From contig JAUHXA010000003.1 of NCBI GenBank assembly GCA_030427245.1, forward strand, positions 124,001 through 188,000: a stretch of DNA of 64,000 bases, given 5' to 3'. Each line of letters starts with the position of its first letter. The stretch's first letter is position 1. Below, piece after piece: positions 1-64,000 of this stretch. The position numbers were made by a program, and so were the translations under genes. This DNA comes from Bacteroidia bacterium. GTDB taxonomy: Bacteria; Bacteroidota; Bacteroidia; Chitinophagales; UBA2359. The notes beneath the pieces are model-generated. The model saw only the letters and a list, made by a program, of their open reading frames with translations, was not told the origin of the DNA and searched no databases.

Positions 1-10
1 ATATTCTTTT

Positions 11-194
11 AACGGGCGAGTCGTATGCGGTCTGATACCCCCGAGGTGACACCAACATTTTGGTTGGTCTTCATTTCGGTTTGCGGCTAATTTATTGGTC
101 GCATTAAGTTGCAGTCTGCCATAACAATCAGATTACAACTTCGGATTCCTTTTCTCACTACTTGCATCATCGGACTGGCTGGCTCGCTTTTTTT
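11..194 (+). ncRNA. Structured RNA, 3' end with terminator; class unknown
   Basis: No open frame fits here, but the + strand folds well. Bases 16-22 pair with 181-187 (seven pairs, one G-U) to close a structure of about 170 nt, and seven T residues (188-194) follow directly, as in an intrinsic terminator. Inside lie three hairpins: 41-44/76-79 plus 51-56/63-68 (perfect 6 bp inner stem), 83-87/98-102, and 106-111/136-141 extended by 113-118/129-134. The neighbouring gene on the far side is convergent, so this is not a leader of it. I do not see the signature elements of tmRNA, RNase P RNA or SRP RNA. It could be a free small RNA or a structured 3' UTR of a gene before the window. Pairings are seen; the RNA itself is inferred. 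Confidence 0.42.
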
Positions 195-240
195 AAATTT
201 TCAAAGAATCAAAATAAATAGATAAAAGAGAATACCACAA

Positions 241-1011
241 TTAAGTTCTAAAAACTAATTCTTCGTATTCTACTCTATCAGAAACACTTGGTATATTTCC
301 CAAATAATTTTTACCCCTCAACTTGTTGACTGTATGTGCCTCTAATTCACTTTCAGGAAAAGATACCATCAGTTCTTGAATCGCTTTTTTGTCCAATTCA
401 TCTCCAATAGATTGAAGCCATTTGTCCTCCCATTCTTGCGGCAAAATAAGCGGCATTCGAGGTTCGGGGAGTTTGGGATTGTTGTGGATTTTTGCCATTA
501 GAGGATTGGCTTTCGTGGTGACGATTGCGAAAGTGTTCAGGATTTCTCCCGTTTGTCTGTCCACCCATTCACTCCACAAACCCGCTAAGGACAAGGGTTG
601 GTGTTGATGATGGTGAATGAAGAAAGGATAGGTTTTGCCATTGAAGTGATGATGTTCGTAGAATCCATCTACTTGGATAATGCAGCGTTTGTTTTGAGCC
701 GAATCCCGAAAAGAAGGCTTTTCAAAGATGGTTTCACTTCTCGCATTGAGGGTGCTGTTCCAAATTTTTCGGGATTGGGTTTTGTCTTTCACCCAATGTG
801 GAATGAGCCCCCAAGTCGAAACACTCGGCATATCAGGTGACTGATTGGTGTAAATCAACAGTTTGGGATGGCTAAAACCTGTAGCATGGTGGAGAGGTAA
901 ATGGGTTTGAGGTAGACGATTTTGACGCATTTCTTCAAAAATAGCAGCTTCCATTTGTCGTCTTGCTCTTTGGAACTGAGCAGTTGGAGTCGCTTTGATG
1001 TCGTAGCACAT
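241..1011 (-). CDS. SOS response-associated peptidase family protein (SRAP/YedK/HMCES-like)
   Basis: 256 residues, within the usual size of the family. SRAP proteins covalently cap abasic sites in single-stranded DNA through the N-terminal cysteine; here the protein begins Met-Cys, leaving Cys2 as N-terminal residue after Met removal. Other family marks are the conserved NARSET stretch (about residues 90-95), a GFYEH segment equivalent to the GFYEW motif, and an Ile-His followed, after a short insertion, by RMPLIL, which supplies the expected histidine. The insertion between the His and the RMP motif differs from the compact arrangement of E. coli YedK. The gene is single and faces away from its neighbour at 1110. 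Family call is firm; the repair role is taken from the family. Confidence 0.9.
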   Translation of the reverse strand: MCYDIKATPTAQFQRARRQMEAAIFEEMRQNRLPQTHLPLHHATGFSHPKLLIYTNQSPDMPSVSTWGLIPHWVKDKTQSRKIWNSTLNARSETIFEKPSFRDSAQNKRCIIQVDGFYEHHHFNGKTYPFFIHHHQHQPLSLAGLWSEWVDRQTGEILNTFAIVTTKANPLMAKIHNNPKLPEPRMPLILPQEWEDKWLQSIGDELDKKAIQELMVSFPESELEAHTVNKLRGKNYLGNIPSVSDRVEYEELVFRT

Positions 1012-1109
1012 GATTTATTATTTTACATACAAATAAAATTATTCGTAATATTATCGCAATCAAATTTTTAACTATCAATACAGTTTTAGGATACTCTCAG
1101 TCTTACTTT

Positions 1110-1688
1110 CTAATCTAAATACAACTGCTTGCCTACCACCTTATCAATCGCTTCAAAAAAACGTTGGGGCTTCAATGACCTCCACTTGACCTGATTCAGA
1201 AAACCGCCAAATGACATATAATACTGTAGATTTGCCGATTGCATTTCTTCAACGACATGAGGCCGCATATTTAAAATAGTAATCCAACCTTCTTCATCTT
1301 TCACTTCTTCGTACCATTCTTCGTAATAACAATCATCGTCACTGTGAAAATTGAGCACATTTTCGGCTATCAGTACAAACTTGTGAATGCCTTTGCGGAG
1401 TAGTTTGTCAATGATGTTGCGTTTGAATGACATGATATCGTTGTCAATACAGTCGTTCCACTCTCCCATCAACTCAATGATGGCAAAACCTTTGGCATAG
1501 TCTGCAAACAAGATTTTGATGTACAAAGTATTGGAACCAATCTCGTCCCATTGCGGATGAATGTAGTAGTTGTAAATACTATTGGAGTATTCAAATTCGC
1601 TGTATTCCCTACCGAAAAAGGGAGAATTTTCGTCTTCTTCAGCAATGTATGTATTGCGCCATCTATAAAAAGGCTCTATGTTTTGCAT
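1110..1688 (-). CDS. Conserved-looking hypothetical protein, 192 aa
   Basis: Not recognised. The protein is acidic, rich in Tyr, Trp, Asn and Glu, without signal peptide or membrane segment, so probably cytoplasmic. The frame can be extended upstream to a GTG at 1718, but a TAnnTTTGC promoter element sits inside that extension (1707-1715), so the ATG at 1688 (protein start MQNIEPFYRW) is chosen. The middle (about residues 60-115) reads like alternating beta strands and helices ending in a strand with an IAENVLNFH motif, suggestive of an alpha/beta fold, but this is impression only. The gene stands alone between the SRAP gene and a divergent VWA gene. Confidence 0.7.
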   Translation of the reverse strand: MQNIEPFYRWRNTYIAEEDENSPFFGREYSEFEYSNSIYNYYIHPQWDEIGSNTLYIKILFADYAKGFAIIELMGEWNDCIDNDIMSFKRNIIDKLLRKGIHKFVLIAENVLNFHSDDDCYYEEWYEEVKDEEGWITILNMRPHVVEEMQSANLQYYMSFGGFLNQVKWRSLKPQRFFEAIDKVVGKQLYLD

Positions 1689-1706
1689 GTTTTTTGTTAT
1701 TTTAGT

Positions 1707-1715
1707 GCAAAAATA
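1707..1715 (-). promoter_or_regulatory. Bacteroidota -7 promoter element of the 192-aa gene
   Basis: On the minus strand the bases read TATTTTTGC, a full match to the TAnnTTTGC -7 element used by the Bacteroidota primary sigma factor. It lies about 20 nt before the chosen ATG. No good -33 TTTG is seen at the right distance, so the call is moderate. Its position inside the longer possible frame decides the gene start. Confidence 0.45.
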
Positions 1716-1882
1716 CACGGAATATTAGGCTAATCCCATTCAATGAAGTCGTTTTTATGAGAACTAAATGACAATTTCATAAGCATCGTCAAACTGAGTT
1801 TATCCGTATATTATGGTAACATTCTGAATGTGGTATTTTGAATTTGGAGTTTAACTCATCATCGTTTATTACAATTCGTTCC

Positions 1883-3286
1883 ATGAAAAAACTTTTGACT
1901 ACCTCTCTATTTTTTGTTTTTTTAGGCTGCCTTGAAGTGCTTTCTCAAACGTCAGCTATCACATCTTCTTTTCAACAATCTGGCTTGATAAACGTTCAGG
2001 TGGCTCTAAACAACTCCCTCTATTTGACCAATGGCAAAGAAAAATACGTCTATCTATATATCAGTGCAAAGGCTGCAAAATATCCCCTCACAGAAAAAAA
2101 CACTCCTTTAAATCTCTCCTTAGTATTAGACAGAAGTGGCTCAATGTCAGGCGCAAAGCTAAAATATGCTCGGGAGGCCTCCAAAGTAATTATTGACCAC
2201 CTAGACGAAAACGACATTGTTTCTATTGTGGCTTATGACCACGAAATTGAAGTGATGCAACCAAGCCTGAGTATTACCAACAAGAAAACTCGTAAACAAC
2301 TGAAACGAAAAATAGATGCCATCTATGACAATGGCTCGACCAATTTGAGTGGGGGAATGTTGGAAGGTTTTCAGCAAGTTTCGGCGTTTTATGATGCCAA
2401 TTATGTGAATCGGGTATTGTTGCTTTCGGATGGCTTGGCAAACAAGGGGATTATAGAAGCCAAAGTATTGAAGGATACTGCCCAATATTTTAACCAAAGA
2501 AAAAACATAAGCCTTTCTACTTTTGGCTTGGGAGCTGATTTTGACGAGGATTTGATGGAAGGTCTATCGGATTATGGAGGCGGCAATTATTATTTTATTG
2601 ACAAAGCGATAAAAGTAACCGAAACTTTGCTGAATGAATTGCAGGTATTGCAAAATGTGGTAACTCAAAAGGAACAATTGAAAGTACGGTTTCCCACCAA
2701 TTTTCTGGAGTTGAAAAAAGTGTATGGCTTGCCGATTCACGAACAAGAAGGACTTGTGACTGTGCCATTTAGCAATATGTTTGCAGAAGAAGAAAAAACG
2801 GTCTTATTGAAGTTTTTGGTCAAAAATCCATTTAAAGAATCACTTGATATAGAAACTATTTTTAGCTATCGAGGAATAGTTGGAGATTATGTGAATGGGG
2901 ATATTGTTCAATGGAAAAAAACATTACAAATCTCTCCCATTCAAAATCAAGAAGAATGGAAAGCCCAACAAAACATAGATATTGAGCAACAAATCATCTT
3001 GTTTGAAAGCAATGCTTTTTTTCGAAAAGCCATTGAAGCAGTTGATGCCACACAACTTAATATTGCAAAAAGTCTCTTGAAAAAGAACTTACTCTATTTG
3101 AATCAACAAATGGCTTTTTTTGAAGAAAATGCTTTTTTGACTCAACTTCAACGCTATAATCAGGCATACCTCAGTCACCTCGAAAGATTCGAAGACTATG
3201 ATGAGCATGAGCAAAAGATATTGCAGAAAACTACTAAGAATGAATACTATCGCTTATTGAAAAAGAAGGACATTCACCAAGATTAA
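1883..3286 (+). CDS. Exported von Willebrand factor A domain protein
   Basis: 467 residues from the ATG at 1883, chosen over the longer frame (1838) because it puts a normal signal sequence (MKKLLTTSLFFVF) at the N-terminus; a Cys at residue 15 gives an imperfect lipobox, so either a lipoprotein or a cleaved exported protein. A VWA domain spans about residues 70-260: the MIDAS metal-binding motif is Asp83-x-Ser85-x-Ser87 (DRSGSMSG), with the later conserved LLLSDG strand and a Thr-containing NGSTNL loop. The C-terminal 200 residues are helical and end in a charged tail. VWA proteins of this type bind ligands or partner proteins in a metal-dependent way; the specific partner here is unknown. 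The gene converges with the next one, 7 bp away. Confidence 0.85.
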   Translation: MKKLLTTSLFFVFLGCLEVLSQTSAITSSFQQSGLINVQVALNNSLYLTNGKEKYVYLYISAKAAKYPLTEKNTPLNLSLVLDRSGSMSGAKLKYAREASKVIIDHLDENDIVSIVAYDHEIEVMQPSLSITNKKTRKQLKRKIDAIYDNGSTNLSGGMLEGFQQVSAFYDANYVNRVLLLSDGLANKGIIEAKVLKDTAQYFNQRKNISLSTFGLGADFDEDLMEGLSDYGGGNYYFIDKAIKVTETLLNELQVLQNVVTQKEQLKVRFPTNFLELKKVYGLPIHEQEGLVTVPFSNMFAEEEKTVLLKFLVKNPFKESLDIETIFSYRGIVGDYVNGDIVQWKKTLQISPIQNQEEWKAQQNIDIEQQIILFESNAFFRKAIEAVDATQLNIAKSLLKKNLLYLNQQMAFFEENAFLTQLQRYNQAYLSHLERFEDYDEHEQKILQKTTKNEYYRLLKKKDIHQD

Positions 3287-3293
3287 AATTGGG

Positions 3294-3680
3294 TTAAATC
3301 TCTGATTTTCTTGTTCTTTTTTTGCGGTTCTTTTTCCGTTCTTCTTTTTCCATTTGTTTCAATTCTGTCCGAATATCTTCATGCTGCTTTTTGCCTTCTC
3401 GCCATTTTTCGGCAGCAATTGTGGTCACTTCTTCGATTTTTTTAGGAAGGTTATTGGCACTACTTGCTTTTCGATTGACTTTTTTTCCTGCTTTCGGAAA
3501 TCCTATTTCATTGAGTTTTTCAGCAATTTTTTTGAACAGAATCAATACATCATCCGTTCGCAGATCTCTATCTGTTAGCAATAAATTTCTGTACTTAATT
3601 AAATGACTAAGAATAACAGCATAGTCTTTTGTGCCAGGTTCTCTTACTTCACCTGGATAATGTCTGCGTTTTTTTTCCAT
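3294..3680 (-). CDS. Small basic hypothetical protein, 128 aa
   Basis: Not recognised. The protein is strongly basic, with a Lys/Arg/Glu-rich C-terminal third likely to be helical or disordered (ERKKNRKKRTRKSEI) and a predicted helical core (about residues 20-65). No signal peptide. A nucleic-acid-binding role would fit the charge but is only inference. A good promoter element (TAAATTTGC, + positions 3703-3711) stands about 20 nt before the ATG, which supports that the gene is real and starts here. Confidence 0.65.
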   Translation of the reverse strand: MEKKRRHYPGEVREPGTKDYAVILSHLIKYRNLLLTDRDLRTDDVLILFKKIAEKLNEIGFPKAGKKVNRKASSANNLPKKIEEVTTIAAEKWREGKKQHEDIRTELKQMEKEERKKNRKKRTRKSEI

Positions 3681-3702
3681 CGATATTTTATTTTTCTGTG
3701 AT

Positions 3703-3711
3703 GCAAATTTA
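3703..3711 (-). promoter_or_regulatory. Bacteroidota -7 promoter element of the 128-aa gene
   Basis: Minus-strand TAAATTTGC matches TAnnTTTGC exactly. It gives a predicted leader of fewer than 20 nt before the ATG at 3680. The region about 20 nt further upstream is only T-rich, not a clear TTTG. Confidence 0.45.
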
Positions 3712-3776
3712 TCGTATTTTTAGCAACTTTAAAAATCATTGGGCTAATACCTACAAAATTCTAAAAACAATAAATT

Positions 3777-4535
3777 ATGGCAGCGATTTATAAGACGTAT
3801 ATTCGGGACTTGAACAAAAAATTTGGCTATCAGGCCACTTGGACTCCTGGGACTCCCTTGAAATTGGGAGATATTGGCGTTTTTCGCAATCATGTGTTTG
3901 AAACTATTGATAATATTAGCAACGACCATTTTGACTTTGAAATGATGGTTCGAAAAGACGAAAGTGCGGAAGAATTGGAATTTGTATCTTCGAGTAGTAT
4001 AAACATAAGTACGAAAGTTAAGGGTAGTGTAGCTCCAGTTGGCAGTCCTCTCAGTGTAGATGATGCGGGTTTTATGGTGAGTTTTGGTAGAAAAGGAGGA
4101 TTGGTTTTCAAGGCAAAAGGAGTTTTGACCCAACGGATTATGAATCAATCTGAATTGGCACGTTATGTCAAAACTGCTTTTTCTAATGGTGAATGGGAAG
4201 ATGGTCACTACATTATCACCGAACTCAAAGAAGCGGAGTCTGCCACTATTTTGTACAGCGTCGAAAGAGATGCTGAAGTAGCGATTCGGGCAAATGGCTC
4301 GTTGAGCAATGAGGCTTTGGATATTGCAGATGCGGGGGCAAGTTTGGAAATCGCTTTTTCTAAAAGCATGGAAATCAAAATTGTAGCGAGTGATGGATTG
4401 ACTCCTCTCTTCAAGGTTAGAGGCATCAAAGTACGTGGCAGCAATGCAAGTCTTAGACATCTGGAAAAGGAAGGAGATGATATGGACGATTTGTTATTTG
4501 AAGAACACGATGAAGTCGAGATGATGGAAGACTAA
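3777..4535 (+). CDS. Hypothetical protein, 252 aa
   Basis: Not recognised. No signal peptide or classical membrane segment. Starts with a charged segment containing a GTPLKLGDIG motif (about residues 24-35), followed by a beta-rich middle with alternating polar/hydrophobic strands (residues 55-110 and 140-215), and ends in a highly acidic tail (EEHDEVEMMED). The strand-rich amphipathic middle would be compatible with a lipid- or membrane-interacting protein, and the N-terminal half prompted me to think of gasdermin-like folds, but there is no motif that proves this. Stands alone, divergent from the small basic gene and 56 bp before the alkyltransferase gene, with which it may share a transcript. 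Confidence 0.72.
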   Translation: MAAIYKTYIRDLNKKFGYQATWTPGTPLKLGDIGVFRNHVFETIDNISNDHFDFEMMVRKDESAEELEFVSSSSINISTKVKGSVAPVGSPLSVDDAGFMVSFGRKGGLVFKAKGVLTQRIMNQSELARYVKTAFSNGEWEDGHYIITELKEAESATILYSVERDAEVAIRANGSLSNEALDIADAGASLEIAFSKSMEIKIVASDGLTPLFKVRGIKVRGSNASLRHLEKEGDDMDDLLFEEHDEVEMMED

Positions 4536-4591
4536 GGAAAATTCAGGACCTGTTCTAAAACCTCGGGATTCAAAATGCAAATTCAACAAAC

Positions 4592-5089
4592 ATGAGCCTT
4601 CAAACTGCTTTATATACACTCCATTTGAAATCTGCAATGGGCGACATTGCCATTGAAGGGAGTGAAATTGGGATTACAGCTATTCAGTTTTTGGACGAAC
4701 CGCCTATTGAAGAAAGTAGTGCTTTTGTTCCTGATTTTTTGAAGGCAGCAGCCCAACAATTGCGGGAATACTTCGACAAAAAACGCACCGATTTTGATTT
4801 ACCTTTAGACCTACAAGGGACTGATTTTCAAAAAAAAGTGTGGCAAGAACTCCTAACAATTCCCTACGGCAAAACGGTATCTTATTTGGATGTATCTTTG
4901 GCATTGGGAGATAGAAAAGCGATTCGAGCAGTAGGGACTGCCAATGGTCGGAATCCCATTGCTATTGTAGTTCCTTGTCATCGGGTGATTGGCAGTGACG
5001 GTAGTTTGACCGGCTATGCAGGTGGTTTGGCTCGCAAAAAATGGCTCTTGGATTTGGAGCAGCCGTTTGTGCAGGGTAGCCTCTTTTGA
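4592..5089 (+). CDS. ogt: Methylated-DNA-[protein]-cysteine S-methyltransferase
   Basis: 165 residues, normal for the single-domain Ogt/MGMT type. The enzyme removes O6-alkyl groups from guanine (and O4-alkyl from thymine) in DNA by irreversible transfer to its own cysteine. The active-site signature is PCHRVIG with Cys129; the helix-turn-helix region before it contains the FQKKVWQELLTIPYGKTVSY stretch with conserved Tyr, and the RAVGTANGRNP 'asparagine hinge' follows. There is no fused Ada regulatory domain. Converges with the T9SS gene at 5121. The symbol is a family-level assignment. Confidence 0.93.
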   Translation: MSLQTALYTLHLKSAMGDIAIEGSEIGITAIQFLDEPPIEESSAFVPDFLKAAAQQLREYFDKKRTDFDLPLDLQGTDFQKKVWQELLTIPYGKTVSYLDVSLALGDRKAIRAVGTANGRNPIAIVVPCHRVIGSDGSLTGYAGGLARKKWLLDLEQPFVQGSLF

Positions 5090-5120
5090 AAGTTCCATAC
5101 TGCGTTTCAATAATCGTAGA

Positions 5121-6629
5121 TTACCTGACAGAAAATCGTCCTGTTTGCAGCACTTCTTCCTTTACAATTACCTGATAGACATACATTCCACTTTCAAAAT
5201 CTTTTGCGGCAATCGTTTTGCTTCCTTGTTTTTGGTGAATTGAAAATTGCTGAACTAATCGTCCTGATTGATTGTAAATCAAAACTTTTCCATATTGTTG
5301 ATTGAGAGGCAGTTGGTAAGTCATTGACGATTCGGACGAAATCGGATTGGGAGCTATTTGAACAAAATGCTTGGTTTTTATGGGAAAGTTGTCTGCAATA
5401 TCTGTCTGTAAATCATTGTTACTTCTTTGACAGTTCAATTCTTCACAAGCATAACCTTTATTATCCGTTTTCAGCACCCAACTATTTTGCTCGTTGTAAT
5501 TGAAGCCTGTCAATACATAACCGCCATCAGCAGTAGGTTCCATATCCTTGATATATGTGTTGCTTTGTGATTGACCTTCAATAATTTGTTGATGAATCAA
5601 AAAACCGTTTTTGTCAAAAAATAAGACAATAGGCATGGTCTTTTCATTCTCGTTGTAAAAATAGGCAACCCCTGCAAAATCCCCATTTTCAGTCAATTGC
5701 AAAGAAGTTTGAATATTGGCAATATGGGGCAATGCGTGTATTTTATCCCATTGAATTTCACCTTGATTGTTCAATTGAGCCAAATACAGTTTTTTGATGC
5801 CTTGTTCTCGAATAGCACCTGCCATCAAAAAATCACCATTCGGCAATGCCTTCACCGTACAGCCCGTATCGTGTTCGTCTGTACCATAACTTTTTGTCCA
5901 AATCAGTTCACCATCGGAGTTTAATTTGCTGACAAACATATCGGTAGCCGTTTGATCATTGATTTGATAGCCCGATACTATATAGTCATTATTTACAGTC
6001 GTTTCTACTGACAATGCCACCGATTTGTTGCCTATTCTAAGCTGTTTGTCCCACTCCATATCGCCCCTTTCATTAAGTTTGGCAATATAAGTGTGTACTT
6101 TTTCGTCTTCCAATTTCTGAAAACCCACAATTATAAAACTACCATCATTGGCTTGTGAAATCTGACGAACCGATTGAATATCGTTTTGGTGAAGCATCTT
6201 TTTCCATAAGACATCGCCGTTTTCATTAATTTTTGTCAATACAACTGTTTGTATTTCTGATTCACTCACGCTGTTGTTTGGATTTTTTTTAGAAGCTGCC
6301 AAAATAAAATTCCCATCCTTTGTCGGGATGAATGACCCTCCTCCCGAAAGGTTGCGATACCCGAAGCCTTCATCTAAGATTTTCTCCCAAAGGATATCCC
6401 CACTTCCGTCCAATGCACGTACATAAAAAGCACTATACGTGTTGGCGGCTTGATAAATACCCGCTACCAAAAAATATTGATTATGAGGAATTACTGCAAT
6501 TGAATTTTGTTGCAGTGAATCACAGGTGTAAGACCTGTTGAAATAGGAGTAAGAAAAACTGGAGCTTTGGGAAAAACATAGCAAGCTGTTTATCAAACAA
6601 AAAATGATTGAATATATGGTGAATTTCAT
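5121..6629 (-). CDS. Exported repeat protein with T9SS type A sorting domain
   Basis: 502 residues. N-terminal signal peptide (about residues 1-21, ending CFSQ). The body consists of repeated short segments with patterns such as DGSFIIVG, NGDFLMAG and DGGYVLTG followed by a Trp-Lys strand; this is the delta-60/beta-propeller-like repeat common in secreted Bacteroidota proteins and predicts one propeller. The last 75 residues start with IAPNPIS and end with a QTGRFSVR strand, the typical type A CTD recognised by the type IX secretion system and cleaved at the cell surface. It lies 96 bp downstream of the exported peptidase gene in the same direction, so the two may be co-transcribed. Ligand unknown. 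Confidence 0.85.
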   Translation of the reverse strand: MKFTIYSIIFCLINSLLCFSQSSSFSYSYFNRSYTCDSLQQNSIAVIPHNQYFLVAGIYQAANTYSAFYVRALDGSGDILWEKILDEGFGYRNLSGGGSFIPTKDGNFILAASKKNPNNSVSESEIQTVVLTKINENGDVLWKKMLHQNDIQSVRQISQANDGSFIIVGFQKLEDEKVHTYIAKLNERGDMEWDKQLRIGNKSVALSVETTVNNDYIVSGYQINDQTATDMFVSKLNSDGELIWTKSYGTDEHDTGCTVKALPNGDFLMAGAIREQGIKKLYLAQLNNQGEIQWDKIHALPHIANIQTSLQLTENGDFAGVAYFYNENEKTMPIVLFFDKNGFLIHQQIIEGQSQSNTYIKDMEPTADGGYVLTGFNYNEQNSWVLKTDNKGYACEELNCQRSNNDLQTDIADNFPIKTKHFVQIAPNPISSESSMTYQLPLNQQYGKVLIYNQSGRLVQQFSIHQKQGSKTIAAKDFESGMYVYQVIVKEEVLQTGRFSVR

Positions 6630-6725
6630 GGAAAAAATGTGTGTGTGTGTTGTACAATAGCCCTTTCAGCATATACATCATCTAATATTATGCCACACCC
6701 CGTATGCCAGTTTTGAAAAAAATTG

Positions 6726-9700
6726 TCAATTGACAACCAAAAATTTTCGAGATTTTACCAAATTCCCGTTTACCCATAGACTACAAACGTATTTTTCATT
6801 CACAATCAACTCTTTGTCAATAATATATTCGCTATTCTTTCCTTTTATTTGTTCATGGTGTAATACACGTCCATTCATATCTGCAATGATAACCGCTACG
6901 TCTATGCCTTCAATAAGATTCAATACACGTTTAAATTTTACCTTAATATGACTATTGTCCAATGTCAAATCTGTGTTGACAGTTCGGATTTGATGATTCT
7001 GTGCAGAATTTGTATAAACATGTGGTTGTTTGGGAAGCACATCCCTTAAGATTTCATGAGCTGTTTCCAATTTTTTCGGCAAAGTTTCTTTTTGCAGATA
7101 ACTTAGATTGAAGACTCTCAATGATTTTTCTTCCCTTTCTGTTTGTTTCAATACTGTCGTATTTACCTGATTCGAGAAACGTAATTTGTCTTGCTGCAAA
7201 GTGCGAATTGCAGTAGGCAATTCTTTCGTCTTTAGGTGATAGCGTACCAACTGACTGATGATCAAACTATGCTTTCGTGGGGTAATGGCGGTTTCTAAGT
7301 TTGATAAAATATCGTTCTCATCTTTTCCACCCAATTGTCCAAAACCACCCAATGAGCAATCGTTGTGGTCGTCTTCGCACACAATAGGCTGAAAATTATT
7401 TGAATAACAGTTGGGCGCAAAACCTGGCATAAAAGTCCAATTGATAGAAGCCTCTGAGTTATCATAATATAAATGATTTGACTCAACATTGTCACAAAAC
7501 GTGTGCCACTCGTTTTTGAGGGGGCTAATGAGTGGGTCAAACTCGTCGCAACCTCCTTCCTCCCCAAAATAGCGGTTACTGTCGTCTAACAACAATAAAT
7601 CATAGTAGCTAATAGGTTCAAAACGATTGCAGTCTATCAAAGTATTAGGATTTTCATCTCCTTCAAATTGTACGGCTGCAAAAAATTTGTCTTCGATGCC
7701 TACTTTCGTAAATTCATTATTGTAAACCGTACAGCCATAATAACCACTGTTTTCTGCAATCACCCCCCATATCGGTGCATCTTCCGTAGCCACATCGGCT
7801 GCTTCAAATACATTGTTGGCAATAGTCAATCCTTCCGCTTTTTGGGTATATAGGCCATAGCTATTTTCGCCCGATATTTTTTCAAAGCGATTGCCTACAA
7901 TAGACGAAAAATGATTGTATTGGAGGTGAATCGCTTTTTTCACTTCTTCAAAACGGTTTCCTTCAATCATCATATAACCCAAAACGGTTGACGTGCTGTA
8001 AGAATCAATCCCCTTGTAAAGTTTCACAAAATGATTTTGCTCACTTTCGTCTCCTGTTCCAATCCGCATAGGTGCATGCCAACTTACAATACCTACTCCC
8101 CTATTGCTTTCTTTATCAAGTAATTCACCAATTTGTTTGTTCTCAAAAAGGCTGTTCTTCACTTCAATTCCTCCAATATTGATGGCCAAGATTCCAACAT
8201 ATCCCAAGTCGCCCAAGTGATGTGTTCCTTTGAAGCTTTCAGCGAATACAAAAGCACAATTATCTTCAATTCGGCTTTGGCTTTCATTCAAGTAAGCATG
8301 AAACAAAACGCCTATCGAATTGTCAATAAATTGTGTACTCTCTGCCTTCAAAATACCTCCACCTGTCGCTAAAAAACTGCTGCTATACCCCTCGCCCATT
8401 TCTACTCCAATGTAGGCATCTCGAATCGTGCTGTTGGTCAAAAATACCTGCGCTTGATATTGCAGTTGATTTTGGGTTTTGTACGCATTGCCCTTTGCTA
8501 AAATACCTTTCCAAGTACGATTTTCACATTTATTACCCTGTAAAACAGCATTTTCTACCTTCAATACCGCCCCCTCTTCCACTACAATTCCCGATGCTTC
8601 ATCTAAAAATTCTACTTCAATTCCTTCAATTTCTAAAGTACGTCCACTCGGAACCAACAATTTTCCGATGATTCGTCTGTTTTGAGTTGTCCATACTTCG
8701 TCGCTCATTAAAATATGCCCTACTTCAAAATCTACTATCGGTTGAAAAAATGCCTCCTCTCCTACTTCAATACTCATAGTCGTTTCGCATCCTTGTTCAT
8801 TCATCACCGTCAAATCAAAAATCCCCGCTTCCGAAACAACCAAGCTGTTTTCGCTTTCTTCATTATTGTTATTCCACACATAGGTATCGTATAAAGCATC
8901 TACCCAAAGTGTGATGTTTTCGGATTGACATTCATCCATTTGCATCAAAATCTCTGTCGCTTCAGGTAATTCATTCATCTCAACCTCCACAAATAATTCT
9001 TTTGAACCACAACTATTTACGCCAATCAATTGAAGTATAGTATGTTCGGTTACTTCATAATCCAATACGGCATTTTCTCCAACAACTCCTTCAGTCGAAG
9101 TTTGCCACTGATAAGCATCCGCCTCCATAAAATTACGAGCATCCAAAGACAATTTTTCCTTTTCGCAAATGGCCTGTGAAGGAAGTTCGGCGATAATTCT
9201 TGGGAAATTATTCACCCTCACTTCTACATCTTTTGTCCATTCACAATTTTCATTCAGCTTTTCTTTGCAGTTATTCTCCAAGCGGTATTTGACTTGGTAA
9301 ACGCCTTGATGGTTTTTATCAACACTTTCTATTTCAAAGTTCATTGCAGTTTCTCCATTTGCTAATAGTTCTCCATTTGGTGCATACAATTCGATACTTT
9401 GCATTGCCTCATTTTGCAGTGAAAAAGTCCAGTTTTCGCCTTCGCAAAATTGCAACTTATCAGGAACGCTTAGATTGTATTTTTCACCAACATTTAGTGC
9501 ATACCAAGCAGTACTTAACTGCTGCAATAAGTCGCAATTATTCGGAAAAAGGGCTTCGGCTGCTTGTTCGGTAGCACAGCGAAATTTGGGGAAAGTCAAG
9601 GAATGAAGGTTAGCATCTTCTCCAATAATGGACAAGGCTCTATATAAGATTTGAAGGCTTTTCCAATGCCCTATTCCTTGTATTTCAAACTGAAGTGTTT

Positions 9701-10766
9701 TTTCTTTTGTAGTAAAGTTAGAATTGTTACACAAACTGCTTGTTAAAACAGCCGTCTCATTTTCAGGCACTTGTAGGGTAACGGTGTGCGTTTCACCTTT
9801 TGTACCTTCTGACAGCAAATAAAACCAATGACTAATACTCAATCCTTTGGTATGTGCATCTCCGCCTATCCATGCTTGTGTTTGAATGTGATTGGGTAAG
9901 TCATCGTTCAGAATCGCACAGGCATTGTAAGGCTTGTAGGTCGTAGCAAAATTGCGGTTGACTGCCCACATTCGGTAGTCGGGTATTGCAGTTTTGAAGT
10001 CTTCAAGCTCTTCGTTTTCTTCTATATACAAACGTACCAAAGTCGACCAAATATCTCCCAAGCCTTCGTCAATTGCTTGTGTTTCGATACTGCCATTGTC
10101 GCTATTGATACTTCCTTTTGTAATTCGATTGTTGAGGTAATGCCCCCATTCGTGACAGATTGCATCGGGCAAATTGGCAGCAGAAGTGTTCATGGTGACT
10201 CCAAAATCGTCCGCATTTGAATTGCCCCAATATCCAACGGGAGAATAGCGAGCATAAATTGTTTGGGTATTTCCAATACCAATATCATTGAAATTCAAAA
10301 CGTTTTGGGCAAAATTCAAGGTCTTATAGGCATACCAATGGGTATTGTTTATTTTTTGGAAACAAGAAGTATTCGGAAAGTTGGGAGAAGAATAGACTGC
10401 AATTGGCATTTTTTCGGGTTGTCCTGTTAGGGCATTTACATAACTGCAATCACTGTTACAAATCGCTTCACAATTTTCATTGAAGGAAAGGCCGCAAGGT
10501 TGCTCGCTTTCACAGTTTTTTTCAAAAGCCATCATTGTAAATAGCTTCACTCCTCCTATTTGACTGCAAAGCCGATAGTTATTTTCTGCTATTTTTTCTA
10601 TCAGTAAAGGAACTTTTTCGCTGCTAATCTCACTACTTCTTAGGTGTGGATTGACCCAAATGCTGCCTTGTACTGTGCTTATATTATGGGAATCTTGGGC
10701 ATTTAAGTGACTTGCTGTGGAGTGGTACAATATGCAAAAGATAAGAAACGAGTATATTTGTTTCAT
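6726..10766 (-). CDS. Secreted HExxH peptidase-like protein with beta-helix and C-terminal sorting region
   Basis: 1346 residues. Signal peptide about residues 1-23. A zinc-metallopeptidase core contains HEWGH (His205, Glu206, His209) and a downstream DEGLGDIW (Glu234), the arrangement of gluzincins such as M4/M36 peptidases in which the second motif supplies the third zinc ligand. Residues about 430-670 hold Ig/PKD-like segments with CEG and CEK starts. Residues about 690-1110 read as a right-handed parallel beta-helix: repeated N-S-x-I/F and V-E-x-N-x-F turns. The last 75 residues resemble a degenerate T9SS CTD (ADMNGRVLHHEQIKG, ending SRKFLVVN). Expected product: a cell-surface or secreted peptidase with a carbohydrate- or surface-binding helix. 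Substrate unknown; the match to a named peptidase family needs profile search. Confidence 0.8.
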   Translation of the reverse strand: MKQIYSFLIFCILYHSTASHLNAQDSHNISTVQGSIWVNPHLRSSEISSEKVPLLIEKIAENNYRLCSQIGGVKLFTMMAFEKNCESEQPCGLSFNENCEAICNSDCSYVNALTGQPEKMPIAVYSSPNFPNTSCFQKINNTHWYAYKTLNFAQNVLNFNDIGIGNTQTIYARYSPVGYWGNSNADDFGVTMNTSAANLPDAICHEWGHYLNNRITKGSINSDNGSIETQAIDEGLGDIWSTLVRLYIEENEELEDFKTAIPDYRMWAVNRNFATTYKPYNACAILNDDLPNHIQTQAWIGGDAHTKGLSISHWFYLLSEGTKGETHTVTLQVPENETAVLTSSLCNNSNFTTKEKTLQFEIQGIGHWKSLQILYRALSIIGEDANLHSLTFPKFRCATEQAAEALFPNNCDLLQQLSTAWYALNVGEKYNLSVPDKLQFCEGENWTFSLQNEAMQSIELYAPNGELLANGETAMNFEIESVDKNHQGVYQVKYRLENNCKEKLNENCEWTKDVEVRVNNFPRIIAELPSQAICEKEKLSLDARNFMEADAYQWQTSTEGVVGENAVLDYEVTEHTILQLIGVNSCGSKELFVEVEMNELPEATEILMQMDECQSENITLWVDALYDTYVWNNNNEESENSLVVSEAGIFDLTVMNEQGCETTMSIEVGEEAFFQPIVDFEVGHILMSDEVWTTQNRRIIGKLLVPSGRTLEIEGIEVEFLDEASGIVVEEGAVLKVENAVLQGNKCENRTWKGILAKGNAYKTQNQLQYQAQVFLTNSTIRDAYIGVEMGEGYSSSFLATGGGILKAESTQFIDNSIGVLFHAYLNESQSRIEDNCAFVFAESFKGTHHLGDLGYVGILAINIGGIEVKNSLFENKQIGELLDKESNRGVGIVSWHAPMRIGTGDESEQNHFVKLYKGIDSYSTSTVLGYMMIEGNRFEEVKKAIHLQYNHFSSIVGNRFEKISGENSYGLYTQKAEGLTIANNVFEAADVATEDAPIWGVIAENSGYYGCTVYNNEFTKVGIEDKFFAAVQFEGDENPNTLIDCNRFEPISYYDLLLLDDSNRYFGEEGGCDEFDPLISPLKNEWHTFCDNVESNHLYYDNSEASINWTFMPGFAPNCYSNNFQPIVCEDDHNDCSLGGFGQLGGKDENDILSNLETAITPRKHSLIISQLVRYHLKTKELPTAIRTLQQDKLRFSNQVNTTVLKQTEREEKSLRVFNLSYLQKETLPKKLETAHEILRDVLPKQPHVYTNSAQNHQIRTVNTDLTLDNSHIKVKFKRVLNLIEGIDVAVIIADMNGRVLHHEQIKGKNSEYIIDKELIVNEKYVCSLWVNGNLVKSRKFLVVN

Positions 10767-10861
10767 AAATCTTGGTTTTTAGATTAGGGTTTAATAGTGG
10801 CTGCATGTTCACTTCTTGCAATAGAGGTTTAGGTAAATTCAGAACTTGCCTCACATTCTAA

Positions 10862-10977
10862 GTAAAAAAGAAAAAATAACTTCCCGACCGATATTCCCCT
10901 TTTGAAAAGCCTGCCCCGATTTCTCGGTGGGGGTTGGGGTATGTTAGCAAAAGAAAACGGGGAGTTATTTTTTTACC
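10862..10977. repeat. Imperfect inverted repeat, REP/MITE-like, in 647-bp gene-free gap
   Basis: The gap 10767-11413 holds no convincing gene. Its one feature is this inverted repeat: the outer arm around 10862-10886 (AAAAAATAACTTCCCG) faces 10958-10977 (CGGGGAGTTATTTTTT) with one mismatch, enclosing a C/G-rich centre (CCCCGATTTCTCGGTGGGG). Short intergenic repeats with this kind of centre are common in Bacteroidota genomes, so a dispersed palindromic element is the likely explanation. A weak frame of 87 codons across it is rejected. Confidence 0.5.
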
Positions 10978-11413
10978 GTTACTAAACGGGATAATTTCTT
11001 GCAAATAGGTAAATTGAAGTTCAAAAATAACCGATTCAATATTTTGCTTACATAAGTGTAAAACCAATCTATTTATAGCATAAGCATTTGGGATGGGGAA
11101 GAGAGCGATGGATAGAAACACCTGACAAATAAGTAAAACTGAAGTTATATACTTAATTTTTGCAGTGCATTTTAGCTATCCGATGTGTGGTATATTGTTC
11201 TCTCCTGCAAATGTCATACTAAAGTAAATAATTAAGTTTCTTTATTCATACAACTTGATGGTAAATATACAAGAAAAAAACTGCTGTGTCCAAATTATTG
11301 GCACTTATTTTTCATAAAATTTATTTGTAGGCATCTAACTTGTAAGACTTAAAGAATATTAAATTAATATAGATTAATTATTTAAAAAACTAAAAGTAAA
11401 AAAATAATTTCCT

Positions 11414-12328
11414 ATGTCCAGATTACGATTATTCTTGTTGATCTCTATCTTAAGCATTGGAGGCGTTTTGGTAGCTTTTTTGTATCTTCAAAAAATACAG
11501 CCTCCTGTTAATGCTACCCTTGCTCCTGCTTTTGAGCGAGTAGGCAAACCCATTAAAGCCATTGACCACACGCTTAGTAAGGTGCTGTCTATCTCCGATT
11601 TAGATGAAGCCGTATATGGAAAAGCCATTGCAGCGAATTATGAAAATCGGCATTATGGTGCAAAAGATAGTATTAAAGTTCTTTATCTCAATCGTTTGGT
11701 GGACAGCCTTGAGGTTTATACTCGCAAAGATTTTGATTACCAAGTATTTTTGTTGAATTATTCGATACCCAATGCTTTTGCCTTGCCAGGAGGAATTATT
11801 GTAGTGACAGATGGGCTTTTGGAGATTATGAATAGTGAATCGCAATTGGTTTCGGTATTGGCACACGAAATAGGACACATCGAAAAAGGCCATTGTTTGG
11901 ATGCAGTGAAGTATGAACTGGCATTGAAGAAAATCAAAGCGAAATCTTTGGGTAAATTGGCTGATTTCGCAAATGCATTTTTGGTGCGTCATTCTTATAG
12001 CAAAACCCAAGAAAATGAGGCTGATGAATATGCTTTTACGCTCATGCTATTGACAGAATATAATCCAAGAGGAGTTGGTGAGGCTTTTGGGCAATTGGAG
12101 CAATACTTAAATAAAAGTCAAAGTAATCAAAATAAGAAAGACCAATTAAATGTGTTTCGTGATTATTTTTCTTCTCACCCTCCACTTTCTATCCGTAAGG
12201 CAAAATTCATGGGTAGAGCTGAAGTTTGGCGATACAAGAATGCTGCAACTCCTCGCTACAATGGAGTTAAAAATCTTAAGGAGTTGTCGTCTTTTTATGA
12301 AGTAAAGCATGAAGATGAATGGAAATAG
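11414..12328 (+). CDS. M48 family zinc metallopeptidase, membrane-anchored
   Basis: 304 residues. One N-terminal membrane segment (about residues 5-25) without a clear cleavage site, so the catalytic part faces the periplasm. The zinc site is HEIGH (His151, Glu152, His155), and the third ligand is Glu202 in the ENEADEYA motif; both are diagnostic of M48 peptidases (HtpX/Oma1/BepA group). Length and the single N-terminal anchor resemble periplasmic M48C (BepA/YcaL/LoiP-like) proteins, without the C-terminal TPR of BepA. These enzymes act in outer-membrane protein quality control, which is the probable role. A long imperfect hairpin follows at 12340. Confidence 0.9.
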   Translation: MSRLRLFLLISILSIGGVLVAFLYLQKIQPPVNATLAPAFERVGKPIKAIDHTLSKVLSISDLDEAVYGKAIAANYENRHYGAKDSIKVLYLNRLVDSLEVYTRKDFDYQVFLLNYSIPNAFALPGGIIVVTDGLLEIMNSESQLVSVLAHEIGHIEKGHCLDAVKYELALKKIKAKSLGKLADFANAFLVRHSYSKTQENEADEYAFTLMLLTEYNPRGVGEAFGQLEQYLNKSQSNQNKKDQLNVFRDYFSSHPPLSIRKAKFMGRAEVWRYKNAATPRYNGVKNLKELSSFYEVKHEDEWK

Positions 12329-12339
12329 CATTTCAACAA

Positions 12340-12383
12340 AAAGGACATAGCGCTCATTTACAAATCTGAGTGCCATATCCTTT
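12340..12383. repeat. Long imperfect hairpin after M48 gene, possible bidirectional terminator
   Basis: Bases 12340-12356 pair with 12367-12383 over 17 positions with two mismatches and one G-U. It lies between two convergent genes (M48 gene and MtnC-like gene). There is no clear T-run on either side, so a terminator role is only plausible. Confidence 0.4.
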
Positions 12384-12461
12384 GCCTTGATGCTTTATTG
12401 AAATCCCACGTCTATGGTTTTAGATAAAATAAACGCAGTTTTAAAAAATCTAATTACTAAC

Positions 12462-13169
12462 CTAGTGGGTGAAGTAAGCGGAATCTTTCATTTTAATTTG
12501 AGAAATATCTCTTATGCAACGATGTTTATAACTCGGCTTTACTCCTACACGCTGTAATTGTAAGGTTTTCAATCCAGCCATTTTTGCTGTATTGAGAGCC
12601 AACTCGCTGGCAGACAAAAACAAAATATCCTTAGAGGGTATGCCTACAAGCCGTTCTACTTTTTGATAGGTAGATACGTGGTATTTTTCTCCCATTTCTT
12701 GGTCAAAATAGTGGCTTAGGTAGGGACTAAGGTTTCCATATCTTGTATGGCAAAACATCATTTTGATAGCTTCCAAAGGTTTAGAAGCGTATACTCCAAT
12801 ATTCATTCCTGCCCTACTCCATTGTTCCAAAGTATTGGGTACATCTTCATAAATATGACCATGATACTGCCCCATAGCATATCCTTTCTTCCAGATTTCT
12901 GACTGCAAAAACTGTATGGCAGGGTGTTGCCGTTCTGTATCAATCCAATAAATAAGTGTATCAATCAGCTCACCATTGGTTGGTTCTACCCCATCTTCAA
13001 GTATAATGGTATTTTTGGCATCTGCTAAATACTGCCAAAGATGTGTTGTATGTATGTGATTGTAGATGTAATCTGCCAAGTTTTCTTTGGCATAAGGCAT
13101 CAATACCTTCAGCATAAATTCATTTGAAGAAATTGTGCCTACTGTGTCTATTAATATATAACGGATCAT
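12462..13169 (-). CDS. MtnC-like HAD-superfamily protein with altered active site
   Basis: 235 residues from the ATG at 13169, which places the HAD motif I strand (RYILIDTVGT) at the very N-terminus; a 15-residue longer form from 13214 is possible. Overall it follows the enolase-phosphatase E1 (MtnC, methionine salvage) pattern: WKKGYAMGQYHGHIYEDV, then a motif II region, then FDQEMGEKYHVSTYQKV, then ILFLSASEL and LKTLQLQR. Key residues differ: the family motif DxEGT is DTVGT (Asp8 kept, the Glu is Val10), the YSSGS stretch is YASKP, and the motif IV LSD is LSA. The loss of the second acidic residue and of the magnesium-binding Asp suggests a weakly active or inactive enzyme. No other methionine-salvage gene is nearby. 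Confidence 0.8.
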   Translation of the reverse strand: MIRYILIDTVGTISSNEFMLKVLMPYAKENLADYIYNHIHTTHLWQYLADAKNTIILEDGVEPTNGELIDTLIYWIDTERQHPAIQFLQSEIWKKGYAMGQYHGHIYEDVPNTLEQWSRAGMNIGVYASKPLEAIKMMFCHTRYGNLSPYLSHYFDQEMGEKYHVSTYQKVERLVGIPSKDILFLSASELALNTAKMAGLKTLQLQRVGVKPSYKHRCIRDISQIKMKDSAYFTH

Positions 13170-13431
13170 AACTTTCCACGGTTTTAAAACTCTTTTTAAC
13201 AAAACAGTTCCCACGTTTTGGTTAAACGTTTAGAGAAATTTCCAATTAGTAGAAAGCAGAGTAAGATAAGGTCAAGTTGTATCTTTTATAGTAGATCAGT
13301 CAAATGGATATAATAGTTCATTCGATAATTTCGTTACCTAAAGTAAATATGATACTCAGTACTGATCTAAACGGATTGGGATGGGATTGTTGATTGAATC
13401 AAGGGGGAGTTTAGTATGTATTTCTTATAAT

Positions 13432-13461
13432 AAAAAAGTCGCCTCAAATGAAGAAGGCAAC
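13432..13461 (-). terminator. Intrinsic terminator of the small RNA
   Basis: Minus-strand stem GTTGCCT (13461-13455) pairs with AGGCGAC (13444-13438), seven pairs including one G-U, with a 10-nt loop, followed directly by six T residues (13437-13432). A good Rho-independent terminator oriented with the promoter at 13621. Confidence 0.65.
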
Positions 13462-13614
13462 CCGTCAATGATAAAGAAGCAATGTAAAAGTTTATTTGCG
13501 TTAACTTAGGGCTTTTATGATTTGCACAACGAGAGCGGAGAACAAATGCTCTCCGCATCCCGAAGTGACTAAATCCACCCAAATCTATTGAAAAGCTATC
13601 TTTCGATTAACCTT
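13432..13614 (-). ncRNA. Candidate small RNA of about 183 nt with own promoter and terminator
   Basis: In the 867-bp gap 13170-14037 a consensus promoter (13621-13652) points leftward and an intrinsic terminator ends at about 13432, giving a transcript near 183 nt. Its dominant structure is a hairpin with stem 13535-13541/13550-13556 (7 bp perfect) extended by 13530-13534/13558-13562 past one bulged base, and outer pairing of GATTT/AAATC and GGG/CCC separated by internal loops. That is a long, interrupted rod, as in 6S-type RNAs, and the length is also similar, but no sequence signature proves that class. An overlapping frame of 71 codons is not convincing. Promoter and terminator are seen; the class is unknown. 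Confidence 0.55.
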
Positions 13615-13620
13615 TCGATT

Positions 13621-13652
13621 GCAAATATAAATATTTTTATCTTACTTGACAA
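13621..13652 (-). promoter_or_regulatory. Consensus Bacteroidota promoter of the small RNA
   Basis: Minus strand: TTG (13652-13650), exactly 20 nt, then TATATTTGC (13629-13621), which fits TTTG-N19-21-TAnnTTTGC. This is the best promoter match in the window and faces a stretch without a coding gene. Predicted start of transcription is near 13614. Confidence 0.65.
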
Positions 13653-13990
13653 TTTTTTGACAGGAAATCGAAACTTTTTTTTAAAAAAAACGTAGTGATT
13701 TTTTTTTAAAAAAAATTAGGGTGTTCGTATTGCAGCTGCCGGTGAGTCATCATTCGGGTTAAAGCCTTAATAACAATCTTTTTAAACATCATTTCAATTA
13801 AGCTTTTAATAATTTCTCTGTTTTCATTGTTCTTATTTCACTCTACTATACTAAAAAAACAGCAGTATAGCTTGACTATTTAATTCTAAAGAAAAAAATA
13901 AAACCATTCTTTTGTGTATTTTTCACCTTCAATTTAATTTCAAAACTAATTTATTCTTTTTTTCTGCCTTATTATATACAGAAAAACTAT

Positions 13991-13998
13991 TAAATTTG
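13991..13998 (+). promoter_or_regulatory. Probable -7 element of dcd promoter
   Basis: TAAATTTG matches TAnnTTTG, about 40 nt before the dcd ATG. The -33 position is only T-rich. The rest of the 13660-13990 stretch is very A+T-rich with no further feature recognised. Confidence 0.38.
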
Positions 13999-14037
13999 TT
14001 GACATTTTCCTCATTATATAACTATCTGTAAATTACA

Positions 14038-14577
14038 ATGATATTAACTGATACAGAAATACTGAAAGAGATTGAAGAAGGCAATATCGTAGTCGAGCCG
14101 TTTCGTCAAGATTGTTTGGGCACCAACTCCTATGATGTACATTTGGGACGATATTTGTGTACATATAAAGACCGTGTGCTGGATGCCAAAAAGCACAATC
14201 CCATCCAAGAAATAATTATCCATCCCGAAGAAGGCTTCTTATTACAACCAGGTACTTTATATTTAGGAGTCACTGAGGAATACACCGAAACCCACCGTCA
14301 TGTTCCTTTTTTAGAAGGTAAATCCAGTATTGGACGCTTGGGTATTATTATCCATGCCACTGCAGGAAAAGGAGATGTTGGTTTTTGTAATACGTGGACT
14401 TTGGAGATATCTTGTATTCAACCCGTTAGAGTCTATGCAGGAATGCCCATTGGACAACTCATCTATTTTGATGTAAAAGGTAATATAGACAACTTGTATT
14501 ATAAAAAAGTCAATGCAAAGTATACCAATCGTACCATCAAGCCCGTCGAATCAATGATGTGGAAAAACAAATTTTAA
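14038..14577 (+). CDS. dcd: dCTP deaminase
   Basis: 179 residues, standard length. The enzyme deaminates dCTP to dUTP (with ammonia release), feeding dTTP synthesis through dUTPase; it acts as a homotrimer in the cytoplasm. Diagnostic segments are SSIGRLGIIIHATAG (trimer interface and catalytic arginine region) and the following FCNTWTLEIS with the general-base glutamate Glu123; the start MILTDTEIL and the nucleotide-binding GTNSYDVHLG are also typical. A bifunctional deaminase/dUTPase cannot be excluded from sequence alone. It stands 72 bp before the S41 peptidase gene in the same direction. Confidence 0.93.
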   Translation: MILTDTEILKEIEEGNIVVEPFRQDCLGTNSYDVHLGRYLCTYKDRVLDAKKHNPIQEIIIHPEEGFLLQPGTLYLGVTEEYTETHRHVPFLEGKSSIGRLGIIIHATAGKGDVGFCNTWTLEISCIQPVRVYAGMPIGQLIYFDVKGNIDNLYYKKVNAKYTNRTIKPVESMMWKNKF

Positions 14578-14649
14578 AATTTATTTTTCCTTTTTTTTAC
14601 ATTACTGTGAAATAACAGTATCTTGGAGTACCAAATTGAATCCCACATT

Positions 14650-16260
14650 ATGCCAGTTTTTAAATATATCACCGCTATCATTAGCCTATTCTGTGCGTTT
14701 ACCTGCGTGCAGGCACAAGTAGATGAACAAGATGTTGGAGAAGCAATCGCCAAGTTAGAAAGTGTCATAGGAATCTTAAATGATTCATATATTGAGAACA
14801 TAGATGTAAAAAAGGCATCGGAAAATGCCATTGTTGCCATGCTTCAAGAGTTGGATCCCCATTCCGTTTACATTCCCGCAGAAGAATACAGCAAAATGCG
14901 AGAACCCTTGAGGGGTAATTTTGAAGGCATCGGCGTGCGTTTTGATATTCTGCGAGACACCATTATCATCATTTCTACGATTGTAGATGGACCCGCCGAA
15001 CAAGCGGGACTCGAAGCAGGCGATAGAATCATTAGCATCGGTCACGAAACCGTCACAGGTTTGGGCTTAACGAATCAAGAAGTTGTACAAAAGTTGAGGG
15101 GTGTCCAAGGTTCGAGTGTAGACATTGGTATTCGCAGAAGTCATAGCAATAGTGTTTTACACTTCAACATTGTGAGAGAAAAAATCCCGCTTTACAGTGT
15201 TGAAGCTGCATATATGGAATCTCCTACCATTGGCTACATACGCATCAACAAGTTTTCGGCTACTACTATAAAGGAATTTCGGCTTGCTATAAACGAATTG
15301 AAGGTTCAGGGAATGGAACATTTAATACTAGACTTACGAAGCAATGGAGGTGGCTACCTCACCGCAGCCGTTCAGTTAGCAGACGATTTTCTAACCAAAG
15401 ACCAATTGGTCGTTTATACAAAAGGCCGTTCTTTCGATGCCAAAGAATACAAAGCTACTTCAAGGGGGACTTTTGAACAGGGTAAATTGGTCGTATTGAT
15501 TGACGAAGGCACTGCATCTGCAAGTGAGATTGTAGCAGGTGCGATTCAAGATTGGGATAGGGGTCTAATTGTTGGCCGCCGTTCTTTTGGAAAGGGATTG
15601 GTACAAAAGCCTTTTCACCTCGCTGATGGTTCTGCTATCCGACTCACAATTGCTCACTACTATACTCCTTCTGGACGCTCTATTCAAAAACCCTACACCA
15701 CCGACAAAACAGCCTACTTCAATGATATAGCAAGTCGTTACAAACGTGGTGAAATGTTTAACGCCAGTAACATCCAAAACAATCCAAATAAAAAATATTA
15801 TACCAAAACCGCTCACCGAGTCGTCTATGGTGGTGGCGGAATTACACCCGATGTATTTGTACCTGTCGACACTCTACTCCAAAATCCGTATCTACTCAGT
15901 TTAGAACACAGCAATGCCATCAATCATTTTGCATTGAAGTACGTAAATATACATCGTGACAAGCTCATTATCAAATACGAAACTGCTGATAATTTTTACC
16001 ATTCCTTCAAAATTGACAACCGAACCTTACACGAGTTCACAGCTTCTGCTATTCTGAAAGGGGTAAAACATGATGAGGACGAATTCAAAAAAATAAAAGA
16101 ATTGCTAAAGACCAAAATCAAAGCTGATATTGCCCGTAATATTTGGGGAATGTCCAGCTACTTCAAAATCAACAATCAATACAGTACTGCTTACCAAAAA
16201 GCAATACAAGTACTGCAAAGAGTCGAACCCTATGCAGCTCTTCAAATGAAATCAGAATAA
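14650..16260 (+). CDS. S41 family C-terminal processing peptidase (Ctp/Tsp-like)
   Basis: 536 residues from the ATG at 14650, chosen because it begins directly with the signal peptide (residues 1-24, ending VQAQ); a frame nine codons longer exists. After a helical N-terminal part comes a PDZ domain (about residues 80-165, with GIGVRFDI, GPAEQAGLEAGDRI) and the S41 core: Ser290 in GTASASE and Lys315 in RRSFGKGLVQ form the catalytic Ser/Lys pair. Such proteases recognise nonpolar C-termini of periplasmic proteins; in Bacteroidota they are usually periplasmic or lipoprotein-anchored. The C-terminal 150 residues are a family-specific extension. Converges with the DUF922 gene. Confidence 0.92.
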   Translation: MPVFKYITAIISLFCAFTCVQAQVDEQDVGEAIAKLESVIGILNDSYIENIDVKKASENAIVAMLQELDPHSVYIPAEEYSKMREPLRGNFEGIGVRFDILRDTIIIISTIVDGPAEQAGLEAGDRIISIGHETVTGLGLTNQEVVQKLRGVQGSSVDIGIRRSHSNSVLHFNIVREKIPLYSVEAAYMESPTIGYIRINKFSATTIKEFRLAINELKVQGMEHLILDLRSNGGGYLTAAVQLADDFLTKDQLVVYTKGRSFDAKEYKATSRGTFEQGKLVVLIDEGTASASEIVAGAIQDWDRGLIVGRRSFGKGLVQKPFHLADGSAIRLTIAHYYTPSGRSIQKPYTTDKTAYFNDIASRYKRGEMFNASNIQNNPNKKYYTKTAHRVVYGGGGITPDVFVPVDTLLQNPYLLSLEHSNAINHFALKYVNIHRDKLIIKYETADNFYHSFKIDNRTLHEFTASAILKGVKHDEDEFKKIKELLKTKIKADIARNIWGMSSYFKINNQYSTAYQKAIQVLQRVEPYAALQMKSE

Positions 16261-16285
16261 GAAATCAATAGATAATACCTCAAAA

Positions 16286-16912
16286 CTATTCCACCATTGC
16301 ATACGCCTTATAGTCCACCATTTGTGAATGTATATACACATACCATTCTCGCTGCATTTCCAAGTCATGGCTAAAATGCGTCTCCAAATCGTATTTTTGT
16401 TCCATACGCCTCCAATCGTCCAACACTTTGTTGGCAATGATTTCAAATTCGTCCACTTGATCACACATAAACAAACGCTGTTCTACTGCTTCCCTAAATT
16501 TTCGAGCATACAATTCGGTAATATCAAAATGCAATTGTTCGTGATTCAAATAATAATCTGTCATGGCTTCAGGGCGTACCCATGAATCATTAATTCTGAA
16601 ATTTGCTTCCACATCAATATTCAAAGAACCATTTTCGCAATGATATTTGTAAACAATAGAGGAATAAGTCAATGCAGCAATATGTGGATACTCAGGATGA
16701 GGATTACCTTGAAAATCATCCCAATCAAGTTTTTGGAAAGGAGACCAATTAATCACCCTTTCTGCTTTTGGGTTTTCGGCAAAAAGCGCCTCACTCGATG
16801 CCAAACTTTCATTCTCTATATGTAAATGATGGCAAAGTTGAATCTGCTCATCCAAAGTAGTTTCTCCGTATAGAGATGTCCAAACAAGAAAGAAAAGGTG
16901 AAGTAAATTCAT
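16286..16912 (-). CDS. DUF922-type exported protein with HExxH motif
   Basis: 208 residues. N-terminal hydrophobic segment (residues 1-16) acting as signal peptide. Family-like marks are the opening INWSPFQKLDWDDFQG (about residues 54-69) and the NHEQLHFDITELYARKFR helix with His124-Glu125-x-x-His128, resembling a zinc-peptidase site; DUF922 proteins are regarded as putative zinc proteases. Third metal ligand not evident to me, and activity is unproven. The C-terminal helix carries many Trp, Tyr and charged residues. Single gene; upstream 379 bp to the WD40 gene are A+T-rich and show nothing I can name. Confidence 0.78.
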   Translation of the reverse strand: MNLLHLFFLVWTSLYGETTLDEQIQLCHHLHIENESLASSEALFAENPKAERVINWSPFQKLDWDDFQGNPHPEYPHIAALTYSSIVYKYHCENGSLNIDVEANFRINDSWVRPEAMTDYYLNHEQLHFDITELYARKFREAVEQRLFMCDQVDEFEIIANKVLDDWRRMEQKYDLETHFSHDLEMQREWYVYIHSQMVDYKAYAMVE

Positions 16913-17291
16913 GGGGGTAGTTTTAAATAATTAGAAAATATAATCTATCCATTAGTAAAATTCCGAAGTAATGTTCAAATGAATTTCAATCAATCAATTT
17001 ATGGCTTCAAAATAGTTTTCTCCAAAATTGATATTATTAATTGAATTTGAGCTTTTAACAAGCTTGCATATAGTCAAGCTAAAGCAATAATGTTGCCAAG
17101 TTTCAAGTGTTTAATATTTTTAACTAAAATATTATTACTTCTTTGATTAGCTGTATCTAAAACTTGGACTATTGATATAGGAAGGTGTAAAATGGTAGTA
17201 CTTAAAAGTATAACAGTATTTCTATCTAAAATAGTATTTTTTTATACGCAAAAAAAACGTTAATGTTGCTGCCCGACAAAAGACAAACAAC

Positions 17292-18203
17292 TTGAATATC
17301 CACAATATAACAACCCTTACAGGTCACAAAGGAGGCATTTACGCATTAGAACAAGCCGCTAATAACCAATACTTTTACAGTGCAGATGGTGCAGGCTGGG
17401 TTGTCAAATGGGACATTACAAAACCTGATAAAGCACACCTTATTGCCAAAGTTCCTTCTAATATTTTTGCGCTATGTCTCATAAAAGACCAACATCTGTT
17501 AGCAGTTGGTTCTCTACAAGGCATATTGTATTTTATTGACCTCAAAAAAAACGAAGTACTTACCCCTCCACTTCAATTCCCAAAAACCATTTACGCTCTT
17601 CATCAATGGAAAAACTACCTACTCATAGGCACAGGTGACGGAAAAATAGCTGTTCTCAATCTTCAAAATCGAACCATCAAAAAAACGCTTACTATTGCAA
17701 CAAATAGCATCCGACAGATAAAAATTCATCCCCACGAAAATATCGCAGCCATAGCCAGTAGCGATAACAACGTTTACCTCTTAGACTTAGAAAAAATGAA
17801 GGTTCACTCCTCTTTGGTCTATCACAAAAATTCGGTATTCTGCCTTCAATTTTTGAAAAATGGGCAAAAGCTATTTGCAGGATCACGAGATGCCCATCTC
17901 TCCATATGGGAAAAAAACAATACAGACTATTTGCTTCAACACACTATTCCTGCTCACCTATTTACCATCAATGATCTATCTATCAGTCCCAATCAAAAAT
18001 GGCTGGTTACTGCCAGTCGAGATAAAAGTCTAAAAATATGGGAAGTAAAAAGTTTAAAATTGTTGAAAGTCATTGATCCATTGAAGCCCAACTCAAATGC
18101 TCACAAACATTCTGTAAATACCTTGTTGTGGACTTCCTTCAATGACTACATTATTTCGGGAAGTGATGACAAAACCATCAAAATTTGGAAAATCAAAGAT
18201 TAG
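17292..18203 (+). CDS. WD40 repeat protein, cytoplasmic type, TTG start
   Basis: 303 residues with about seven WD40 blades and nothing else: clear repeat ends such as SVFCLQFLKNGQKLFAGSRD, WLVTASRDKSLKIWE and DYIISGSDDKTIKIWK. No signal peptide, so a cytoplasmic seven-bladed propeller used as a protein-binding scaffold. The frame opens upstream but offers no ATG; the TTG at 17292 begins MNIHNITTLTGHKGG, which is exactly where blade one should start. Related Bacteroidota proteins exist, partner unknown. Upstream region 16913-17291 is A+T-rich. Confidence 0.85.
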   Translation: MNIHNITTLTGHKGGIYALEQAANNQYFYSADGAGWVVKWDITKPDKAHLIAKVPSNIFALCLIKDQHLLAVGSLQGILYFIDLKKNEVLTPPLQFPKTIYALHQWKNYLLIGTGDGKIAVLNLQNRTIKKTLTIATNSIRQIKIHPHENIAAIASSDNNVYLLDLEKMKVHSSLVYHKNSVFCLQFLKNGQKLFAGSRDAHLSIWEKNNTDYLLQHTIPAHLFTINDLSISPNQKWLVTASRDKSLKIWEVKSLKLLKVIDPLKPNSNAHKHSVNTLLWTSFNDYIISGSDDKTIKIWKIKD

Positions 18204-18205
18204 GA

Positions 18206-18254
18206 AGAAAAAAAGCCGAAAGGGAACAATAGAAATATCGCTAACCCTTTCGGC
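18206..18254 (-). terminator. Strong intrinsic terminator of the giant gene
   Basis: Perfect 10-bp stem: 18215-18224 (GCCGAAAGGG) and 18245-18254 (CCCTTTCGGC) with a 20-nt loop. On the minus strand the stem is followed by seven T residues (complement of 18214-18208), so it ends transcription coming from the 6052-residue gene. On the + strand no T-run follows, so the WD40 gene is not its main user. Confidence 0.8.
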
Positions 18255-18368
18255 ACATGGAAAAAAGACTATATTATATATTTGAAATCCGTATTTTATC
18301 CACACTATTAATCCAAAGGAATGGGTCATTCCCATTCCCTTTAGATTAAATATTTTTTAATTCTCACA

Positions 18369-21300
18369 CTACCTCAATAATTGGAAAGATCCTTTTTCTA
18401 ATTCCTGTTCGCCATCTCGATACACTACAATGACTACATAAACATAACTACCAATAGGCATCGGTTCGTCTTTGTAGGTCCCATCCCAACCAATGTTGGT
18501 CATATCATTAGAGGTCACATCGTGCAACTTCTCCCCCCAACGATTGAATATCTGGAAAGTAATTTCCTCAAATCCTTCTGCCTCTGGTGCATAAACATCG
18601 TTGAATCCATCTCCATTCGGAGTAAAAGCAGATGGAATAACAAAATCACTCTCACTACTTACTTCTACAGTGGTAGAGAATACACGATTACAGCCCTCTG
18701 AATCCGAGACCAGCACTTCATAGGTCGTCGTTTGCGTAGGCGTAGCATTCACACTCTCACAGTCTGTACAATCCAATCCTTCTATTGGTGACCATTCATA
18801 GGTCAGATTCCCACCAGTTACAGAAACTGCATTGACAGATAAAGGTGCGATGCTACCAACCGATATAGGGCTGCTAACTCCAATAATTTCCCCTGTTACT
18901 CCACCAATACTTACAGATTCCGTTGCAATGTATTGACAACCATTTGGCTCGTTGTAAACATAAGAGATAAGATACAACCCACCCGGAAGCAATGCTGGAT
19001 TTAGAGTATTGGCACCTGAAATAGCTGCCCCAATAAAGTTGCCACTCGTCACAGGAGTACCATCTAAAGTAGCCGTCAAACTAACCGCTTCATCACCTGT
19101 ACAATAAGCCTCGGCCAAGCCTTCAATCGCCAATGTCAAGTCGGGACAGTCTGCGGCAATACAACTCGTTGTACTCGGGTCACTATCGCCACAAGCCGAC
19201 ACACCAACAGCCACTACTGTTATGGTCACCTCATCCCCTACATTCAAATTCGACTCCGTATAACTCGTACCCGAAACCGTTTGACTCGTTGGTGTTCCCC
19301 CATTGACCTGTATCGTCAATTCGTATTGTGCTGAACCCACATCTTCCCACTCTACACTCACACTGCTCGTCGTAACGGCAGCACAAGCAATCGTTGGAAC
19401 ATCAAACGGAGGCAACACCTGTGTACTGCCAGTGGTTTGATAAACACAGCCATCACTGTCGGTGAACGTATATACAATCGTCACATTCTGCTGTCCGACT
19501 GCCGAAGGGTCAAAAGTATCGCCTGTCACTCCTGGACCGGAGAAAGTACCGCCCGATGGCGTTCCCTGTAGGGTAAAGGTGCTGCTGCTCGCTCCACAAT
19601 ATTCTGACGACAAATTGTCTATCGTCGGAGTCGGTCCACTACAATCCTGTGCCGTACACGAAGCCGTTCCTGCCTCACTGTCTCCACATGGAGCAGTGCC
19701 TACGGCAACAACACTTATCCCTACTTCATCTCCCGCCGTCAAGCCTGTCTTGTCAAAACTCAAGGTACTGGCCGATAGGTTGTCTGTTTGTGTTCCATTG
19801 ACCGTCACCACAATGTTGTACATATCTGCTCCCACATCGTCCCACGAAAACGCCACATTGGTCACCGTCGTTCCTGCACATATCACCGTTGGGGTATTCA
19901 AGGCAGGGGCGATGCTCGTGCTAAGACTCGTGGTGAAGGGACAGCCACTCTCAGGGTCGGTATAGCTATAACTGATGGTTACGTTTCCTGTCCCTGCTTG
20001 TGAAGGGCGGAACAAACCACCTACTATGCCATCGCCACTAAAGATTCCGCCTGTCACCACATTCCCACTGGCATCTACCACACTCAATACAACATCTCCT
20101 GCATCTGAACAATATTCTGCATCTAAGCCTACTATACTCAAATTCACATCACAATCGCCTGTCGTACAGCTCACCGTAGAAGGCGCACTGTCTCCACAAT
20201 CTGCTCCCAATGCAATGACTTCTATTGTCACACTTTCGCCTGCCGATAGTCCTGTTACGGTATAGGAAGTATTGTTCACTGTGGCCATGTCGTCCACTGC
20301 TCCAGTGATGGTCACCTCATAATCCGTTGAACCTACATCCAACCAATTGAAGGTAATGCTGTTGGGACTGATGGTTCCACAACTTACCGTTGGTGTCCCC
20401 AAAGGCGGCAATACTTCTGTCTCAAAAGTTTCTTGATACACACATCCTTCTGCATCTGTGAGACTGTACACAATGTTGTGACTCCCTACTCCTGCTCCTG
20501 CAGGGTCAAAAGTATTTCCTGTGATGCCCGGTCCTGAAAGCGTTCCGCCTGAGGGGTCTGGGGTCAAGGTCGCCACAGCCTCGTTCCCACAATATTGGTC
20601 GGCTATGTCCAAGGTCAAGGTCACATCGGGACAATCTCTGGCGGTACATTGTGCGGTGCCTGCTGCGCTGTTTCCGCAAGGAGGGCTGCCCAAGGCTATC
20701 ACACTGATGTCCACCACATCGTTTTGTGCCAAACCACTCTCGGTGTAATCCGTATTTGTCGTGATTTGTGCCGAACTCGGAACACTGTTGATGCTCACGG
20801 TGATTTCATACTGACTCGCTCCAGCTATTGCATCCCAATCAAAACTCACACTGTTCAAATCCTCATCACTGCATATCACTGTCGGCGTAGCCAAAGGCGC
20901 ATTCACACTCACTGTGGCCGAGGCTTGGTATTCACACGCCGTTGCCGGGTCGGTGTAATCGTACAATATCGTGTAAGGGCCGCCTACTCCTGCTAAGGAG
21001 GGGTCAAAACTGTTGCCGGTAATGCCTGGTCCGACAAATACACCTCCTGCGGGTGTTCCTGTCAAACTCACCAATCCATCTGTACGGCAATACAAGGCAT
21101 CTAAGCCGTTGATGCTGATACCTACTGGCTGACAGGCTTCGGCGGTACAGGTAATCGTACTCGCTTGGCTGTCTCCACAAGGAGCTTCGCCCAAGGCAAC
21201 TACCGTTATCGTCACTGCGTCTCCTTCGTTTAAGCCAGATTCGGTGTGACTGGTTCCGCCGGTCGTGAAACTGTTCGTGACCGCTCCACTCAAGGTCACT

Positions 21301-24300
21301 TGATAACTCGCACTGCCTACATCTGCCCAAGTGAAGGTCACACTGCTCGTCGTACTTGTCCCACACTCTACTGTTGGTACGCCATAAGGGGGCAATACCG
21401 TTGTGGAAGCAGTCTGTTGGTAGCTGCAATCTGGGTCGCTCGGGTCGGTATAGTCATACACAATCGTCACGGATGCCTGTCCTGCTGCAGAGGGGTCAAA
21501 ACTGTTCCCGCTTACTCCTGGTCCGGAGAACGTACCTCCTGCTGGGTTGGCAGATAGTGTCACCGCTCCTTCGTCTCCACAATATTGAGCCGCTAAACCA
21601 GTAATGTCTATCGCCACAACCGGACAATCGTTGGCTGTACAAGTCGCTGTCCCGCTTGGACCATTCCCGCATGGGGCAAGGCCTATGGGTTCTACTATCA
21701 GGGTCACCACATCATTGGCACTCAAGCCTGTTAATTCAAAGCTGGTGCCGGTTACCGTTTGATTGCCTGTCGCAGCTCCTGACCAACTGAGGTTGTAGTC
21801 GCTCGCTCCGGGTACTGAACTCCAATTGAATACAATGCTGTTGGTGGTGGTCGTTCCACAGGTCACTGTCGGGGCACTTAAGGGGATGCTCAGCGTTGTG
21901 CTCGCTGTGGTTTGGTAGCTGCAATCGGTTGCAGGGTCGGTGTAATCATAAGTCAAGGTGATGAGGCCTGTTCCCGCTGTCGATGGATTGAAGCTGCTAC
22001 CAGATGTTCCTGGTCCACTCAATATTCCACCTGCTGGTTCTAAGGTCAGGTTCACCGCTCCTTCATCACTGCAATAGGTGTTATTTAAGCCTGTTATCGT
22101 CGGATTTATGACCGCACAGTCTTCGGCGATGCAGGTGGCTGTACCGGATGGGCTGTCTCCGCAAGGGGGAACACCCAAGGCGGTTACGGATATCGTCACG
22201 CTGCTGCCAGTGGTCAAACTACCTACGGTAAAGGTCGTGCCGGTCACATTTTCGGTGGTGGGTGCGCCCGCATCTATTGTGTAGCTTACCACATAATCGT
22301 TTGTCCCCACATTGTTCCAGTTGAAGGTCACGCTGCTTGTTGTACTTGTTCCACACGTCACTACTGGTGCATCGTATGGAGGCAATATCGTCACTTGGAA
22401 GGTCGTCTGGTAATCACAATCGGGGTTCGCAGGGTCGGTGTAGGTGTAAATTACCGTGGTGCTTGCAGCTCCTACTGCTGAGGGGTCAAAGCTGTTGCCC
22501 ACTACTCCTGCTCCACTGAACTCTCCTCCTGGAGGGGTCGCCAATAGGGTGGCGACTACGACATCGTCTGCACAATACTGGGCATTTAGGTTGTCGATGC
22601 TGATGGACGGCAAGGCCGGACAATCTTCGGCCGTACAAGTTGCGGTGCCCGTTGGCCCATTGCCACATGGAGACCCTCCTATCGGTTCCACTACGATGGT
22701 CACTTCATCGTTTACAGACAAGCCATTCACGGTAAAGCTTGTATTGGCCGTTGTTTGGTTATCTACTGCTGCTCCACTCAGGGTGATATTGTAGCCTGTC
22801 GCTCCTGCTACCGCTGTCCAGTTGAACACGATGCTGGTCGTTGTGGTCGTGCCACAGGTAACCGTTGGGGCGGTCAAAGGTTGGCTTATCGTTGTCGTCG
22901 TGCTGGTGGTATAGGAACAATCCCCTTCTTGGTAGTCGTATACGATGCTTATCAAGCCTGTGCCTGCATTGGCTGGGTCGAAGTTGTTTCCACTGATACC
23001 TGGACCACTGAAAGTACCTCCGACAGGGGTTCCTATTAGGGCTATCACTCCTTCATCACTACAATACTCCGACGCTAAGCCTCCTATCGTGGGGGTGAGG
23101 TCGGGACAGTCTTCGGCAGTACATGTTTGACTGCCGGCTGCGCTGTTTCCACAAGGGGCAGGGCCTACTGCTATTACACTGAGGGTGACTTCGTCGTTTA
23201 CACTCAAACCATTCACGGTATAGCTGGAGGTGGCGGTGTTGTCGTTTTGCACTGTTCCTCCATTGATGGTGTAGGTGACTTCATAACCTGTGCTACCAGT
23301 TATGTCTGCCCAATCAAAAGTCACGCTGTTGGTGGTACTTGAACCACAGCTCACTATTGGGCTGGCCAATGGGCTGCTCAGATTCACATTCTGGCTGCTG
23401 GGTTCGGAACTACAGCTATTGGCAGTGACACTTAAACTGATGGCTACACTCCCTGAACCACTTGCCCATGTCACCGTGTGAGGACCTTGTACATTGCCAC
23501 CGGGAACGGCTGTTCCACCGCCAAAGTTCCAATTGTAGGTCGCTCCTGTGCCTGCACTGCCGGTATAGGTGACCGTCGCACTTTGAAGTCCATCTGCACA
23601 CACATCGCTTGGGTTGATGACAAAGTCCGAGGTCGGTACGGCTCGTACGGTTACTTGGCTTGTGGTCGAATAATCACAATCGGGATTTGCGGGGTCTATG
23701 TAGCTATAGGTAATCGTGTAAGGACCGCCTACGCCTGCATTGCCTGGATTGAAGGTGCTTGTGGCACTGTTTACGCCTGTGCCACTGAAGGTGCCACCTG
23801 CGGGTGTTCCTGTCAGCGGGATGGCTGCAGCATCGGCACAGTAGCTGGCATTGAGGCCTGTAATCGTCAGGTTTTGGGTCGGACAATCCAGTGCTTCACA
23901 TTGGGCGGTGCCTGCTGCACTGTTGCCACAAGGGGCAGGACCTACTGCTATGACGCTTATCACTACTTCATCGTTTACCGTCAAGCCGGGAACATCAAAG
24001 TTGGAAGCAACGGTGTTGTCGTTGATGGCTGCACCTCCATTGATGGTATAGCTGATGTCGTAACTCGTTGCGCCTGCAATGTCGCCCCAATCGAAACTGA
24101 CCGAACTGGTCGTACTGCCGGTACAGTTCACACTTGGGGCGGCCAAGGGTTCGGCAAGAGTCACGCTTTGGGTCGCTTCGGGGGACACACAGCCGTTTTG
24201 GGAGATGGCCAGGCTCAGGTTTACTGCTCCTGTTCCACTGTCCCAAGTCACAATGTGTGGTCCTGCTACATTGCCGCCAGGACTGGCATTGCCGCCGCCA

Positions 24301-27300
24301 AAGTTCCAATTGTAGCTTGCGCCTGGTGCGGCTGTGCCGGTAAAGGTCACGGTTGCCACACTGCTGCCATCCGCACATATCGGGTCGGGACTGACGCTGA
24401 AAGAGGCGGTGGGTACGGCGTTCACACTCACTGTTGTGGTCGCTTGATAAGCACAGCCACTCGCTGCATCTGTGTAATCGTAGGTAAGTGTATAGGGTCC
24501 GCCTGCGCCTGCTGAGGCGGGGTCAAAGTTGCTGCCGCTTACGCCTGTGCCACTAAATACACCGCCTGCGGGGGTGCCAATCAAGGCTACACTTCCTGCA
24601 TCGGCGCAATAGCTCGCATTGAGCCCTGAGATGCTGGGGCTAATGCTTGGGCAATCTTCGGCGATACATGTACCGGTACCAGATGCGCTGTCGCCACAAG
24701 GGGCAGGGCCATTGGCGATGACGATTATCGTTACTTCATCGTTGGGACTCAGACCGGTGACTTGAAAATCGGAGCTGGCACTGTTTGCATTGCTTGCCGG
24801 GCCATTGTTTATTGTGTAGCTAATTGTATAGCCTGTTGCTCCGGCGATGTCGGCCCAATCGAAGTTTACTTCGCTGGTGCTTGTCGTGCCACAGGTAATC
24901 ACAGGGATAGGAAGGGGACTGAATAGGGTCACACTTTGGCTGCTTTCGGGGGAGGAACAGCCGTTTTGGGTGGTGACTGTAAGGCTGATGTTCACCGACC
25001 CACTGCCACTCGACCAGGTGACGGTATGGGGACCTTGGCCGGTACCGGGAACGGCACTGCCGCCGCCAAAGTTCCAGTTGTAGCTCGCTCCTGTGCCGGC
25101 TGTGCCGGTATAGGTAACGGTCGTGCTTTGTATCCCATCCGCACACACATCGCTTGGGTTTACACTAAAGTCTGAGCTTGGTTGGTTGTTCACTGTTACT
25201 TGTTGGCTCGTGGAATAGGCACAGCCGGAAGGGGCATCTGTATAGTCGTAGCTGATGCTGTAGGTGCCTGCTCCTACACTGGGGTCAAACTGCCCACCTG
25301 TTACTCCTATGCCACTGAAGATACCGCCTGCGGGTGTTCCTTGTAGGATAAAGGCACTTTCGTTGGTACAATAGCTTGGGGATAAGTTGTCGATGCTCAA
25401 ATTAACGGTTGGACAGTCTTGGGCGATGCAGGTACTGCTACCGGCTGCGCTGTCCCCACAGGGGGCCGTGCCCAAGGCGACGATGGTTATCGTCACTTCG
25501 TCGTTCGGGTTCAAACCTCCAACTTGATAATCAGAGGTACTGGTGTTGTCTGTGGTCGCTCCGCCACTGTTTACGGTGTAGCTGATGCTGTAACCGCTTG
25601 CGCCGGCTATGTCCGCCCAATCGAAATCAACCGTAGCGGTTGTGCTGCCGGTACAGCTTACATTTGGGGTCGCAAGTGGGGCGGAAAGCGTCACACTTTG
25701 ACTGCTGATGTCTGATTCGCAGCCGTTTTCGCTCACTGTTAGGGTGATATTGGCCGAGCCTGAACCGCTGGCCCAGGTCACGGTATGAGGGCCTGCTCCT
25801 GTGCCGGGGCTGGCATCTCCTCCCCCAAAGTTCCAGTTGTAGCTCGCTCCTATGCCAGCTGTACCGGTATAGTTGACCGTGATGATGCTGCTACCATCTG
25901 CACACACTTGGCTGTCGGATAGGTTGAAATCGGAGGTCGGTACTGCGTTTACACTTACCGTGCCTGTGGTTTGGTAATCACAGCCACTTACAGGGTCGGT
26001 GTAATCGTAGGTAATCGTATAAGGTCCGCCTACGCCGGCTCCGCCTGGATTGAATTGTGCTCCACTTACCCCTGTGCCACTGAAGGTGCCGCCTGCGGGG
26101 GTGGCTTGTAGGGTGAAAGCTCCATCGTCTTCACAATAAGTGGCATTCAGGTTGGTGATGCTTGGAGTGATGTTGGTCGGACAATCTTGGGCGGTGCAGG
26201 TGCCGCTGCCGGCGGCGCTGTTCCCACAAGGGGCAGGGCCCAAGGCTATTACGGTTATCACCACTTCATCGTTGGGACTTAGACCGGTGACTTGATAATC
26301 GGAACTGCCTGTATTGTCGTTGGTTGCGGTTCCTCCGTTGATGGTGTAGCTGATGTCATAACCTGTTGAGCCGGGGATGTTGCTCCAATCGAAGTTTACT
26401 TCGCTGGTCGTCAAGACTCCACAGTTGACGACGGGGGTCGCCAGAGGCTCGGAGAGGGTCACACTTTGGGTAGTGGATGCGGAACTACAGCCGTTTTCGC
26501 TCACACTCAATACAATGTTTACACTGCCGGTGCCGCTATTCCAACTCAGCGTATGAGGCCCTTGGGTGGTGCCGCCAGGGGTGGCGGTGGCACTGCCAAA
26601 GTTCCAGTTGTAGGTCGCTCCTGTGCCCGCATTGCCGGTATAGCTGACCGTGATGCTGCTTGTGCCATCTGCACATATCTCTGTGGCCGATAGGCTGAAG
26701 TCGGATGTGGGGCTTTCATTTACCACAAAATCTTTGGTGATGCTGTAGTCGCAGTCGCCTTCGGTCACGTCGTAGCTTATGGTGTGGGTGCCTGGTCCGG
26801 CTGTCCCGGGGTCGAATTGTCCACCACTTACGCCTGGTCCACTAAAGATACCCCCACTTGGACTGCCAACCAAACTAATGGCTCCATCTTCGCTGCAATA
26901 AGGGCCTTGGCTGTCGATGCTGATGAGGGTGGGACAGTCTTCGGCTGTACAGTTGCCAGTGCTGGCGGCACTGTCGCCACAGGGGGCAGGGCCGTTGGCC
27001 GTTACCGTAATCACGACTTCGTCTAAGGGATTTAAGCCCGTTATCTCGAAATCAGAGGTGCCGGAACTTGCATTGGTTGGTGTACCGCCATTGACGGTGT
27101 AACTGAGGGTGTAGCCTGTTGCACCGGCTATGTCTTGCCAATCAAAGGACACGGAGTTGGGGGTGCTTGTGCAACTGATATTGGGGCTTGCCAAAGGAGC
27201 TGAGAGGCTTACTTGTTGGCTGCTGCTGCCGGAATCACACCCATTGGCACTGACCGTCAAGGTGATGTTGGCCGCGCCTGTGCCACTCGACCAGGTGACC

Positions 27301-30300
27301 GTGTGTGGGCCTTGTCCTGTCCCTGGACTTGCATTCCCACCGCCAAAGTTCCAGTTGTAGGTCGAACCTGGAGGGGCGTTGCCGGTGTGGGTAACAATTA
27401 CTTCACTTGTTCCATCTGAACATACCAAGGCTTCCGATATGGTGAAGGTTGAGGTGGGTTGTGGATTTACGCTCACGTCGGCGGTGGTTTGGTAGTCACA
27501 GCCTGTTCCTGGGTCGGTGTAGTCGTAGGTAATCGTGTAAGGACCGCCTACGCCGGCTGTTCCAGGGGCAAATTCTCCCCCACTTACTCCTGGTCCACTG
27601 AAAGTGCCGCCTGAGGGCGTGCCTTGAAGACTAAAGGCCGATTCGTTTTCGCAGTAGGTGGCATTTAGGTTGTTGATGCTTAATGAGATAACTGGACAGT
27701 CTTCGGCCGTGCAAGTGCCGGTGCCGGTTGCACTGTTCCCACAGGGACCATTGCCAATCGCTATAACGGTGATAATCACTTCATCTCCTGCTGTTAAGCC
27801 CGTCACTTGGTAAGTTGAGGGGGGGCTGTTGTCCGTGTTTGCAATGCCGCCATTGATGGTGTAACTGATGTCGTAACTTGTTGCGCCGGTCACGTCTTGC
27901 CAATCGAAGTTTACTTCGCTCGTCGTAACTGTACCACAGACGATTACAGGGGTGGCAAGTGGTTCGGAAAGGGTCACACTTTGGGTTTCCAATCCGGATG
28001 TGCAACCGTTTTCGGTGACGGTTAAGCTCAGGTTTACTAAACCTGTTCCACTCGACCAGGTCACTGTGTGGGGACCTTGCCCAGTGCCGGGGCTGGCATT
28101 GCCGCCCCCAAAGTTCCAGTTGTAAGTCGCGCCGGTTCCAGCACTACCTGTATAACTCACTGTTGTTGTGCTTGTTCCATCTGCACACAGTTCGCTCTCC
28201 GAAACGGTGAAGGTGGAAGTGGGGACACCGTTTACCGTGACTTGTTCGGTTGTCGTATAGGTGCAACTCCCTTCGGTGACTTCATAGGTGAGGGTATGGG
28301 TGCCAACGCCTGCCGATGAGGGGTCGAACTGGCCACCGCTTACGCCTGGACCGCTAAAACTACCGCCTGACGGAGTTCCTTGAAGCGGGAAGGCAGAATC
28401 GTCTGTGCAGTAAGGACCGGCAAGGTTGTCGATACTGATAACGGTGGGGCAATCTTCTGCTATGCAGTTGCCCGTGCCAACTGGACCATCGCCACAAGGG
28501 GCTGGACCGTTGGCTGTTACCGTAATGTCTACTTCGTCTAAGGGGTTCAGACCGTTTACATCGAAATCGGACGTGCCTGAGCTTGTATTGGTTGGGCTGC
28601 CTCCATTAATCGTATAGCTAATCGTGTAGCCTGTCGCTCCTGCGATGTCTTGCCAATTGAAGGATACTGAGTTGGGCGTGCTGCTGCAACTGATATTGGG
28701 AACTACCAAGGGCTCAGATAGGGTGATGCTTTGGGTTGCTACAACTGAAGTACAGCCGTTTTCCGTTACTTCCAAAGTAATATCCACGGAACCTGTACCA
28801 CTCGACCAGGTGACGCTGTGAGGGCCTTGGCCGCTGCCGGGACTGGCATTGCCGCCTCCAAAGCTCCAGTTGTAAGTCGCACCTGTCCCTGCACTGCCGG
28901 TATAGGTCACGGTGGCTGCGCTTGTGCCGTCTGCACACACTTCCGTGTCGGATAAGGTAAAAGTTGAAGTGGGTACGGCATTTACTGTGACTGTTCCAGT
29001 AGTACTGTAATCACAGCCTGTGCCACTGTCGGTATAGTCGTAAGTAATTGTATAAGGACCGCCAACGCCTGCGGCAGCAGGGTCAAATTGACCGCCACTT
29101 ACGCCTGTACCACTAAAGGTTCCTCCTGAGGGGGTACCTTGAAGGGCAAAGGCGGCTTCGTCTTCGCAATAAGCGGCATTTAAGTTGTCTATTGTTACTG
29201 TAACAGTTGGACAAGATTCTGCATCACAATTGCCTGTTCCAATTGCACTGTTGCCACATGGAGCAGGGCCAAGCGCAATAACGGTAATGTCCACTTGATC
29301 GCCTGCTGTTAAACCTGACACTTGGTAATCTGAATTTGGATGGTTGTTAATGTCCGTGGCTGTGCCACTATTAATCGTATAACTAATATCATAGCCTGTT
29401 GCACCTGTGACATCTTGCCAATCAAAGTCGACCGAGTTTTCGGTACTGCCTGGACAGGTAACATTAGGGGTTTGTAATGGCTCGGATAGGGTTATACTTT
29501 GAGTTTCTACGGCAGAAGTACAACCGTTTTCCGTTACTTCCAAAGTAATATCCACTGAACCTGTACCACTTGACCAAGTAACACTGTGAGGGCCTTGTCC
29601 TGTGCTTGGTGTAGCACTCCCACCACCAAAGTTCCAGTTGTAAGTCGCACCTGTACCAGCGTTTCCTGTATAGGTCACGGTGATTGTGCTTGTCCCATCT
29701 GCACACACTTGCGTGTCGGATAAGGTAAAAGTTGAAGTGGGTACGGCATTTACTGTGACTGTTCCAGTAGTACTGTAATCACAGCCTGTGCCACTGTCGG
29801 TATAGTCGTAAGTAATTGTATAAGGACCGCCAACGCCTGCGGCAGCAGGGTCAAATTGACCGCCACTTACGCCTGTACCACTAAAGGTTCCTCCTGAGGG
29901 GGTACCTTGAAGGGCAAAAGCGGCTTCGTCTTCGCAATAAGCGGCATTTAAGTTGTCTATTGTTACGGTGACAGTTGGACAAGATTCTGCATCACAATTG
30001 CCTATTCCAGCAGCACTATTGCCACATGGAGCAGGACCAAGCGCAATAACAGTAATGTCCACTTGATCGCCTGCTGTTAAACCTGACACTTGGTAATCTG
30101 AATTTGGATGGTTGAGAATATCTGTTGCAGTACCGCTATTTATGGTATAACTGATATCATAACCTGTTGCTCCTGTCACATCTTGCCAATCAAAATCAAC
30201 TGAGGTTTCGGTGCTTCCGGGGCAGGTAACATTAGGGGTTTCTAATGGCTCGGATAGGGTTACACTTTGGGTTTCTACGGCAGAAGTACAATCGTTTTCC

Positions 30301-33300
30301 GTTACTTCCAAAGTAATATCCACGGAACCTGTACCACTTGACCAAGTAACGCTGTGAGGGCCTTGTCCTGTGCCTGGTGTAGCACTCCCACCACCAAAGT
30401 TCCAGTTGTAAGTCGCACCTGTGCCAGCGCTTCCTGTATAGGTTACTGTGGTTGTGCCATTTCCATCCGCACACACTTGCGTGTCGGATAAGGTAAAGGT
30501 TGAAGTGGGTACGGCATTTACTGTGACTGTTCCAGTAGTACTGTAATCACAGCCTGTTCCGCTATCGGTATAGTCGTAGGTAATCGTATAAGGACCGCCA
30601 ACGCCTGCTGCAGCAGGGTCAAATTGACCACCACTTACACCTGTACCACTAAAGGTTCCTCCTGAGGGGGTACCTTGAAGCGCAAAAGCGGCTTCGTCCA
30701 CGCAATAAGCGGCATTTAAGTTGTCAATGCTTACGGTGACGGTGGGGCAATCTTGAGCATCACAATTGCCTGTTCCTGCTGCGCTGTTACCACATGGAGC
30801 AGGGCCAAGCGCAATAACGCTAATGTCGACTTGATCTCCTGGGCTTAAGCCTGTGACTTGATAATCAGAGTCAGGATGGTTGAGGATATCTGTTGCAGTA
30901 CCGCTATTTATGGTATAACTGATGTCATAGCCAGTTGCACCTGTGACATCTTGCCAATCAAAATCAACTGAATTCTCAGTACTACCTGGACAGGTAACAG
31001 AGGGGGCTTCTAATGGCTCGGATAGGGTTACACTTTGGGTTTCTACAGCAGAAGTACAACCGTTTTCCGTTACTTCTAAAGTAATGTCCATCGAACCTGT
31101 GCCGCTTGACCATGTAATATCGTGGGGTCCCTGTCCAGTGCCGGGTGTAGCGTCACCGCCTCCAAAACTCCAAGTATAGGTCGCTCCTGTACTTGCTGAA
31201 CCTGTGTAGGTGACCGTAATGATACTGCTCCCATCTGCACACACTTCTGTATCGGATAAGGTGAAACTTGGAGTAGGTAAAGGATTGATACTTACTGCTG
31301 TGGTGGCAGTAGCACTGCATCCATCTACGGTGATGGTAACAGTGTAAATACCTGCATCAGCTGTTGTAGCGCCACTAATCACAGGATTTTGATCGCCTGA
31401 ACTGAATGTGTTTGGACCTGCCCAAATGTAAGTGGTGGTGGTCCCTATAGTGGTTGTGTTGCTTGTGAGATTGACATCACCACCTTCACAAACGGGGCTA
31501 TCATTGGAGGCTGTTGCATCGGGAATTGCTCCATTGTCAATAATGGTTACATCTACATCTATTGCACATCCTATATCGTCTAATGTAGTCACTATATAAG
31601 TACCTCCTGCTAACCCTGTGAATGTTCCACTCGATTGGAAAGTCCCTCCGTCTAAAGCATATTCGTAGGGAGCTGTTCCGTTAGCACCTGCAACAGTAAC
31701 ACTTCCCGATGAATCACCACAATTGGCATCTGTTTGCGCTGTAATACTTGCAGAAACGTTGTCTAAGGTGAAAGCAATGTTTTCTCCATTGCTGGCAACA
31801 TTGCCGCATTTATCAGTTATAGAGCCACAAGTGCCTACTACTGGTGTTACTAAGGCAATGGTAAAATCTCCTGATGCGATTAATGGTGGATCAATGGTGA
31901 GGGTAAAATCTCTTTCATATAGGTCAGCATTACCAGGGTCGGTGCAGTTACCACCAGAAACGGCTGTAATAGTATACGGGCCACCTGGACCTGTTAATTC
32001 AAAATCACAGGCTTCTACAGTGTTACACAAAACAGGATCGGAGAAGGTAACATCAATGGTCGTTGCTCCACAAGGTATGTTGGGATCCACTGCACTGAAT
32101 TCTGCTGCAACGTTGTCAAATATCCCAGCTGTTGAGGGGCTAAGTGCAGGGTTTAGGTCTAAAAAATACCCATCTTGTGTACTACTAAAGTTACTGATGT
32201 TCAGCACCAATATATCTCCTGCTAGCACAGGAATAGGTGCGTTGAAGGTAGTTCCTGCGGAACCTTGACTGGTAAAAATACTTGCATTGCTGGTTCCTGT
32301 CGTACCTGGAAGCAATGAATAATTGCAGCTTATCTCTATTCCTGGATTGGAAAAAATATCAGAACAAACATTGTTGGTTAAATCATATACTGCCCAGTCG
32401 TAATCATCATCTACATTGGCAGGTTGGATTTCAAAATTGAAGTTTCCATCCGATTGAATCGTAATTAGATACCAAACATCGTTTCGCTCTCCATCGAATA
32501 AGCAAGAATTTGAAGAATTGATTTCATTGGGGAAATCGCCTTCTCCAACATAAGAGTTTGGTTGGTTATAAGTATCTTGGCACACAGGTATTGCTCCAAT
32601 ACAGTCTTGTTCTATGACAGAAGCAGGACAGGCGGCAATATTGAAGTCAAACCCTGAACAGTCTGGTGCTGACCAAGTATCTATGACTATGTAATAGGTT
32701 GTTCCTGCTGTCAAATTAAGGTCAATACCAGGTGTATTGTTGTCTGCTGTAATCTGACCAACACAAGTTGCAGTTGGATCATCTGGACAGCCATCTGTTA
32801 CAGAAAGCCCCCAGTCGGCAGTAGCATCTGTGGCATTGCTCAATGAAAGCAGATAACACTCAGTAGCCGAAGGAGTAAACTCGAAAACGTAGTCTTCACC
32901 TGTCATATAATTTCCTCCACATCCTTCGGTATCGTCATAGTCATATCCAGCGCCACAAGAGGTTAGTCCAGGGAAAGCAGCAGGGGAAGAAGCAATAACA
33001 TTAGCAGAAGCACAAGTTGTACCTGTAGGGCAACCTTGTGTCATGGAAATATCGAAAGGTGTGCACTGAACTCCTCCAATCAATGCTGCATTGGTCGAAA
33101 CAACAATGTAGTAAGTAACACCTGCCTGCAAGTCAGTTGTGACACTGGGTTCTCCATCCACATCATCGTCTTCGTTGATGGCTACACAGTTGGCGGCTAA
33201 TGCGTCTGGACAGTTGTCCAATACGAATAAGCCTGTTGGGTTGTTTCCTGTATTGGTAATGTCTATGTTGTAACAATCTGTGACAGTTGGAGTAAATGAA

Positions 33301-36300
33301 AACACATAATCATCACCATTCATATACACACTTCCACAGCCATCAGCAGAATCGTAATCGTCGCCAAAGCCACATGTTGTTAAGCCCGTTTGAGAATAAG
33401 GCAAAGAAGGAATAACATCCGAGTTGCTACATATAGCTCCAAATGGGCAATTAGTCCCTCCTGTATTGATAGTCAAATCAAAATCGGTACAACTTGAAGT
33501 GTAAGTCAAGCCTAAAAAATCATATTCTATGGCAGAAACAACAATGTAATAGGTTTCTCCTGCGGTTAGGTAAGCATCCGTAGTTGGACCTCCATTATCG
33601 ACTTCATCTTGTGCAATACAAGAAGCTGATCCAGAATCTGGACAATCTGTTAAGACAAATAAGCCAACATCTGTATCGGGTGTTGTATTGGCAACTGCAA
33701 AATTGTAGCAGTCAGTGGTAGTTGGAGTGAAGGTCATCACAAAATCTTCTCCTTCCATATAATCACTTGCACAAGCATCTCCATTGTCGTAATCGTTTCC
33801 AAAACCACAAGAGGTTAATCCTGCTTCTGTGTGTGGAAAGGAAGGGGCAGTAATAACATAAGGATTGCTACATACTGCGCCACCTGGACAATTCAGCGCT
33901 CCATTGGCAATAACTAAATCGAAAGCAGTACAACTGCTATTGGCTATTGGGCCTACAAATTCAACCGCAGAAACAACAATATAGTAGGTTACTCCTGCAT
34001 TGAGGTAAGCGTCTGTTGTTGGACTACCGTTGTCGACTTCGTCTTGACCAATACAAGAAGTAGTGAGATCATCAGGACAGCCGTTTAATACGAATAAACC
34101 CATATCTGCTGCTGCATTGGAGATGTTGTTTGCTGTAAAGTTGTAACAATCTGTTACTGTTGGGGTAAAAGTCAATACAATGTCTTCTCCATTCATATAG
34201 GTACTGCCACAAGCATCTGTATTGTCGTAATCATTGCCTGTTCCACAAGAATTGAGTCCTGCTTCGGTATATGGAAAACTTGGCGGAGTAATAACGATAG
34301 GATTGGCGCAACTGGGTCCAGCTGGGCAGTTCAAAGAGCCATTGTTGATGGTGAGATCAAATTCGGTACAACTATTTACCGCTACGGGACCTGCTTGTTC
34401 GGAAGCGGCAATTACAATGTAATAAGTCACACTGGCATCCATATAAATATCTATAGTCGGGAAACTGTTGTCCACCTCTTCTTGTACAATACAATCAGTT
34501 TGTGGATCATCGGGACAGCCAGTCATTATGAACATACCAATATCTGCAATTGGATCGGAATTGGGTGTTCCACTCAAAGCAATGCTGTAACAATCTGTTG
34601 CAGTTGGCGTGAAGGTCATCACAATATCTTCTCCAAACATGTACAAACTGCTACATGCGTCAGCTTGTCCATAATCGTTTCCTAAACCACAAAGGTCAAT
34701 GGCTGCTTCGACATGTGGAAAGCTGGGTGCAGTGATGATATAAGGATCCGAACACGTGGCTCCTGCGGGGCAACCTGTGGCTCCGTCGTTAATCGTGAGA
34801 TTAAATTCTGTACAACTGTTTAGAGCGACTACCGCCGCTTGATCAGAAGCTGCTACTACTATATAGTATTCTTCATTGGCTGTTAGGTTTGCATTGGCTG
34901 TTGGAAAGGAATTATCTGCAGTTTCCTGTGAAACACAGATGGTAGCAGGGTCATCTGGACAGCCTGTAAGAATGAACAAACCAATATCAGCAAGTGGGTC
35001 TGAATTGGGTGTTCCAGACAAGGCAAAACTATAGCAATCTGTTGTGGTTGGGGTGTAGGTCATTACGATGTCTTCTCCATACATGTAGAAATTGCCACAG
35101 GCATCTGTATCATCGTAATCGCTTGCCAAACCACATAAATCAATGTTACTTTCGGTGTGTGGTAAACTTGGTGCTGTAATCGCATAGGGTTGCGAACAGT
35201 TCGCACCTGTATTGCTACATTCGGTAATTGCGATATCAAAAGGTGTAAAATCTGGAGCAGGGAAAGTCGAAACCACAATTGTATAGGTTGTAGCTGCAGT
35301 TAAAGCAACATTTAACCCAGGATTGCCGCCTGTTTCAGATGCAGAACCTATACAGGTAGTCGCTCCATTATCTGGGCAACCATCTAAGACATAAACACCT
35401 ACAAAAGTATCTGTATTACTCAATGCAATATTATGACAACCTGTTGCAGTTGGTGTAAACTCTATGATAAAGTCTTCTCCTCCAATATAATCATCATCTG
35501 CACAGGGAGTAGCGGAATAATCGTTTCCATAACCTTCTGTGGTCAATCCTGCTTGTGTAATGGGCGCTCCACCAGCAAGCACATAAGGGTTGGCACAGTC
35601 CATTCCGTCACAACTGCTAATTAAGAAGTCAAAAGCTGTTTCTTGAGGTGCTGGCCAACTTGATACAACAATATAGTATTGTGTGCCACCTGTTAGAGAA
35701 GCGGATACATGTGTAGTATTGTCCGAGCTACCCGCAACTCCCAAACAAGTCGTTGCTACATCTGGGCAATCATCTAGAACAAAAATACCTGCAAAATCAT
35801 CTGTATTTGTTGCACTAAAGAGGTAACAATCGGTAGTAGAAGGAGTATAGGTAAATACGAAATCATTTCCGCCCATGTAGTCATTGGCAGCCGCAGCTCC
35901 TCCTTCAATATTGGTCATATCGGTACAAGGGGAAGTACTGTAATCGTCGCCAAAACCATCGGTTGTAAGACCTGTTATTGCAGTACCTATGTTTGCATCG
36001 GTTAGAAGATAAGGACTTGTACAATTGAATCCTATAGGTGCACAACCTGTCCCTGTATTTTGGGTAATTGTTAGTGGTGTAGTTACCAAAGATGTTTGGC
36101 AAGGTAAATCAGGAAGAGGAAAAATGCCAACTATATAATTATGCAATAAAACCCTTATGAATCCATCACTAGGAGGAGTATATGTTATAGTTGCTTGATC
36201 TGTCCCACAACCATCATTATCATAAGCTAATTGGGTTACATCATCATCTGAACGAAGTGTGATTTCAGTATTGAAATCTGCCTCTCCGCAGGTAGTAAAA

Positions 36301-36527
36301 GTGTATTCCTCACCTCCACAAAGATAAATTCTGACATATTCGTCTCCAAACATATTGACCATTTGGGAACCACCATTCGAAACCAATGGTGAAGCGGCAT
36401 TTTCTGTACCACCCGTACACTGCCCGTAAATATCATGTTGAGAAAGAAAAAAGAAAGAAAAGGAAAGAAACAGGTATAGGTATGACATACCTATCCTAAG
36501 GTTGTTTTGTAAAGTCTTTAGTCCCAT
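18369..36527 (-). CDS. Giant exported modular adhesin-like protein, T9SS type B sorting domain
   Basis: 6052 residues (18.2 kb), unbroken. Order: signal peptide (residues 1-36); a first beta domain; eight modules of roughly 130-150 residues sharing a CGxGNDYDxxDxC-YMxGED-FTPTxTDCY pattern and a later FVLxxCPD, resembling pre-peptidase C-terminal (PPC) domains (to about residue 1296); a unique segment; one SprB-like repeat (about 1597-1660, NCGDSSGSVTVAGANG); one Ig-like domain; then 11 three-part units of about 255 residues (PKD-like VCADG module, FN3-like FDWxDxxGATGYxISYTI module, and a YCxxxxxFxLxGTPxGGxFSG module), then eight two-part units without the PKD module; and finally a type B 'gliding motility-associated' CTD (last 95 residues: SAFTPNGDGFNDVY, FNRWGEKL, GTYKDEPMPIGSYVYVV). 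Each unit is cysteine-rich. Expected at the cell surface as adhesin or gliding-related fibre, as for SprB-type proteins; ligand unknown. The central region is visibly richer in G+C than its neighbours. Confidence 0.9.
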   Translation of the reverse strand: MGLKTLQNNLRIGMSYLYLFLSFSFFFLSQHDIYGQCTGGTENAASPLVSNGGSQMVNMFGDEYVRIYLCGGEEYTFTTCGEADFNTEITLRSDDDVTQLAYDNDGCGTDQATITYTPPSDGFIRVLLHNYIVGIFPLPDLPCQTSLVTTPLTITQNTGTGCAPIGFNCTSPYLLTDANIGTAITGLTTDGFGDDYSTSPCTDMTNIEGGAAAANDYMGGNDFVFTYTPSTTDCYLFSATNTDDFAGIFVLDDCPDVATTCLGVAGSSDNTTHVSASLTGGTQYYIVVSSWPAPQETAFDFLISSCDGMDCANPYVLAGGAPITQAGLTTEGYGNDYSATPCADDDYIGGEDFIIEFTPTATGCHNIALSNTDTFVGVYVLDGCPDNGATTCIGSASETGGNPGLNVALTAATTYTIVVSTFPAPDFTPFDIAITECSNTGANCSQPYAITAPSLPHTESNIDLCGLASDYDDTDACGNFYMYGEDIVMTYTPTTTDCYSFALSGTPNSDPLADIGLFILTGCPDDPATICVSQETADNSFPTANANLTANEEYYIVVAASDQAAVVALNSCTEFNLTINDGATGCPAGATCSDPYIITAPSFPHVEAAIDLCGLGNDYGQADACSSLYMFGEDIVMTFTPTATDCYSIALSGTPNSDPIADIGMFIMTGCPDDPQTDCIVQEEVDNSFPTIDIYMDASVTYYIVIAASEQAGPVAVNSCTEFDLTINNGSLNCPAGPSCANPIVITPPSFPYTEAGLNSCGTGNDYDNTDACGSTYMNGEDIVLTFTPTVTDCYNFTANNISNAAADMGLFVLNGCPDDLTTSCIGQDEVDNGSPTTDAYLNAGVTYYIVVSAVEFVGPIANSSCTAFDLVIANGALNCPGGAVCSNPYVITAPSFPHTEAGLTSCGFGNDYDNGDACASDYMEGEDFVMTFTPTTTDCYNFAVANTTPDTDVGLFVLTDCPDSGSASCIAQDEVDNGGPTTDAYLTAGETYYIVVSAIEYDFLGLTYTSSCTDFDLTINTGGTNCPFGAICSNSDVIPSLPYSQTGLTTCGFGDDYDSADGCGSVYMNGDDYVFSFTPTVTDCYNIDITNTGNNPTGLFVLDNCPDALAANCVAINEDDDVDGEPSVTTDLQAGVTYYIVVSTNAALIGGVQCTPFDISMTQGCPTGTTCASANVIASSPAAFPGLTSCGAGYDYDDTEGCGGNYMTGEDYVFEFTPSATECYLLSLSNATDATADWGLSVTDGCPDDPTATCVGQITADNNTPGIDLNLTAGTTYYIVIDTWSAPDCSGFDFNIAACPASVIEQDCIGAIPVCQDTYNQPNSYVGEGDFPNEINSSNSCLFDGERNDVWYLITIQSDGNFNFEIQPANVDDDYDWAVYDLTNNVCSDIFSNPGIEISCNYSLLPGTTGTSNASIFTSQGSAGTTFNAPIPVLAGDILVLNISNFSSTQDGYFLDLNPALSPSTAGIFDNVAAEFSAVDPNIPCGATTIDVTFSDPVLCNTVEACDFELTGPGGPYTITAVSGGNCTDPGNADLYERDFTLTIDPPLIASGDFTIALVTPVVGTCGSITDKCGNVASNGENIAFTLDNVSASITAQTDANCGDSSGSVTVAGANGTAPYEYALDGGTFQSSGTFTGLAGGTYIVTTLDDIGCAIDVDVTIIDNGAIPDATASNDSPVCEGGDVNLTSNTTTIGTTTTYIWAGPNTFSSGDQNPVISGATTADAGIYTVTITVDGCSATATTAVSINPLPTPSFTLSDTEVCADGSSIITVTYTGSASTGATYTWSFGGGDATPGTGQGPHDITWSSGTGSMDITLEVTENGCTSAVETQSVTLSEPLEAPSVTCPGSTENSVDFDWQDVTGATGYDISYTINSGTATDILNHPDSDYQVTGLSPGDQVDISVIALGPAPCGNSAAGTGNCDAQDCPTVTVSIDNLNAAYCVDEAAFALQGTPSGGTFSGTGVSGGQFDPAAAGVGGPYTITYDYTDSGTGCDYSTTGTVTVNAVPTSTFTLSDTQVCADGNGTTTVTYTGSAGTGATYNWNFGGGSATPGTGQGPHSVTWSSGTGSVDITLEVTENDCTSAVETQSVTLSEPLETPNVTCPGSTETSVDFDWQDVTGATGYDISYTINSGTATDILNHPNSDYQVSGLTAGDQVDITVIALGPAPCGNSAAGIGNCDAESCPTVTVTIDNLNAAYCEDEAAFALQGTPSGGTFSGTGVSGGQFDPAAAGVGGPYTITYDYTDSGTGCDYSTTGTVTVNAVPTSTFTLSDTQVCADGTSTITVTYTGNAGTGATYNWNFGGGSATPSTGQGPHSVTWSSGTGSVDITLEVTENGCTSAVETQSITLSEPLQTPNVTCPGSTENSVDFDWQDVTGATGYDISYTINSGTATDINNHPNSDYQVSGLTAGDQVDITVIALGPAPCGNSAIGTGNCDAESCPTVTVTIDNLNAAYCEDEAAFALQGTPSGGTFSGTGVSGGQFDPAAAGVGGPYTITYDYTDSGTGCDYSTTGTVTVNAVPTSTFTLSDTEVCADGTSAATVTYTGSAGTGATYNWSFGGGNASPGSGQGPHSVTWSSGTGSVDITLEVTENGCTSVVATQSITLSEPLVVPNISCSSTPNSVSFNWQDIAGATGYTISYTINGGSPTNTSSGTSDFDVNGLNPLDEVDITVTANGPAPCGDGPVGTGNCIAEDCPTVISIDNLAGPYCTDDSAFPLQGTPSGGSFSGPGVSGGQFDPSSAGVGTHTLTYEVTEGSCTYTTTEQVTVNGVPTSTFTVSESELCADGTSTTTVSYTGSAGTGATYNWNFGGGNASPGTGQGPHTVTWSSGTGLVNLSLTVTENGCTSGLETQSVTLSEPLATPVIVCGTVTTSEVNFDWQDVTGATSYDISYTINGGIANTDNSPPSTYQVTGLTAGDEVIITVIAIGNGPCGNSATGTGTCTAEDCPVISLSINNLNATYCENESAFSLQGTPSGGTFSGPGVSGGEFAPGTAGVGGPYTITYDYTDPGTGCDYQTTADVSVNPQPTSTFTISEALVCSDGTSEVIVTHTGNAPPGSTYNWNFGGGNASPGTGQGPHTVTWSSGTGAANITLTVSANGCDSGSSSQQVSLSAPLASPNISCTSTPNSVSFDWQDIAGATGYTLSYTVNGGTPTNASSGTSDFEITGLNPLDEVVITVTANGPAPCGDSAASTGNCTAEDCPTLISIDSQGPYCSEDGAISLVGSPSGGIFSGPGVSGGQFDPGTAGPGTHTISYDVTEGDCDYSITKDFVVNESPTSDFSLSATEICADGTSSITVSYTGNAGTGATYNWNFGSATATPGGTTQGPHTLSWNSGTGSVNIVLSVSENGCSSASTTQSVTLSEPLATPVVNCGVLTTSEVNFDWSNIPGSTGYDISYTINGGTATNDNTGSSDYQVTGLSPNDEVVITVIALGPAPCGNSAAGSGTCTAQDCPTNITPSITNLNATYCEDDGAFTLQATPAGGTFSGTGVSGAQFNPGGAGVGGPYTITYDYTDPVSGCDYQTTGTVSVNAVPTSDFNLSDSQVCADGSSIITVNYTGTAGIGASYNWNFGGGDASPGTGAGPHTVTWASGSGSANITLTVSENGCESDISSQSVTLSAPLATPNVSCTGSTTATVDFDWADIAGASGYSISYTVNSGGATTDNTSTSDYQVGGLNPNDEVTITIVALGTAPCGDSAAGSSTCIAQDCPTVNLSIDNLSPSYCTNESAFILQGTPAGGIFSGIGVTGGQFDPSVGAGTYSISYDYTDAPSGCAYSTSQQVTVNNQPSSDFSVNPSDVCADGIQSTTVTYTGTAGTGASYNWNFGGGSAVPGTGQGPHTVTWSSGSGSVNISLTVTTQNGCSSPESSQSVTLFSPLPIPVITCGTTSTSEVNFDWADIAGATGYTISYTINNGPASNANSASSDFQVTGLSPNDEVTIIVIANGPAPCGDSASGTGTCIAEDCPSISPSISGLNASYCADAGSVALIGTPAGGVFSGTGVSGSNFDPASAGAGGPYTLTYDYTDAASGCAYQATTTVSVNAVPTASFSVSPDPICADGSSVATVTFTGTAAPGASYNWNFGGGNASPGGNVAGPHIVTWDSGTGAVNLSLAISQNGCVSPEATQSVTLAEPLAAPSVNCTGSTTSSVSFDWGDIAGATSYDISYTINGGAAINDNTVASNFDVPGLTVNDEVVISVIAVGPAPCGNSAAGTAQCEALDCPTQNLTITGLNASYCADAAAIPLTGTPAGGTFSGTGVNSATSTFNPGNAGVGGPYTITYSYIDPANPDCDYSTTSQVTVRAVPTSDFVINPSDVCADGLQSATVTYTGSAGTGATYNWNFGGGTAVPGGNVQGPHTVTWASGSGSVAISLSVTANSCSSEPSSQNVNLSSPLASPIVSCGSSTTNSVTFDWADITGSTGYEVTYTINGGTVQNDNTATSSYTVNGLSVNDEVTLSVIAVGPAPCGNSAAGSQTCTAEDCPDLTPTIGGLASEYCSDEGVIALIGTPVGGTFSGPGISGNNFDPANAGTGLISIVYDYQEGDCSYTTSTTTTISQPLTAPTVTCGTTTTTSIVFNWTAVAGATGYNITLSGAAVDNQTTANTSFTVNGLSVNDEVTIVVEPIGGSPCGNGPTGTATCTAEDCPALPSISIDNLNAQYCADDVVVATLLATPPGGEFSGAGVVGNSFDPSAVGAASTTVIYTYTDPANPDCDYQTTFQVTILPPYDAPVVTCGTSTTSSVTFNWNNVGTNDYVVSYTIDAGAPTTENVTGTTFTVGSLTTGSSVTISVTALGVPPCGDSPSGTATCIAEDCAVINPTITGLNNTYCSDEGAVNLTLEPAGGILSGPGTSGSSFNPSTAGTGLITLTYDYTDPATDCSYQTTASTTLSIPLSAPTVTCGTTTTNSIVFNWSSVPGASDYNLSWSGAATGNQTVTGTSFELTGLSANDVVTLIVEPIGLAPCGNGPSGTATCTANDCPVVAIDITGLAAQYCGDEGAVTLSANPAGGTFSGPGVSGNSFDPSAAGQASVTIVYDYTDPSDPDCSYQQTASTTVLPPYGVPTVECGTSTTSSVTFTWADVGSASYQVTLSGAVTNSFTTGGTSHTESGLNEGDAVTITVVALGEAPCGDSQASTITCTAEACQPVGISINGLDALYCRTDGLVSLTGTPAGGVFVGPGITGNSFDPSLAGVGGPYTILYDYTDPATACEYQASATVSVNAPLATPTVICSDEDLNSVSFDWDAIAGASQYEITVSINSVPSSAQITTNTDYTESGLAQNDVVDISVIALGSPPCGNSAAGTAQCTARDCPDVTLTLDIADQYCGNEAVATLTPDPSGGTLSGPGITGNTFDPAGAGVGSHNIVYSLTDAEGCVYQETFETEVLPPLGTPTVSCGTISPNSITFNWLDVGSTDYEVTITGAVDDMATVNNTSYTVTGLSAGESVTIEVIALGADCGDSAPSTVSCTTGDCDVNLSIVGLDAEYCSDAGDVVLSVVDASGNVVTGGIFSGDGIVGGLFRPSQAGTGNVTISYSYTDPESGCPFTTSLSTSIAPALNTPTVICAGTTVTNVAFSWDDVGADMYNIVVTVNGTQTDNLSASTLSFDKTGLTAGDEVGISVVAVGTAPCGDSEAGTASCTAQDCSGPTPTIDNLSSEYCGASSSTFTLQGTPSGGTFSGPGVTGDTFDPSAVGQQNVTIVYTFTDSDGCVYQTTGSTQVLPPFDVPTIACAAVTTSSVSVEWEDVGSAQYELTIQVNGGTPTSQTVSGTSYTESNLNVGDEVTITVVAVGVSACGDSDPSTTSCIAADCPDLTLAIEGLAEAYCTGDEAVSLTATLDGTPVTSGNFIGAAISGANTLNPALLPGGLYLISYVYNEPNGCQYIATESVSIGGVTGEIIGVSSPISVGSIAPLSVNAVSVTGGNLTYEWSPIEGLDCTDCESVNATPTQTTTYEVLVSDSEGCNRVFSTTVEVSSESDFVIPSAFTPNGDGFNDVYAPEAEGFEEITFQIFNRWGEKLHDVTSNDMTNIGWDGTYKDEPMPIGSYVYVVIVVYRDGEQELEKGSFQLLR
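18890..22880 (-). repeat. Array of eight two-part FN3-like units in the giant gene
   Basis: Eight units averaging about 500 bp, each an FN3-like module beginning PTVTCGTxTTxSVxFxW and a glycine-rich YCxDxGxxxLxxxPxGGxFSGxGxxGNxFDPS module. They differ from the upstream three-part units by lacking the PKD-like VCADG module. Protein similarity is clear, DNA identity only moderate, suggesting older duplications. Edges are approximate. Confidence 0.7.
22880..31280 (-). repeat. Array of eleven three-part (PKD-FN3-YC) units in the giant gene
   Basis: Eleven units, counted by the C-A/S-D-G motif of the PKD-like module, which recurs near 31240, 30470, 29705, 28935, 28180, 27415, 26675, 25905, 25140, 24375 and 23595: an average step of about 764 bp. 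Each unit contributes at least eight cysteines, which would suit intradomain disulfides in an extracellular fibre. The units at the N-terminal end of the array are the most alike. Edges are approximate. Confidence 0.8.
28951..31255 (-). repeat. Nearly identical 768-bp DNA repeats
   Basis: The phrase starting GATAAGGT recurs at 28951, 29719, 30487 and 31255: exactly 768 bp (256 codons) each time. Between 28951 and about 29225 and the copy from 29719 the bases are almost unchanged over more than 250 positions, including third-codon positions; the third copy is nearly as close. This points to recent unequal recombination or gene conversion within the gene. Confidence 0.8.
32640..36040 (-). repeat. 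Eight PPC-like modules at the N-terminal end of the giant gene
   Basis: Eight modules of roughly 390-450 bp, each with GNDYD, YM-GED, FTPTxTDCY, and CPD motifs followed by a TYYIVVS strand. Modules 3-6 are most similar to each other. At DNA level they have diverged clearly, unlike the 768-bp units downstream. Confidence 0.75.
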
Positions 36528-36614
36528 GTTTTAATTGGTTGAAGTAAACAATTAATTATATGTAAAATATGAAATTTTAAATCTAATCTTAGTGGGTTTA
36601 TTTCTATTGGAGTC

Positions 36615-36647
36615 GAAAAATAAGGCTTTTTTTTATCAATTCACAAA
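36615..36647 (-). promoter_or_regulatory. Probable promoter of the giant gene
   Basis: Minus strand: TTTG (36647-36644), 21 nt, then TATTTTTC (36622-36615), seven of eight matches to TAnnTTTG. Predicted 5' leader of about 80 nt before the ATG at 36527. Confidence 0.45.
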
Positions 36648-36842
36648 TTGACTTTTCAATAATATTGAAAAAATCACAGTTTAAAGAATAAATATTTACG
36701 GGTAAAGAGATAAAAAAAAGAATGATAAGTTAATCATTCTATATAATTTCTTGCAATAACAAACACTCTTTCAACGAATTAAAATTTTTATCATAAAAAC
36801 TTTAATTCATACTATTTTTTAAAAAAAAGAGGAAAAGCTCGT

Positions 36843-36965
36843 TTATTTTTTATGTCGCTGCAATGTCTTTTTAGCATATCCTAAGAAAAAATACATTACT
36901 ATGATAAAAGCAAAAATGACTATGAAAAGAGGAATACTTTGAAGTAAGGAGCTAATAAACAGCAT
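36843..36965 (-). CDS. 40-residue single-span membrane peptide
   Basis: A short frame (ATG at 36965, TAA ending at 36843) encodes 40 residues: about residues 6-31 form one hydrophobic span (SIPLFIVIFAFIIVMYFFLG) followed by a basic tail (AKKTLQRHKK), giving an N-out/C-in orientation by the positive-inside rule. It is 41 bp after the stop of the second MlaE gene on the same strand, so it probably ends the rpsP-rimM-mlaE-mlaE transcript. The coding composition and clean topology support a real gene, but a chance frame is possible. It could be a small subunit or regulator of the MlaE permeases (inference from position only). Confidence 0.5.
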   Translation of the reverse strand: MLFISSLLQSIPLFIVIFAFIIVMYFFLGYAKKTLQRHKK

Positions 36966-37006
36966 AATCGTGGGTTTGAAGAATCAAAAAGTTCTTTGAG
37001 TATTGC

Positions 37007-37738
37007 TTAAGTAAGTATTAAAGCCAATATATAGTCGAATAGAATAACCAAAATACTGCCATGCACAACTGCTCTGGTGCTTGCTTTGGCTATTTCAATA
37101 GCTCCTCCTTTTACATAAAATCCTTCGTAACAAGCAACGGAGGTAATGAGGAAAGCAAAAACAATGGCTTTGATAATCATGATAACGCCATTGAAAGGGT
37201 CAAACAAATACAAGAGGCCATAGCGATAAATAGAGGGAGAGATTCCATACATCTGTGCAGATAAAAAACCACCATAAATACCCAAAAAAGCGGCAATGAT
37301 GATCAAAGGAGGAACGATTAAGACAGAGGCAATTAGCTTGGGACTGATCAAGTAGTTGGCACTGTTGATACCCATAATTTCGAGTGCATCTATCTGCTCG
37401 GTAATCCGCATCGTCCCCAATTCACTTGCGATATTAGATCCCACTTTACCCGCCAAAACCAAACAAGATAGCGTGGGAGCTAACTCGATAATCATGGTAT
37501 CTCTCACGATAAATCCCAACATATAGGTAGGTAAATAAGACCCTTCCATTTGATAGGCAAACTGAATGGCCGTTACGGCCCCTACAAAAATGGAGATAAC
37601 CCCGACAATCAGCAGAGAGCCTACCCCAATATTGTTCATTTGACGTAGAATTTCTTTCCAATACATGCTGTATTTTTCGGGCTTGCTAAACAAACTCGAC
37701 AGCATAAAAAGGTATTTTCCTACATGTTTCATTGGCAA
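37007..37738 (-). CDS. MlaE-family ABC transporter permease (second of tandem pair)
   Basis: 243 residues with five to six hydrophobic spans. Family segments are GAVTAIQFAYQM, the long RDTMIIELAPTLSCLVLAGKVGSNIASELGTMRITEQIDALEIMGIN loop region, and the KGGAIEIAKASTRAVV end. MlaE permeases form a dimer in the inner membrane and, with an MlaF ATPase and an MCE-domain MlaD, move phospholipids between membranes. Start could be Met1 or Met3. No mlaF or mlaD is in the window. It lies 32 bp behind a close paralogue. Confidence 0.9.
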   Translation of the reverse strand: MPMKHVGKYLFMLSSLFSKPEKYSMYWKEILRQMNNIGVGSLLIVGVISIFVGAVTAIQFAYQMEGSYLPTYMLGFIVRDTMIIELAPTLSCLVLAGKVGSNIASELGTMRITEQIDALEIMGINSANYLISPKLIASVLIVPPLIIIAAFLGIYGGFLSAQMYGISPSIYRYGLLYLFDPFNGVIMIIKAIVFAFLITSVACYEGFYVKGGAIEIAKASTRAVVHGSILVILFDYILALILT

Positions 37739-37770
37739 TGGTTGAAAATATAAGTAAATGGCTTGAAATT

Positions 37771-38514
37771 CTAACTTCCTAAAAGCATTTGGGCCAAGAC
37801 ATAATCTGACAACAAAATAAGTATATCTGCATAAACTACAGCTTTGGTACTTGCTGCCGCCAACTGTATGGTGCCACCTTTCACATTGTAGCCCTGAAAA
37901 CAGGCTATAGAAGAAAAAAGAAAGGCAAAGACAAATGATTTGATAAGCATCAATTGTATATTGAAGGGATTGTAAAATATTCGCAAGCCCCTTTCAAATT
38001 CGGTAACGGTCAAATATCCCCCACCAACGCTTGCAATTAATCCTCCTCCAATACCAATCACAGCTGCAAAAACCACCAAAAGAGGGGTCACTGCAAAGGC
38101 TGCTATCATTTTTGTACCCACCAAATAAGAAGAAGTGTTGATGCCCATGATTTCCATCGCATCAATTTGTTCAGAAATTCGCATGTTTCCCAACTCAGAA
38201 GACATATTAGACCCAGCTTTTCCCGCCAAAATCATGCAGGATAGTGTGGGAGCCATTTCGATGATCATGGTGTCTCTTACGATGTATCCAATATAGTACA
38301 TCGGCACTACAAAGTCCTGAACCTGATAAGCGAACTGAACTGCAGTAACCGCTCCAATAAACAAAGATACCACTAATACGATGGGCAGTGACTCAATGCC
38401 GATGCTGTTCATTTGGCGGAAGGTTTCTTTCCAATACATCGAGAATTTTTCGGGTTTGCTGAACAGCGTCCCCAAAAATTGAACATACTTTCCAATGTAT
38501 TCAAAAAATTTCAT
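37771..38514 (-). CDS. MlaE-family ABC transporter permease (first of tandem pair)
   Basis: 247 residues, same fold and length as its neighbour, with shared blocks (YWKETFRQMNSIG, RDTMIIEMAPTLSC, SSELGNMRISEQIDAMEIMGIN, NVKGGTIQLAAASTKAVV). By eye roughly half of the residues agree, so the pair is an old tandem duplication and could form a heterodimer. It starts 43 bp after rimM on the same strand, so it is probably co-transcribed with the ribosomal genes. Confidence 0.9.
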   Translation of the reverse strand: MKFFEYIGKYVQFLGTLFSKPEKFSMYWKETFRQMNSIGIESLPIVLVVSLFIGAVTAVQFAYQVQDFVVPMYYIGYIVRDTMIIEMAPTLSCMILAGKAGSNMSSELGNMRISEQIDAMEIMGINTSSYLVGTKMIAAFAVTPLLVVFAAVIGIGGGLIASVGGGYLTVTEFERGLRIFYNPFNIQLMLIKSFVFAFLFSSIACFQGYNVKGGTIQLAAASTKAVVYADILILLSDYVLAQMLLGS

Positions 38515-38557
38515 AGAGAGATAACCTATTTTCTGTTCTAAATGTTTTGTTTGATTT

Positions 38558-39091
38558 TTAAAGCTCTAACAGTCCATCGGGCAAATCCATTTGAATGATT
38601 TTTGCCTCTTCATCAATAATGTGAATCATGTCTTCATGAATAGGAATCAACAGTTCCCTATTCTCATAGTTGAGTTGAAGTAATTCATGTTGGGGAAGAT
38701 AGACAATTCCTTCAATCTTTCCTATAATTTGGTCTCGATCATCAATCAAGGTGTAATCCACCAAAAAAGCCCATTCTTCTTCCTCCCCCTGTATGTATTC
38801 GAGCACCAATTCTTCTTTGAAGTACAGGCTCGAATTTTGAAGTTTGTTGGCATCCTGGATGGTATCTATGTCTTCAAATTTGATGCTTGTATTGTTGGAA
38901 TCTACATTTTCGATGTTTTCAATAAAATAAGGTGCAAACTGCCCCCGAATACTCACAAAGATATGGTCGGGTTGATGCTCGCTTAAATAATCTATAAAAA
39001 AATCTTCAAAAGAGGCTCTTAATGCTCCTTTTAGCCCTTTAGGTTTTGTAAGAAAACCTACTTTACAGTAGTTTGGTGTTGGCATAATCAA
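38558..39091 (-). CDS. rimM: Ribosome maturation factor RimM
   Basis: 177 residues, normal length. RimM binds the 30S subunit (uS19 region) and helps 16S rRNA 3' domain maturation. The N-terminal barrel opens with YCKVGFLTKPKGLKGALR, equivalent to the family's G-x-I-x-x-P-x-G-x-x-G start, and the C-terminal PRC-barrel-like half contains the IGKIEGIVYLPQHELLQL and RELLIPIHEDMI segments. Start is Met1 or Met3. It follows rpsP on the same strand, as in most bacteria, but trmD and rplS do not follow; two mlaE genes do. A strong terminator hairpin (39114-39151) lies just before the start. Confidence 0.93.
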   Translation of the reverse strand: MIMPTPNYCKVGFLTKPKGLKGALRASFEDFFIDYLSEHQPDHIFVSIRGQFAPYFIENIENVDSNNTSIKFEDIDTIQDANKLQNSSLYFKEELVLEYIQGEEEEWAFLVDYTLIDDRDQIIGKIEGIVYLPQHELLQLNYENRELLIPIHEDMIHIIDEEAKIIQMDLPDGLLEL

Positions 39092-39113
39092 TTAAAGAGG
39101 GGTAATTTACAAT

Positions 39114-39151
39114 AAAAAACCCTCAAAAGAACATTTATTTTCCTTTGAGGG
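39114..39151 (-). terminator. Intrinsic terminator between rpsP and rimM
   Basis: Stem 39144-39151/39120-39127 (CCCTCAAA with TTTGAGGG, eight perfect pairs) followed on the minus strand by six T residues (39119-39114). It sits directly behind rpsP and only 22 bp before the rimM ATG, leaving no room for a separate promoter, so rimM expression should depend on read-through. Confidence 0.75.
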
Positions 39152-39190
39152 CTGTGAAAATTGTTTCATCGAAACTTTGAAAGCGATTTT

Positions 39191-39871
39191 TTAATCTTCT
39201 TTCTTTTCGTCTTCATCACTACCACTTACCAATTCAGTGATGGTCTCTACCACAGAGCTTGCTGCTTCTTTCACACTTTCAACAGCATCCTCTACCATTT
39301 CTTTAGCACCTTCAACCACATTCTCAACTGCTTCGGAAGCTTTTTCTAAAACAGTTTCTTCCTCCTCAACGGCCGTTTCTTCTTCTGAAGTTGAGGCTTC
39401 TGCCTGCTCGGCTTCTTCTGCAACTGCTTTTTCTACCTCTTCTTTAGCAATATCCAAAGCCAACAAAGAGATAGTTGATTTTTCTTCTTCGAGCAAGTCC
39501 ACCAACACTATGCGTACATCTTTGGCTTTTTGGCGTTTGCGTCTTTTAGCCAAGAAATCGTCCATCAATTTTGCTGCATCGTCTTCGGTCAAAGCACCTT
39601 TACGAACACCACGTTGCAGATGTTTCATGTACATCACTCCTGCTCTTTTGAGCAAAGAACGAACTGTATCAGTAGGTTCTGCACCATTTGCCAGCCACTT
39701 CAATGCTTTTTCTCTATCCAATTCTACTTGTGCGGGTTGAGTTGTTGGGTTGTACCAACCTACTCTTTCAATGATTCGACCATCTCTTTTTGAGCGAGCG
39801 TCTGCTGCTACAATGTGGTAAAATGGTCTTCTGATTCTCCCATGCCGTTGTAATCTTAGTCTAACAGGCAT
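39191..39871 (-). CDS. rpsP: 30S ribosomal protein bS16 with long acidic C-terminal extension
   Basis: 226 residues instead of about 80-90 for the core protein. The core (residues 1-90) is typical: MPVRLRLQRHGRIRRPFYHI, ARSKRDGRIIERVGWYNP and EPTDTVRSLLKRAG. After it come a basic segment (AKRRKRQKAKD) and roughly 100 residues rich in Glu, Ala, Ser and Val, predicted helical and strongly acidic, ending GSDEDEKKED. Extended bS16 proteins are usual in Bacteroidota. Its leader has a promoter at 39941 and a hairpin with T-run at 39893-39929. Confidence 0.95.
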   Translation of the reverse strand: MPVRLRLQRHGRIRRPFYHIVAADARSKRDGRIIERVGWYNPTTQPAQVELDREKALKWLANGAEPTDTVRSLLKRAGVMYMKHLQRGVRKGALTEDDAAKLMDDFLAKRRKRQKAKDVRIVLVDLLEEEKSTISLLALDIAKEEVEKAVAEEAEQAEASTSEEETAVEEEETVLEKASEAVENVVEGAKEMVEDAVESVKEAASSVVETITELVSGSDEDEKKED

Positions 39872-39892
39872 AAATATATTCTACTTTAAGTT

Positions 39893-39929
39893 AAAAAATG
39901 CTCGCCAAGGTTGCTGAACAACCAGCGAG
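39893..39929 (-). promoter_or_regulatory. rpsP leader hairpin with T-run, possible attenuator
   Basis: On the minus strand CTCGC (39929-39925) pairs with GCGAG (39905-39901) and GGTTG with CAACC inside, forming a hairpin that starts about five nt after the predicted transcript start, followed by CA and six T residues (39898-39893), then the start codon 22 nt later. This is a terminator-like element in front of a ribosomal protein gene and could be a bS16 feedback leader; regulation is inference. Confidence 0.5.
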
Positions 39930-39940
39930 GATTAGCGGGC

Positions 39941-39949
39941 GCAAAGATA
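39941..39949 (-). promoter_or_regulatory. rpsP promoter -7 element
   Basis: Minus-strand TATCTTTGC matches TAnnTTTGC exactly. About 20 nt further upstream the sequence is ATTTTC, a partial -33. It predicts transcription from about 39934 and a 63-nt leader. Confidence 0.6.
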
Positions 39950-40106
39950 GAATTATTTGGCAATGAATGAAAATAAAAGCAACAATAAAAAGCGAAAAGG
40001 TGACTTAACATTCAATTAACCAAAAAGCAATATCCAAATTACAAGATTTATTGTATTTTGGCTCTCGAAAAAATCAATTTTTAATTTACTAAACACCTAA
40101 TGAATT

Positions 40107-42668
40107 ATGTTTAAACACTTATCTATTTTTAAATATTCTGTACTATTGGTTATCGCATGTAGCTTTAATCATATGTTTGCAGCTCCTTGTGGTGAGGTAT
40201 TTATTTCTGAATACGTGGAAGGAGGCAGCAACAATAAGTGTATAGAAATTTACAACCCAACTGCTAGCACTATCGATTTAGCTGCTGGAAACTATCAATT
40301 ATTGTTTTATTTTGGGGGAAATAACTCCGCAAGTACAACTATTAGCTTAACGGGTTCTGTCGCTTCGGGAGATGTCTATGTAGTATGTGACAATGATGCA
40401 GATGATACTTTGTTGGCAGAAGCAGATCAAGAATCTACTTCAAATTTTTACAATGGAGATGATGCCATAGAATTACAAAAAGGAGGTACGGTTATAGATG
40501 CCATTGGTCAAGTCGGTAATGATCCAGGTAGTCAGTGGGGTACGGGAAACGCCTCTACTCAAGACAATACCCTTAGAAGAAAATCAACTATTCAAGAAGG
40601 AGATACAGATAGCAGCGATGCTTTCGACCCTGCTACTGAGTGGGATGGTTATGCAAACAATACCTTTGACGGAATTGGTAGTCACTCTACCGATTGTATT
40701 CTTATCTCTTGCAGTATTTCTAACATCTCGGTAGAGAACTTAACTTCTTGTGATAATAATGGTACTGATGATGATGCAGGCGATGATACTTTTACTTTTG
40801 ATGTAACAGTTACATTTGCTGATCCACCAGATACAGGTTCTTTAGATTTGTCAGGCGATGTTTCTACCACCGTGGATGTTAGTAACTTGGACAGTCCCAC
40901 TTCTCATACTTTCACAGCTTTTATTTTGGCGGCTGATGGAGGTAGTATTGATGTAACGGCAACTTTTTCCGAAGTACCCGCTTGTACTGCCAACGACGAT
41001 TCTCAAACTGCTCCTTCTCATTGTTCCTTCAACCCTTGTGGTGATTTATTCTTTTCTGAATACATTGAAGGAAGCGGTAACAGCAAATGCGTTGAAGTAT
41101 ATAATCCAACAGGAAGTGATATTGATATGGGAGCAGAAGGATATGCGGTTAAAATTTACTTCAATGGCTCATCAAGTGCAGGTACAACGATTAATTTGAT
41201 AGGAACAATTATCAGTGGTGGCACACATGTCGTTTGTGACGATGGTTCTACTACCGTAATCTACAACAAAGCTGATCAGTTTTCTACCTCTGGTTTTTTC
41301 AGTGGTGATGATGCAGTAGAATTGGTTCGAGGCAGCATCACTTTAGATGTGATTGGTCAGATTGGAAGCGACCCTGGTAGCGAATGGAATTCAAATGGTG
41401 TAGGGACTCAAAATGAAACCCTTCGCAGAAAAGCAAGCGTTTTGGAAGGCGACAAATCGGGTGGAGACGATTTTGACCCAAGTCTTGAATGGGATTCCTA
41501 TCCTCAAAATAACAGCGATAACTTGGGGGTTCATGTCAGCGATTGTATCAGTTGTGATATTGATGTACAGATTGAAGGAAATGCAACTTTCTGTGCAGGT
41601 GAAAGTTCTGTCTTAGACGCAGGAGTTTACGAGCCTTTGGCAAATGTTTATGAGTGGTCGAATGGCGAAATGACTCAAATACTTGATACTGATATTCCAG
41701 GAACTTACACTGTCACAGTGACCAATGATGCAGGTTGTCAAGGCACAGATGAAATCACCATCAATGGCTTGACTCCTTTTGAAGTAACTTTAGGCAGCGA
41801 ACAAGTCATGCAAGCCGATGCTTCTGGTTTACAAGTTTACGAAGTCGAAATTTGTGGAGGTGAATTCCCTTATACTTTAGACATCACAGCTTCTGGTTTT
41901 GCACTTACAGACATAGAATACACTGGTCCAAATTGCAGAAAAGCCATCGTTCAGTTTGACTTAGGAGTGGATTGGGTATTATACGTCAATGACAGCAACG
42001 ATTGTGGCCCAATTGTGATTGACAGCCAAGATTTGGCAACGACTGATTATGGCGTTTTGTCCATTGTCACAACTAATATGACACAAGAAACATGTCCTAA
42101 CACTACAGATGGTGCATTGACCATCGAAATAGATGGAGGTGACAACAGTTGTGGCTCTTATGACATTAGTTGGACAGGTCCTTATTTGTCACAAACAGGA
42201 ACGGTAGACGTCACTACATTACCCGCAAGTGTTTCTTTGGAGGGTTTGATTGCAGGCATTTACACCGTCACTATCACAGATTGTGATGGTCATTCGGTTT
42301 ACAAAAATATTTCTGTGACTCGTAAAAATAGTCGCAGAGGACGACGTGGCAACCTTAACTGCCCTACTGCTCCTTCTGGAAAAGCTGCAATAGAACATGC
42401 CTCCATAAACTTTGTGGAACTCTATCCTAATCCATTCTCACAAACGGCTCAACTTGAATTTGGCTTGAGCATCACTACAAATGTGACGGTTGATATTTAT
42501 ACCATTGACGGTCGAAAAGCAGCAAATGTTTTTGATGGTACAGTGGAAGAAGGTCAAAACAATGTTTTTGTGATTGATGGTTCGGAATTGACTGCGGGTA
42601 TTTATGTACTCAAATTGACGACAGATTCTGGTGTAGTACATCATGAGAAATTGTATATCGCTAAATAA
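40107..42668 (+). CDS. Exported double lamin-tail-domain protein with T9SS type A domain
   Basis: 853 residues. Signal peptide residues 1-26. Two lamin-tail (LTD) domains: about 28-190 ([24 protein letters not shown]) and about 310-475 ([24 protein letters not shown]), each with a GDDAIEL/VEL strand and a [12 protein letters not shown]-type turn, separated by a beta domain. Residues 480-550 and 650-740 contain Ig/SprB-like segments ([16 protein letters not shown]). The C-terminal 80 residues ([13 protein letters not shown] to [12 protein letters not shown]) form a type A T9SS sorting domain. Predicted surface or secreted protein of unknown ligand; LTDs in bacteria accompany nucleases or membrane-associated proteins, none here. 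Confidence 0.9.
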
Positions 42669-42782
42669 ACAGAGATCAAAATCATGTAATCTTACTATCC
42701 ACTTGATTATGCGTATTAAAACGATTATCATGTAGATTGGATTTATGATGGACGATATTTGATGTCTGATTTATATCATACA

Positions 42783-42818
42783 GTGCCGAATACCAAAATG
42801 GTGTTCGGCACTTTTTTT
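42783..42818 (+). terminator. Intrinsic terminator after the lamin-tail gene
   Basis: Stem 42783-42790 (GTGCCGAA) and 42804-42811 (TTCGGCAC), eight perfect pairs, then seven T residues (42812-42818). The T-run overlaps the stop codon of the convergent membrane-protein gene. Confidence 0.85.
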
Positions 42819-44181
42819 ATTTCCCCAACCAAAAGGGAATCTCAAAAACCCTCATTTCCTTCTCTTCCTCTTTTTCCTTCTTCGATTGCCATTCTTCAAT
42901 TCGAAGCACGCTTTTGCCTTCTTCCAATGAAGCCGTAGGAATATAGGAAATAAGTCCTTTCTCCTCTTTGTTGGGATGTTGATAAAAATGCCAATCTACT
43001 TTTTGAAGTTTGACATCATTCAGATAAACTTGGTAAAACTGCTCAAAACATTGCAGATAAGCCTCGTTTTGTCGTTGACTGTGTTGAAAATCATTCATTG
43101 AATCGTCTTTCTTCAGAGTTGTATCTCCACACACTTCCTTCAATTTCACATCCAAACGCTTGGTGTAAGGCACAAACAATTTCACAAATTTTCCTTCAAT
43201 CACATCCGATGATATCGAAGGTCGAGTAGCGTAACGGTGTGAAGGGCGAAGATTGTCATAAAACATGGGGTCAAGCGCAAACTCGTTACTCTCCTCGGCG
43301 TAATAATCACGTGTTTCGATGCCGCCCATTCTCATCACGGTGTTTAAGGTAATAAATCCCGAAAGTCCCACTATGTAAATACCTATCAAGACATTCATCT
43401 TTCCAGCCGAAGTATTGGTAGAAAAGGTCATGGATAGGTAATGAAAAGGACGATTCAAAACATTAAAAATAAAACTACTGAATGTCCAATATATCGGAAA
43501 ATGGTATTTATCGGCAAAGGCTGTATGCTTGAGTTTGGTGTAATTGAAGAGCGACAGAACGATTCCAAATAAAACCATGAATCCTGCCAAAATAATGACT
43601 GTGATTTGATTATAGAGGTCGTCCCAATAATTGGGCACCAAAAACTTGATTATTAAACTCAATAAGAAAACCGAACTAACCAAAATACTGGCACTCACCA
43701 AAGACAGAACTATCAGACCAGACGAAGCAAAAATGATGCTGCAAAGACGGTCTATTTGAATACTAAAATCTTCTAAGGTGGTTAATTTTTGACGTAGCTT
43801 CTCTACAAATTTTTTCCCTCCATAGGGATAATTATCATAGTCAATTCCTTTCGGATACACCGACATCAAGCCCAACACTCCAATCCAAAACACCCGCAAA
43901 GCAAAGTGAACCGAAAAATTAATCGCAATGGCATAAGAAGCAACACTCAAATAAGAGGTGAGAATGGACGCATACATAAACATGTCCTTATCAAAATTAA
44001 ACGCTACATACAGTTGAAAGTCTGCTATAAGGGTAGGAAACTGCATCGCTGCAAAAATTGCCAAACCAGATATCAGCAGTTCTGGCTGCCAACTTTCTCG
44101 TTCTAGAGTCGTTAGCCAATCTGGTTTGACCGAAGATTTCTGGTTTAAATCGGTAAGTGGCTCAGTTTGTTCTTCTTTCAT
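42817..44181 (-). CDS. Multi-span membrane protein of unknown function
   Basis: 454 residues from the ATG at 44181; a longer frame from a TTG at 44214 contains a TAnnTTTG promoter element, so the shorter form is preferred. About six hydrophobic spans in the first 280 residues (for example LLISGLAIFAAMQFPTLIA and IIFASSGLIVLSLVSASILV), then a soluble C-terminal part of about 170 residues, rich in charge and ending in a KEKEEEKEM stretch. No family recognised. It may be an integral inner-membrane protein with a large cytoplasmic or periplasmic tail; the role is unknown. Divergent from the DUF3857 gene at 44339. Confidence 0.75.
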   Translation of the reverse strand: MKEEQTEPLTDLNQKSSVKPDWLTTLERESWQPELLISGLAIFAAMQFPTLIADFQLYVAFNFDKDMFMYASILTSYLSVASYAIAINFSVHFALRVFWIGVLGLMSVYPKGIDYDNYPYGGKKFVEKLRQKLTTLEDFSIQIDRLCSIIFASSGLIVLSLVSASILVSSVFLLSLIIKFLVPNYWDDLYNQITVIILAGFMVLFGIVLSLFNYTKLKHTAFADKYHFPIYWTFSSFIFNVLNRPFHYLSMTFSTNTSAGKMNVLIGIYIVGLSGFITLNTVMRMGGIETRDYYAEESNEFALDPMFYDNLRPSHRYATRPSISSDVIEGKFVKLFVPYTKRLDVKLKEVCGDTTLKKDDSMNDFQHSQRQNEAYLQCFEQFYQVYLNDVKLQKVDWHFYQHPNKEEKGLISYIPTASLEEGKSVLRIEEWQSKKEKEEEKEMRVFEIPFWLGK

Positions 44182-44202
44182 GAGGTTGTAGTATTTGTCA
44201 TT

Positions 44203-44236
44203 CAAATTTAACAATAAAATTACATTCTGCTACAAT
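44203..44236 (-). promoter_or_regulatory. Probable promoter of the membrane-protein gene
   Basis: Minus strand: TTG near 44235, 22 nt, then TAAATTTG (44210-44203), a full -7 match. It lies about 22 nt before the ATG at 44181 and inside the longer possible frame, thereby deciding the start. Confidence 0.45.
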
Positions 44237-44338
44237 TAGCTCACCTCTTGCAAACTATTCAGCTTCAAACATCGTTACACATTAACGTCAATTCATCTCT
44301 TTTCACATTCCAATACCCTAAATTTTAAACTTCAATAC

Positions 44339-46327
44339 ATGATTAAGCAAAAGATGATTTTTAATGATTTTTATGGAATTAAGATTTCTCTACTGTGGGT
44401 GATTTGTTTTCTGTTGACTACAAATACAATCACTGCACAAACACCAGATAAAGAAGCCATCAAAGCACAATTCCCAGATGCAAAAGCAGTATTTTTGAAG
44501 CAACATGAAACACTAAAAGTCAAATATGATGTTGATAAATGGAACATCCAAAGAAGCTTTGAAGAAGAAATGTTTTACCTTGAAAACGTAGGACAAATGT
44601 ATGGAGAAAAATCCATTTACTACACCAGTTTTGAAGAAATCAAAGACCTTGAAGCTTATACCAAGGTTCCCTACAAAAAGGGTAAAAAAACACTCTATAA
44701 CGAAGTTCCTGTCGAAAAAATAGATACCAAAGATGTCATGATGGGCGGCATTTTTTATTCTGATCACAAAGAAAAACAGTTCATTTTTCCTGCCGTACAA
44801 GAAGGAGCCATTACTTCCGTTTCCTACACCGAAGAAACCGACGAACCCCGATTATTGGGAGCCTTCTTCTTTAGTTCCTATATTCCTGTCCTCTCTTCAA
44901 AATTTACCGTCATAGTGCCTGAAAACGTAGAAATAACCTACAAGGTTTTGGGCGAAGACCTCGACAATATTGACTTCAAAGAACACAAAAAAGGTGCTGC
45001 TACACACTATACTTGGACTGCCAAAAATCTCCCCAAATTGGAACGAGAAGCAGATGCGCCAAGTACCAGCTATTATGCACCTCACGTAGTGGTTTATATC
45101 AAAAGTGGCACTTACGCAGACAAAACGGAGGAAGTGATTACAGGTGTTGAAGGCCTCTACAAATGGTACCATTATCTCGTCACACAAACCGATGATGGAG
45201 AAGATACCGAACTTAAAGCGGTCGTGGACAAACTAATGGATGGCACTGAAACAGATGAAGAAAAGGTAAAAAAAATATTTCAATGGGTACAAAGCAATAT
45301 CAAATACGTAGCCTTTGAAGATGGTTTGGGTGGATTTATTCCGAGAGGGGCAAGTGACGTTTGCACCAAAAAGTACGGTGACTGCAAAGACATGAGCAAT
45401 ATTTTGGTCAAAATGTTGGATATTGCAGGGTTGAAGGCATACCATACATGGATTGGCTCTCGTGATAAGCCTTATTCCTACTACGATGTACCGACACCTA
45501 TTGCTGACAATCACATGATTGCAGCCATCGAACTCAACGATGAAATTGTTTTTTTGGATGCAACAGGTGAATACCTTGCCTTTGGTTATCCAACTTCTAT
45601 GATTCAAGGCAAAGAGGCATTGATAGGAATGGGAAAAGACAATTTCAAAATCATCAAAGTGCCCGTTGTACCGAAAGAGGACAATACACTAACCGAAACG
45701 GTGGAGGTAAACATTGAAGGAAAGGATCTGAAAGGCTCAGCTCAATCAACTTATGTGGGCTACAAAAAGATATTTGCAGAGTATGCCCGATTGAGGGCTG
45801 AGGCAGACGGAGCAACCGACCGTTTTTACAATGCTTATCTACAAAAAGGCAGCAATAAATTTGAAATCACTGACATTGAAGAAAGCGGTTTTTATAGCAG
45901 AGATAAAAATATTGACCTAAAATATGACTTTAAGGTTCCGAGCTACGTCAAAAAGGCAGGAGACAAACTTTATGTGAATCTCAACCTTGATAGAAAATGG
46001 AGCGATAGAGACATAGATTTAGAGAAACGAAAACTGGATAAAGAACGTGACTTTAAACAAATCGAGTATGCTACCTATCGCCTCAATATTCCTGAAGGCT
46101 ATGAAGTCGACTATGTTCCAGAGAACTACAAATTTGACCATGAAGAGTTTGGTTTTGAGATTCGCTATGAACAAAAAGACAATGCCATCATTCTACATTC
46201 AGAGGTTTATATGAATCACCTCCTCCTGAAAAAGAGCAAATTCAAAGAATGGAATAAGATGATTGAGGCCATTTCGGATGCTTATCAGGAAGTAATTGTA
46301 CTAAAAAGCACAGAAGACAATGGATAA
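44339..46327 (+). CDS. DUF3857 and transglutaminase-like domain protein, catalytic triad intact
   Basis: 662 residues; signal peptide about residues 1-34 (start could also be Met6). An N-terminal DUF3857 beta domain (about 60-270) is followed by a transglutaminase-like cysteine-protease fold (about 285-415): Cys349 in KYGDCKDMSN, His392 in DNHMIAA and Asp407 in FLDATGEY make the usual Cys-His-Asp triad. A C-terminal beta domain completes the layout (FRLNIPEGYEV-type strand near residue 585). Predicted periplasmic or surface-exposed; function may be peptide hydrolysis or crosslinking, substrate unknown. Followed by a related protein lacking the triad 172 bp on. Confidence 0.88.
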   Translation: MIKQKMIFNDFYGIKISLLWVICFLLTTNTITAQTPDKEAIKAQFPDAKAVFLKQHETLKVKYDVDKWNIQRSFEEEMFYLENVGQMYGEKSIYYTSFEEIKDLEAYTKVPYKKGKKTLYNEVPVEKIDTKDVMMGGIFYSDHKEKQFIFPAVQEGAITSVSYTEETDEPRLLGAFFFSSYIPVLSSKFTVIVPENVEITYKVLGEDLDNIDFKEHKKGAATHYTWTAKNLPKLEREADAPSTSYYAPHVVVYIKSGTYADKTEEVITGVEGLYKWYHYLVTQTDDGEDTELKAVVDKLMDGTETDEEKVKKIFQWVQSNIKYVAFEDGLGGFIPRGASDVCTKKYGDCKDMSNILVKMLDIAGLKAYHTWIGSRDKPYSYYDVPTPIADNHMIAAIELNDEIVFLDATGEYLAFGYPTSMIQGKEALIGMGKDNFKIIKVPVVPKEDNTLTETVEVNIEGKDLKGSAQSTYVGYKKIFAEYARLRAEADGATDRFYNAYLQKGSNKFEITDIEESGFYSRDKNIDLKYDFKVPSYVKKAGDKLYVNLNLDRKWSDRDIDLEKRKLDKERDFKQIEYATYRLNIPEGYEVDYVPENYKFDHEEFGFEIRYEQKDNAIILHSEVYMNHLLLKKSKFKEWNKMIEAISDAYQEVIVLKSTEDNG

Positions 46328-46499
46328 TTAGTGGTTTTATTACAGTTTTGAACAGGAATATTCTACGAAAAAGAACCTCACTTGAGGCAGCAGAAAACTC
46401 AACGTTCATTGGGAATTCATTCTTGTAAAAAACTCCTGTTCAATATTGATAAACATACAAAGTAATTCAACAGTATATCAATTCAACAATATAATAAAC

Positions 46500-48443
46500 A
46501 TGTCAAGAAAAATCATTTTCCCTCTCATACTATTGTTTGTTTCTTTTACAGCAATGGCACAAAAATACACCCATCAAGATTACGATTGGGCAGAAACTCC
46601 TGTATTGCATGAACTATCGGAAGACGAAATGAAAAAGTCTGCTGTTCAGCTCAAAGATGTGCGAATCCTAGAGTTTGTCTATAGCGACTTGGGTGACCTC
46701 ATCCTCTTTGAAACCAAACACAAAGTCGTGAAGGTGAACCAAGATAAAGCCATTGAAGCCCACAATAAAGTGTTTGTTTCGATGCGAGATGTGGAGGATT
46801 TCACTGTCTTAAAAGCGAGAGCGATTTCACCAGAAGGTAAAATTACGGAGTTGAATCGAGACAATATCAAAGAACTAAAGGATGTAGAAACTTATGGGGC
46901 CTTCAAAATCTTTGCCATTGAAGGAGCTGAAATAGGAAGCGAAATCGAATATTTATATACGACCAAACAAAGCGTGAGAGAACCTTTTGGTCGTATCACC
47001 TTTCAGTCGGATATTGACGTAAAGGAGGCTATGCTAAAAATAATTTCTCCTTCTAACCTCGTTTTTGAAACCCAATCTTACAACGGATTTCCGAAAATGA
47101 CCGAAACAGAGGGCGAAGAAACCCGCATTCTACAAGCAACGGCTAAAGATATCCCTGCACTTTTGGAAGAAGATTATGCAACCTATCAATCCAACCTGAT
47201 GAAGGTCGACTATAAGTTGTCCTACAACAATGCAGGTCTTAAAAAGAAGGAATTGTACTCATGGGCAGAAGCGGCACAGTATTTTGGAAGCATCCTCAAA
47301 GACGAATCGGAAGTGGCAGCGGATATGCTCAAAAAAGAATTGAAGGCTCTGAAAATAAAAAAGATGAGTGAGGAAGAAAAAATCAAAACCATTGAGAACT
47401 ACGTGAAAGATAATTTCTCGTTGGAGATGAGCGCAGGGGCAGAATATGCACAAGTCGAAAAAATATTGGTGAATAAATTTGCCAGCGAATTTGGACTGAA
47501 TCGCTTATTTGCAGCTTTTTTACAAGCGGCAGAAATTGACTTTGAAGTAGTTCTGACGAGCAACCGCTTTCAATCCAGATTTGACAAAGATTTTACGAGT
47601 TGGACCAACCTTACCGACATTATTTTCTATTTTCCCAAGTATGACAGCTATGTAACTGCTCCTATGATTCAATACCGCTATGGATATGCGCCCTATCAAA
47701 TGGCAGAAAACTATGGTTTGTTCTTCAAATTGGGTGAAAACCCTTCGCCAGAGGTGCGCTTTATTTCGATGCCTGGCGCAGATAAAAGTGTCAATAAAAT
47801 TGATGCACACATTACCTTCGACAACGACTTCAATGCCAAAATGAATGTCTTCAATGCATGGACAGGCTATCGGGCTTCGGAATTCAGAACCATTCACAAA
47901 TACGATGAGAAATTCATGGAAAATCGTGTATTGGCGGGTTTGGAAGGGGCAAAAATGCTGAACTTAGCGGTCAAAAACGAAGACTTGGCAGACAATGCCA
48001 AAGGTGGTAAAAACTTTGAATCGGACACCGAATTGGATGTTAGTTCTTTGGTCGAAAAAGCTGGTAAAAGCTACCTGTTTCGCCTAGGGGAAGTAATTGG
48101 CTCACAGGTCGAACTGTATCAGGAGCATGAACGCCAAAACAACATCGAAATGCAGTATCCTACTTACTATGACCGCACTATTTCGATTGAGATTCCGGAG
48201 GGTTATACGGTTGAAGGTTTGGAGGATGCCAAAATCCACAACTATGTCGAAATTGATGGCGAAAAAGTAAACGGCTTTGAATCGGATTACACCATTGAAG
48301 GAAATACGGTCACTATTCATGCAGATGAGTTTTACCACACTATTTCTTTGCCAAAAGAAACTTATGAAGATTTCCGAAAGGTGATCAATGCGGCTGCAGA
48401 CTTCAATAAGGTGGTTTTGGTGCTGGAAAAGAAAGTAGATTAG
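46500..48443 (+). CDS. DUF3857 protein with degenerate transglutaminase domain
   Basis: 647 residues from the ATG at 46500, chosen because it starts the signal peptide (MSRKIIFPLILLF to AMAQ); a frame 18 codons longer exists. The DUF3857 part (about residues 30-250) contains YTTKQSVREPFGRITFQS. In the region where active relatives have YGDCKDMSNLL it reads FASEFGLNRLFAAFLQAAEI: the fold-defining helix is there but the Cys is gone, and the His and Asp motifs are also missing. The C-terminal part (IPEGYTVEGLE, VVLVLEKK) follows the family. Presumably a non-catalytic partner or binding form of the preceding protein. Confidence 0.85.
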   Translation: MSRKIIFPLILLFVSFTAMAQKYTHQDYDWAETPVLHELSEDEMKKSAVQLKDVRILEFVYSDLGDLILFETKHKVVKVNQDKAIEAHNKVFVSMRDVEDFTVLKARAISPEGKITELNRDNIKELKDVETYGAFKIFAIEGAEIGSEIEYLYTTKQSVREPFGRITFQSDIDVKEAMLKIISPSNLVFETQSYNGFPKMTETEGEETRILQATAKDIPALLEEDYATYQSNLMKVDYKLSYNNAGLKKKELYSWAEAAQYFGSILKDESEVAADMLKKELKALKIKKMSEEEKIKTIENYVKDNFSLEMSAGAEYAQVEKILVNKFASEFGLNRLFAAFLQAAEIDFEVVLTSNRFQSRFDKDFTSWTNLTDIIFYFPKYDSYVTAPMIQYRYGYAPYQMAENYGLFFKLGENPSPEVRFISMPGADKSVNKIDAHITFDNDFNAKMNVFNAWTGYRASEFRTIHKYDEKFMENRVLAGLEGAKMLNLAVKNEDLADNAKGGKNFESDTELDVSSLVEKAGKSYLFRLGEVIGSQVELYQEHERQNNIEMQYPTYYDRTISIEIPEGYTVEGLEDAKIHNYVEIDGEKVNGFESDYTIEGNTVTIHADEFYHTISLPKETYEDFRKVINAAADFNKVVLVLEKKVD

Positions 48444-48564
48444 ACAAACATCTCATCCTTCTTAGGTGTCATGGGGCTTATAAATGATAAATGTGTTTAG
48501 TTTTCAGTTACGTTTTTCTTATTAGCAAGATAGTAAAAGTAGCTGATACAGCAAGAATCAAATA

Positions 48565-48616
48565 AATGGTAACCTTTGTCGTGTCAAATGAATTCGATAC
48601 GACAAAGGTTGCCATT
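48565..48616. repeat. 21-bp perfect hairpin in gene-free 301-bp gap
   Basis: Bases 48565-48585 pair with 48596-48616 along all 21 positions (two G-U pairs) around a 10-nt loop (AAATGAATTC). On the + strand TTTTCTTA overlaps the end of the stem, so it could end transcription from the DUF3857 pair, 120 bp upstream; the stem is far longer than a normal terminator. A frame of 60 codons through it is rejected. Nothing else was recognised in 48444-48744. Confidence 0.6.
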
Positions 48617-48744
48617 TTCTTAGCGTATAAGTGTGCCATAGTTTTTTTTCAAAGATGGTTTTTGTTTTTTAGCAGACGGAAAACATTTAAACTATTCAAA
48701 ACAAAAATCTATTATACCAAACAAAAATCCAAACCCCTGTATAC

Positions 48745-51678
48745 ATGAAACACAACTACAATTACCTCCAACTCTTCGCCTTATTCTTGCTAACGGCAAG
48801 CCTGTCCCCTCAATTACAAGCACAAGACCTCTACCTATTTGAAGACTTCAATGAATGTGAATTGCCAAGCGATTGGCGAGTAAGTGTAGATGGAATAGCG
48901 GCTGTTTGGGGCGTGGGCATTTCGGAGAACGTGGAAGCAGGCGAAAACAACAGCATGGATGGTACTTGTATGGTCTATTTTGACGACGATGCTTCGGGAG
49001 AAGACAGTCCGTCGTGGAACATAGAATTGGAATCACCTACTTTTGACGCAACGGTCAATGCCCAAATCACCCTTGAAGTAGATGTGCATTTCCGAAATTG
49101 GAATGGCAGCGCATCGTTGGTTATTGAAGCCTTCAATGGCAGTGAATACGTTGAAGTAGAACGCTTTCAAGGAGACGAAGACAGTGGATGGGGGTTTCCC
49201 GATTACCGACATATTTTTCTGGATTTGACCCCTCATAAAAACGACAAAATGACCATCCGTTTTGTGTATGACGATGGCGGCGTTTGGGCTTGGTGGGCTT
49301 CGATAGACAATTTTGAAGTGAAAGGTTGGGGTAAAGATGGAGACTTGTTGCTGGAGAACTTCAATGCTTGTGAAATGCCCGAAGGTTGGGAAACCAACGT
49401 TGCTGAGGGTTCTTGGGATTGGGTGTTTGGGGTGCAATTTGATGATTTTGGCGACCCGATTAGAAGCATTGATGGAAGCTGTTTTGTTTTCTTTGACGAT
49501 GACATCATTGGAGATACAATTCCCTCAAAAGTACAATTGACCTCGCCTTCCTTCAATGGACGAGAGTTTGCACAAATTTTCTTGGAAATGGATGTGCATC
49601 ACCGAGATTATGAAGTGGAAAACTTCAATATTTACGTTTTTGACGGAACAGAATACCAACGAGCCAAAAGCTATTCGGGTGAAAACATCGAAGGAGAATT
49701 TTTCAATACCGCCATTCACGACCGCATTGACATTTCGGCTTACCGCTCCGAAAATATGCACTTGATGTTTGAATACGACGACAATGCGAATTGGGGTTGG
49801 TGGTCAGGATTTGACAATGTGCGGGTCTATGGTGAGGGCGAAAGTTTTGATATTTGTGACAAAGCCAAAAGTGTGACTTTGGACGGAACGTGTGTGGAAG
49901 GCACAAATATCAACGCACTTTTTGAAGGTGGTGCTTCGGAATGTGTGGAAAGTGTGCATGGAATTTGGTATTCTTTTGTCGCTCCAACTTCGGGTGCGGT
50001 CACGATTCGAGCCAAAACGGACTTCAATGATGTTCTCACTGTCTTTTCGGGAACTTGTGGCAATTTACAGCAAATCAATTGCACGAATTACGACGAATTT
50101 GGTTTTGTAGGCGAAATTTTGCCTGTCATGGACTTGACTCCCAACCAAACCTATTTTGTAAGGGTCAGTGGGGCAGTTGATAAATTCGGCAATACGCAAG
50201 GCAATGTGTGCTTGTCCATTGCAGAAGGTGCTGCCTCAAAAACACCTCCTGCAAATGACCTCTGTTCAGATGCCATTCCGTTGAATATAAACGGTAATTG
50301 CAGCGCAGGGACAAACAAAGATGCTACTTTCTTTGGGCCTGAACCGAGCCTCAACCTCAAATCTAAGTCCTCGATTTGGTACAGTTTTGAAGCTCCTGAG
50401 GATGGCGAGGTTATCATCGAAAGCAATGCCGATTTTGCGGATGTGCTAACCGTCTTTTCGGGAACGTGCGGCAATTTGACCGAAATAAACAGCAGCGATT
50501 TTGGACATAGTTTGCACCTCACCGACTTGGAAGCAGGCGCAAGGTATTTGATTCAAAGTGCGGGTTTCTTCTCGACCGTTGAAGGAACGGTCTGTATGAA
50601 AGTGAGTTCGGCAGAAGCTGCCCCTCAAAATGATTTGTGCAACGGTGCAATCAACCTACAATTGGGCGAAAGCTGCACCGTCGGCAACAATACCTACGCT
50701 ACCTTCAATGGGCCTCGCCCAAGTTGTGATGTCGACCCAACGGCTTCAATTTGGTTTCGATTCACCGCCCCTTCTTCGGGCAGGGTCTTGGTCAATACGG
50801 GGGCGGACTTTGTGAGCGTTTTATCTGTTTTTGGCGGTTCTTGTGGCAATTTGGAGGAAAGGGGCTGCGCCTACAATCCTTCAAAATGCGATGAAGGCGT
50901 GGTGTTTGAATTGGCCGGCAACGAAGACTATTTCCTTCAAGTGGCTTCGGCTCAAAATCCTTTTGGTTATACCTACGGTGATGTGTGTGTGCGGATAAGC
51001 GACTATGAAAATGCACCTGTCAAAGCCCGATTGAAGGTCTTTTTGGAAGGCACTTACGCCAGCAGCAATTTGATGAACAATCACCTCAAAGCTGCCAACC
51101 TCATCCCTTTCGACCAACCTTACAACCGTGCGCCCTGGAACTACAGCGGCTCGGAGTGCATCACCGAAATGCCTATCAATGCCGTTGATTGGGTCTTGGT
51201 CGAGCTTCGAGAAGCCAACAACAGCGAAATCATCGTGGAACGAAAAGCGGCTATTCTCCTATCCAATGGCAATATCGTGGACGAAGGCAATGATGGCGTT
51301 CTTTTCCAAAATGCTACCGAAAACAACAGCTACTACACCATCGTCCGACACCGCAATCACTTGGCGCTCATGAGTTCTGTCCCCATTCCCTTGCCCAACT
51401 CCAATGCCTACAATTTTACGGCTGACCCTTCGTATGTGATGGGCGGTTCGGCTCAATTGACGCTACTGGAGAATGGCAACTATGCAGCGATTGCGGGAGA
51501 CTTCAATGCGGATGGCGTGATTTCGGTTTTTGACTTCAATTATTACTCTGAACAGAAATCTATGCTGAATGAATATGTGGATTCGGATTGTAATTTGGAT
51601 AGAGTCGTGAGCGTAAAGGATTATAATTTGTATCAGGGGCATCCTTCTGTGATTGGGGTGGAAGAGGTGCGATATTAG
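48745..51678 (+). CDS. Exported multidomain surface protein with anchor, PPC-like and dockerin-like domains
   Basis: 977 residues. Signal peptide residues 1-27 (ending LQAQ). Two related jelly-roll domains begin FEDFNECELPSDWRV and LENFNACEMPEGWET (about 30-200 and 205-375), of the 'choice-of-anchor' type common in Bacteroidota exoproteins. Three PPC-like domains follow (about 380-500, 510-630, 640-760), each with IWYSFVAP/IWFRFTAP, DVLTVFSGTCGNL strands. The C-terminus holds two EF-hand-like loops, GDFNADGVISVFDFNYY and DCNLDRVVSVKDYNLYQ, the pattern of dockerin type I repeats binding calcium. No standard T9SS CTD is seen, so its export route or surface anchoring is unclear. The last 25 codons are part of a 139-bp tandem duplication. 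Confidence 0.85.
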   Translation: MKHNYNYLQLFALFLLTASLSPQLQAQDLYLFEDFNECELPSDWRVSVDGIAAVWGVGISENVEAGENNSMDGTCMVYFDDDASGEDSPSWNIELESPTFDATVNAQITLEVDVHFRNWNGSASLVIEAFNGSEYVEVERFQGDEDSGWGFPDYRHIFLDLTPHKNDKMTIRFVYDDGGVWAWWASIDNFEVKGWGKDGDLLLENFNACEMPEGWETNVAEGSWDWVFGVQFDDFGDPIRSIDGSCFVFFDDDIIGDTIPSKVQLTSPSFNGREFAQIFLEMDVHHRDYEVENFNIYVFDGTEYQRAKSYSGENIEGEFFNTAIHDRIDISAYRSENMHLMFEYDDNANWGWWSGFDNVRVYGEGESFDICDKAKSVTLDGTCVEGTNINALFEGGASECVESVHGIWYSFVAPTSGAVTIRAKTDFNDVLTVFSGTCGNLQQINCTNYDEFGFVGEILPVMDLTPNQTYFVRVSGAVDKFGNTQGNVCLSIAEGAASKTPPANDLCSDAIPLNINGNCSAGTNKDATFFGPEPSLNLKSKSSIWYSFEAPEDGEVIIESNADFADVLTVFSGTCGNLTEINSSDFGHSLHLTDLEAGARYLIQSAGFFSTVEGTVCMKVSSAEAAPQNDLCNGAINLQLGESCTVGNNTYATFNGPRPSCDVDPTASIWFRFTAPSSGRVLVNTGADFVSVLSVFGGSCGNLEERGCAYNPSKCDEGVVFELAGNEDYFLQVASAQNPFGYTYGDVCVRISDYENAPVKARLKVFLEGTYASSNLMNNHLKAANLIPFDQPYNRAPWNYSGSECITEMPINAVDWVLVELREANNSEIIVERKAAILLSNGNIVDEGNDGVLFQNATENNSYYTIVRHRNHLALMSSVPIPLPNSNAYNFTADPSYVMGGSAQLTLLENGNYAAIAGDFNADGVISVFDFNYYSEQKSMLNEYVDSDCNLDRVVSVKDYNLYQGHPSVIGVEEVRY

Positions 51679-51691
51679 CGGAACGGAAGCT

Positions 51692-51717
51692 TTGTCAACG
51701 GTCGCAGACCTTGACAA
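51692..51717. repeat. Palindromic hairpin, REP-like, copy 1
   Basis: TTGTCAA-C-GGTC, loop GCA, GACC-TTGACAA: 11 pairs with a single bulged C. It stands 14 bp behind the stop codon and may serve as terminator; no T-run follows, so a REP-type element or transcript-stabilising stem is equally likely. Confidence 0.6.
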
Positions 51718-51830
51718 CAGTTGAGGTGATTAAACACAGAAGGTCATGAGTGTGAAGAATTATAATTTGTATCAGGGACAACCTTCGATGATTGGGGTGG
51801 AAGAGGTGCGATATTAGCGGAACGGAAACT

Positions 51831-51856
51831 TTGTCAACGGTCGCAGACCTTGACAA
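51831..51856. repeat. Palindromic hairpin, REP-like, copy 2
   Basis: Identical to the hairpin at 51692, carried along by the 139-bp tandem duplication. Confidence 0.6.
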
Positions 51857-52147
51857 CAGTTGAGGTGATTGAACACAGAGAGACTGAGGTTTTTGACTCC
51901 CTTGACTTAATGTGGGTATTTTTTGGATTTGAAAAACCAAACTCAATTCCAATTTCCTTCTGATATTTTATCGGATGAACACCATATAAAAATACGAAGT
52001 AAAAAAGCTTATATTGCCACAACTGTGGGACAAAACTGCTTTTTGGGCATGGGAGGAGGAGGTTTGGGTAAGCTTCAAATAAAATGCTTGGGTATCAATT
52101 ACATACAAAATATACACAAACACTTACACACCCCAAAACACAAAAAA

Positions 52148-53791
52148 CTACTCCCAAACAATCTTCAATGCCTCACAGTAATGGTAATCAGCGGTTATTC
52201 TAATTTTATCGTCTTCCTCCGCCCCGTCTTTTGCGATAGCCGCAACAGCAGGAGCTTTTGGCCCAACATTGTAGGCATAGACGATTAGGTAGTTATCCTT
52301 TGAAGGGTCGACAGTACCACTGATGCGTTTTTTGTCAGCCAAAAGTTCGTATTTATCCAAAATACATTCCCCATTCAAGAAAACCGAAATTTTGTCACCA
52401 TCTACTTCACCATCGTCCCAAGTATCAACAACAACTTGATTACCAGAAATATTGAGTGTACCAATGATTCTTATCTGTCTACCATTGATAGATTTGACAA
52501 ATCCGTTTTCATTCAAATCCACTGCATAAGCAGATTTTGGTTTTGGGATTTCCTTGACCACTTCCGCTTTAGGCTCAGGCTTCGGTACTTCTTTGACTAC
52601 TTCGATTTTTTCCTTTGGCTCAGGTTCAGGTACTTCTGCTACCACTTCAATCTTAGGCTCTTCTTTGAGCGGCAATGATTTTTGGGGAGCAGGTTTAGGT
52701 GTTTCAATTTTTGGAGGCGTAATGGCAGAAGTCAGTACTTTTGGAGGGGTGATGGTTTCCTTTTTTTCGACAACGACAGGTTCAGGTTTGGGTTCTTCTT
52801 TGGGCTCTTCTTGTGGTTTGAAGTTTACGCCCCACAAAATCACCTTCCCATCATATCCACCACTTGCGATGTATTTACCATTGGGGCTGAACGCCAAAGT
52901 TTTGACCTTTCCTTGATGTCCCGCCGCCACGAGTTCTAGTTTTTTAGTCTTGACATTCCAAATTTTGAACATATTACCCGCATTTCCATGAGCAATCAAT
53001 TGGTCGTCTGCCGAAAAACTAACATAGCTATAATCTTTGTCTCCTGCGGGAATGTGCCAATTATCTTTGTGGTTGGGATACTTCCAAAATCTCAAACTTC
53101 CCTCTTGACTCCACCCTCCCAAAAGATTGCCATCGTGTGAAAAGTGGATGTCATTGATATAATGCCCCCCATTAGAAGAAGATTCTTCAATTTCATTTGT
53201 AGCGAAATTCAAAAAATGCAATTTATTTCCACAAGCAAATACGAGCGTTCTTTTGTCGGGTGAGATGTCTGCGGAAGTCGTATGGAATTTTCCCAAAAAT
53301 AAGATTTCGGGTAGTGTTTTGCTGCCAATTTCGGCTCGGCACAATTTGGCATTTTTGCCGCCAAAATACAGGTGCTTTTCATCTGGACTGAATACCACAA
53401 AATAAGCCGCTTTTTGTTTGAAATGAATCGGGTTGTTGAACGACTGCATTTCTCTTCCTGTTTCTAAGTCCCACAGTTTGATAGTGCCATCCGTTGAAGC
53501 ACTTGCGAGGCGAAAACCATCTTTGGAGAAGGTGAGGTGATTGATAATGTCTTCGTGTCCTTGCAGGCTTTGAATCAAATTGCCCGAATTAGCATCCCAA
53601 ATATTGATGACATGCCCATAACCCACGCTTGCGATTCGGTTGCCTCTTTCATTGAAGGTCAAAAACTCCACTTTGCCTTTGTTTGAAAAAGTAAAGCTTC
53701 GTATCTGTTCCAATTGAAGTGCTCCTTCAGATTGCCCATAGAATGTATGTGTTGCGAAAAGAAAACACAATAAGCATATCAGTTTTTTCAT
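52148..53791 (-). CDS. Exported WD40 repeat protein with Pro/Glu-rich linker and C-terminal beta domain
   Basis: 547 residues from the ATG at 53791 (MKKLICLLCFLF signal peptide, ending FYGQ); the frame reaches 16 codons further, but a promoter lies there. Residues about 25-320 are WD40 blades (NIWDANSGNLIQSLQGH, IKLWDLETGREMQSF, KVILWGVNFK). A linker of about 90 residues is rich in Pro, Glu, Lys and Val (repeated PEPKxEVVKE/VPxPEPK), then a C-terminal domain of 120 residues (RIIGTLNISGNQVVVDTWDDGEVDGDKISVF) occurs that is typical of exported Bacteroidota proteins. Predicted periplasmic or surface scaffold with spacer; partner unknown. Confidence 0.85.
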   Translation of the reverse strand: MKKLICLLCFLFATHTFYGQSEGALQLEQIRSFTFSNKGKVEFLTFNERGNRIASVGYGHVINIWDANSGNLIQSLQGHEDIINHLTFSKDGFRLASASTDGTIKLWDLETGREMQSFNNPIHFKQKAAYFVVFSPDEKHLYFGGKNAKLCRAEIGSKTLPEILFLGKFHTTSADISPDKRTLVFACGNKLHFLNFATNEIEESSSNGGHYINDIHFSHDGNLLGGWSQEGSLRFWKYPNHKDNWHIPAGDKDYSYVSFSADDQLIAHGNAGNMFKIWNVKTKKLELVAAGHQGKVKTLAFSPNGKYIASGGYDGKVILWGVNFKPQEEPKEEPKPEPVVVEKKETITPPKVLTSAITPPKIETPKPAPQKSLPLKEEPKIEVVAEVPEPEPKEKIEVVKEVPKPEPKAEVVKEIPKPKSAYAVDLNENGFVKSINGRQIRIIGTLNISGNQVVVDTWDDGEVDGDKISVFLNGECILDKYELLADKKRISGTVDPSKDNYLIVYAYNVGPKAPAVAAIAKDGAEEDDKIRITADYHYCEALKIVWE

Positions 53792-53807
53792 GTTAATAGT
53801 AGTTTTA

Positions 53808-53840
53808 CAAAAAATAAGTAAGGTGTTAGGCAAATTCAAA
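53808..53840 (-). promoter_or_regulatory. Promoter of the exported WD40 gene
   Basis: Minus strand: TTTG (53840-53837), 20 nt, then TATTTTTTG (53816-53808), close to TAnnTTTG. It places transcription start near 53800 and the ATG at 53791, excluding the longer frame. Confidence 0.5.
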
Positions 53841-53914
53841 CCTTATAGGTTTTTCTTTATGTAAATTCACCTAATTAACAAAACCATTTAAAGATTAAGT
53901 TCTAAACCTATAAG
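53838..53914. repeat. Inverted repeat AAACCTTATAGG / CCTATAAG
   Basis: AAACCTTATAGGTTTT (53838-53853) is itself a small stem-loop; its complement partner AAACCTATAAG lies at 53904-53914. Short repeats of this form are frequent between Bacteroidota genes. The first copy overlaps the -33 element of the WD40 promoter. Confidence 0.4.
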
Positions 53915-54002
53915 ATTTTGCTCAAATTTCTGACTCTTTACAATAAGTTTTAGTTTAGTACAATTCAAATATTATTCCAAAGTACCAACTGTCAAAGATA
54001 CT

Positions 54003-55358
54003 TCAATAACAACAATTCCAATCTTCTGAGCGTCTGCTGCCCAAAATTTTGTAGTTTTTTAGAGTGATGGCTTTTTGAGGAAGGGTTCGGTTCTTATACA
54101 AAGAATGGTGTTTGAAATGATTGTGGGCTAAGTGAAGGTGAAAGCAAAATCCAAATATGAGTACAAATATAGCAACTTTCCTCCAAAAAGGCTTTGCCCA
54201 AAGTGTCTGCCAACAGAAGAAAGCATACAGCATACTAACAGGCAAAAGTATATAAAAAGTATGCGGAGAAGGCCCTTTTATCGAAAAGATAAAACTACCA
54301 TACAACATACCTATACTGAAAAAAGTGAGCCATTTCACCCGTTTTCCTTCTGCTGACTGCAATGCGGAATTGAGGAAAAAAGACACGACCAAATAAGCTA
54401 CCTGCAAAAAACCTACAAGAGTAAGCACTGCAATAAAAGGAGCAAACAGAGGATATTGCTGCAAAAATTGAAGTCGACTGTCGAGATTGTAACCTATAAA
54501 AACGCTCGTTTCGTAGCTGGCAAAGGAGAAAAAACGGGTGATGATGGTGGTCAATTCCTTCAGGTTTTGAAGGTTAATGACCACATTCGCTTCAATGCTT
54601 CCCGTTCCATTTATCATTCCATATTGAAGATAAGTTGGCATCAACAAACTGCCGCTTATTGCAGCTCCCCCAATAAAATAGAGGACATTTTTGAAAAATA
54701 TTTTAGACCGTAAGTATCGGCTGCCTTTTGACCTACTATTGAAGTAAAAACACATCCCTATATAAGGAATCAATAAAACAAAAGACAAATGCAATTGCAT
54801 AATCCAAAGTAGCGAAAAACCCATCATTGCGAAAGCATAATGAGGACGAATCAAGGGGCGATGGTAAAAAATCAAGCGTTCAAATACGGCAATGAAAAAC
54901 AAAATGGCGGCAGGAAGAACATAAGACGGATTGACAATGTGCGTAGAATAGTTCAGCGTCCACGGCGCTGTCATTAACCATCCATAAATCAGCCAACTAC
55001 TTAGCGAAGGAATACGTTTGTGAAGATAGTAGGCGAACAACATCAGTGCCGCTGTACTCAACAAATTGAGCAAAATGAAAGGAGCTTCTGGAATGGGCAG
55101 CAGGTGAAAAGGCAGCCCAACAAGTAGCCCTTGCAATGCGCCAGGGATTTGGGATTGGGTATAGACGACATCGGGACCGTAATAAGGAAAATCACCTGTG
55201 GTATAGTATTTTAGACCCAACAAATAGACTTGTTTTTCGTCTGTTCCCCAAAATGGACTACACAGACCATAGCCCAATCGAGCTAAAAAAGCAATCAAGA
55301 AAATCAGTACATATCGAAGTGTTGGCTTTTGAAAAATGCCATGAAACCCTTTCATCAA
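54003..55358 (-). CDS. GT-C-like multi-span membrane glycosyltransferase
   Basis: 451 residues with about ten hydrophobic spans. The first extracellular loop carries the acidic pair in WGTDEKQVYLLGLKYYTTG, as in GT-C/ArnT-PMT-like glycosyltransferases, which use lipid-phosphate sugar donors at the membrane; the second loop has YYGPDVVYTQSQIPGAL. Other spans (AFLARLGYGL, ILFFIAVFERLIFY, YILLPVSMLYAFFC) fit the class. No cytoplasmic nucleotide-sugar domain. Acceptor unknown. Divergent from the beta-barrel gene, with 39 bp between starts. Confidence 0.65.
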   Translation of the reverse strand: MMKGFHGIFQKPTLRYVLIFLIAFLARLGYGLCSPFWGTDEKQVYLLGLKYYTTGDFPYYGPDVVYTQSQIPGALQGLLVGLPFHLLPIPEAPFILLNLLSTAALMLFAYYLHKRIPSLSSWLIYGWLMTAPWTLNYSTHIVNPSYVLPAAILFFIAVFERLIFYHRPLIRPHYAFAMMGFSLLWIMQLHLSFVLLIPYIGMCFYFNSRSKGSRYLRSKIFFKNVLYFIGGAAISGSLLMPTYLQYGMINGTGSIEANVVINLQNLKELTTIITRFFSFASYETSVFIGYNLDSRLQFLQQYPLFAPFIAVLTLVGFLQVAYLVVSFFLNSALQSAEGKRVKWLTFFSIGMLYGSFIFSIKGPSPHTFYILLPVSMLYAFFCWQTLWAKPFWRKVAIFVLIFGFCFHLHLAHNHFKHHSLYKNRTLPQKAITLKNYKILGSRRSEDWNCCY

Positions 55359-55397
55359 CAGCGTATCTTTTGCGCTAAAAATAGTAATTTTGTGCTT

Positions 55398-56153
55398 ATG
55401 AAATATACAGCGACCTTTATCATTTGTTTATTCTTGACCTTCAACTTCAATTTTGCTCAAACTGCAAAAAAAGAGGTGGACAATTATCCCGCTTATTTGA
55501 TACATGTGGATTATGGCTATCAAATACCGAGTGGAGATTTGGCAGACCGATTTGGTAACAATTCTAATATTGGTGCGGGCATACTCTACAAAACCAAAAA
55601 CAATTGGCTATTGGGGGCAGATGGCCATGTAATGTTTGGAACGGATATCAAGGAAAACTTTGCCTCGAACCTCCTTACGGCTGGCGGTTTTGTGCTGGGC
55701 ATAAATGGTTTGTATGCCGAATTGGACACTCGTGAGCAAGGCTTGTATTTTATGGGCAAAATAGGTCGACTGTTCTCGATGAACTCGGTCAATCCGAATA
55801 CTGGTTTTACGGTGTTGTTGGGGGCGGGCTATTTGCAGCACAAAATCCAAATTGAAGACCGCAACAGTGCTGTTCCACAATTTCAGGATGAATACCGAAA
55901 GGGTTACGACCGCTTGACAAGTGGTTTGGCGTTTTCACAGTTTGTTGGCTATACGCATTTGAGTCTCAATCGGCGTGTTAATTTTTACATTGGCATTGAA
56001 GCTATTCAAGCTTTTACGCAAGGTCGTCGTAGTACAAACTTCAATACGCAAACCGATGGCACAGGTAGCCGTACAGATATTTTATTTGGTCCAAGAGTGG
56101 GGTGGATTTTACCTATTTATCGAGAGCCGAGTGATAGGTTTTATACGGATTAA
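55398..56153 (+). CDS. Outer-membrane beta-barrel protein
   Basis: 251 residues from the ATG at 55398 (MKYTATFIICLFLTF signal peptide ending FAQ); 23 more codons could be read upstream. The mature part is rich in aromatic-ended strands with alternating residues, as in PorT/OmpA-type barrels: HVDYGYQIPSGDLADRFG, NIGAGILYKTKNNWLLGADGHVMFG, VGYTHLSLNRRVNFYIGIEA, and final strand ILFGPRVGWILPIY. Eight strands seem likely. Related Bacteroidota proteins are uncharacterised. A TAATTTTG element (55385-55392) just before the ATG could make the transcript almost leaderless. Confidence 0.8.
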   Translation: MKYTATFIICLFLTFNFNFAQTAKKEVDNYPAYLIHVDYGYQIPSGDLADRFGNNSNIGAGILYKTKNNWLLGADGHVMFGTDIKENFASNLLTAGGFVLGINGLYAELDTREQGLYFMGKIGRLFSMNSVNPNTGFTVLLGAGYLQHKIQIEDRNSAVPQFQDEYRKGYDRLTSGLAFSQFVGYTHLSLNRRVNFYIGIEAIQAFTQGRRSTNFNTQTDGTGSRTDILFGPRVGWILPIYREPSDRFYTD

Positions 56154-56160
56154 GGAAGAA

Positions 56161-56508
56161 TCAAAGAAAGAAGTAAATCAAATCCCCTGCTACAAAATTT
56201 TCACCAAAATATTTTCTATAGCTGACCACATCGCCATCTACCAAAATAGACAACTGCAAATCCTTGCCGCCATAATTGTAGGCTCGCAAACTGATGGCAG
56301 AAGCGGGGTCAAAGCTTTTGTGGAAACTGTATTCAAAAGGTAACTCAAGGTCTTCTCTATCTGTTGTTTTCCCAAACTCATTGGTATAAATCACCCTCAT
56401 CAAAATACTGTCGGTTGCTTCAATACGGTAGGTGATGTTGAGAGGGGAAAGTTCGTTTACAGGAGCTTTTTCTGGGGCTTCAATCAAGGCATTTTGGTAT
56501 TTTTCCAT
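56161..56508 (-). CDS. Hypothetical protein, 115 aa
   Basis: Not recognised. No signal peptide. Beta-rich: ITYRIEATDSILMRVIYTNEFG, EYSFHKSFDPASAISLRAYNYGG and LQLSILVDGDVVSYRKYFG form successive strands with an Ig-like/transthyretin-like rhythm, and the C-terminus is hydrophobic (DLIYFFL). Converges with the barrel gene, 7 bp apart. The 163 bp before it are A+T-rich and bear no feature that I could name. Confidence 0.65.
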   Translation of the reverse strand: MEKYQNALIEAPEKAPVNELSPLNITYRIEATDSILMRVIYTNEFGKTTDREDLELPFEYSFHKSFDPASAISLRAYNYGGKDLQLSILVDGDVVSYRKYFGENFVAGDLIYFFL

Positions 56509-56794
56509 TTTGTTTGTTGTTTTTATTGGTTCATATATTGTTTCTTAGTAGAGTGAACTGACTCTTATATGACAAAATTCTTGCCGTTTACAAATTTTCA
56601 TTACAAAAAAAGATTATAAATACAAAAGCATCAAGTTTCTAAAGCGTAAAACTACAAATATCTTTTTCAATGTGAAAGGATTATCGCTGATTTTATGGTT
56701 GAAAAACTTGAATAGATGCCCTATAAATTATAATAAATCAGATTTTTTAAATATCTTGTTTGTTTCAGCCAAGATACTTAATAGTCTTCTTCCG

Positions 56795-58204
56795 ATGAAT
56801 ACCGAAATATTATCAAAATCAATGATTTACCTCTACGAATACGGCAACCGATTTTTTTGGGGAACAGATGAAGAAGTAAACCCATTTTTATCTTTTTTGG
56901 ATGAAATATGGAACAAACGACAATACAGCCCTTTTGCTTGGCGACAAAGCGTTTCTTCCTTTCATGACAACGAACAACAGGATGTTTTCCCAAATCATCA
57001 AGGTGTTTCTCAACAGTTTATCAGCATTGACCGACAAAACTATCTACAAGCCAAAAACTATGTAGGCATCATCCGATTTCAAACCAAAACGGTTCACCTC
57101 CTTCCCAAAATTTTCTACCCAAAGCCTTATCAGGAAGCAAGCACCGAAACACTAAGTTTTGTACATCAACAACTCATGCGTTGGCTCTCCTACAGCTCCA
57201 AAATCACCTTTCCCCTTGTTGAAGGGCAGTACGATAGCCGAAGCAAAAGCGATATTGCCGAAATCATGGTGTTCACTTTTGCCCACTATACCCATCAATT
57301 GTTGCAAGAACAGCAATTCACGACCTACGAATCTGTCCACAAAAATTCAGCATTTGTCAAAGGCCGATTGCAGACCGCAAAATATGTCACCAAACATCTT
57401 TCGGCTGGAAAATGGCAAGAAATCCCTTGTGAGTTTGACCAATACGGTTTAGATAATCTATTTAATCGTATATTGAAATACACAAGTTCTCAACTGCAAT
57501 ACCTCACCCAAAATACCACAACCCAACACCTGTTGCAGCAAATCCTTCAATCCCTCTCCAATGTTTCGTCTCAGAGCTTTGAAGCGTCGGATTGCGACGG
57601 TGTACATTTGCATCCGCTTTTTGAAGAATGGCAATTGGTCTTAAATTACTGCCGCTTGTTTTTGGCAAGTTCTGCCCATTTCAGTTCACAAACCGCCACC
57701 AAAGCCTTGGCATTTTTGATACCAATGGAGCAACTGTTTGAGCAGTTTGTATATGGTTTTCTACGACAACATTTCGCTCAATGGCAGCCCACTTTTCAAG
57801 ACAACAGCACTTTTCTTGCTTTAGACGAGCAAGAAAAGCCCGCTTTCCAACTGCAATACGATATTAGCTTAACGATTGAAGGAGAGCCCATTATCATAGA
57901 CTGCAAATACAAAATCATTCGTTTTGAGAATGGAAAAGTTAAGGGAATAGACGTGAAGGATTTGTATCAGATTGCAGCCTATGCGGTGCGTCGAGGCTGC
58001 AAGAAAGTACTTTTGGTCTATCCAAATACTCTTGAAGACTGCAAAAACGATTCAGAAAGAACTTCTAAAAATGCCACTTATTTCGACATTGTAGAGTCTT
58101 TTTCGGGGCAGCCGATTCGAGTTGGAGTGGTGAAAATTCCAATGATTAGTCGAAAAAGTAAAGAGGATTGGGTGACGGAAATGAAGGGGGCATTTTTGAT
58201 GTAA
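56795..58204 (+). CDS. McrC-family restriction subunit homologue, orphan
   Basis: 469 residues from the ATG at 56795; the frame extends 41 codons further but that stretch is low-complexity and non-protein-like. The N-terminal half carries McrC-like segments (YVGIIRFQTKTVHLLPKIFYP, QQLMRWLSYSSKI, FVKGRLQTAKYV), and the C-terminal part is a PD-(D/E)xK nuclease: Asp356 in QYDISL and Asp369-x-Lys371 in IIIDCKYK, followed by YQIAAYAV. In McrBC the nuclease subunit works with the GTPase McrB on modified DNA. No McrB gene is adjacent, so this is an orphan or works with a distant partner. Active site residues look intact. Confidence 0.88.
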   Translation: MNTEILSKSMIYLYEYGNRFFWGTDEEVNPFLSFLDEIWNKRQYSPFAWRQSVSSFHDNEQQDVFPNHQGVSQQFISIDRQNYLQAKNYVGIIRFQTKTVHLLPKIFYPKPYQEASTETLSFVHQQLMRWLSYSSKITFPLVEGQYDSRSKSDIAEIMVFTFAHYTHQLLQEQQFTTYESVHKNSAFVKGRLQTAKYVTKHLSAGKWQEIPCEFDQYGLDNLFNRILKYTSSQLQYLTQNTTTQHLLQQILQSLSNVSSQSFEASDCDGVHLHPLFEEWQLVLNYCRLFLASSAHFSSQTATKALAFLIPMEQLFEQFVYGFLRQHFAQWQPTFQDNSTFLALDEQEKPAFQLQYDISLTIEGEPIIIDCKYKIIRFENGKVKGIDVKDLYQIAAYAVRRGCKKVLLVYPNTLEDCKNDSERTSKNATYFDIVESFSGQPIRVGVVKIPMISRKSKEDWVTEMKGAFLM

Positions 58205-58306
58205 TGGCATATTAAGGAATCAAAAGATAGACTTCAAATATTTGTTTATCAATGCTTCTGTAAAAACGAAATATATCATTGATTCTGTTCAGAAACTTAG
58301 TGTCTT

Positions 58307-58338
58307 TTTGAATAGTATCATAAAATTTAATACTTTAG
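58307..58338 (+). promoter_or_regulatory. Promoter of the second DUF3857 cluster
   Basis: TTTG (58307-58310), exactly 20 nt, then TACTTTAG (58331-58338), seven of eight matches to TAnnTTTG. Leader of about 22 nt before the ATG at 58367. Confidence 0.5.
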
Positions 58339-58366
58339 CGTTTTAAAAAAACAAGTAATTCATTTT

Positions 58367-60271
58367 ATGAAAATCAAATCTCTCCTTAAATGCGCCTTTC
58401 TATTAGGTATTTTGATGTATGCCAACCTATTTCAAACGACTTTTGCTTTATCTTCAATGGAAGACGAAGAACCTTATCACGCAAGCCTTTCCACTGAAGT
58501 TTTTACTTTTGAACGCAACAAGTCCAAAAGTAGTGATTTTGCACATTTCTTTTCTGTCCAACAAAAAGTCAAAGAATCACTTATTACAGAGGAAGAGAAG
58601 GTTGTCTTTGCCAATGCCTTGTTTTTTGACAATGAATCGGAGGTATTGAAGGTGACAGCAAAGATGGGTAGAATAAAACTCCCCGTCACCAAAACAGCTA
58701 ATTCGTATCAGTCAGATGGCATTTTTCACTCGGATGCCAAAATCTATACCTATTCGTTTCCGCTTTCTATGGTGGACCAGACACACTGCGAAACGGTGCA
58801 AGAATACCGGGATTTCAAATATTTGTCCCCCGTTTATTTCCATACTTTTTATGCCGTCGAAAGGAAAATTATTCAAGTGAAAGTGCCTGAATGGCTGGAG
58901 GTGGAGATTCGTGAATTCAATTTTGAAGAAGGGAAAGTGAGTAAGCGAACTTTTGAAGAAAAGGGTGGTGTGGTTGTTCACGAATTTGTCATGACGGATT
59001 TGGAGGCTCGAAAGCGTGAAACAAATGGAGTCGGACGTTCTTACGAATTGCCGCACATCATGATTCTCTGCAAAGCGATAGAAATTGGAGGAGTGAAACA
59101 AACTTTGTTGGCTTCTACGGACGACCTTTACAAGTGGTATCGAAATTTGGTCAAACAGGTCGAAAACGACCCAAAAATATTAGAGAAAACGGTCGAAAAA
59201 GTGACTGCTCAATACAGCGAAGACCAAGATAAAATTGAAGCTCTTTTTTATTGGGTGCAAGACAATATTCGGTACATTGCTTTTGAAGATGGCATTGCAG
59301 GTTTTAAGCCCGCTACGGCTCAAGATGTTTTCAACAAACGGTATGGCGACTGCAAGGGAATGTCCAATTTATTGAAGGAAATGTTGACAATTGCGGGTTA
59401 TGATGCACGTTTGACTTGGCTGGGCACTCGTCGCATTGCCTACGATTATTCGGTGCCTTCTTTGTGTGTGGACAATCACATGATTTGCACCTTGATTCGA
59501 GAGGAAGAAAGAATATTTTTAGACCCAACCGAAAAATACTGTCCTTTCGGAGAGTTTGCACATCGGATTCAAGGGCAGCAAGTAATGATTGAGGACGAAG
59601 ATACTTATGAGTTGGCGCATATTCCCGAATTGGATGCGGAACAGAACAAAACCACGAAGAAAATCACCCTTGATTTGGAGGGTGTGATGTTGAAAGGACA
59701 AGCGACTTATGAGTATTTTGGTGAGGCAAAGGTGGAACTACATAATGCCTATCACGGCACAAAATCCGATAAAAAGGAGGAGGCACTGAAACATTACTTG
59801 TCAAGAGGTGACAAAAATAGAAGGGTGAAAAATGTGGAAACCAAGCATTTTGACGACCGTAAAAAACCGCTTTTTATTCAACACGATTTTGAATTGGACA
59901 ATGAAGTCATGGAAGTGGGAGAGGAGTTGTATGTGACGATTGATTACGGTAAAATGTTTAAAAACGCAGAAATGGAGGAAGCCCGAAAAGGTGACTATGC
60001 TTTTGGCTACCGTTTTGTGGACACTTTTGACATTCACTTCAATATTCCCGAAGGCTATTCAGTCAGCTACTTGCCCGAAAACTTGGACATTTCAAACTCT
60101 GATTTTGATTTCCATATTCAGTTTACCCAACACGATGACCGCATTGAATACCACAAAAAAATAGCTGTGAAAAGTGGAGTGATTCCCAAATCGAGTTTTG
60201 AAGATTGGGACAAAGCTATTAAATCATTAAAGTCGGTGTACGATGATAGGATTGTGCTCAAAAAAAAATAA
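58367..60271 (+). CDS. DUF3857 and transglutaminase-like protein, catalytic triad intact
   Basis: 634 residues; signal peptide residues 1-28. Layout as in the protein at 44339: DUF3857 part (about 40-250, KIYTYSFPLSMVDQTHCETVQEY), transglutaminase-like core (about 265-400) with Cys329 in RYGDCKGMSN, His371 in DNHMICT and Asp386 in FLDPTEKY, and the C-terminal beta part (FNIPEGYSVSYLPENLDI). Paralogue of the 44339 protein, and similarly stands first in a run with non-catalytic relatives. Predicted periplasmic; substrate unknown. Confidence 0.88.
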   Translation: MKIKSLLKCAFLLGILMYANLFQTTFALSSMEDEEPYHASLSTEVFTFERNKSKSSDFAHFFSVQQKVKESLITEEEKVVFANALFFDNESEVLKVTAKMGRIKLPVTKTANSYQSDGIFHSDAKIYTYSFPLSMVDQTHCETVQEYRDFKYLSPVYFHTFYAVERKIIQVKVPEWLEVEIREFNFEEGKVSKRTFEEKGGVVVHEFVMTDLEARKRETNGVGRSYELPHIMILCKAIEIGGVKQTLLASTDDLYKWYRNLVKQVENDPKILEKTVEKVTAQYSEDQDKIEALFYWVQDNIRYIAFEDGIAGFKPATAQDVFNKRYGDCKGMSNLLKEMLTIAGYDARLTWLGTRRIAYDYSVPSLCVDNHMICTLIREEERIFLDPTEKYCPFGEFAHRIQGQQVMIEDEDTYELAHIPELDAEQNKTTKKITLDLEGVMLKGQATYEYFGEAKVELHNAYHGTKSDKKEEALKHYLSRGDKNRRVKNVETKHFDDRKKPLFIQHDFELDNEVMEVGEELYVTIDYGKMFKNAEMEEARKGDYAFGYRFVDTFDIHFNIPEGYSVSYLPENLDISNSDFDFHIQFTQHDDRIEYHKKIAVKSGVIPKSSFEDWDKAIKSLKSVYDDRIVLKKK

Positions 60272-60398
60272 CTACAACAAAAGAGAAATCATTTAAGGCT
60301 TTGAGGTGTAATCTTTGGAGTGAAACGAAAAAGTGACATCTCAAAGCTGAGTCGAATCTCGATAAAAAGAAATTTTTGTTATAAAAAACTCAATATGT

Positions 60399-62540
60399 AT
60401 GAAGTCAATTTTCCTATTCCTTTTTACAATTTTTATCTGCAATCCCGATACTTTGTTGGCTCAAAAATCGAAAAAAAAGCAACAAGTAAAAGAGGGTTTG
60501 AACCTATCAACAGTCAATAGAGATGAAGGCTTTGAGGTAATTGAAATTCCCGAAAAATGGAAGGAAGAATCGGCAGTGATTATTTGCCAAAGTTTGACTT
60601 TTAAGTATATACGAAAAAGCGTTAAAAAAATTAGTGTTGAGGAATCGTCTCGTAAACGCATCAAACTTCAAGACAAGGCAGCGGTTGAAGAGTTTTCAAA
60701 ATTTTACTACATCAATGTGCCTAATAGTTCGGTAGGCTTCAAAATTGTTAAACCTGATGGAAGGGAAATGGATATCGACCCTTCTGAATCGATAGAGGTT
60801 GAAGAAGATATTCCCGCTATTTTTCAAGCCTATGGTCAAACTCTCAGTTACAAAAAACTGGCTATTCCTGGATTGGAAATTGGAGATATTATTGACTATG
60901 CTTATGTGCATGAGGAGGTTCGAAGACCTGGTCCAGCAGAGGTTTTTGCGCCTGTCATTATGAATTTACATCGTAAGTACCCCTTAGTAAAACAGATTGT
61001 TGAGTTTGATATTGATGGAGGCTTTTTCTTGAACTTTAATTCATATAAGGGCGCACCTGAATTAGTTGAGATTCCTTTGACAGCAGAACAAGAATTGGAT
61101 GATGTCTATTGGGATGTATTTCAATATAAGTTTGTAGATGAAATGCGAGAAAAAGAACAGGATGAAAAATGGCATTTTCCATTTCGAACATTACCTACTG
61201 TAAAGTTTCAAGTTTACTATTTGGAGTACGCAAGTGAGATGCAAGCTAGTAATTGGATATATTATTTGGGCAAACAAGGTATTGTTCACAATAAAGTTGA
61301 TAAAGTTGATATACAAGCCAAAACTTCAACTTGTTATCATAATACAGAAGTTATTTACGTTGATTGGATTCAAAAGTATTTGAAAAAATACCATGAAGAT
61401 GAAAGCGATAAAAGGAAATTGGTAGAGATAGTGTATTACTATTTCAGACATTTGGTAACAATTTACGGTAGCACTTACAATCAAGAAAAAACGATAAGTG
61501 ATTTAGTTTTTGCCAGAACAATGGATGTTGTGTTGAGTGATTATGATATTGAAGTAGAAGTAAATGCTTGTGTGCCTCGAAATATTGGAATATTGGAGGA
61601 GGTGCTATTTCCCGCAGAACTAAGTTATTTTGCAATTTGTCAGTTGGATGAAAAAGAGTATGTCTTATTGACCAATTTTGATAAGTTTACCAATATGGGG
61701 GATATTCCGTATTACCTTGAAGGGCAAGAAGGACTTGAGTTATCTCCTGCATTGGCAAGAGGAAATAGAGTCCCTACAACTAATTTTAAAGAAAATCAGA
61801 CTCATACCACCACGGCTATAGAGTTTAATGAAAATATGAATGAGATAAAAGTCGCTCGAAGCCTTTCCTTCAAAGGACACAATCGAAATAGTGAGTGGAC
61901 TCATTTAGTAATTGATTCAGAATACTTGGAAGAAGACCTTGAACGACATCCTGTTGTCATTAAATATCCAACAGTTAAAGCACCTGAATTTGCCGAGAAC
62001 CAAAAAGAAGAATTGAGCCAACGACTCGAATACATCGAATCCAATACGAGCCGAGAATTGGGGGTAGAATTAACGAGTTATGACAGTTTTGAATTGGAAG
62101 AAGATGGTCGTTATCACGATAATCCAATCTTGAAGTACAATGAATCTTTTACACTCACTGATTTACTCCAAAAAGCAGGCGGAAATTACATTGTAGAAAT
62201 TGGCAGATTCATTGGTAAACAGGTCGAAATTACGGATGATATACAGGAAAGGCTCTATGATATTTATATGTCTTATGCCCGCTCGTTTGTCAATGAAATA
62301 GAACTGACGATTCCAAAGGGATATATCCTTGAAGGTTGGGAGGCTCTGAATATGGAAGTCAAAAATAATACTGGAATATTCAGAAGTACTGCCAAAATTG
62401 AAGAAGACAAACTTATCATTGATGTTCGAAAGGCTTATCGAAACAACTATGAACCCAAAGAGAATTGGAGCGCAATGATTGATTTTTTGGAGGCAGCCTA
62501 TCAGTTTTCACAACAGAAGGTGGTTTTGAAGCAGCAGTAA
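60399..62540 (+). CDS. DUF3857 protein with degenerate transglutaminase domain
   Basis: 713 residues, signal peptide 1-22 (FLFLFTIFICNPDTLLAQ). The DUF3857 part contains FYYINVPNSSVGFKIVKPDG and EIGDIIDYAYVHEEVRRPG. In the transglutaminase-like region (about 330-460) the helix that should hold GDCKDMSN reads LVFARTMDVVLSDYDI, with no Cys; the His and Asp segments are replaced too. C-terminal part KGYILEGWEALN is family-like. It lies 127 bp behind the active paralogue, same strand. Nearest relative is the truncated gene at 62580, to which long stretches are identical (LQDKAAVE, FYYINVPNSSVGF). Confidence 0.85.
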   Translation: MKSIFLFLFTIFICNPDTLLAQKSKKKQQVKEGLNLSTVNRDEGFEVIEIPEKWKEESAVIICQSLTFKYIRKSVKKISVEESSRKRIKLQDKAAVEEFSKFYYINVPNSSVGFKIVKPDGREMDIDPSESIEVEEDIPAIFQAYGQTLSYKKLAIPGLEIGDIIDYAYVHEEVRRPGPAEVFAPVIMNLHRKYPLVKQIVEFDIDGGFFLNFNSYKGAPELVEIPLTAEQELDDVYWDVFQYKFVDEMREKEQDEKWHFPFRTLPTVKFQVYYLEYASEMQASNWIYYLGKQGIVHNKVDKVDIQAKTSTCYHNTEVIYVDWIQKYLKKYHEDESDKRKLVEIVYYYFRHLVTIYGSTYNQEKTISDLVFARTMDVVLSDYDIEVEVNACVPRNIGILEEVLFPAELSYFAICQLDEKEYVLLTNFDKFTNMGDIPYYLEGQEGLELSPALARGNRVPTTNFKENQTHTTTAIEFNENMNEIKVARSLSFKGHNRNSEWTHLVIDSEYLEEDLERHPVVIKYPTVKAPEFAENQKEELSQRLEYIESNTSRELGVELTSYDSFELEEDGRYHDNPILKYNESFTLTDLLQKAGGNYIVEIGRFIGKQVEITDDIQERLYDIYMSYARSFVNEIELTIPKGYILEGWEALNMEVKNNTGIFRSTAKIEEDKLIIDVRKAYRNNYEPKENWSAMIDFLEAAYQFSQQKVVLKQQ

Positions 62541-62579
62541 TGAAATGCTATTAATAGATTCTTTTAAAAAAAAAATTTT

Positions 62580-64000
62580 ATGAAGAGCAAATTATCATGT
62601 ATTTATATCATTGTATTCTTATTAATTAGTTGTAATTCTGCAACGGTATTGGCTCAAAGGTCGATGAGCAAAAAAGGAATGCAAGTAACAAAACGCATCA
62701 ATTTGGCTTATATTGACAGCGACGAAGGTTTTCAAGTGACCGAAGTTCCTGAGAAATGGAAAGAAGAATCGGCGGTCATTATTTGCCAGATTTCGAGCTT
62801 TGTATATAGCCGAGAGAGTACCCGAAAGATTGGGGTACAAGAGTTGTCTCGCAAGCGGATAAAGCTGCAAGATAAGGCGGCAGTAGAGAAGTTTTCGGAG
62901 TTTTTCTACATCAATGTGCCGAACAGTTCGGTCGGTTTCAGTATCATCAAGCCTGATGGGAAAGAAATTGTAGCCGACCCGTCGGAAGCTATTGAAGTGA
63001 CAGAAGATATCCCCGCCATGTATCGAGCGTATAGTCGAACGCTCAGCTATCGAAAATTGGCAATTCCAAGTTTGGAAGTTGGGGACATCATTGACTACGC
63101 TTATGTTTATGAAAACATCCGAAGACCAGGTATGGCGGAAGTATTCGACCCCGTTATCATGACCTTGCCAAGGAATTATCCAGTTGTAAAACAAATCGTG
63201 GAATTTGATGTGGATAGAGGTTTTTTCTTGAACTTCAATTCCTTCAATGGCGCACCCGATTTGGAGGAAGTTCCTCTAACGGATGCCCAAAAAGCGAGCA
63301 AAAGATACGATAATGTCAAGAAATACAGCTTTGTAGATGAAATGCAAGAAAAGGAAAAAGACGAAGAATGGCACTTTCCCTTTCGTTCGCTTCCTTCCAT
63401 CAAATTTCAAGTGTATTATTTGGAGAGTGCCGCTCAAAAGTACAATTGGATATTTTATTTGGGGGAACAAGGCGAGCCTCATAAAGAAGTATCTACAAAA
63501 GACATCAACAGAAAAACTTCAAAACACTACCAATATACAGAACCTGTCTATTTTACATTGATACACAAATACCTAAAAAAATACCACCGCAACGAAAAAG
63601 ATAGGCGAAAACTGGTGGAACTGACCTACTACTATTTCCGACACTTGGTGACGACCTATGGGATTCCGTATGGCGGCAAAGAAGTAAACGACTTGGTGTT
63701 TGCGAAAACCATGGAAAGAGTATTGGACAAACACCACATTGAAACAGAGGTAAATGTTTGTGTACCTCGAACGCTTGGCACATTGGAGGAGGTGTTATTT
63801 CCTGCCGAAATAAGCGCTTTTGTGATTGTGAAGATAAAGGAAAGGGATTACATGGTTCTACACAACTTTGATAAGTTCTCCAATTTGGGAGATACTCCCT
63901 ATTATTTGGAAGGAGTAGTCGGTGCAAAATCTTCAGAAGCATTGGAAAACGGATATGGGCTTCCAGTGACGACTTACGAACAAAACAAAACTCATTCGCA
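62580..64000 (+). CDS. DUF3857 protein, degenerate transglutaminase type, cut by window end
   Basis: Partial: 473 codons are present and the frame is open to the last base. The ATG at 62580 opens a signal sequence with LLISCNS, a good lipobox (Cys18), so a lipoprotein is likely, unlike its neighbour, which ends LAQ. The protein is a close paralogue of the preceding gene: same KWKEESAVIICQ, SRKRIKLQDKAAVE, PNSSVGFSIIKPDG and EWHFPFR segments. The catalytic triad is again missing (the equivalent helix reads LVFAKTMERVLDKHHI). It stands 39 bp after the 60399 gene, so likely in the same transcript. Confidence 0.85.
   Translation, partial: MKSKLSCIYIIVFLLISCNSATVLAQRSMSKKGMQVTKRINLAYIDSDEGFQVTEVPEKWKEESAVIICQISSFVYSRESTRKIGVQELSRKRIKLQDKAAVEKFSEFFYINVPNSSVGFSIIKPDGKEIVADPSEAIEVTEDIPAMYRAYSRTLSYRKLAIPSLEVGDIIDYAYVYENIRRPGMAEVFDPVIMTLPRNYPVVKQIVEFDVDRGFFLNFNSFNGAPDLEEVPLTDAQKASKRYDNVKKYSFVDEMQEKEKDEEWHFPFRSLPSIKFQVYYLESAAQKYNWIFYLGEQGEPHKEVSTKDINRKTSKHYQYTEPVYFTLIHKYLKKYHRNEKDRRKLVELTYYYFRHLVTTYGIPYGGKEVNDLVFAKTMERVLDKHHIETEVNVCVPRTLGTLEEVLFPAEISAFVIVKIKERDYMVLHNFDKFSNLGDTPYYLEGVVGAKSSEALENGYGLPVTTYEQNKTHS

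Follow-up and report, generated by a model that had tools for sequence, protein, structure and literature searches.

Two groups of genes in the window (the whole 64,000-nucleotide stretch of DNA analysed here) encode DUF3857/transglutaminase-like proteins, and in each group an active cysteine enzyme is followed by one or two relatives that lack its catalytic residues. Each group is probably a two- or three-part exported enzyme-pseudoenzyme system, in which the active enzyme depends on the dead relative as a non-catalytic subunit that retains the full fold. The genomic partnership of active and dead members is close to certain; a physical complex between them is likely. Adjacency can also persist for co-expression without physical contact.

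Genes of the two groups

Genes are referred to here by the window position at which they start (Table 1). Both groups lie on the forward strand, one comprising 44339 and 46500 and the other 58367, 60399 and 62580. A preliminary description of this DNA had reported five DUF3857-type open reading frames in two groups, and all five are present. Four of them are assigned to the DUF3857/transglutaminase-like family by Pfam (PF12969, PF01841 and PF12970); the fifth, 58367, has no DUF3857 Pfam match and is placed in the family by a score of 759.7 bits against a full-length profile of which it is itself a row. DUF3857 scores above the Pfam cut-off in 44339, 60399, 62580 and the frame beginning at 46446, Transglut_core does so only in 44339 and 58367, and DUF3858 falls below its cut-off in the window proteins. 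The start at 46446 is a TTG; the ATG at 46500 opens a signal peptide and is the likelier start of this gene. The last gene runs out of the window: its complete product of 716 aa is encoded at positions 581-2731 of stretch L007 and ends 730 bases beyond the window (window position ~64730).

Table 1. The type II DUF3857/transglutaminase-like genes of the window
Product	Window positions	Strand	Full-length profile score
Type II active member A, putatively exported, DUF3857/transglutaminase-like, 662 aa, Cys349/His392/Asp407	44339..46327	+	type II active, 896 bits
Type II inactive partner A, 647 aa, no triad, no cysteine	46500..48443	+	type II inactive, 806 bits
Type II active member B, 634 aa, Cys329/His371/Asp386	58367..60271	+	type II active, 759.7 bits
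Type II inactive partner B1, 713 aa, no triad	60399..62540	+	type II inactive, 649 bits
Type II inactive partner B2, tandem copy of B1	62580..64000, continues beyond the window	+	type II inactive, 655 bits

All five proteins begin with a signal-peptide-like stretch, read by eye, which suggests that the pair members are exported to the periplasm; no sorting domain was found in the five by Pfam. Promoter and terminator scans gave chance-level results and do not set the operon limits. The source genome (7.6 Mb in 187 contigs) contains a third pair, on contig C131, with the inactive gene at positions 6405-8378 and the active gene at 8421-10370 of stretch L008. This pair belongs to type I and the window proteins to type II, as defined below.

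Two types of active and inactive members

Relatives were collected in two samples. For the first, 198 near-complete genomes spread across the Bacteroidota were scanned with PF12969 and 80 matching regions were fetched; full-length members were gathered by iterated profile search and classed at the three triad columns. The same 198 genomes were re-scanned with four full-length profiles, whose scores are clearly separated. For the second, GTDB representative genomes were scanned with the type II active profile, giving 80 named loci in taxa that include Hymenobacter, Kordia, Polaribacter, Niastella, Mucilaginibacter, Marinifilum and Flavobacterium; this profile was itself built from first-sample proteins, and some species may be present in both samples.

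A tree of 174 proteins, built with the triad columns removed, contains four deep clades: type I active (54 proteins), type I inactive (82), type II active (13) and type II inactive (14). Solitary active enzymes are also present in this tree, outside the four clades. Each of the four receives 99-100% SH-aLRT in a mixture-model tree of 54 representatives. None of the histories compared is rejected by the AU test (a single loss for all dead members, p-AU 0.30; pairing of type I only, 0.48; pairing of type II only, 0.44). The triad-less proteins of the window had been described as closer to each other than to their active neighbours, and this is borne out: 46500 is 19.5-20% identical to 60399/62580, versus 16.8% between 44339 and 46500 and 16.4% between 58367 and 60399, and the type II inactive clade holds at 99% SH-aLRT with the triad columns removed.

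Loss of the catalytic triad

The Cys-His-Asp triad of a catalytic transglutaminase/papain-like cysteine enzyme is complete in 44339 and 58367, at exactly the residues named in the preliminary description, and is lacking in 46500, 60399 and 62580. The aligned Cys motif KYGDCKDM becomes KFASEFGL in 46500, a protein with no cysteine at any position, and has no counterpart in 60399 and 62580; with no Cys in the aligned motif of any of the three, the statement that the followers have lost the triad stands. Judged by sequence, these three are predicted pseudoenzymes. All 93 type II active proteins carry Cys-His-Asp. The preliminary description had left room for triad residues kept elsewhere in the inactive forms; among 89 type II inactive proteins, none retains the Cys, nor any two of the triad residues, and the residues at the triad positions are variable. 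This, together with the 99% SH-aLRT of the type II inactive clade, agrees with the proposal that the loss was an old event.

Type I dead members are less uniform. Ser-His-Asp stands at the triad positions in 13 of 82, and Asp is kept in nearly all, as might be expected if the "dead" members catalysed another reaction with a different residue set. However, members of the same clade have Val, Gly, Ala, Ile, Thr or Pro at the Cys position with no substitute fixed, and type II dead members keep no set of triad residues at all, which makes a second catalytic activity very improbable. On the active side of type I, Glu replaces Asp as the third triad residue in 50 of 54 active-clade proteins (WLECTSQ; for example, L008:8421-10370), an unusual Cys-His-Glu set.

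Adjacency and co-occurrence

In the first sample, 53 of the 54 type I active-clade genes lie directly beside an inactive member, the sole exception itself lacking the Cys. Twelve of the 13 type II active genes do the same, and the inactive partner of the thirteenth (genome G189) is on another contig. The median gap between active and inactive gene is 4 bases. All 65 of these adjacencies join members of the same type, with no mixed type I/type II pair; active-active neighbours do not occur in the sample, and inactive-inactive neighbours occur 18 times in type I. In the second sample, an inactive gene is found directly downstream and on the same strand in 75 of the 80 type II loci. Three of the remaining five stop at a contig edge, leaving 77 testable loci and two true exceptions (L128 and L186); in both genomes a strongly matching type II inactive gene lies elsewhere, with no active neighbour in the stretch taken. 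Since L128, L186 and G189 retain an unlinked inactive gene, the pair is kept even when unlinked.

Re-scanning the 198 genomes with the full-length profiles finds type II genes in 13 genomes, each of which has both active and inactive members; the other 185 have neither. Type I active genes occur in 51 genomes, all of which also have an inactive member, and 53/53 of these genes adjoin one; eight genomes have the inactive member only and none the active only. Fisher tests of co-occurrence give p = 1e-20 and 3e-39, values that ignore kinship and are indicative only. Thus, a dead paralogue is consistently present and is encoded with its active relative, as is characteristic of an enzyme-pseudoenzyme pair. 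The preliminary description had held that the pairing is kept and the set functional, and had taken chance-level adjacency in other genomes as the outcome that would speak against it; the frequencies found (53/53 for type I, 12/13 for type II in the first sample and 75/77 testable loci in the second) uphold the proposal. Because type I dead members occur without the enzyme in eight genomes and the enzyme never occurs without them, the enzyme appears to need its pseudoenzyme; the same eight genomes imply that the dead member also does something where no type I enzyme is its neighbour.

It could be argued that tandem duplication left the pairs behind as passive relics, with adjacency simply inherited and no functional link between the members. 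Tandem duplication does occur in the family, as in 60399/62580 and the 18 inactive-inactive neighbours of type I. However, the surrounding gene order is scrambled (apart from a TPR-MORN gene described below, each neighbour family is limited to 12 loci at most) while the pair holds in 97-100%. In addition, unlinked pairs are still co-retained, the dead copies are under purifying selection (see below), active-active pairs, the expected early stage, are never seen, and an active gene without a dead partner is found in 0 of the 198 genomes. The relic explanation is thus extremely improbable.

Obligate co-occurrence, with the enzyme never alone, is also accounted for if the dead member acts as an inhibitor, chaperone or brake, holding its active partner off until a signal arrives, like a propeptide or the immunity partner of a toxin. 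Gene order bears on this idea in both directions: the dead gene comes first in 38 of the 53 type I adjacencies, as expected if a brake is made first, whereas in type II it is always second (12/12 in the first sample and 75/75 in the second). Furthermore, the dead members are long-kept, full-length look-alikes rather than small inhibitors, and they occur alone in eight genomes. A braking role is therefore unlikely, and a non-catalytic subunit on which the enzyme depends remains the preferred explanation.

Some type I dead members are solitary and form a clade of their own, found in genomes that also contain a normal pair (L081:2422-4374, L106:2733-4703, L109:567-2510, L105:2762-4726, L116:16486-18468 and L072:1571-3520). 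Phosphoglycerate kinase-like genes lie just upstream at some solitary type I dead loci. Candidate active-inactive fusion ("Rosetta stone") proteins were rejected: these DUF3857 frames of ~1250 aa consist of TPR repeats and one active copy.

Structure of the active and dead members

AlphaFold models of 44339 (pLDDT 93.4) and 46500 (pLDDT 94.2) both have 3KD4 as their best structural match, with Z scores of 21.7 and 20.9, respectively, over 472-485 residues. After 3KD4, the active core matches LapG (4fgo; Z 11.7, 3.5 A, 135 residues), followed by TglA, PNGase, human transglutaminases and the non-catalytic protein 4.2 (7uzs, Z 9.6). The transglutaminases and PNGase score only slightly below LapG, and the fold alone cannot separate a peptidase from a transamidase. 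The crosslinking (acyl transfer from glutamine to an amine) or trimming suggested in the preliminary description would be candidate chemistries. The core of the dead member matches the transglutaminase domain of XPC (8ebv_H, Z 11.4). According to the model, the dead member keeps the whole three-domain fold with the transglutaminase core intact. The N-terminal sandwich (residues ~45-260 of both models) resembles OST1/ribophorin I and the N-domains of M1 aminopeptidases (Z ~10-11).

Searching the PDB by sequence with single proteins gave no match, and a profile search gave 3KD4 only. This structure is Parabacteroides distasonis BDI_1141, a "putative protease" that is matched by the DUF3857 profile; Pfam names DUF3857/DUF3858 "with PDB structure". 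3KD4 shares its three-domain fold with the models of window pair A. It differs from active members in the profile alignment, where YGTPLE is set against the active YGDCKD and Pro occupies the Cys column. By this alignment, the only solved relative found, which is labelled a protease, appears to be a dead member. Inferring function from it, or from single-subunit assays, would then mislead. A relative of 3KD4 in genome G337 (32% identity over the stretch searched) lies, at L222, directly after an active protein with GVCKD...FNH...LDP, and L097/L125 contain a further kind of active-inactive pair. The same arrangement thus recurs in two further lineages.

Selection and coevolution

Distances among active and among inactive members are correlated at r = 0.918 over 87 type II pairs (permutation maximum 0.146), a value that includes shared species history. 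Window pair 1 matches the pair at L126 and window pair 2 that at L041; since each has its own matching relatives, the pair evolves as a unit. The two dead copies 60399 and 62580, which appear as a recent tandem duplication of the dead partner, are 65.5% identical, with pN 0.21 and pS 0.77 (saturated), and are under strong purifying selection.

Overall conservation in type II is similar in dead and active members (JS 0.407 vs 0.435), and its distribution along the protein bears on one form of the substrate-binding partner proposed in the preliminary description, a receptor whose degenerate cleft captures the target and passes it to the enzyme. A three-domain fold that includes an intact transglutaminase core in the model fits such a receptor, as do R356, Y377 and R393, residues near the old pocket that are conserved in type II dead members. 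In active type II proteins conservation peaks in the core (JS 0.56). In dead members, however, the core is the least conserved domain (mean JS 0.39, versus 0.40 and, in the C-terminal domain, 0.43), only 7 of its 150 positions exceed JS 0.7 as compared with 24 of 243 in the C-terminal domain, and the triad-position residues vary freely. The low conservation of the core and the variable triad positions argue against substrate binding in the old pocket, and a receptor role is unlikely. Instead, this pattern points to a role of the type II dead member, structural or regulatory, that would be exerted through surfaces outside the old pocket.

Proposed mechanism and relation to known systems

The active protein would be a transglutaminase-fold cysteine enzyme, most likely a LapG-like peptidase or a transamidase working in the periplasm. 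Its dead relative would form a heterocomplex with it, and within this complex the dead subunit may stabilise, activate or position the enzyme. Activation is the likeliest mode, given that the enzyme does not occur by itself, that a full-length look-alike always accompanies it, and that the known cases work in this way: in trypanosomatids, S-adenosylmethionine decarboxylase (AdoMetDC) is activated by forming a heteromer with prozyme, a catalytically dead paralogue (PMC5201418), and deoxyhypusine synthase is likewise activated by a heteromer with a dead paralogue (PMC3663545). These cases are eukaryotic, confined to a single clade and of unrelated folds, whereas the pairs described here are bacterial, putatively exported, gene-adjacent and spread across a phylum. 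LapG, the best structural match of the active core after 3KD4, is periplasmic in LapD/LapG systems (PMC4359373). It is, however, a single-domain protein regulated by the membrane receptor LapD, with no DUF3857 sandwich and no control by a dead paralogue.

The dead members also have counterparts among non-catalytic proteins. Erythrocyte protein 4.2 and the transglutaminase domain of XPC/Rad4 keep the fold without catalysis, and it serves them as a binding platform. Unlike the dead members of the Bacteroidota pairs, they are neither encoded beside an active sister enzyme nor known to depend on one. Dependence of an enzyme on a dead relative is known from isolated cases, most of them in eukaryotes; in the Bacteroidota it can be seen in the gene content of a whole phylum, since the active member of a pair is never alone in 198 genomes. 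The search, which covered open-access literature, found DUF3857 mentioned in passing in one paper, nothing on a dead transglutaminase paralogue in Bacteroidota, and nothing on MORN together with transglutaminase in Bacteroidetes. Enzyme-pseudoenzyme pairs are thus already known, and it is the phylum-wide, gene-adjacent, exported bacterial form with a transglutaminase fold that appears to be new. With it, an envelope enzyme family gains a concrete architecture, in which both partners rather than one should be expressed.

Neighbouring genes

Of 88 type II loci, 44 (L046:2080-5385, L059:2185-5481 and 42 others) have a gene for a TPR and MORN_2 repeat protein of ~1100 aa immediately upstream of the active gene, mostly overlapping it or within a few bases of it. 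This repeat protein, putatively exported, is a probable third component at the type II loci that have it. Neither window pair has it as a neighbour, and the source genome yielded no full-length copy. A broader reading, for and against which the odds seem even, is that the pairs represent a phylum-wide, near-obligate envelope machine whose enzyme would be inert without its dead full-length paralogue; the machine would exist in at least two major and two minor lineages, with the TPR-MORN protein as a third component in about half of the type II loci.

Three other genes of the window were noted. An McrC-like gene (PF10117) lies at 56672-58204, with no McrB-like open reading frame adjoining it. 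A membrane-protein-like gene without a Pfam match lies on the reverse strand at 42817-44214, and at L127 its homologue is found at the corresponding site, upstream of the type II active gene. Finally, an open reading frame of 6052 aa extends over 18369-36527 on the reverse strand.
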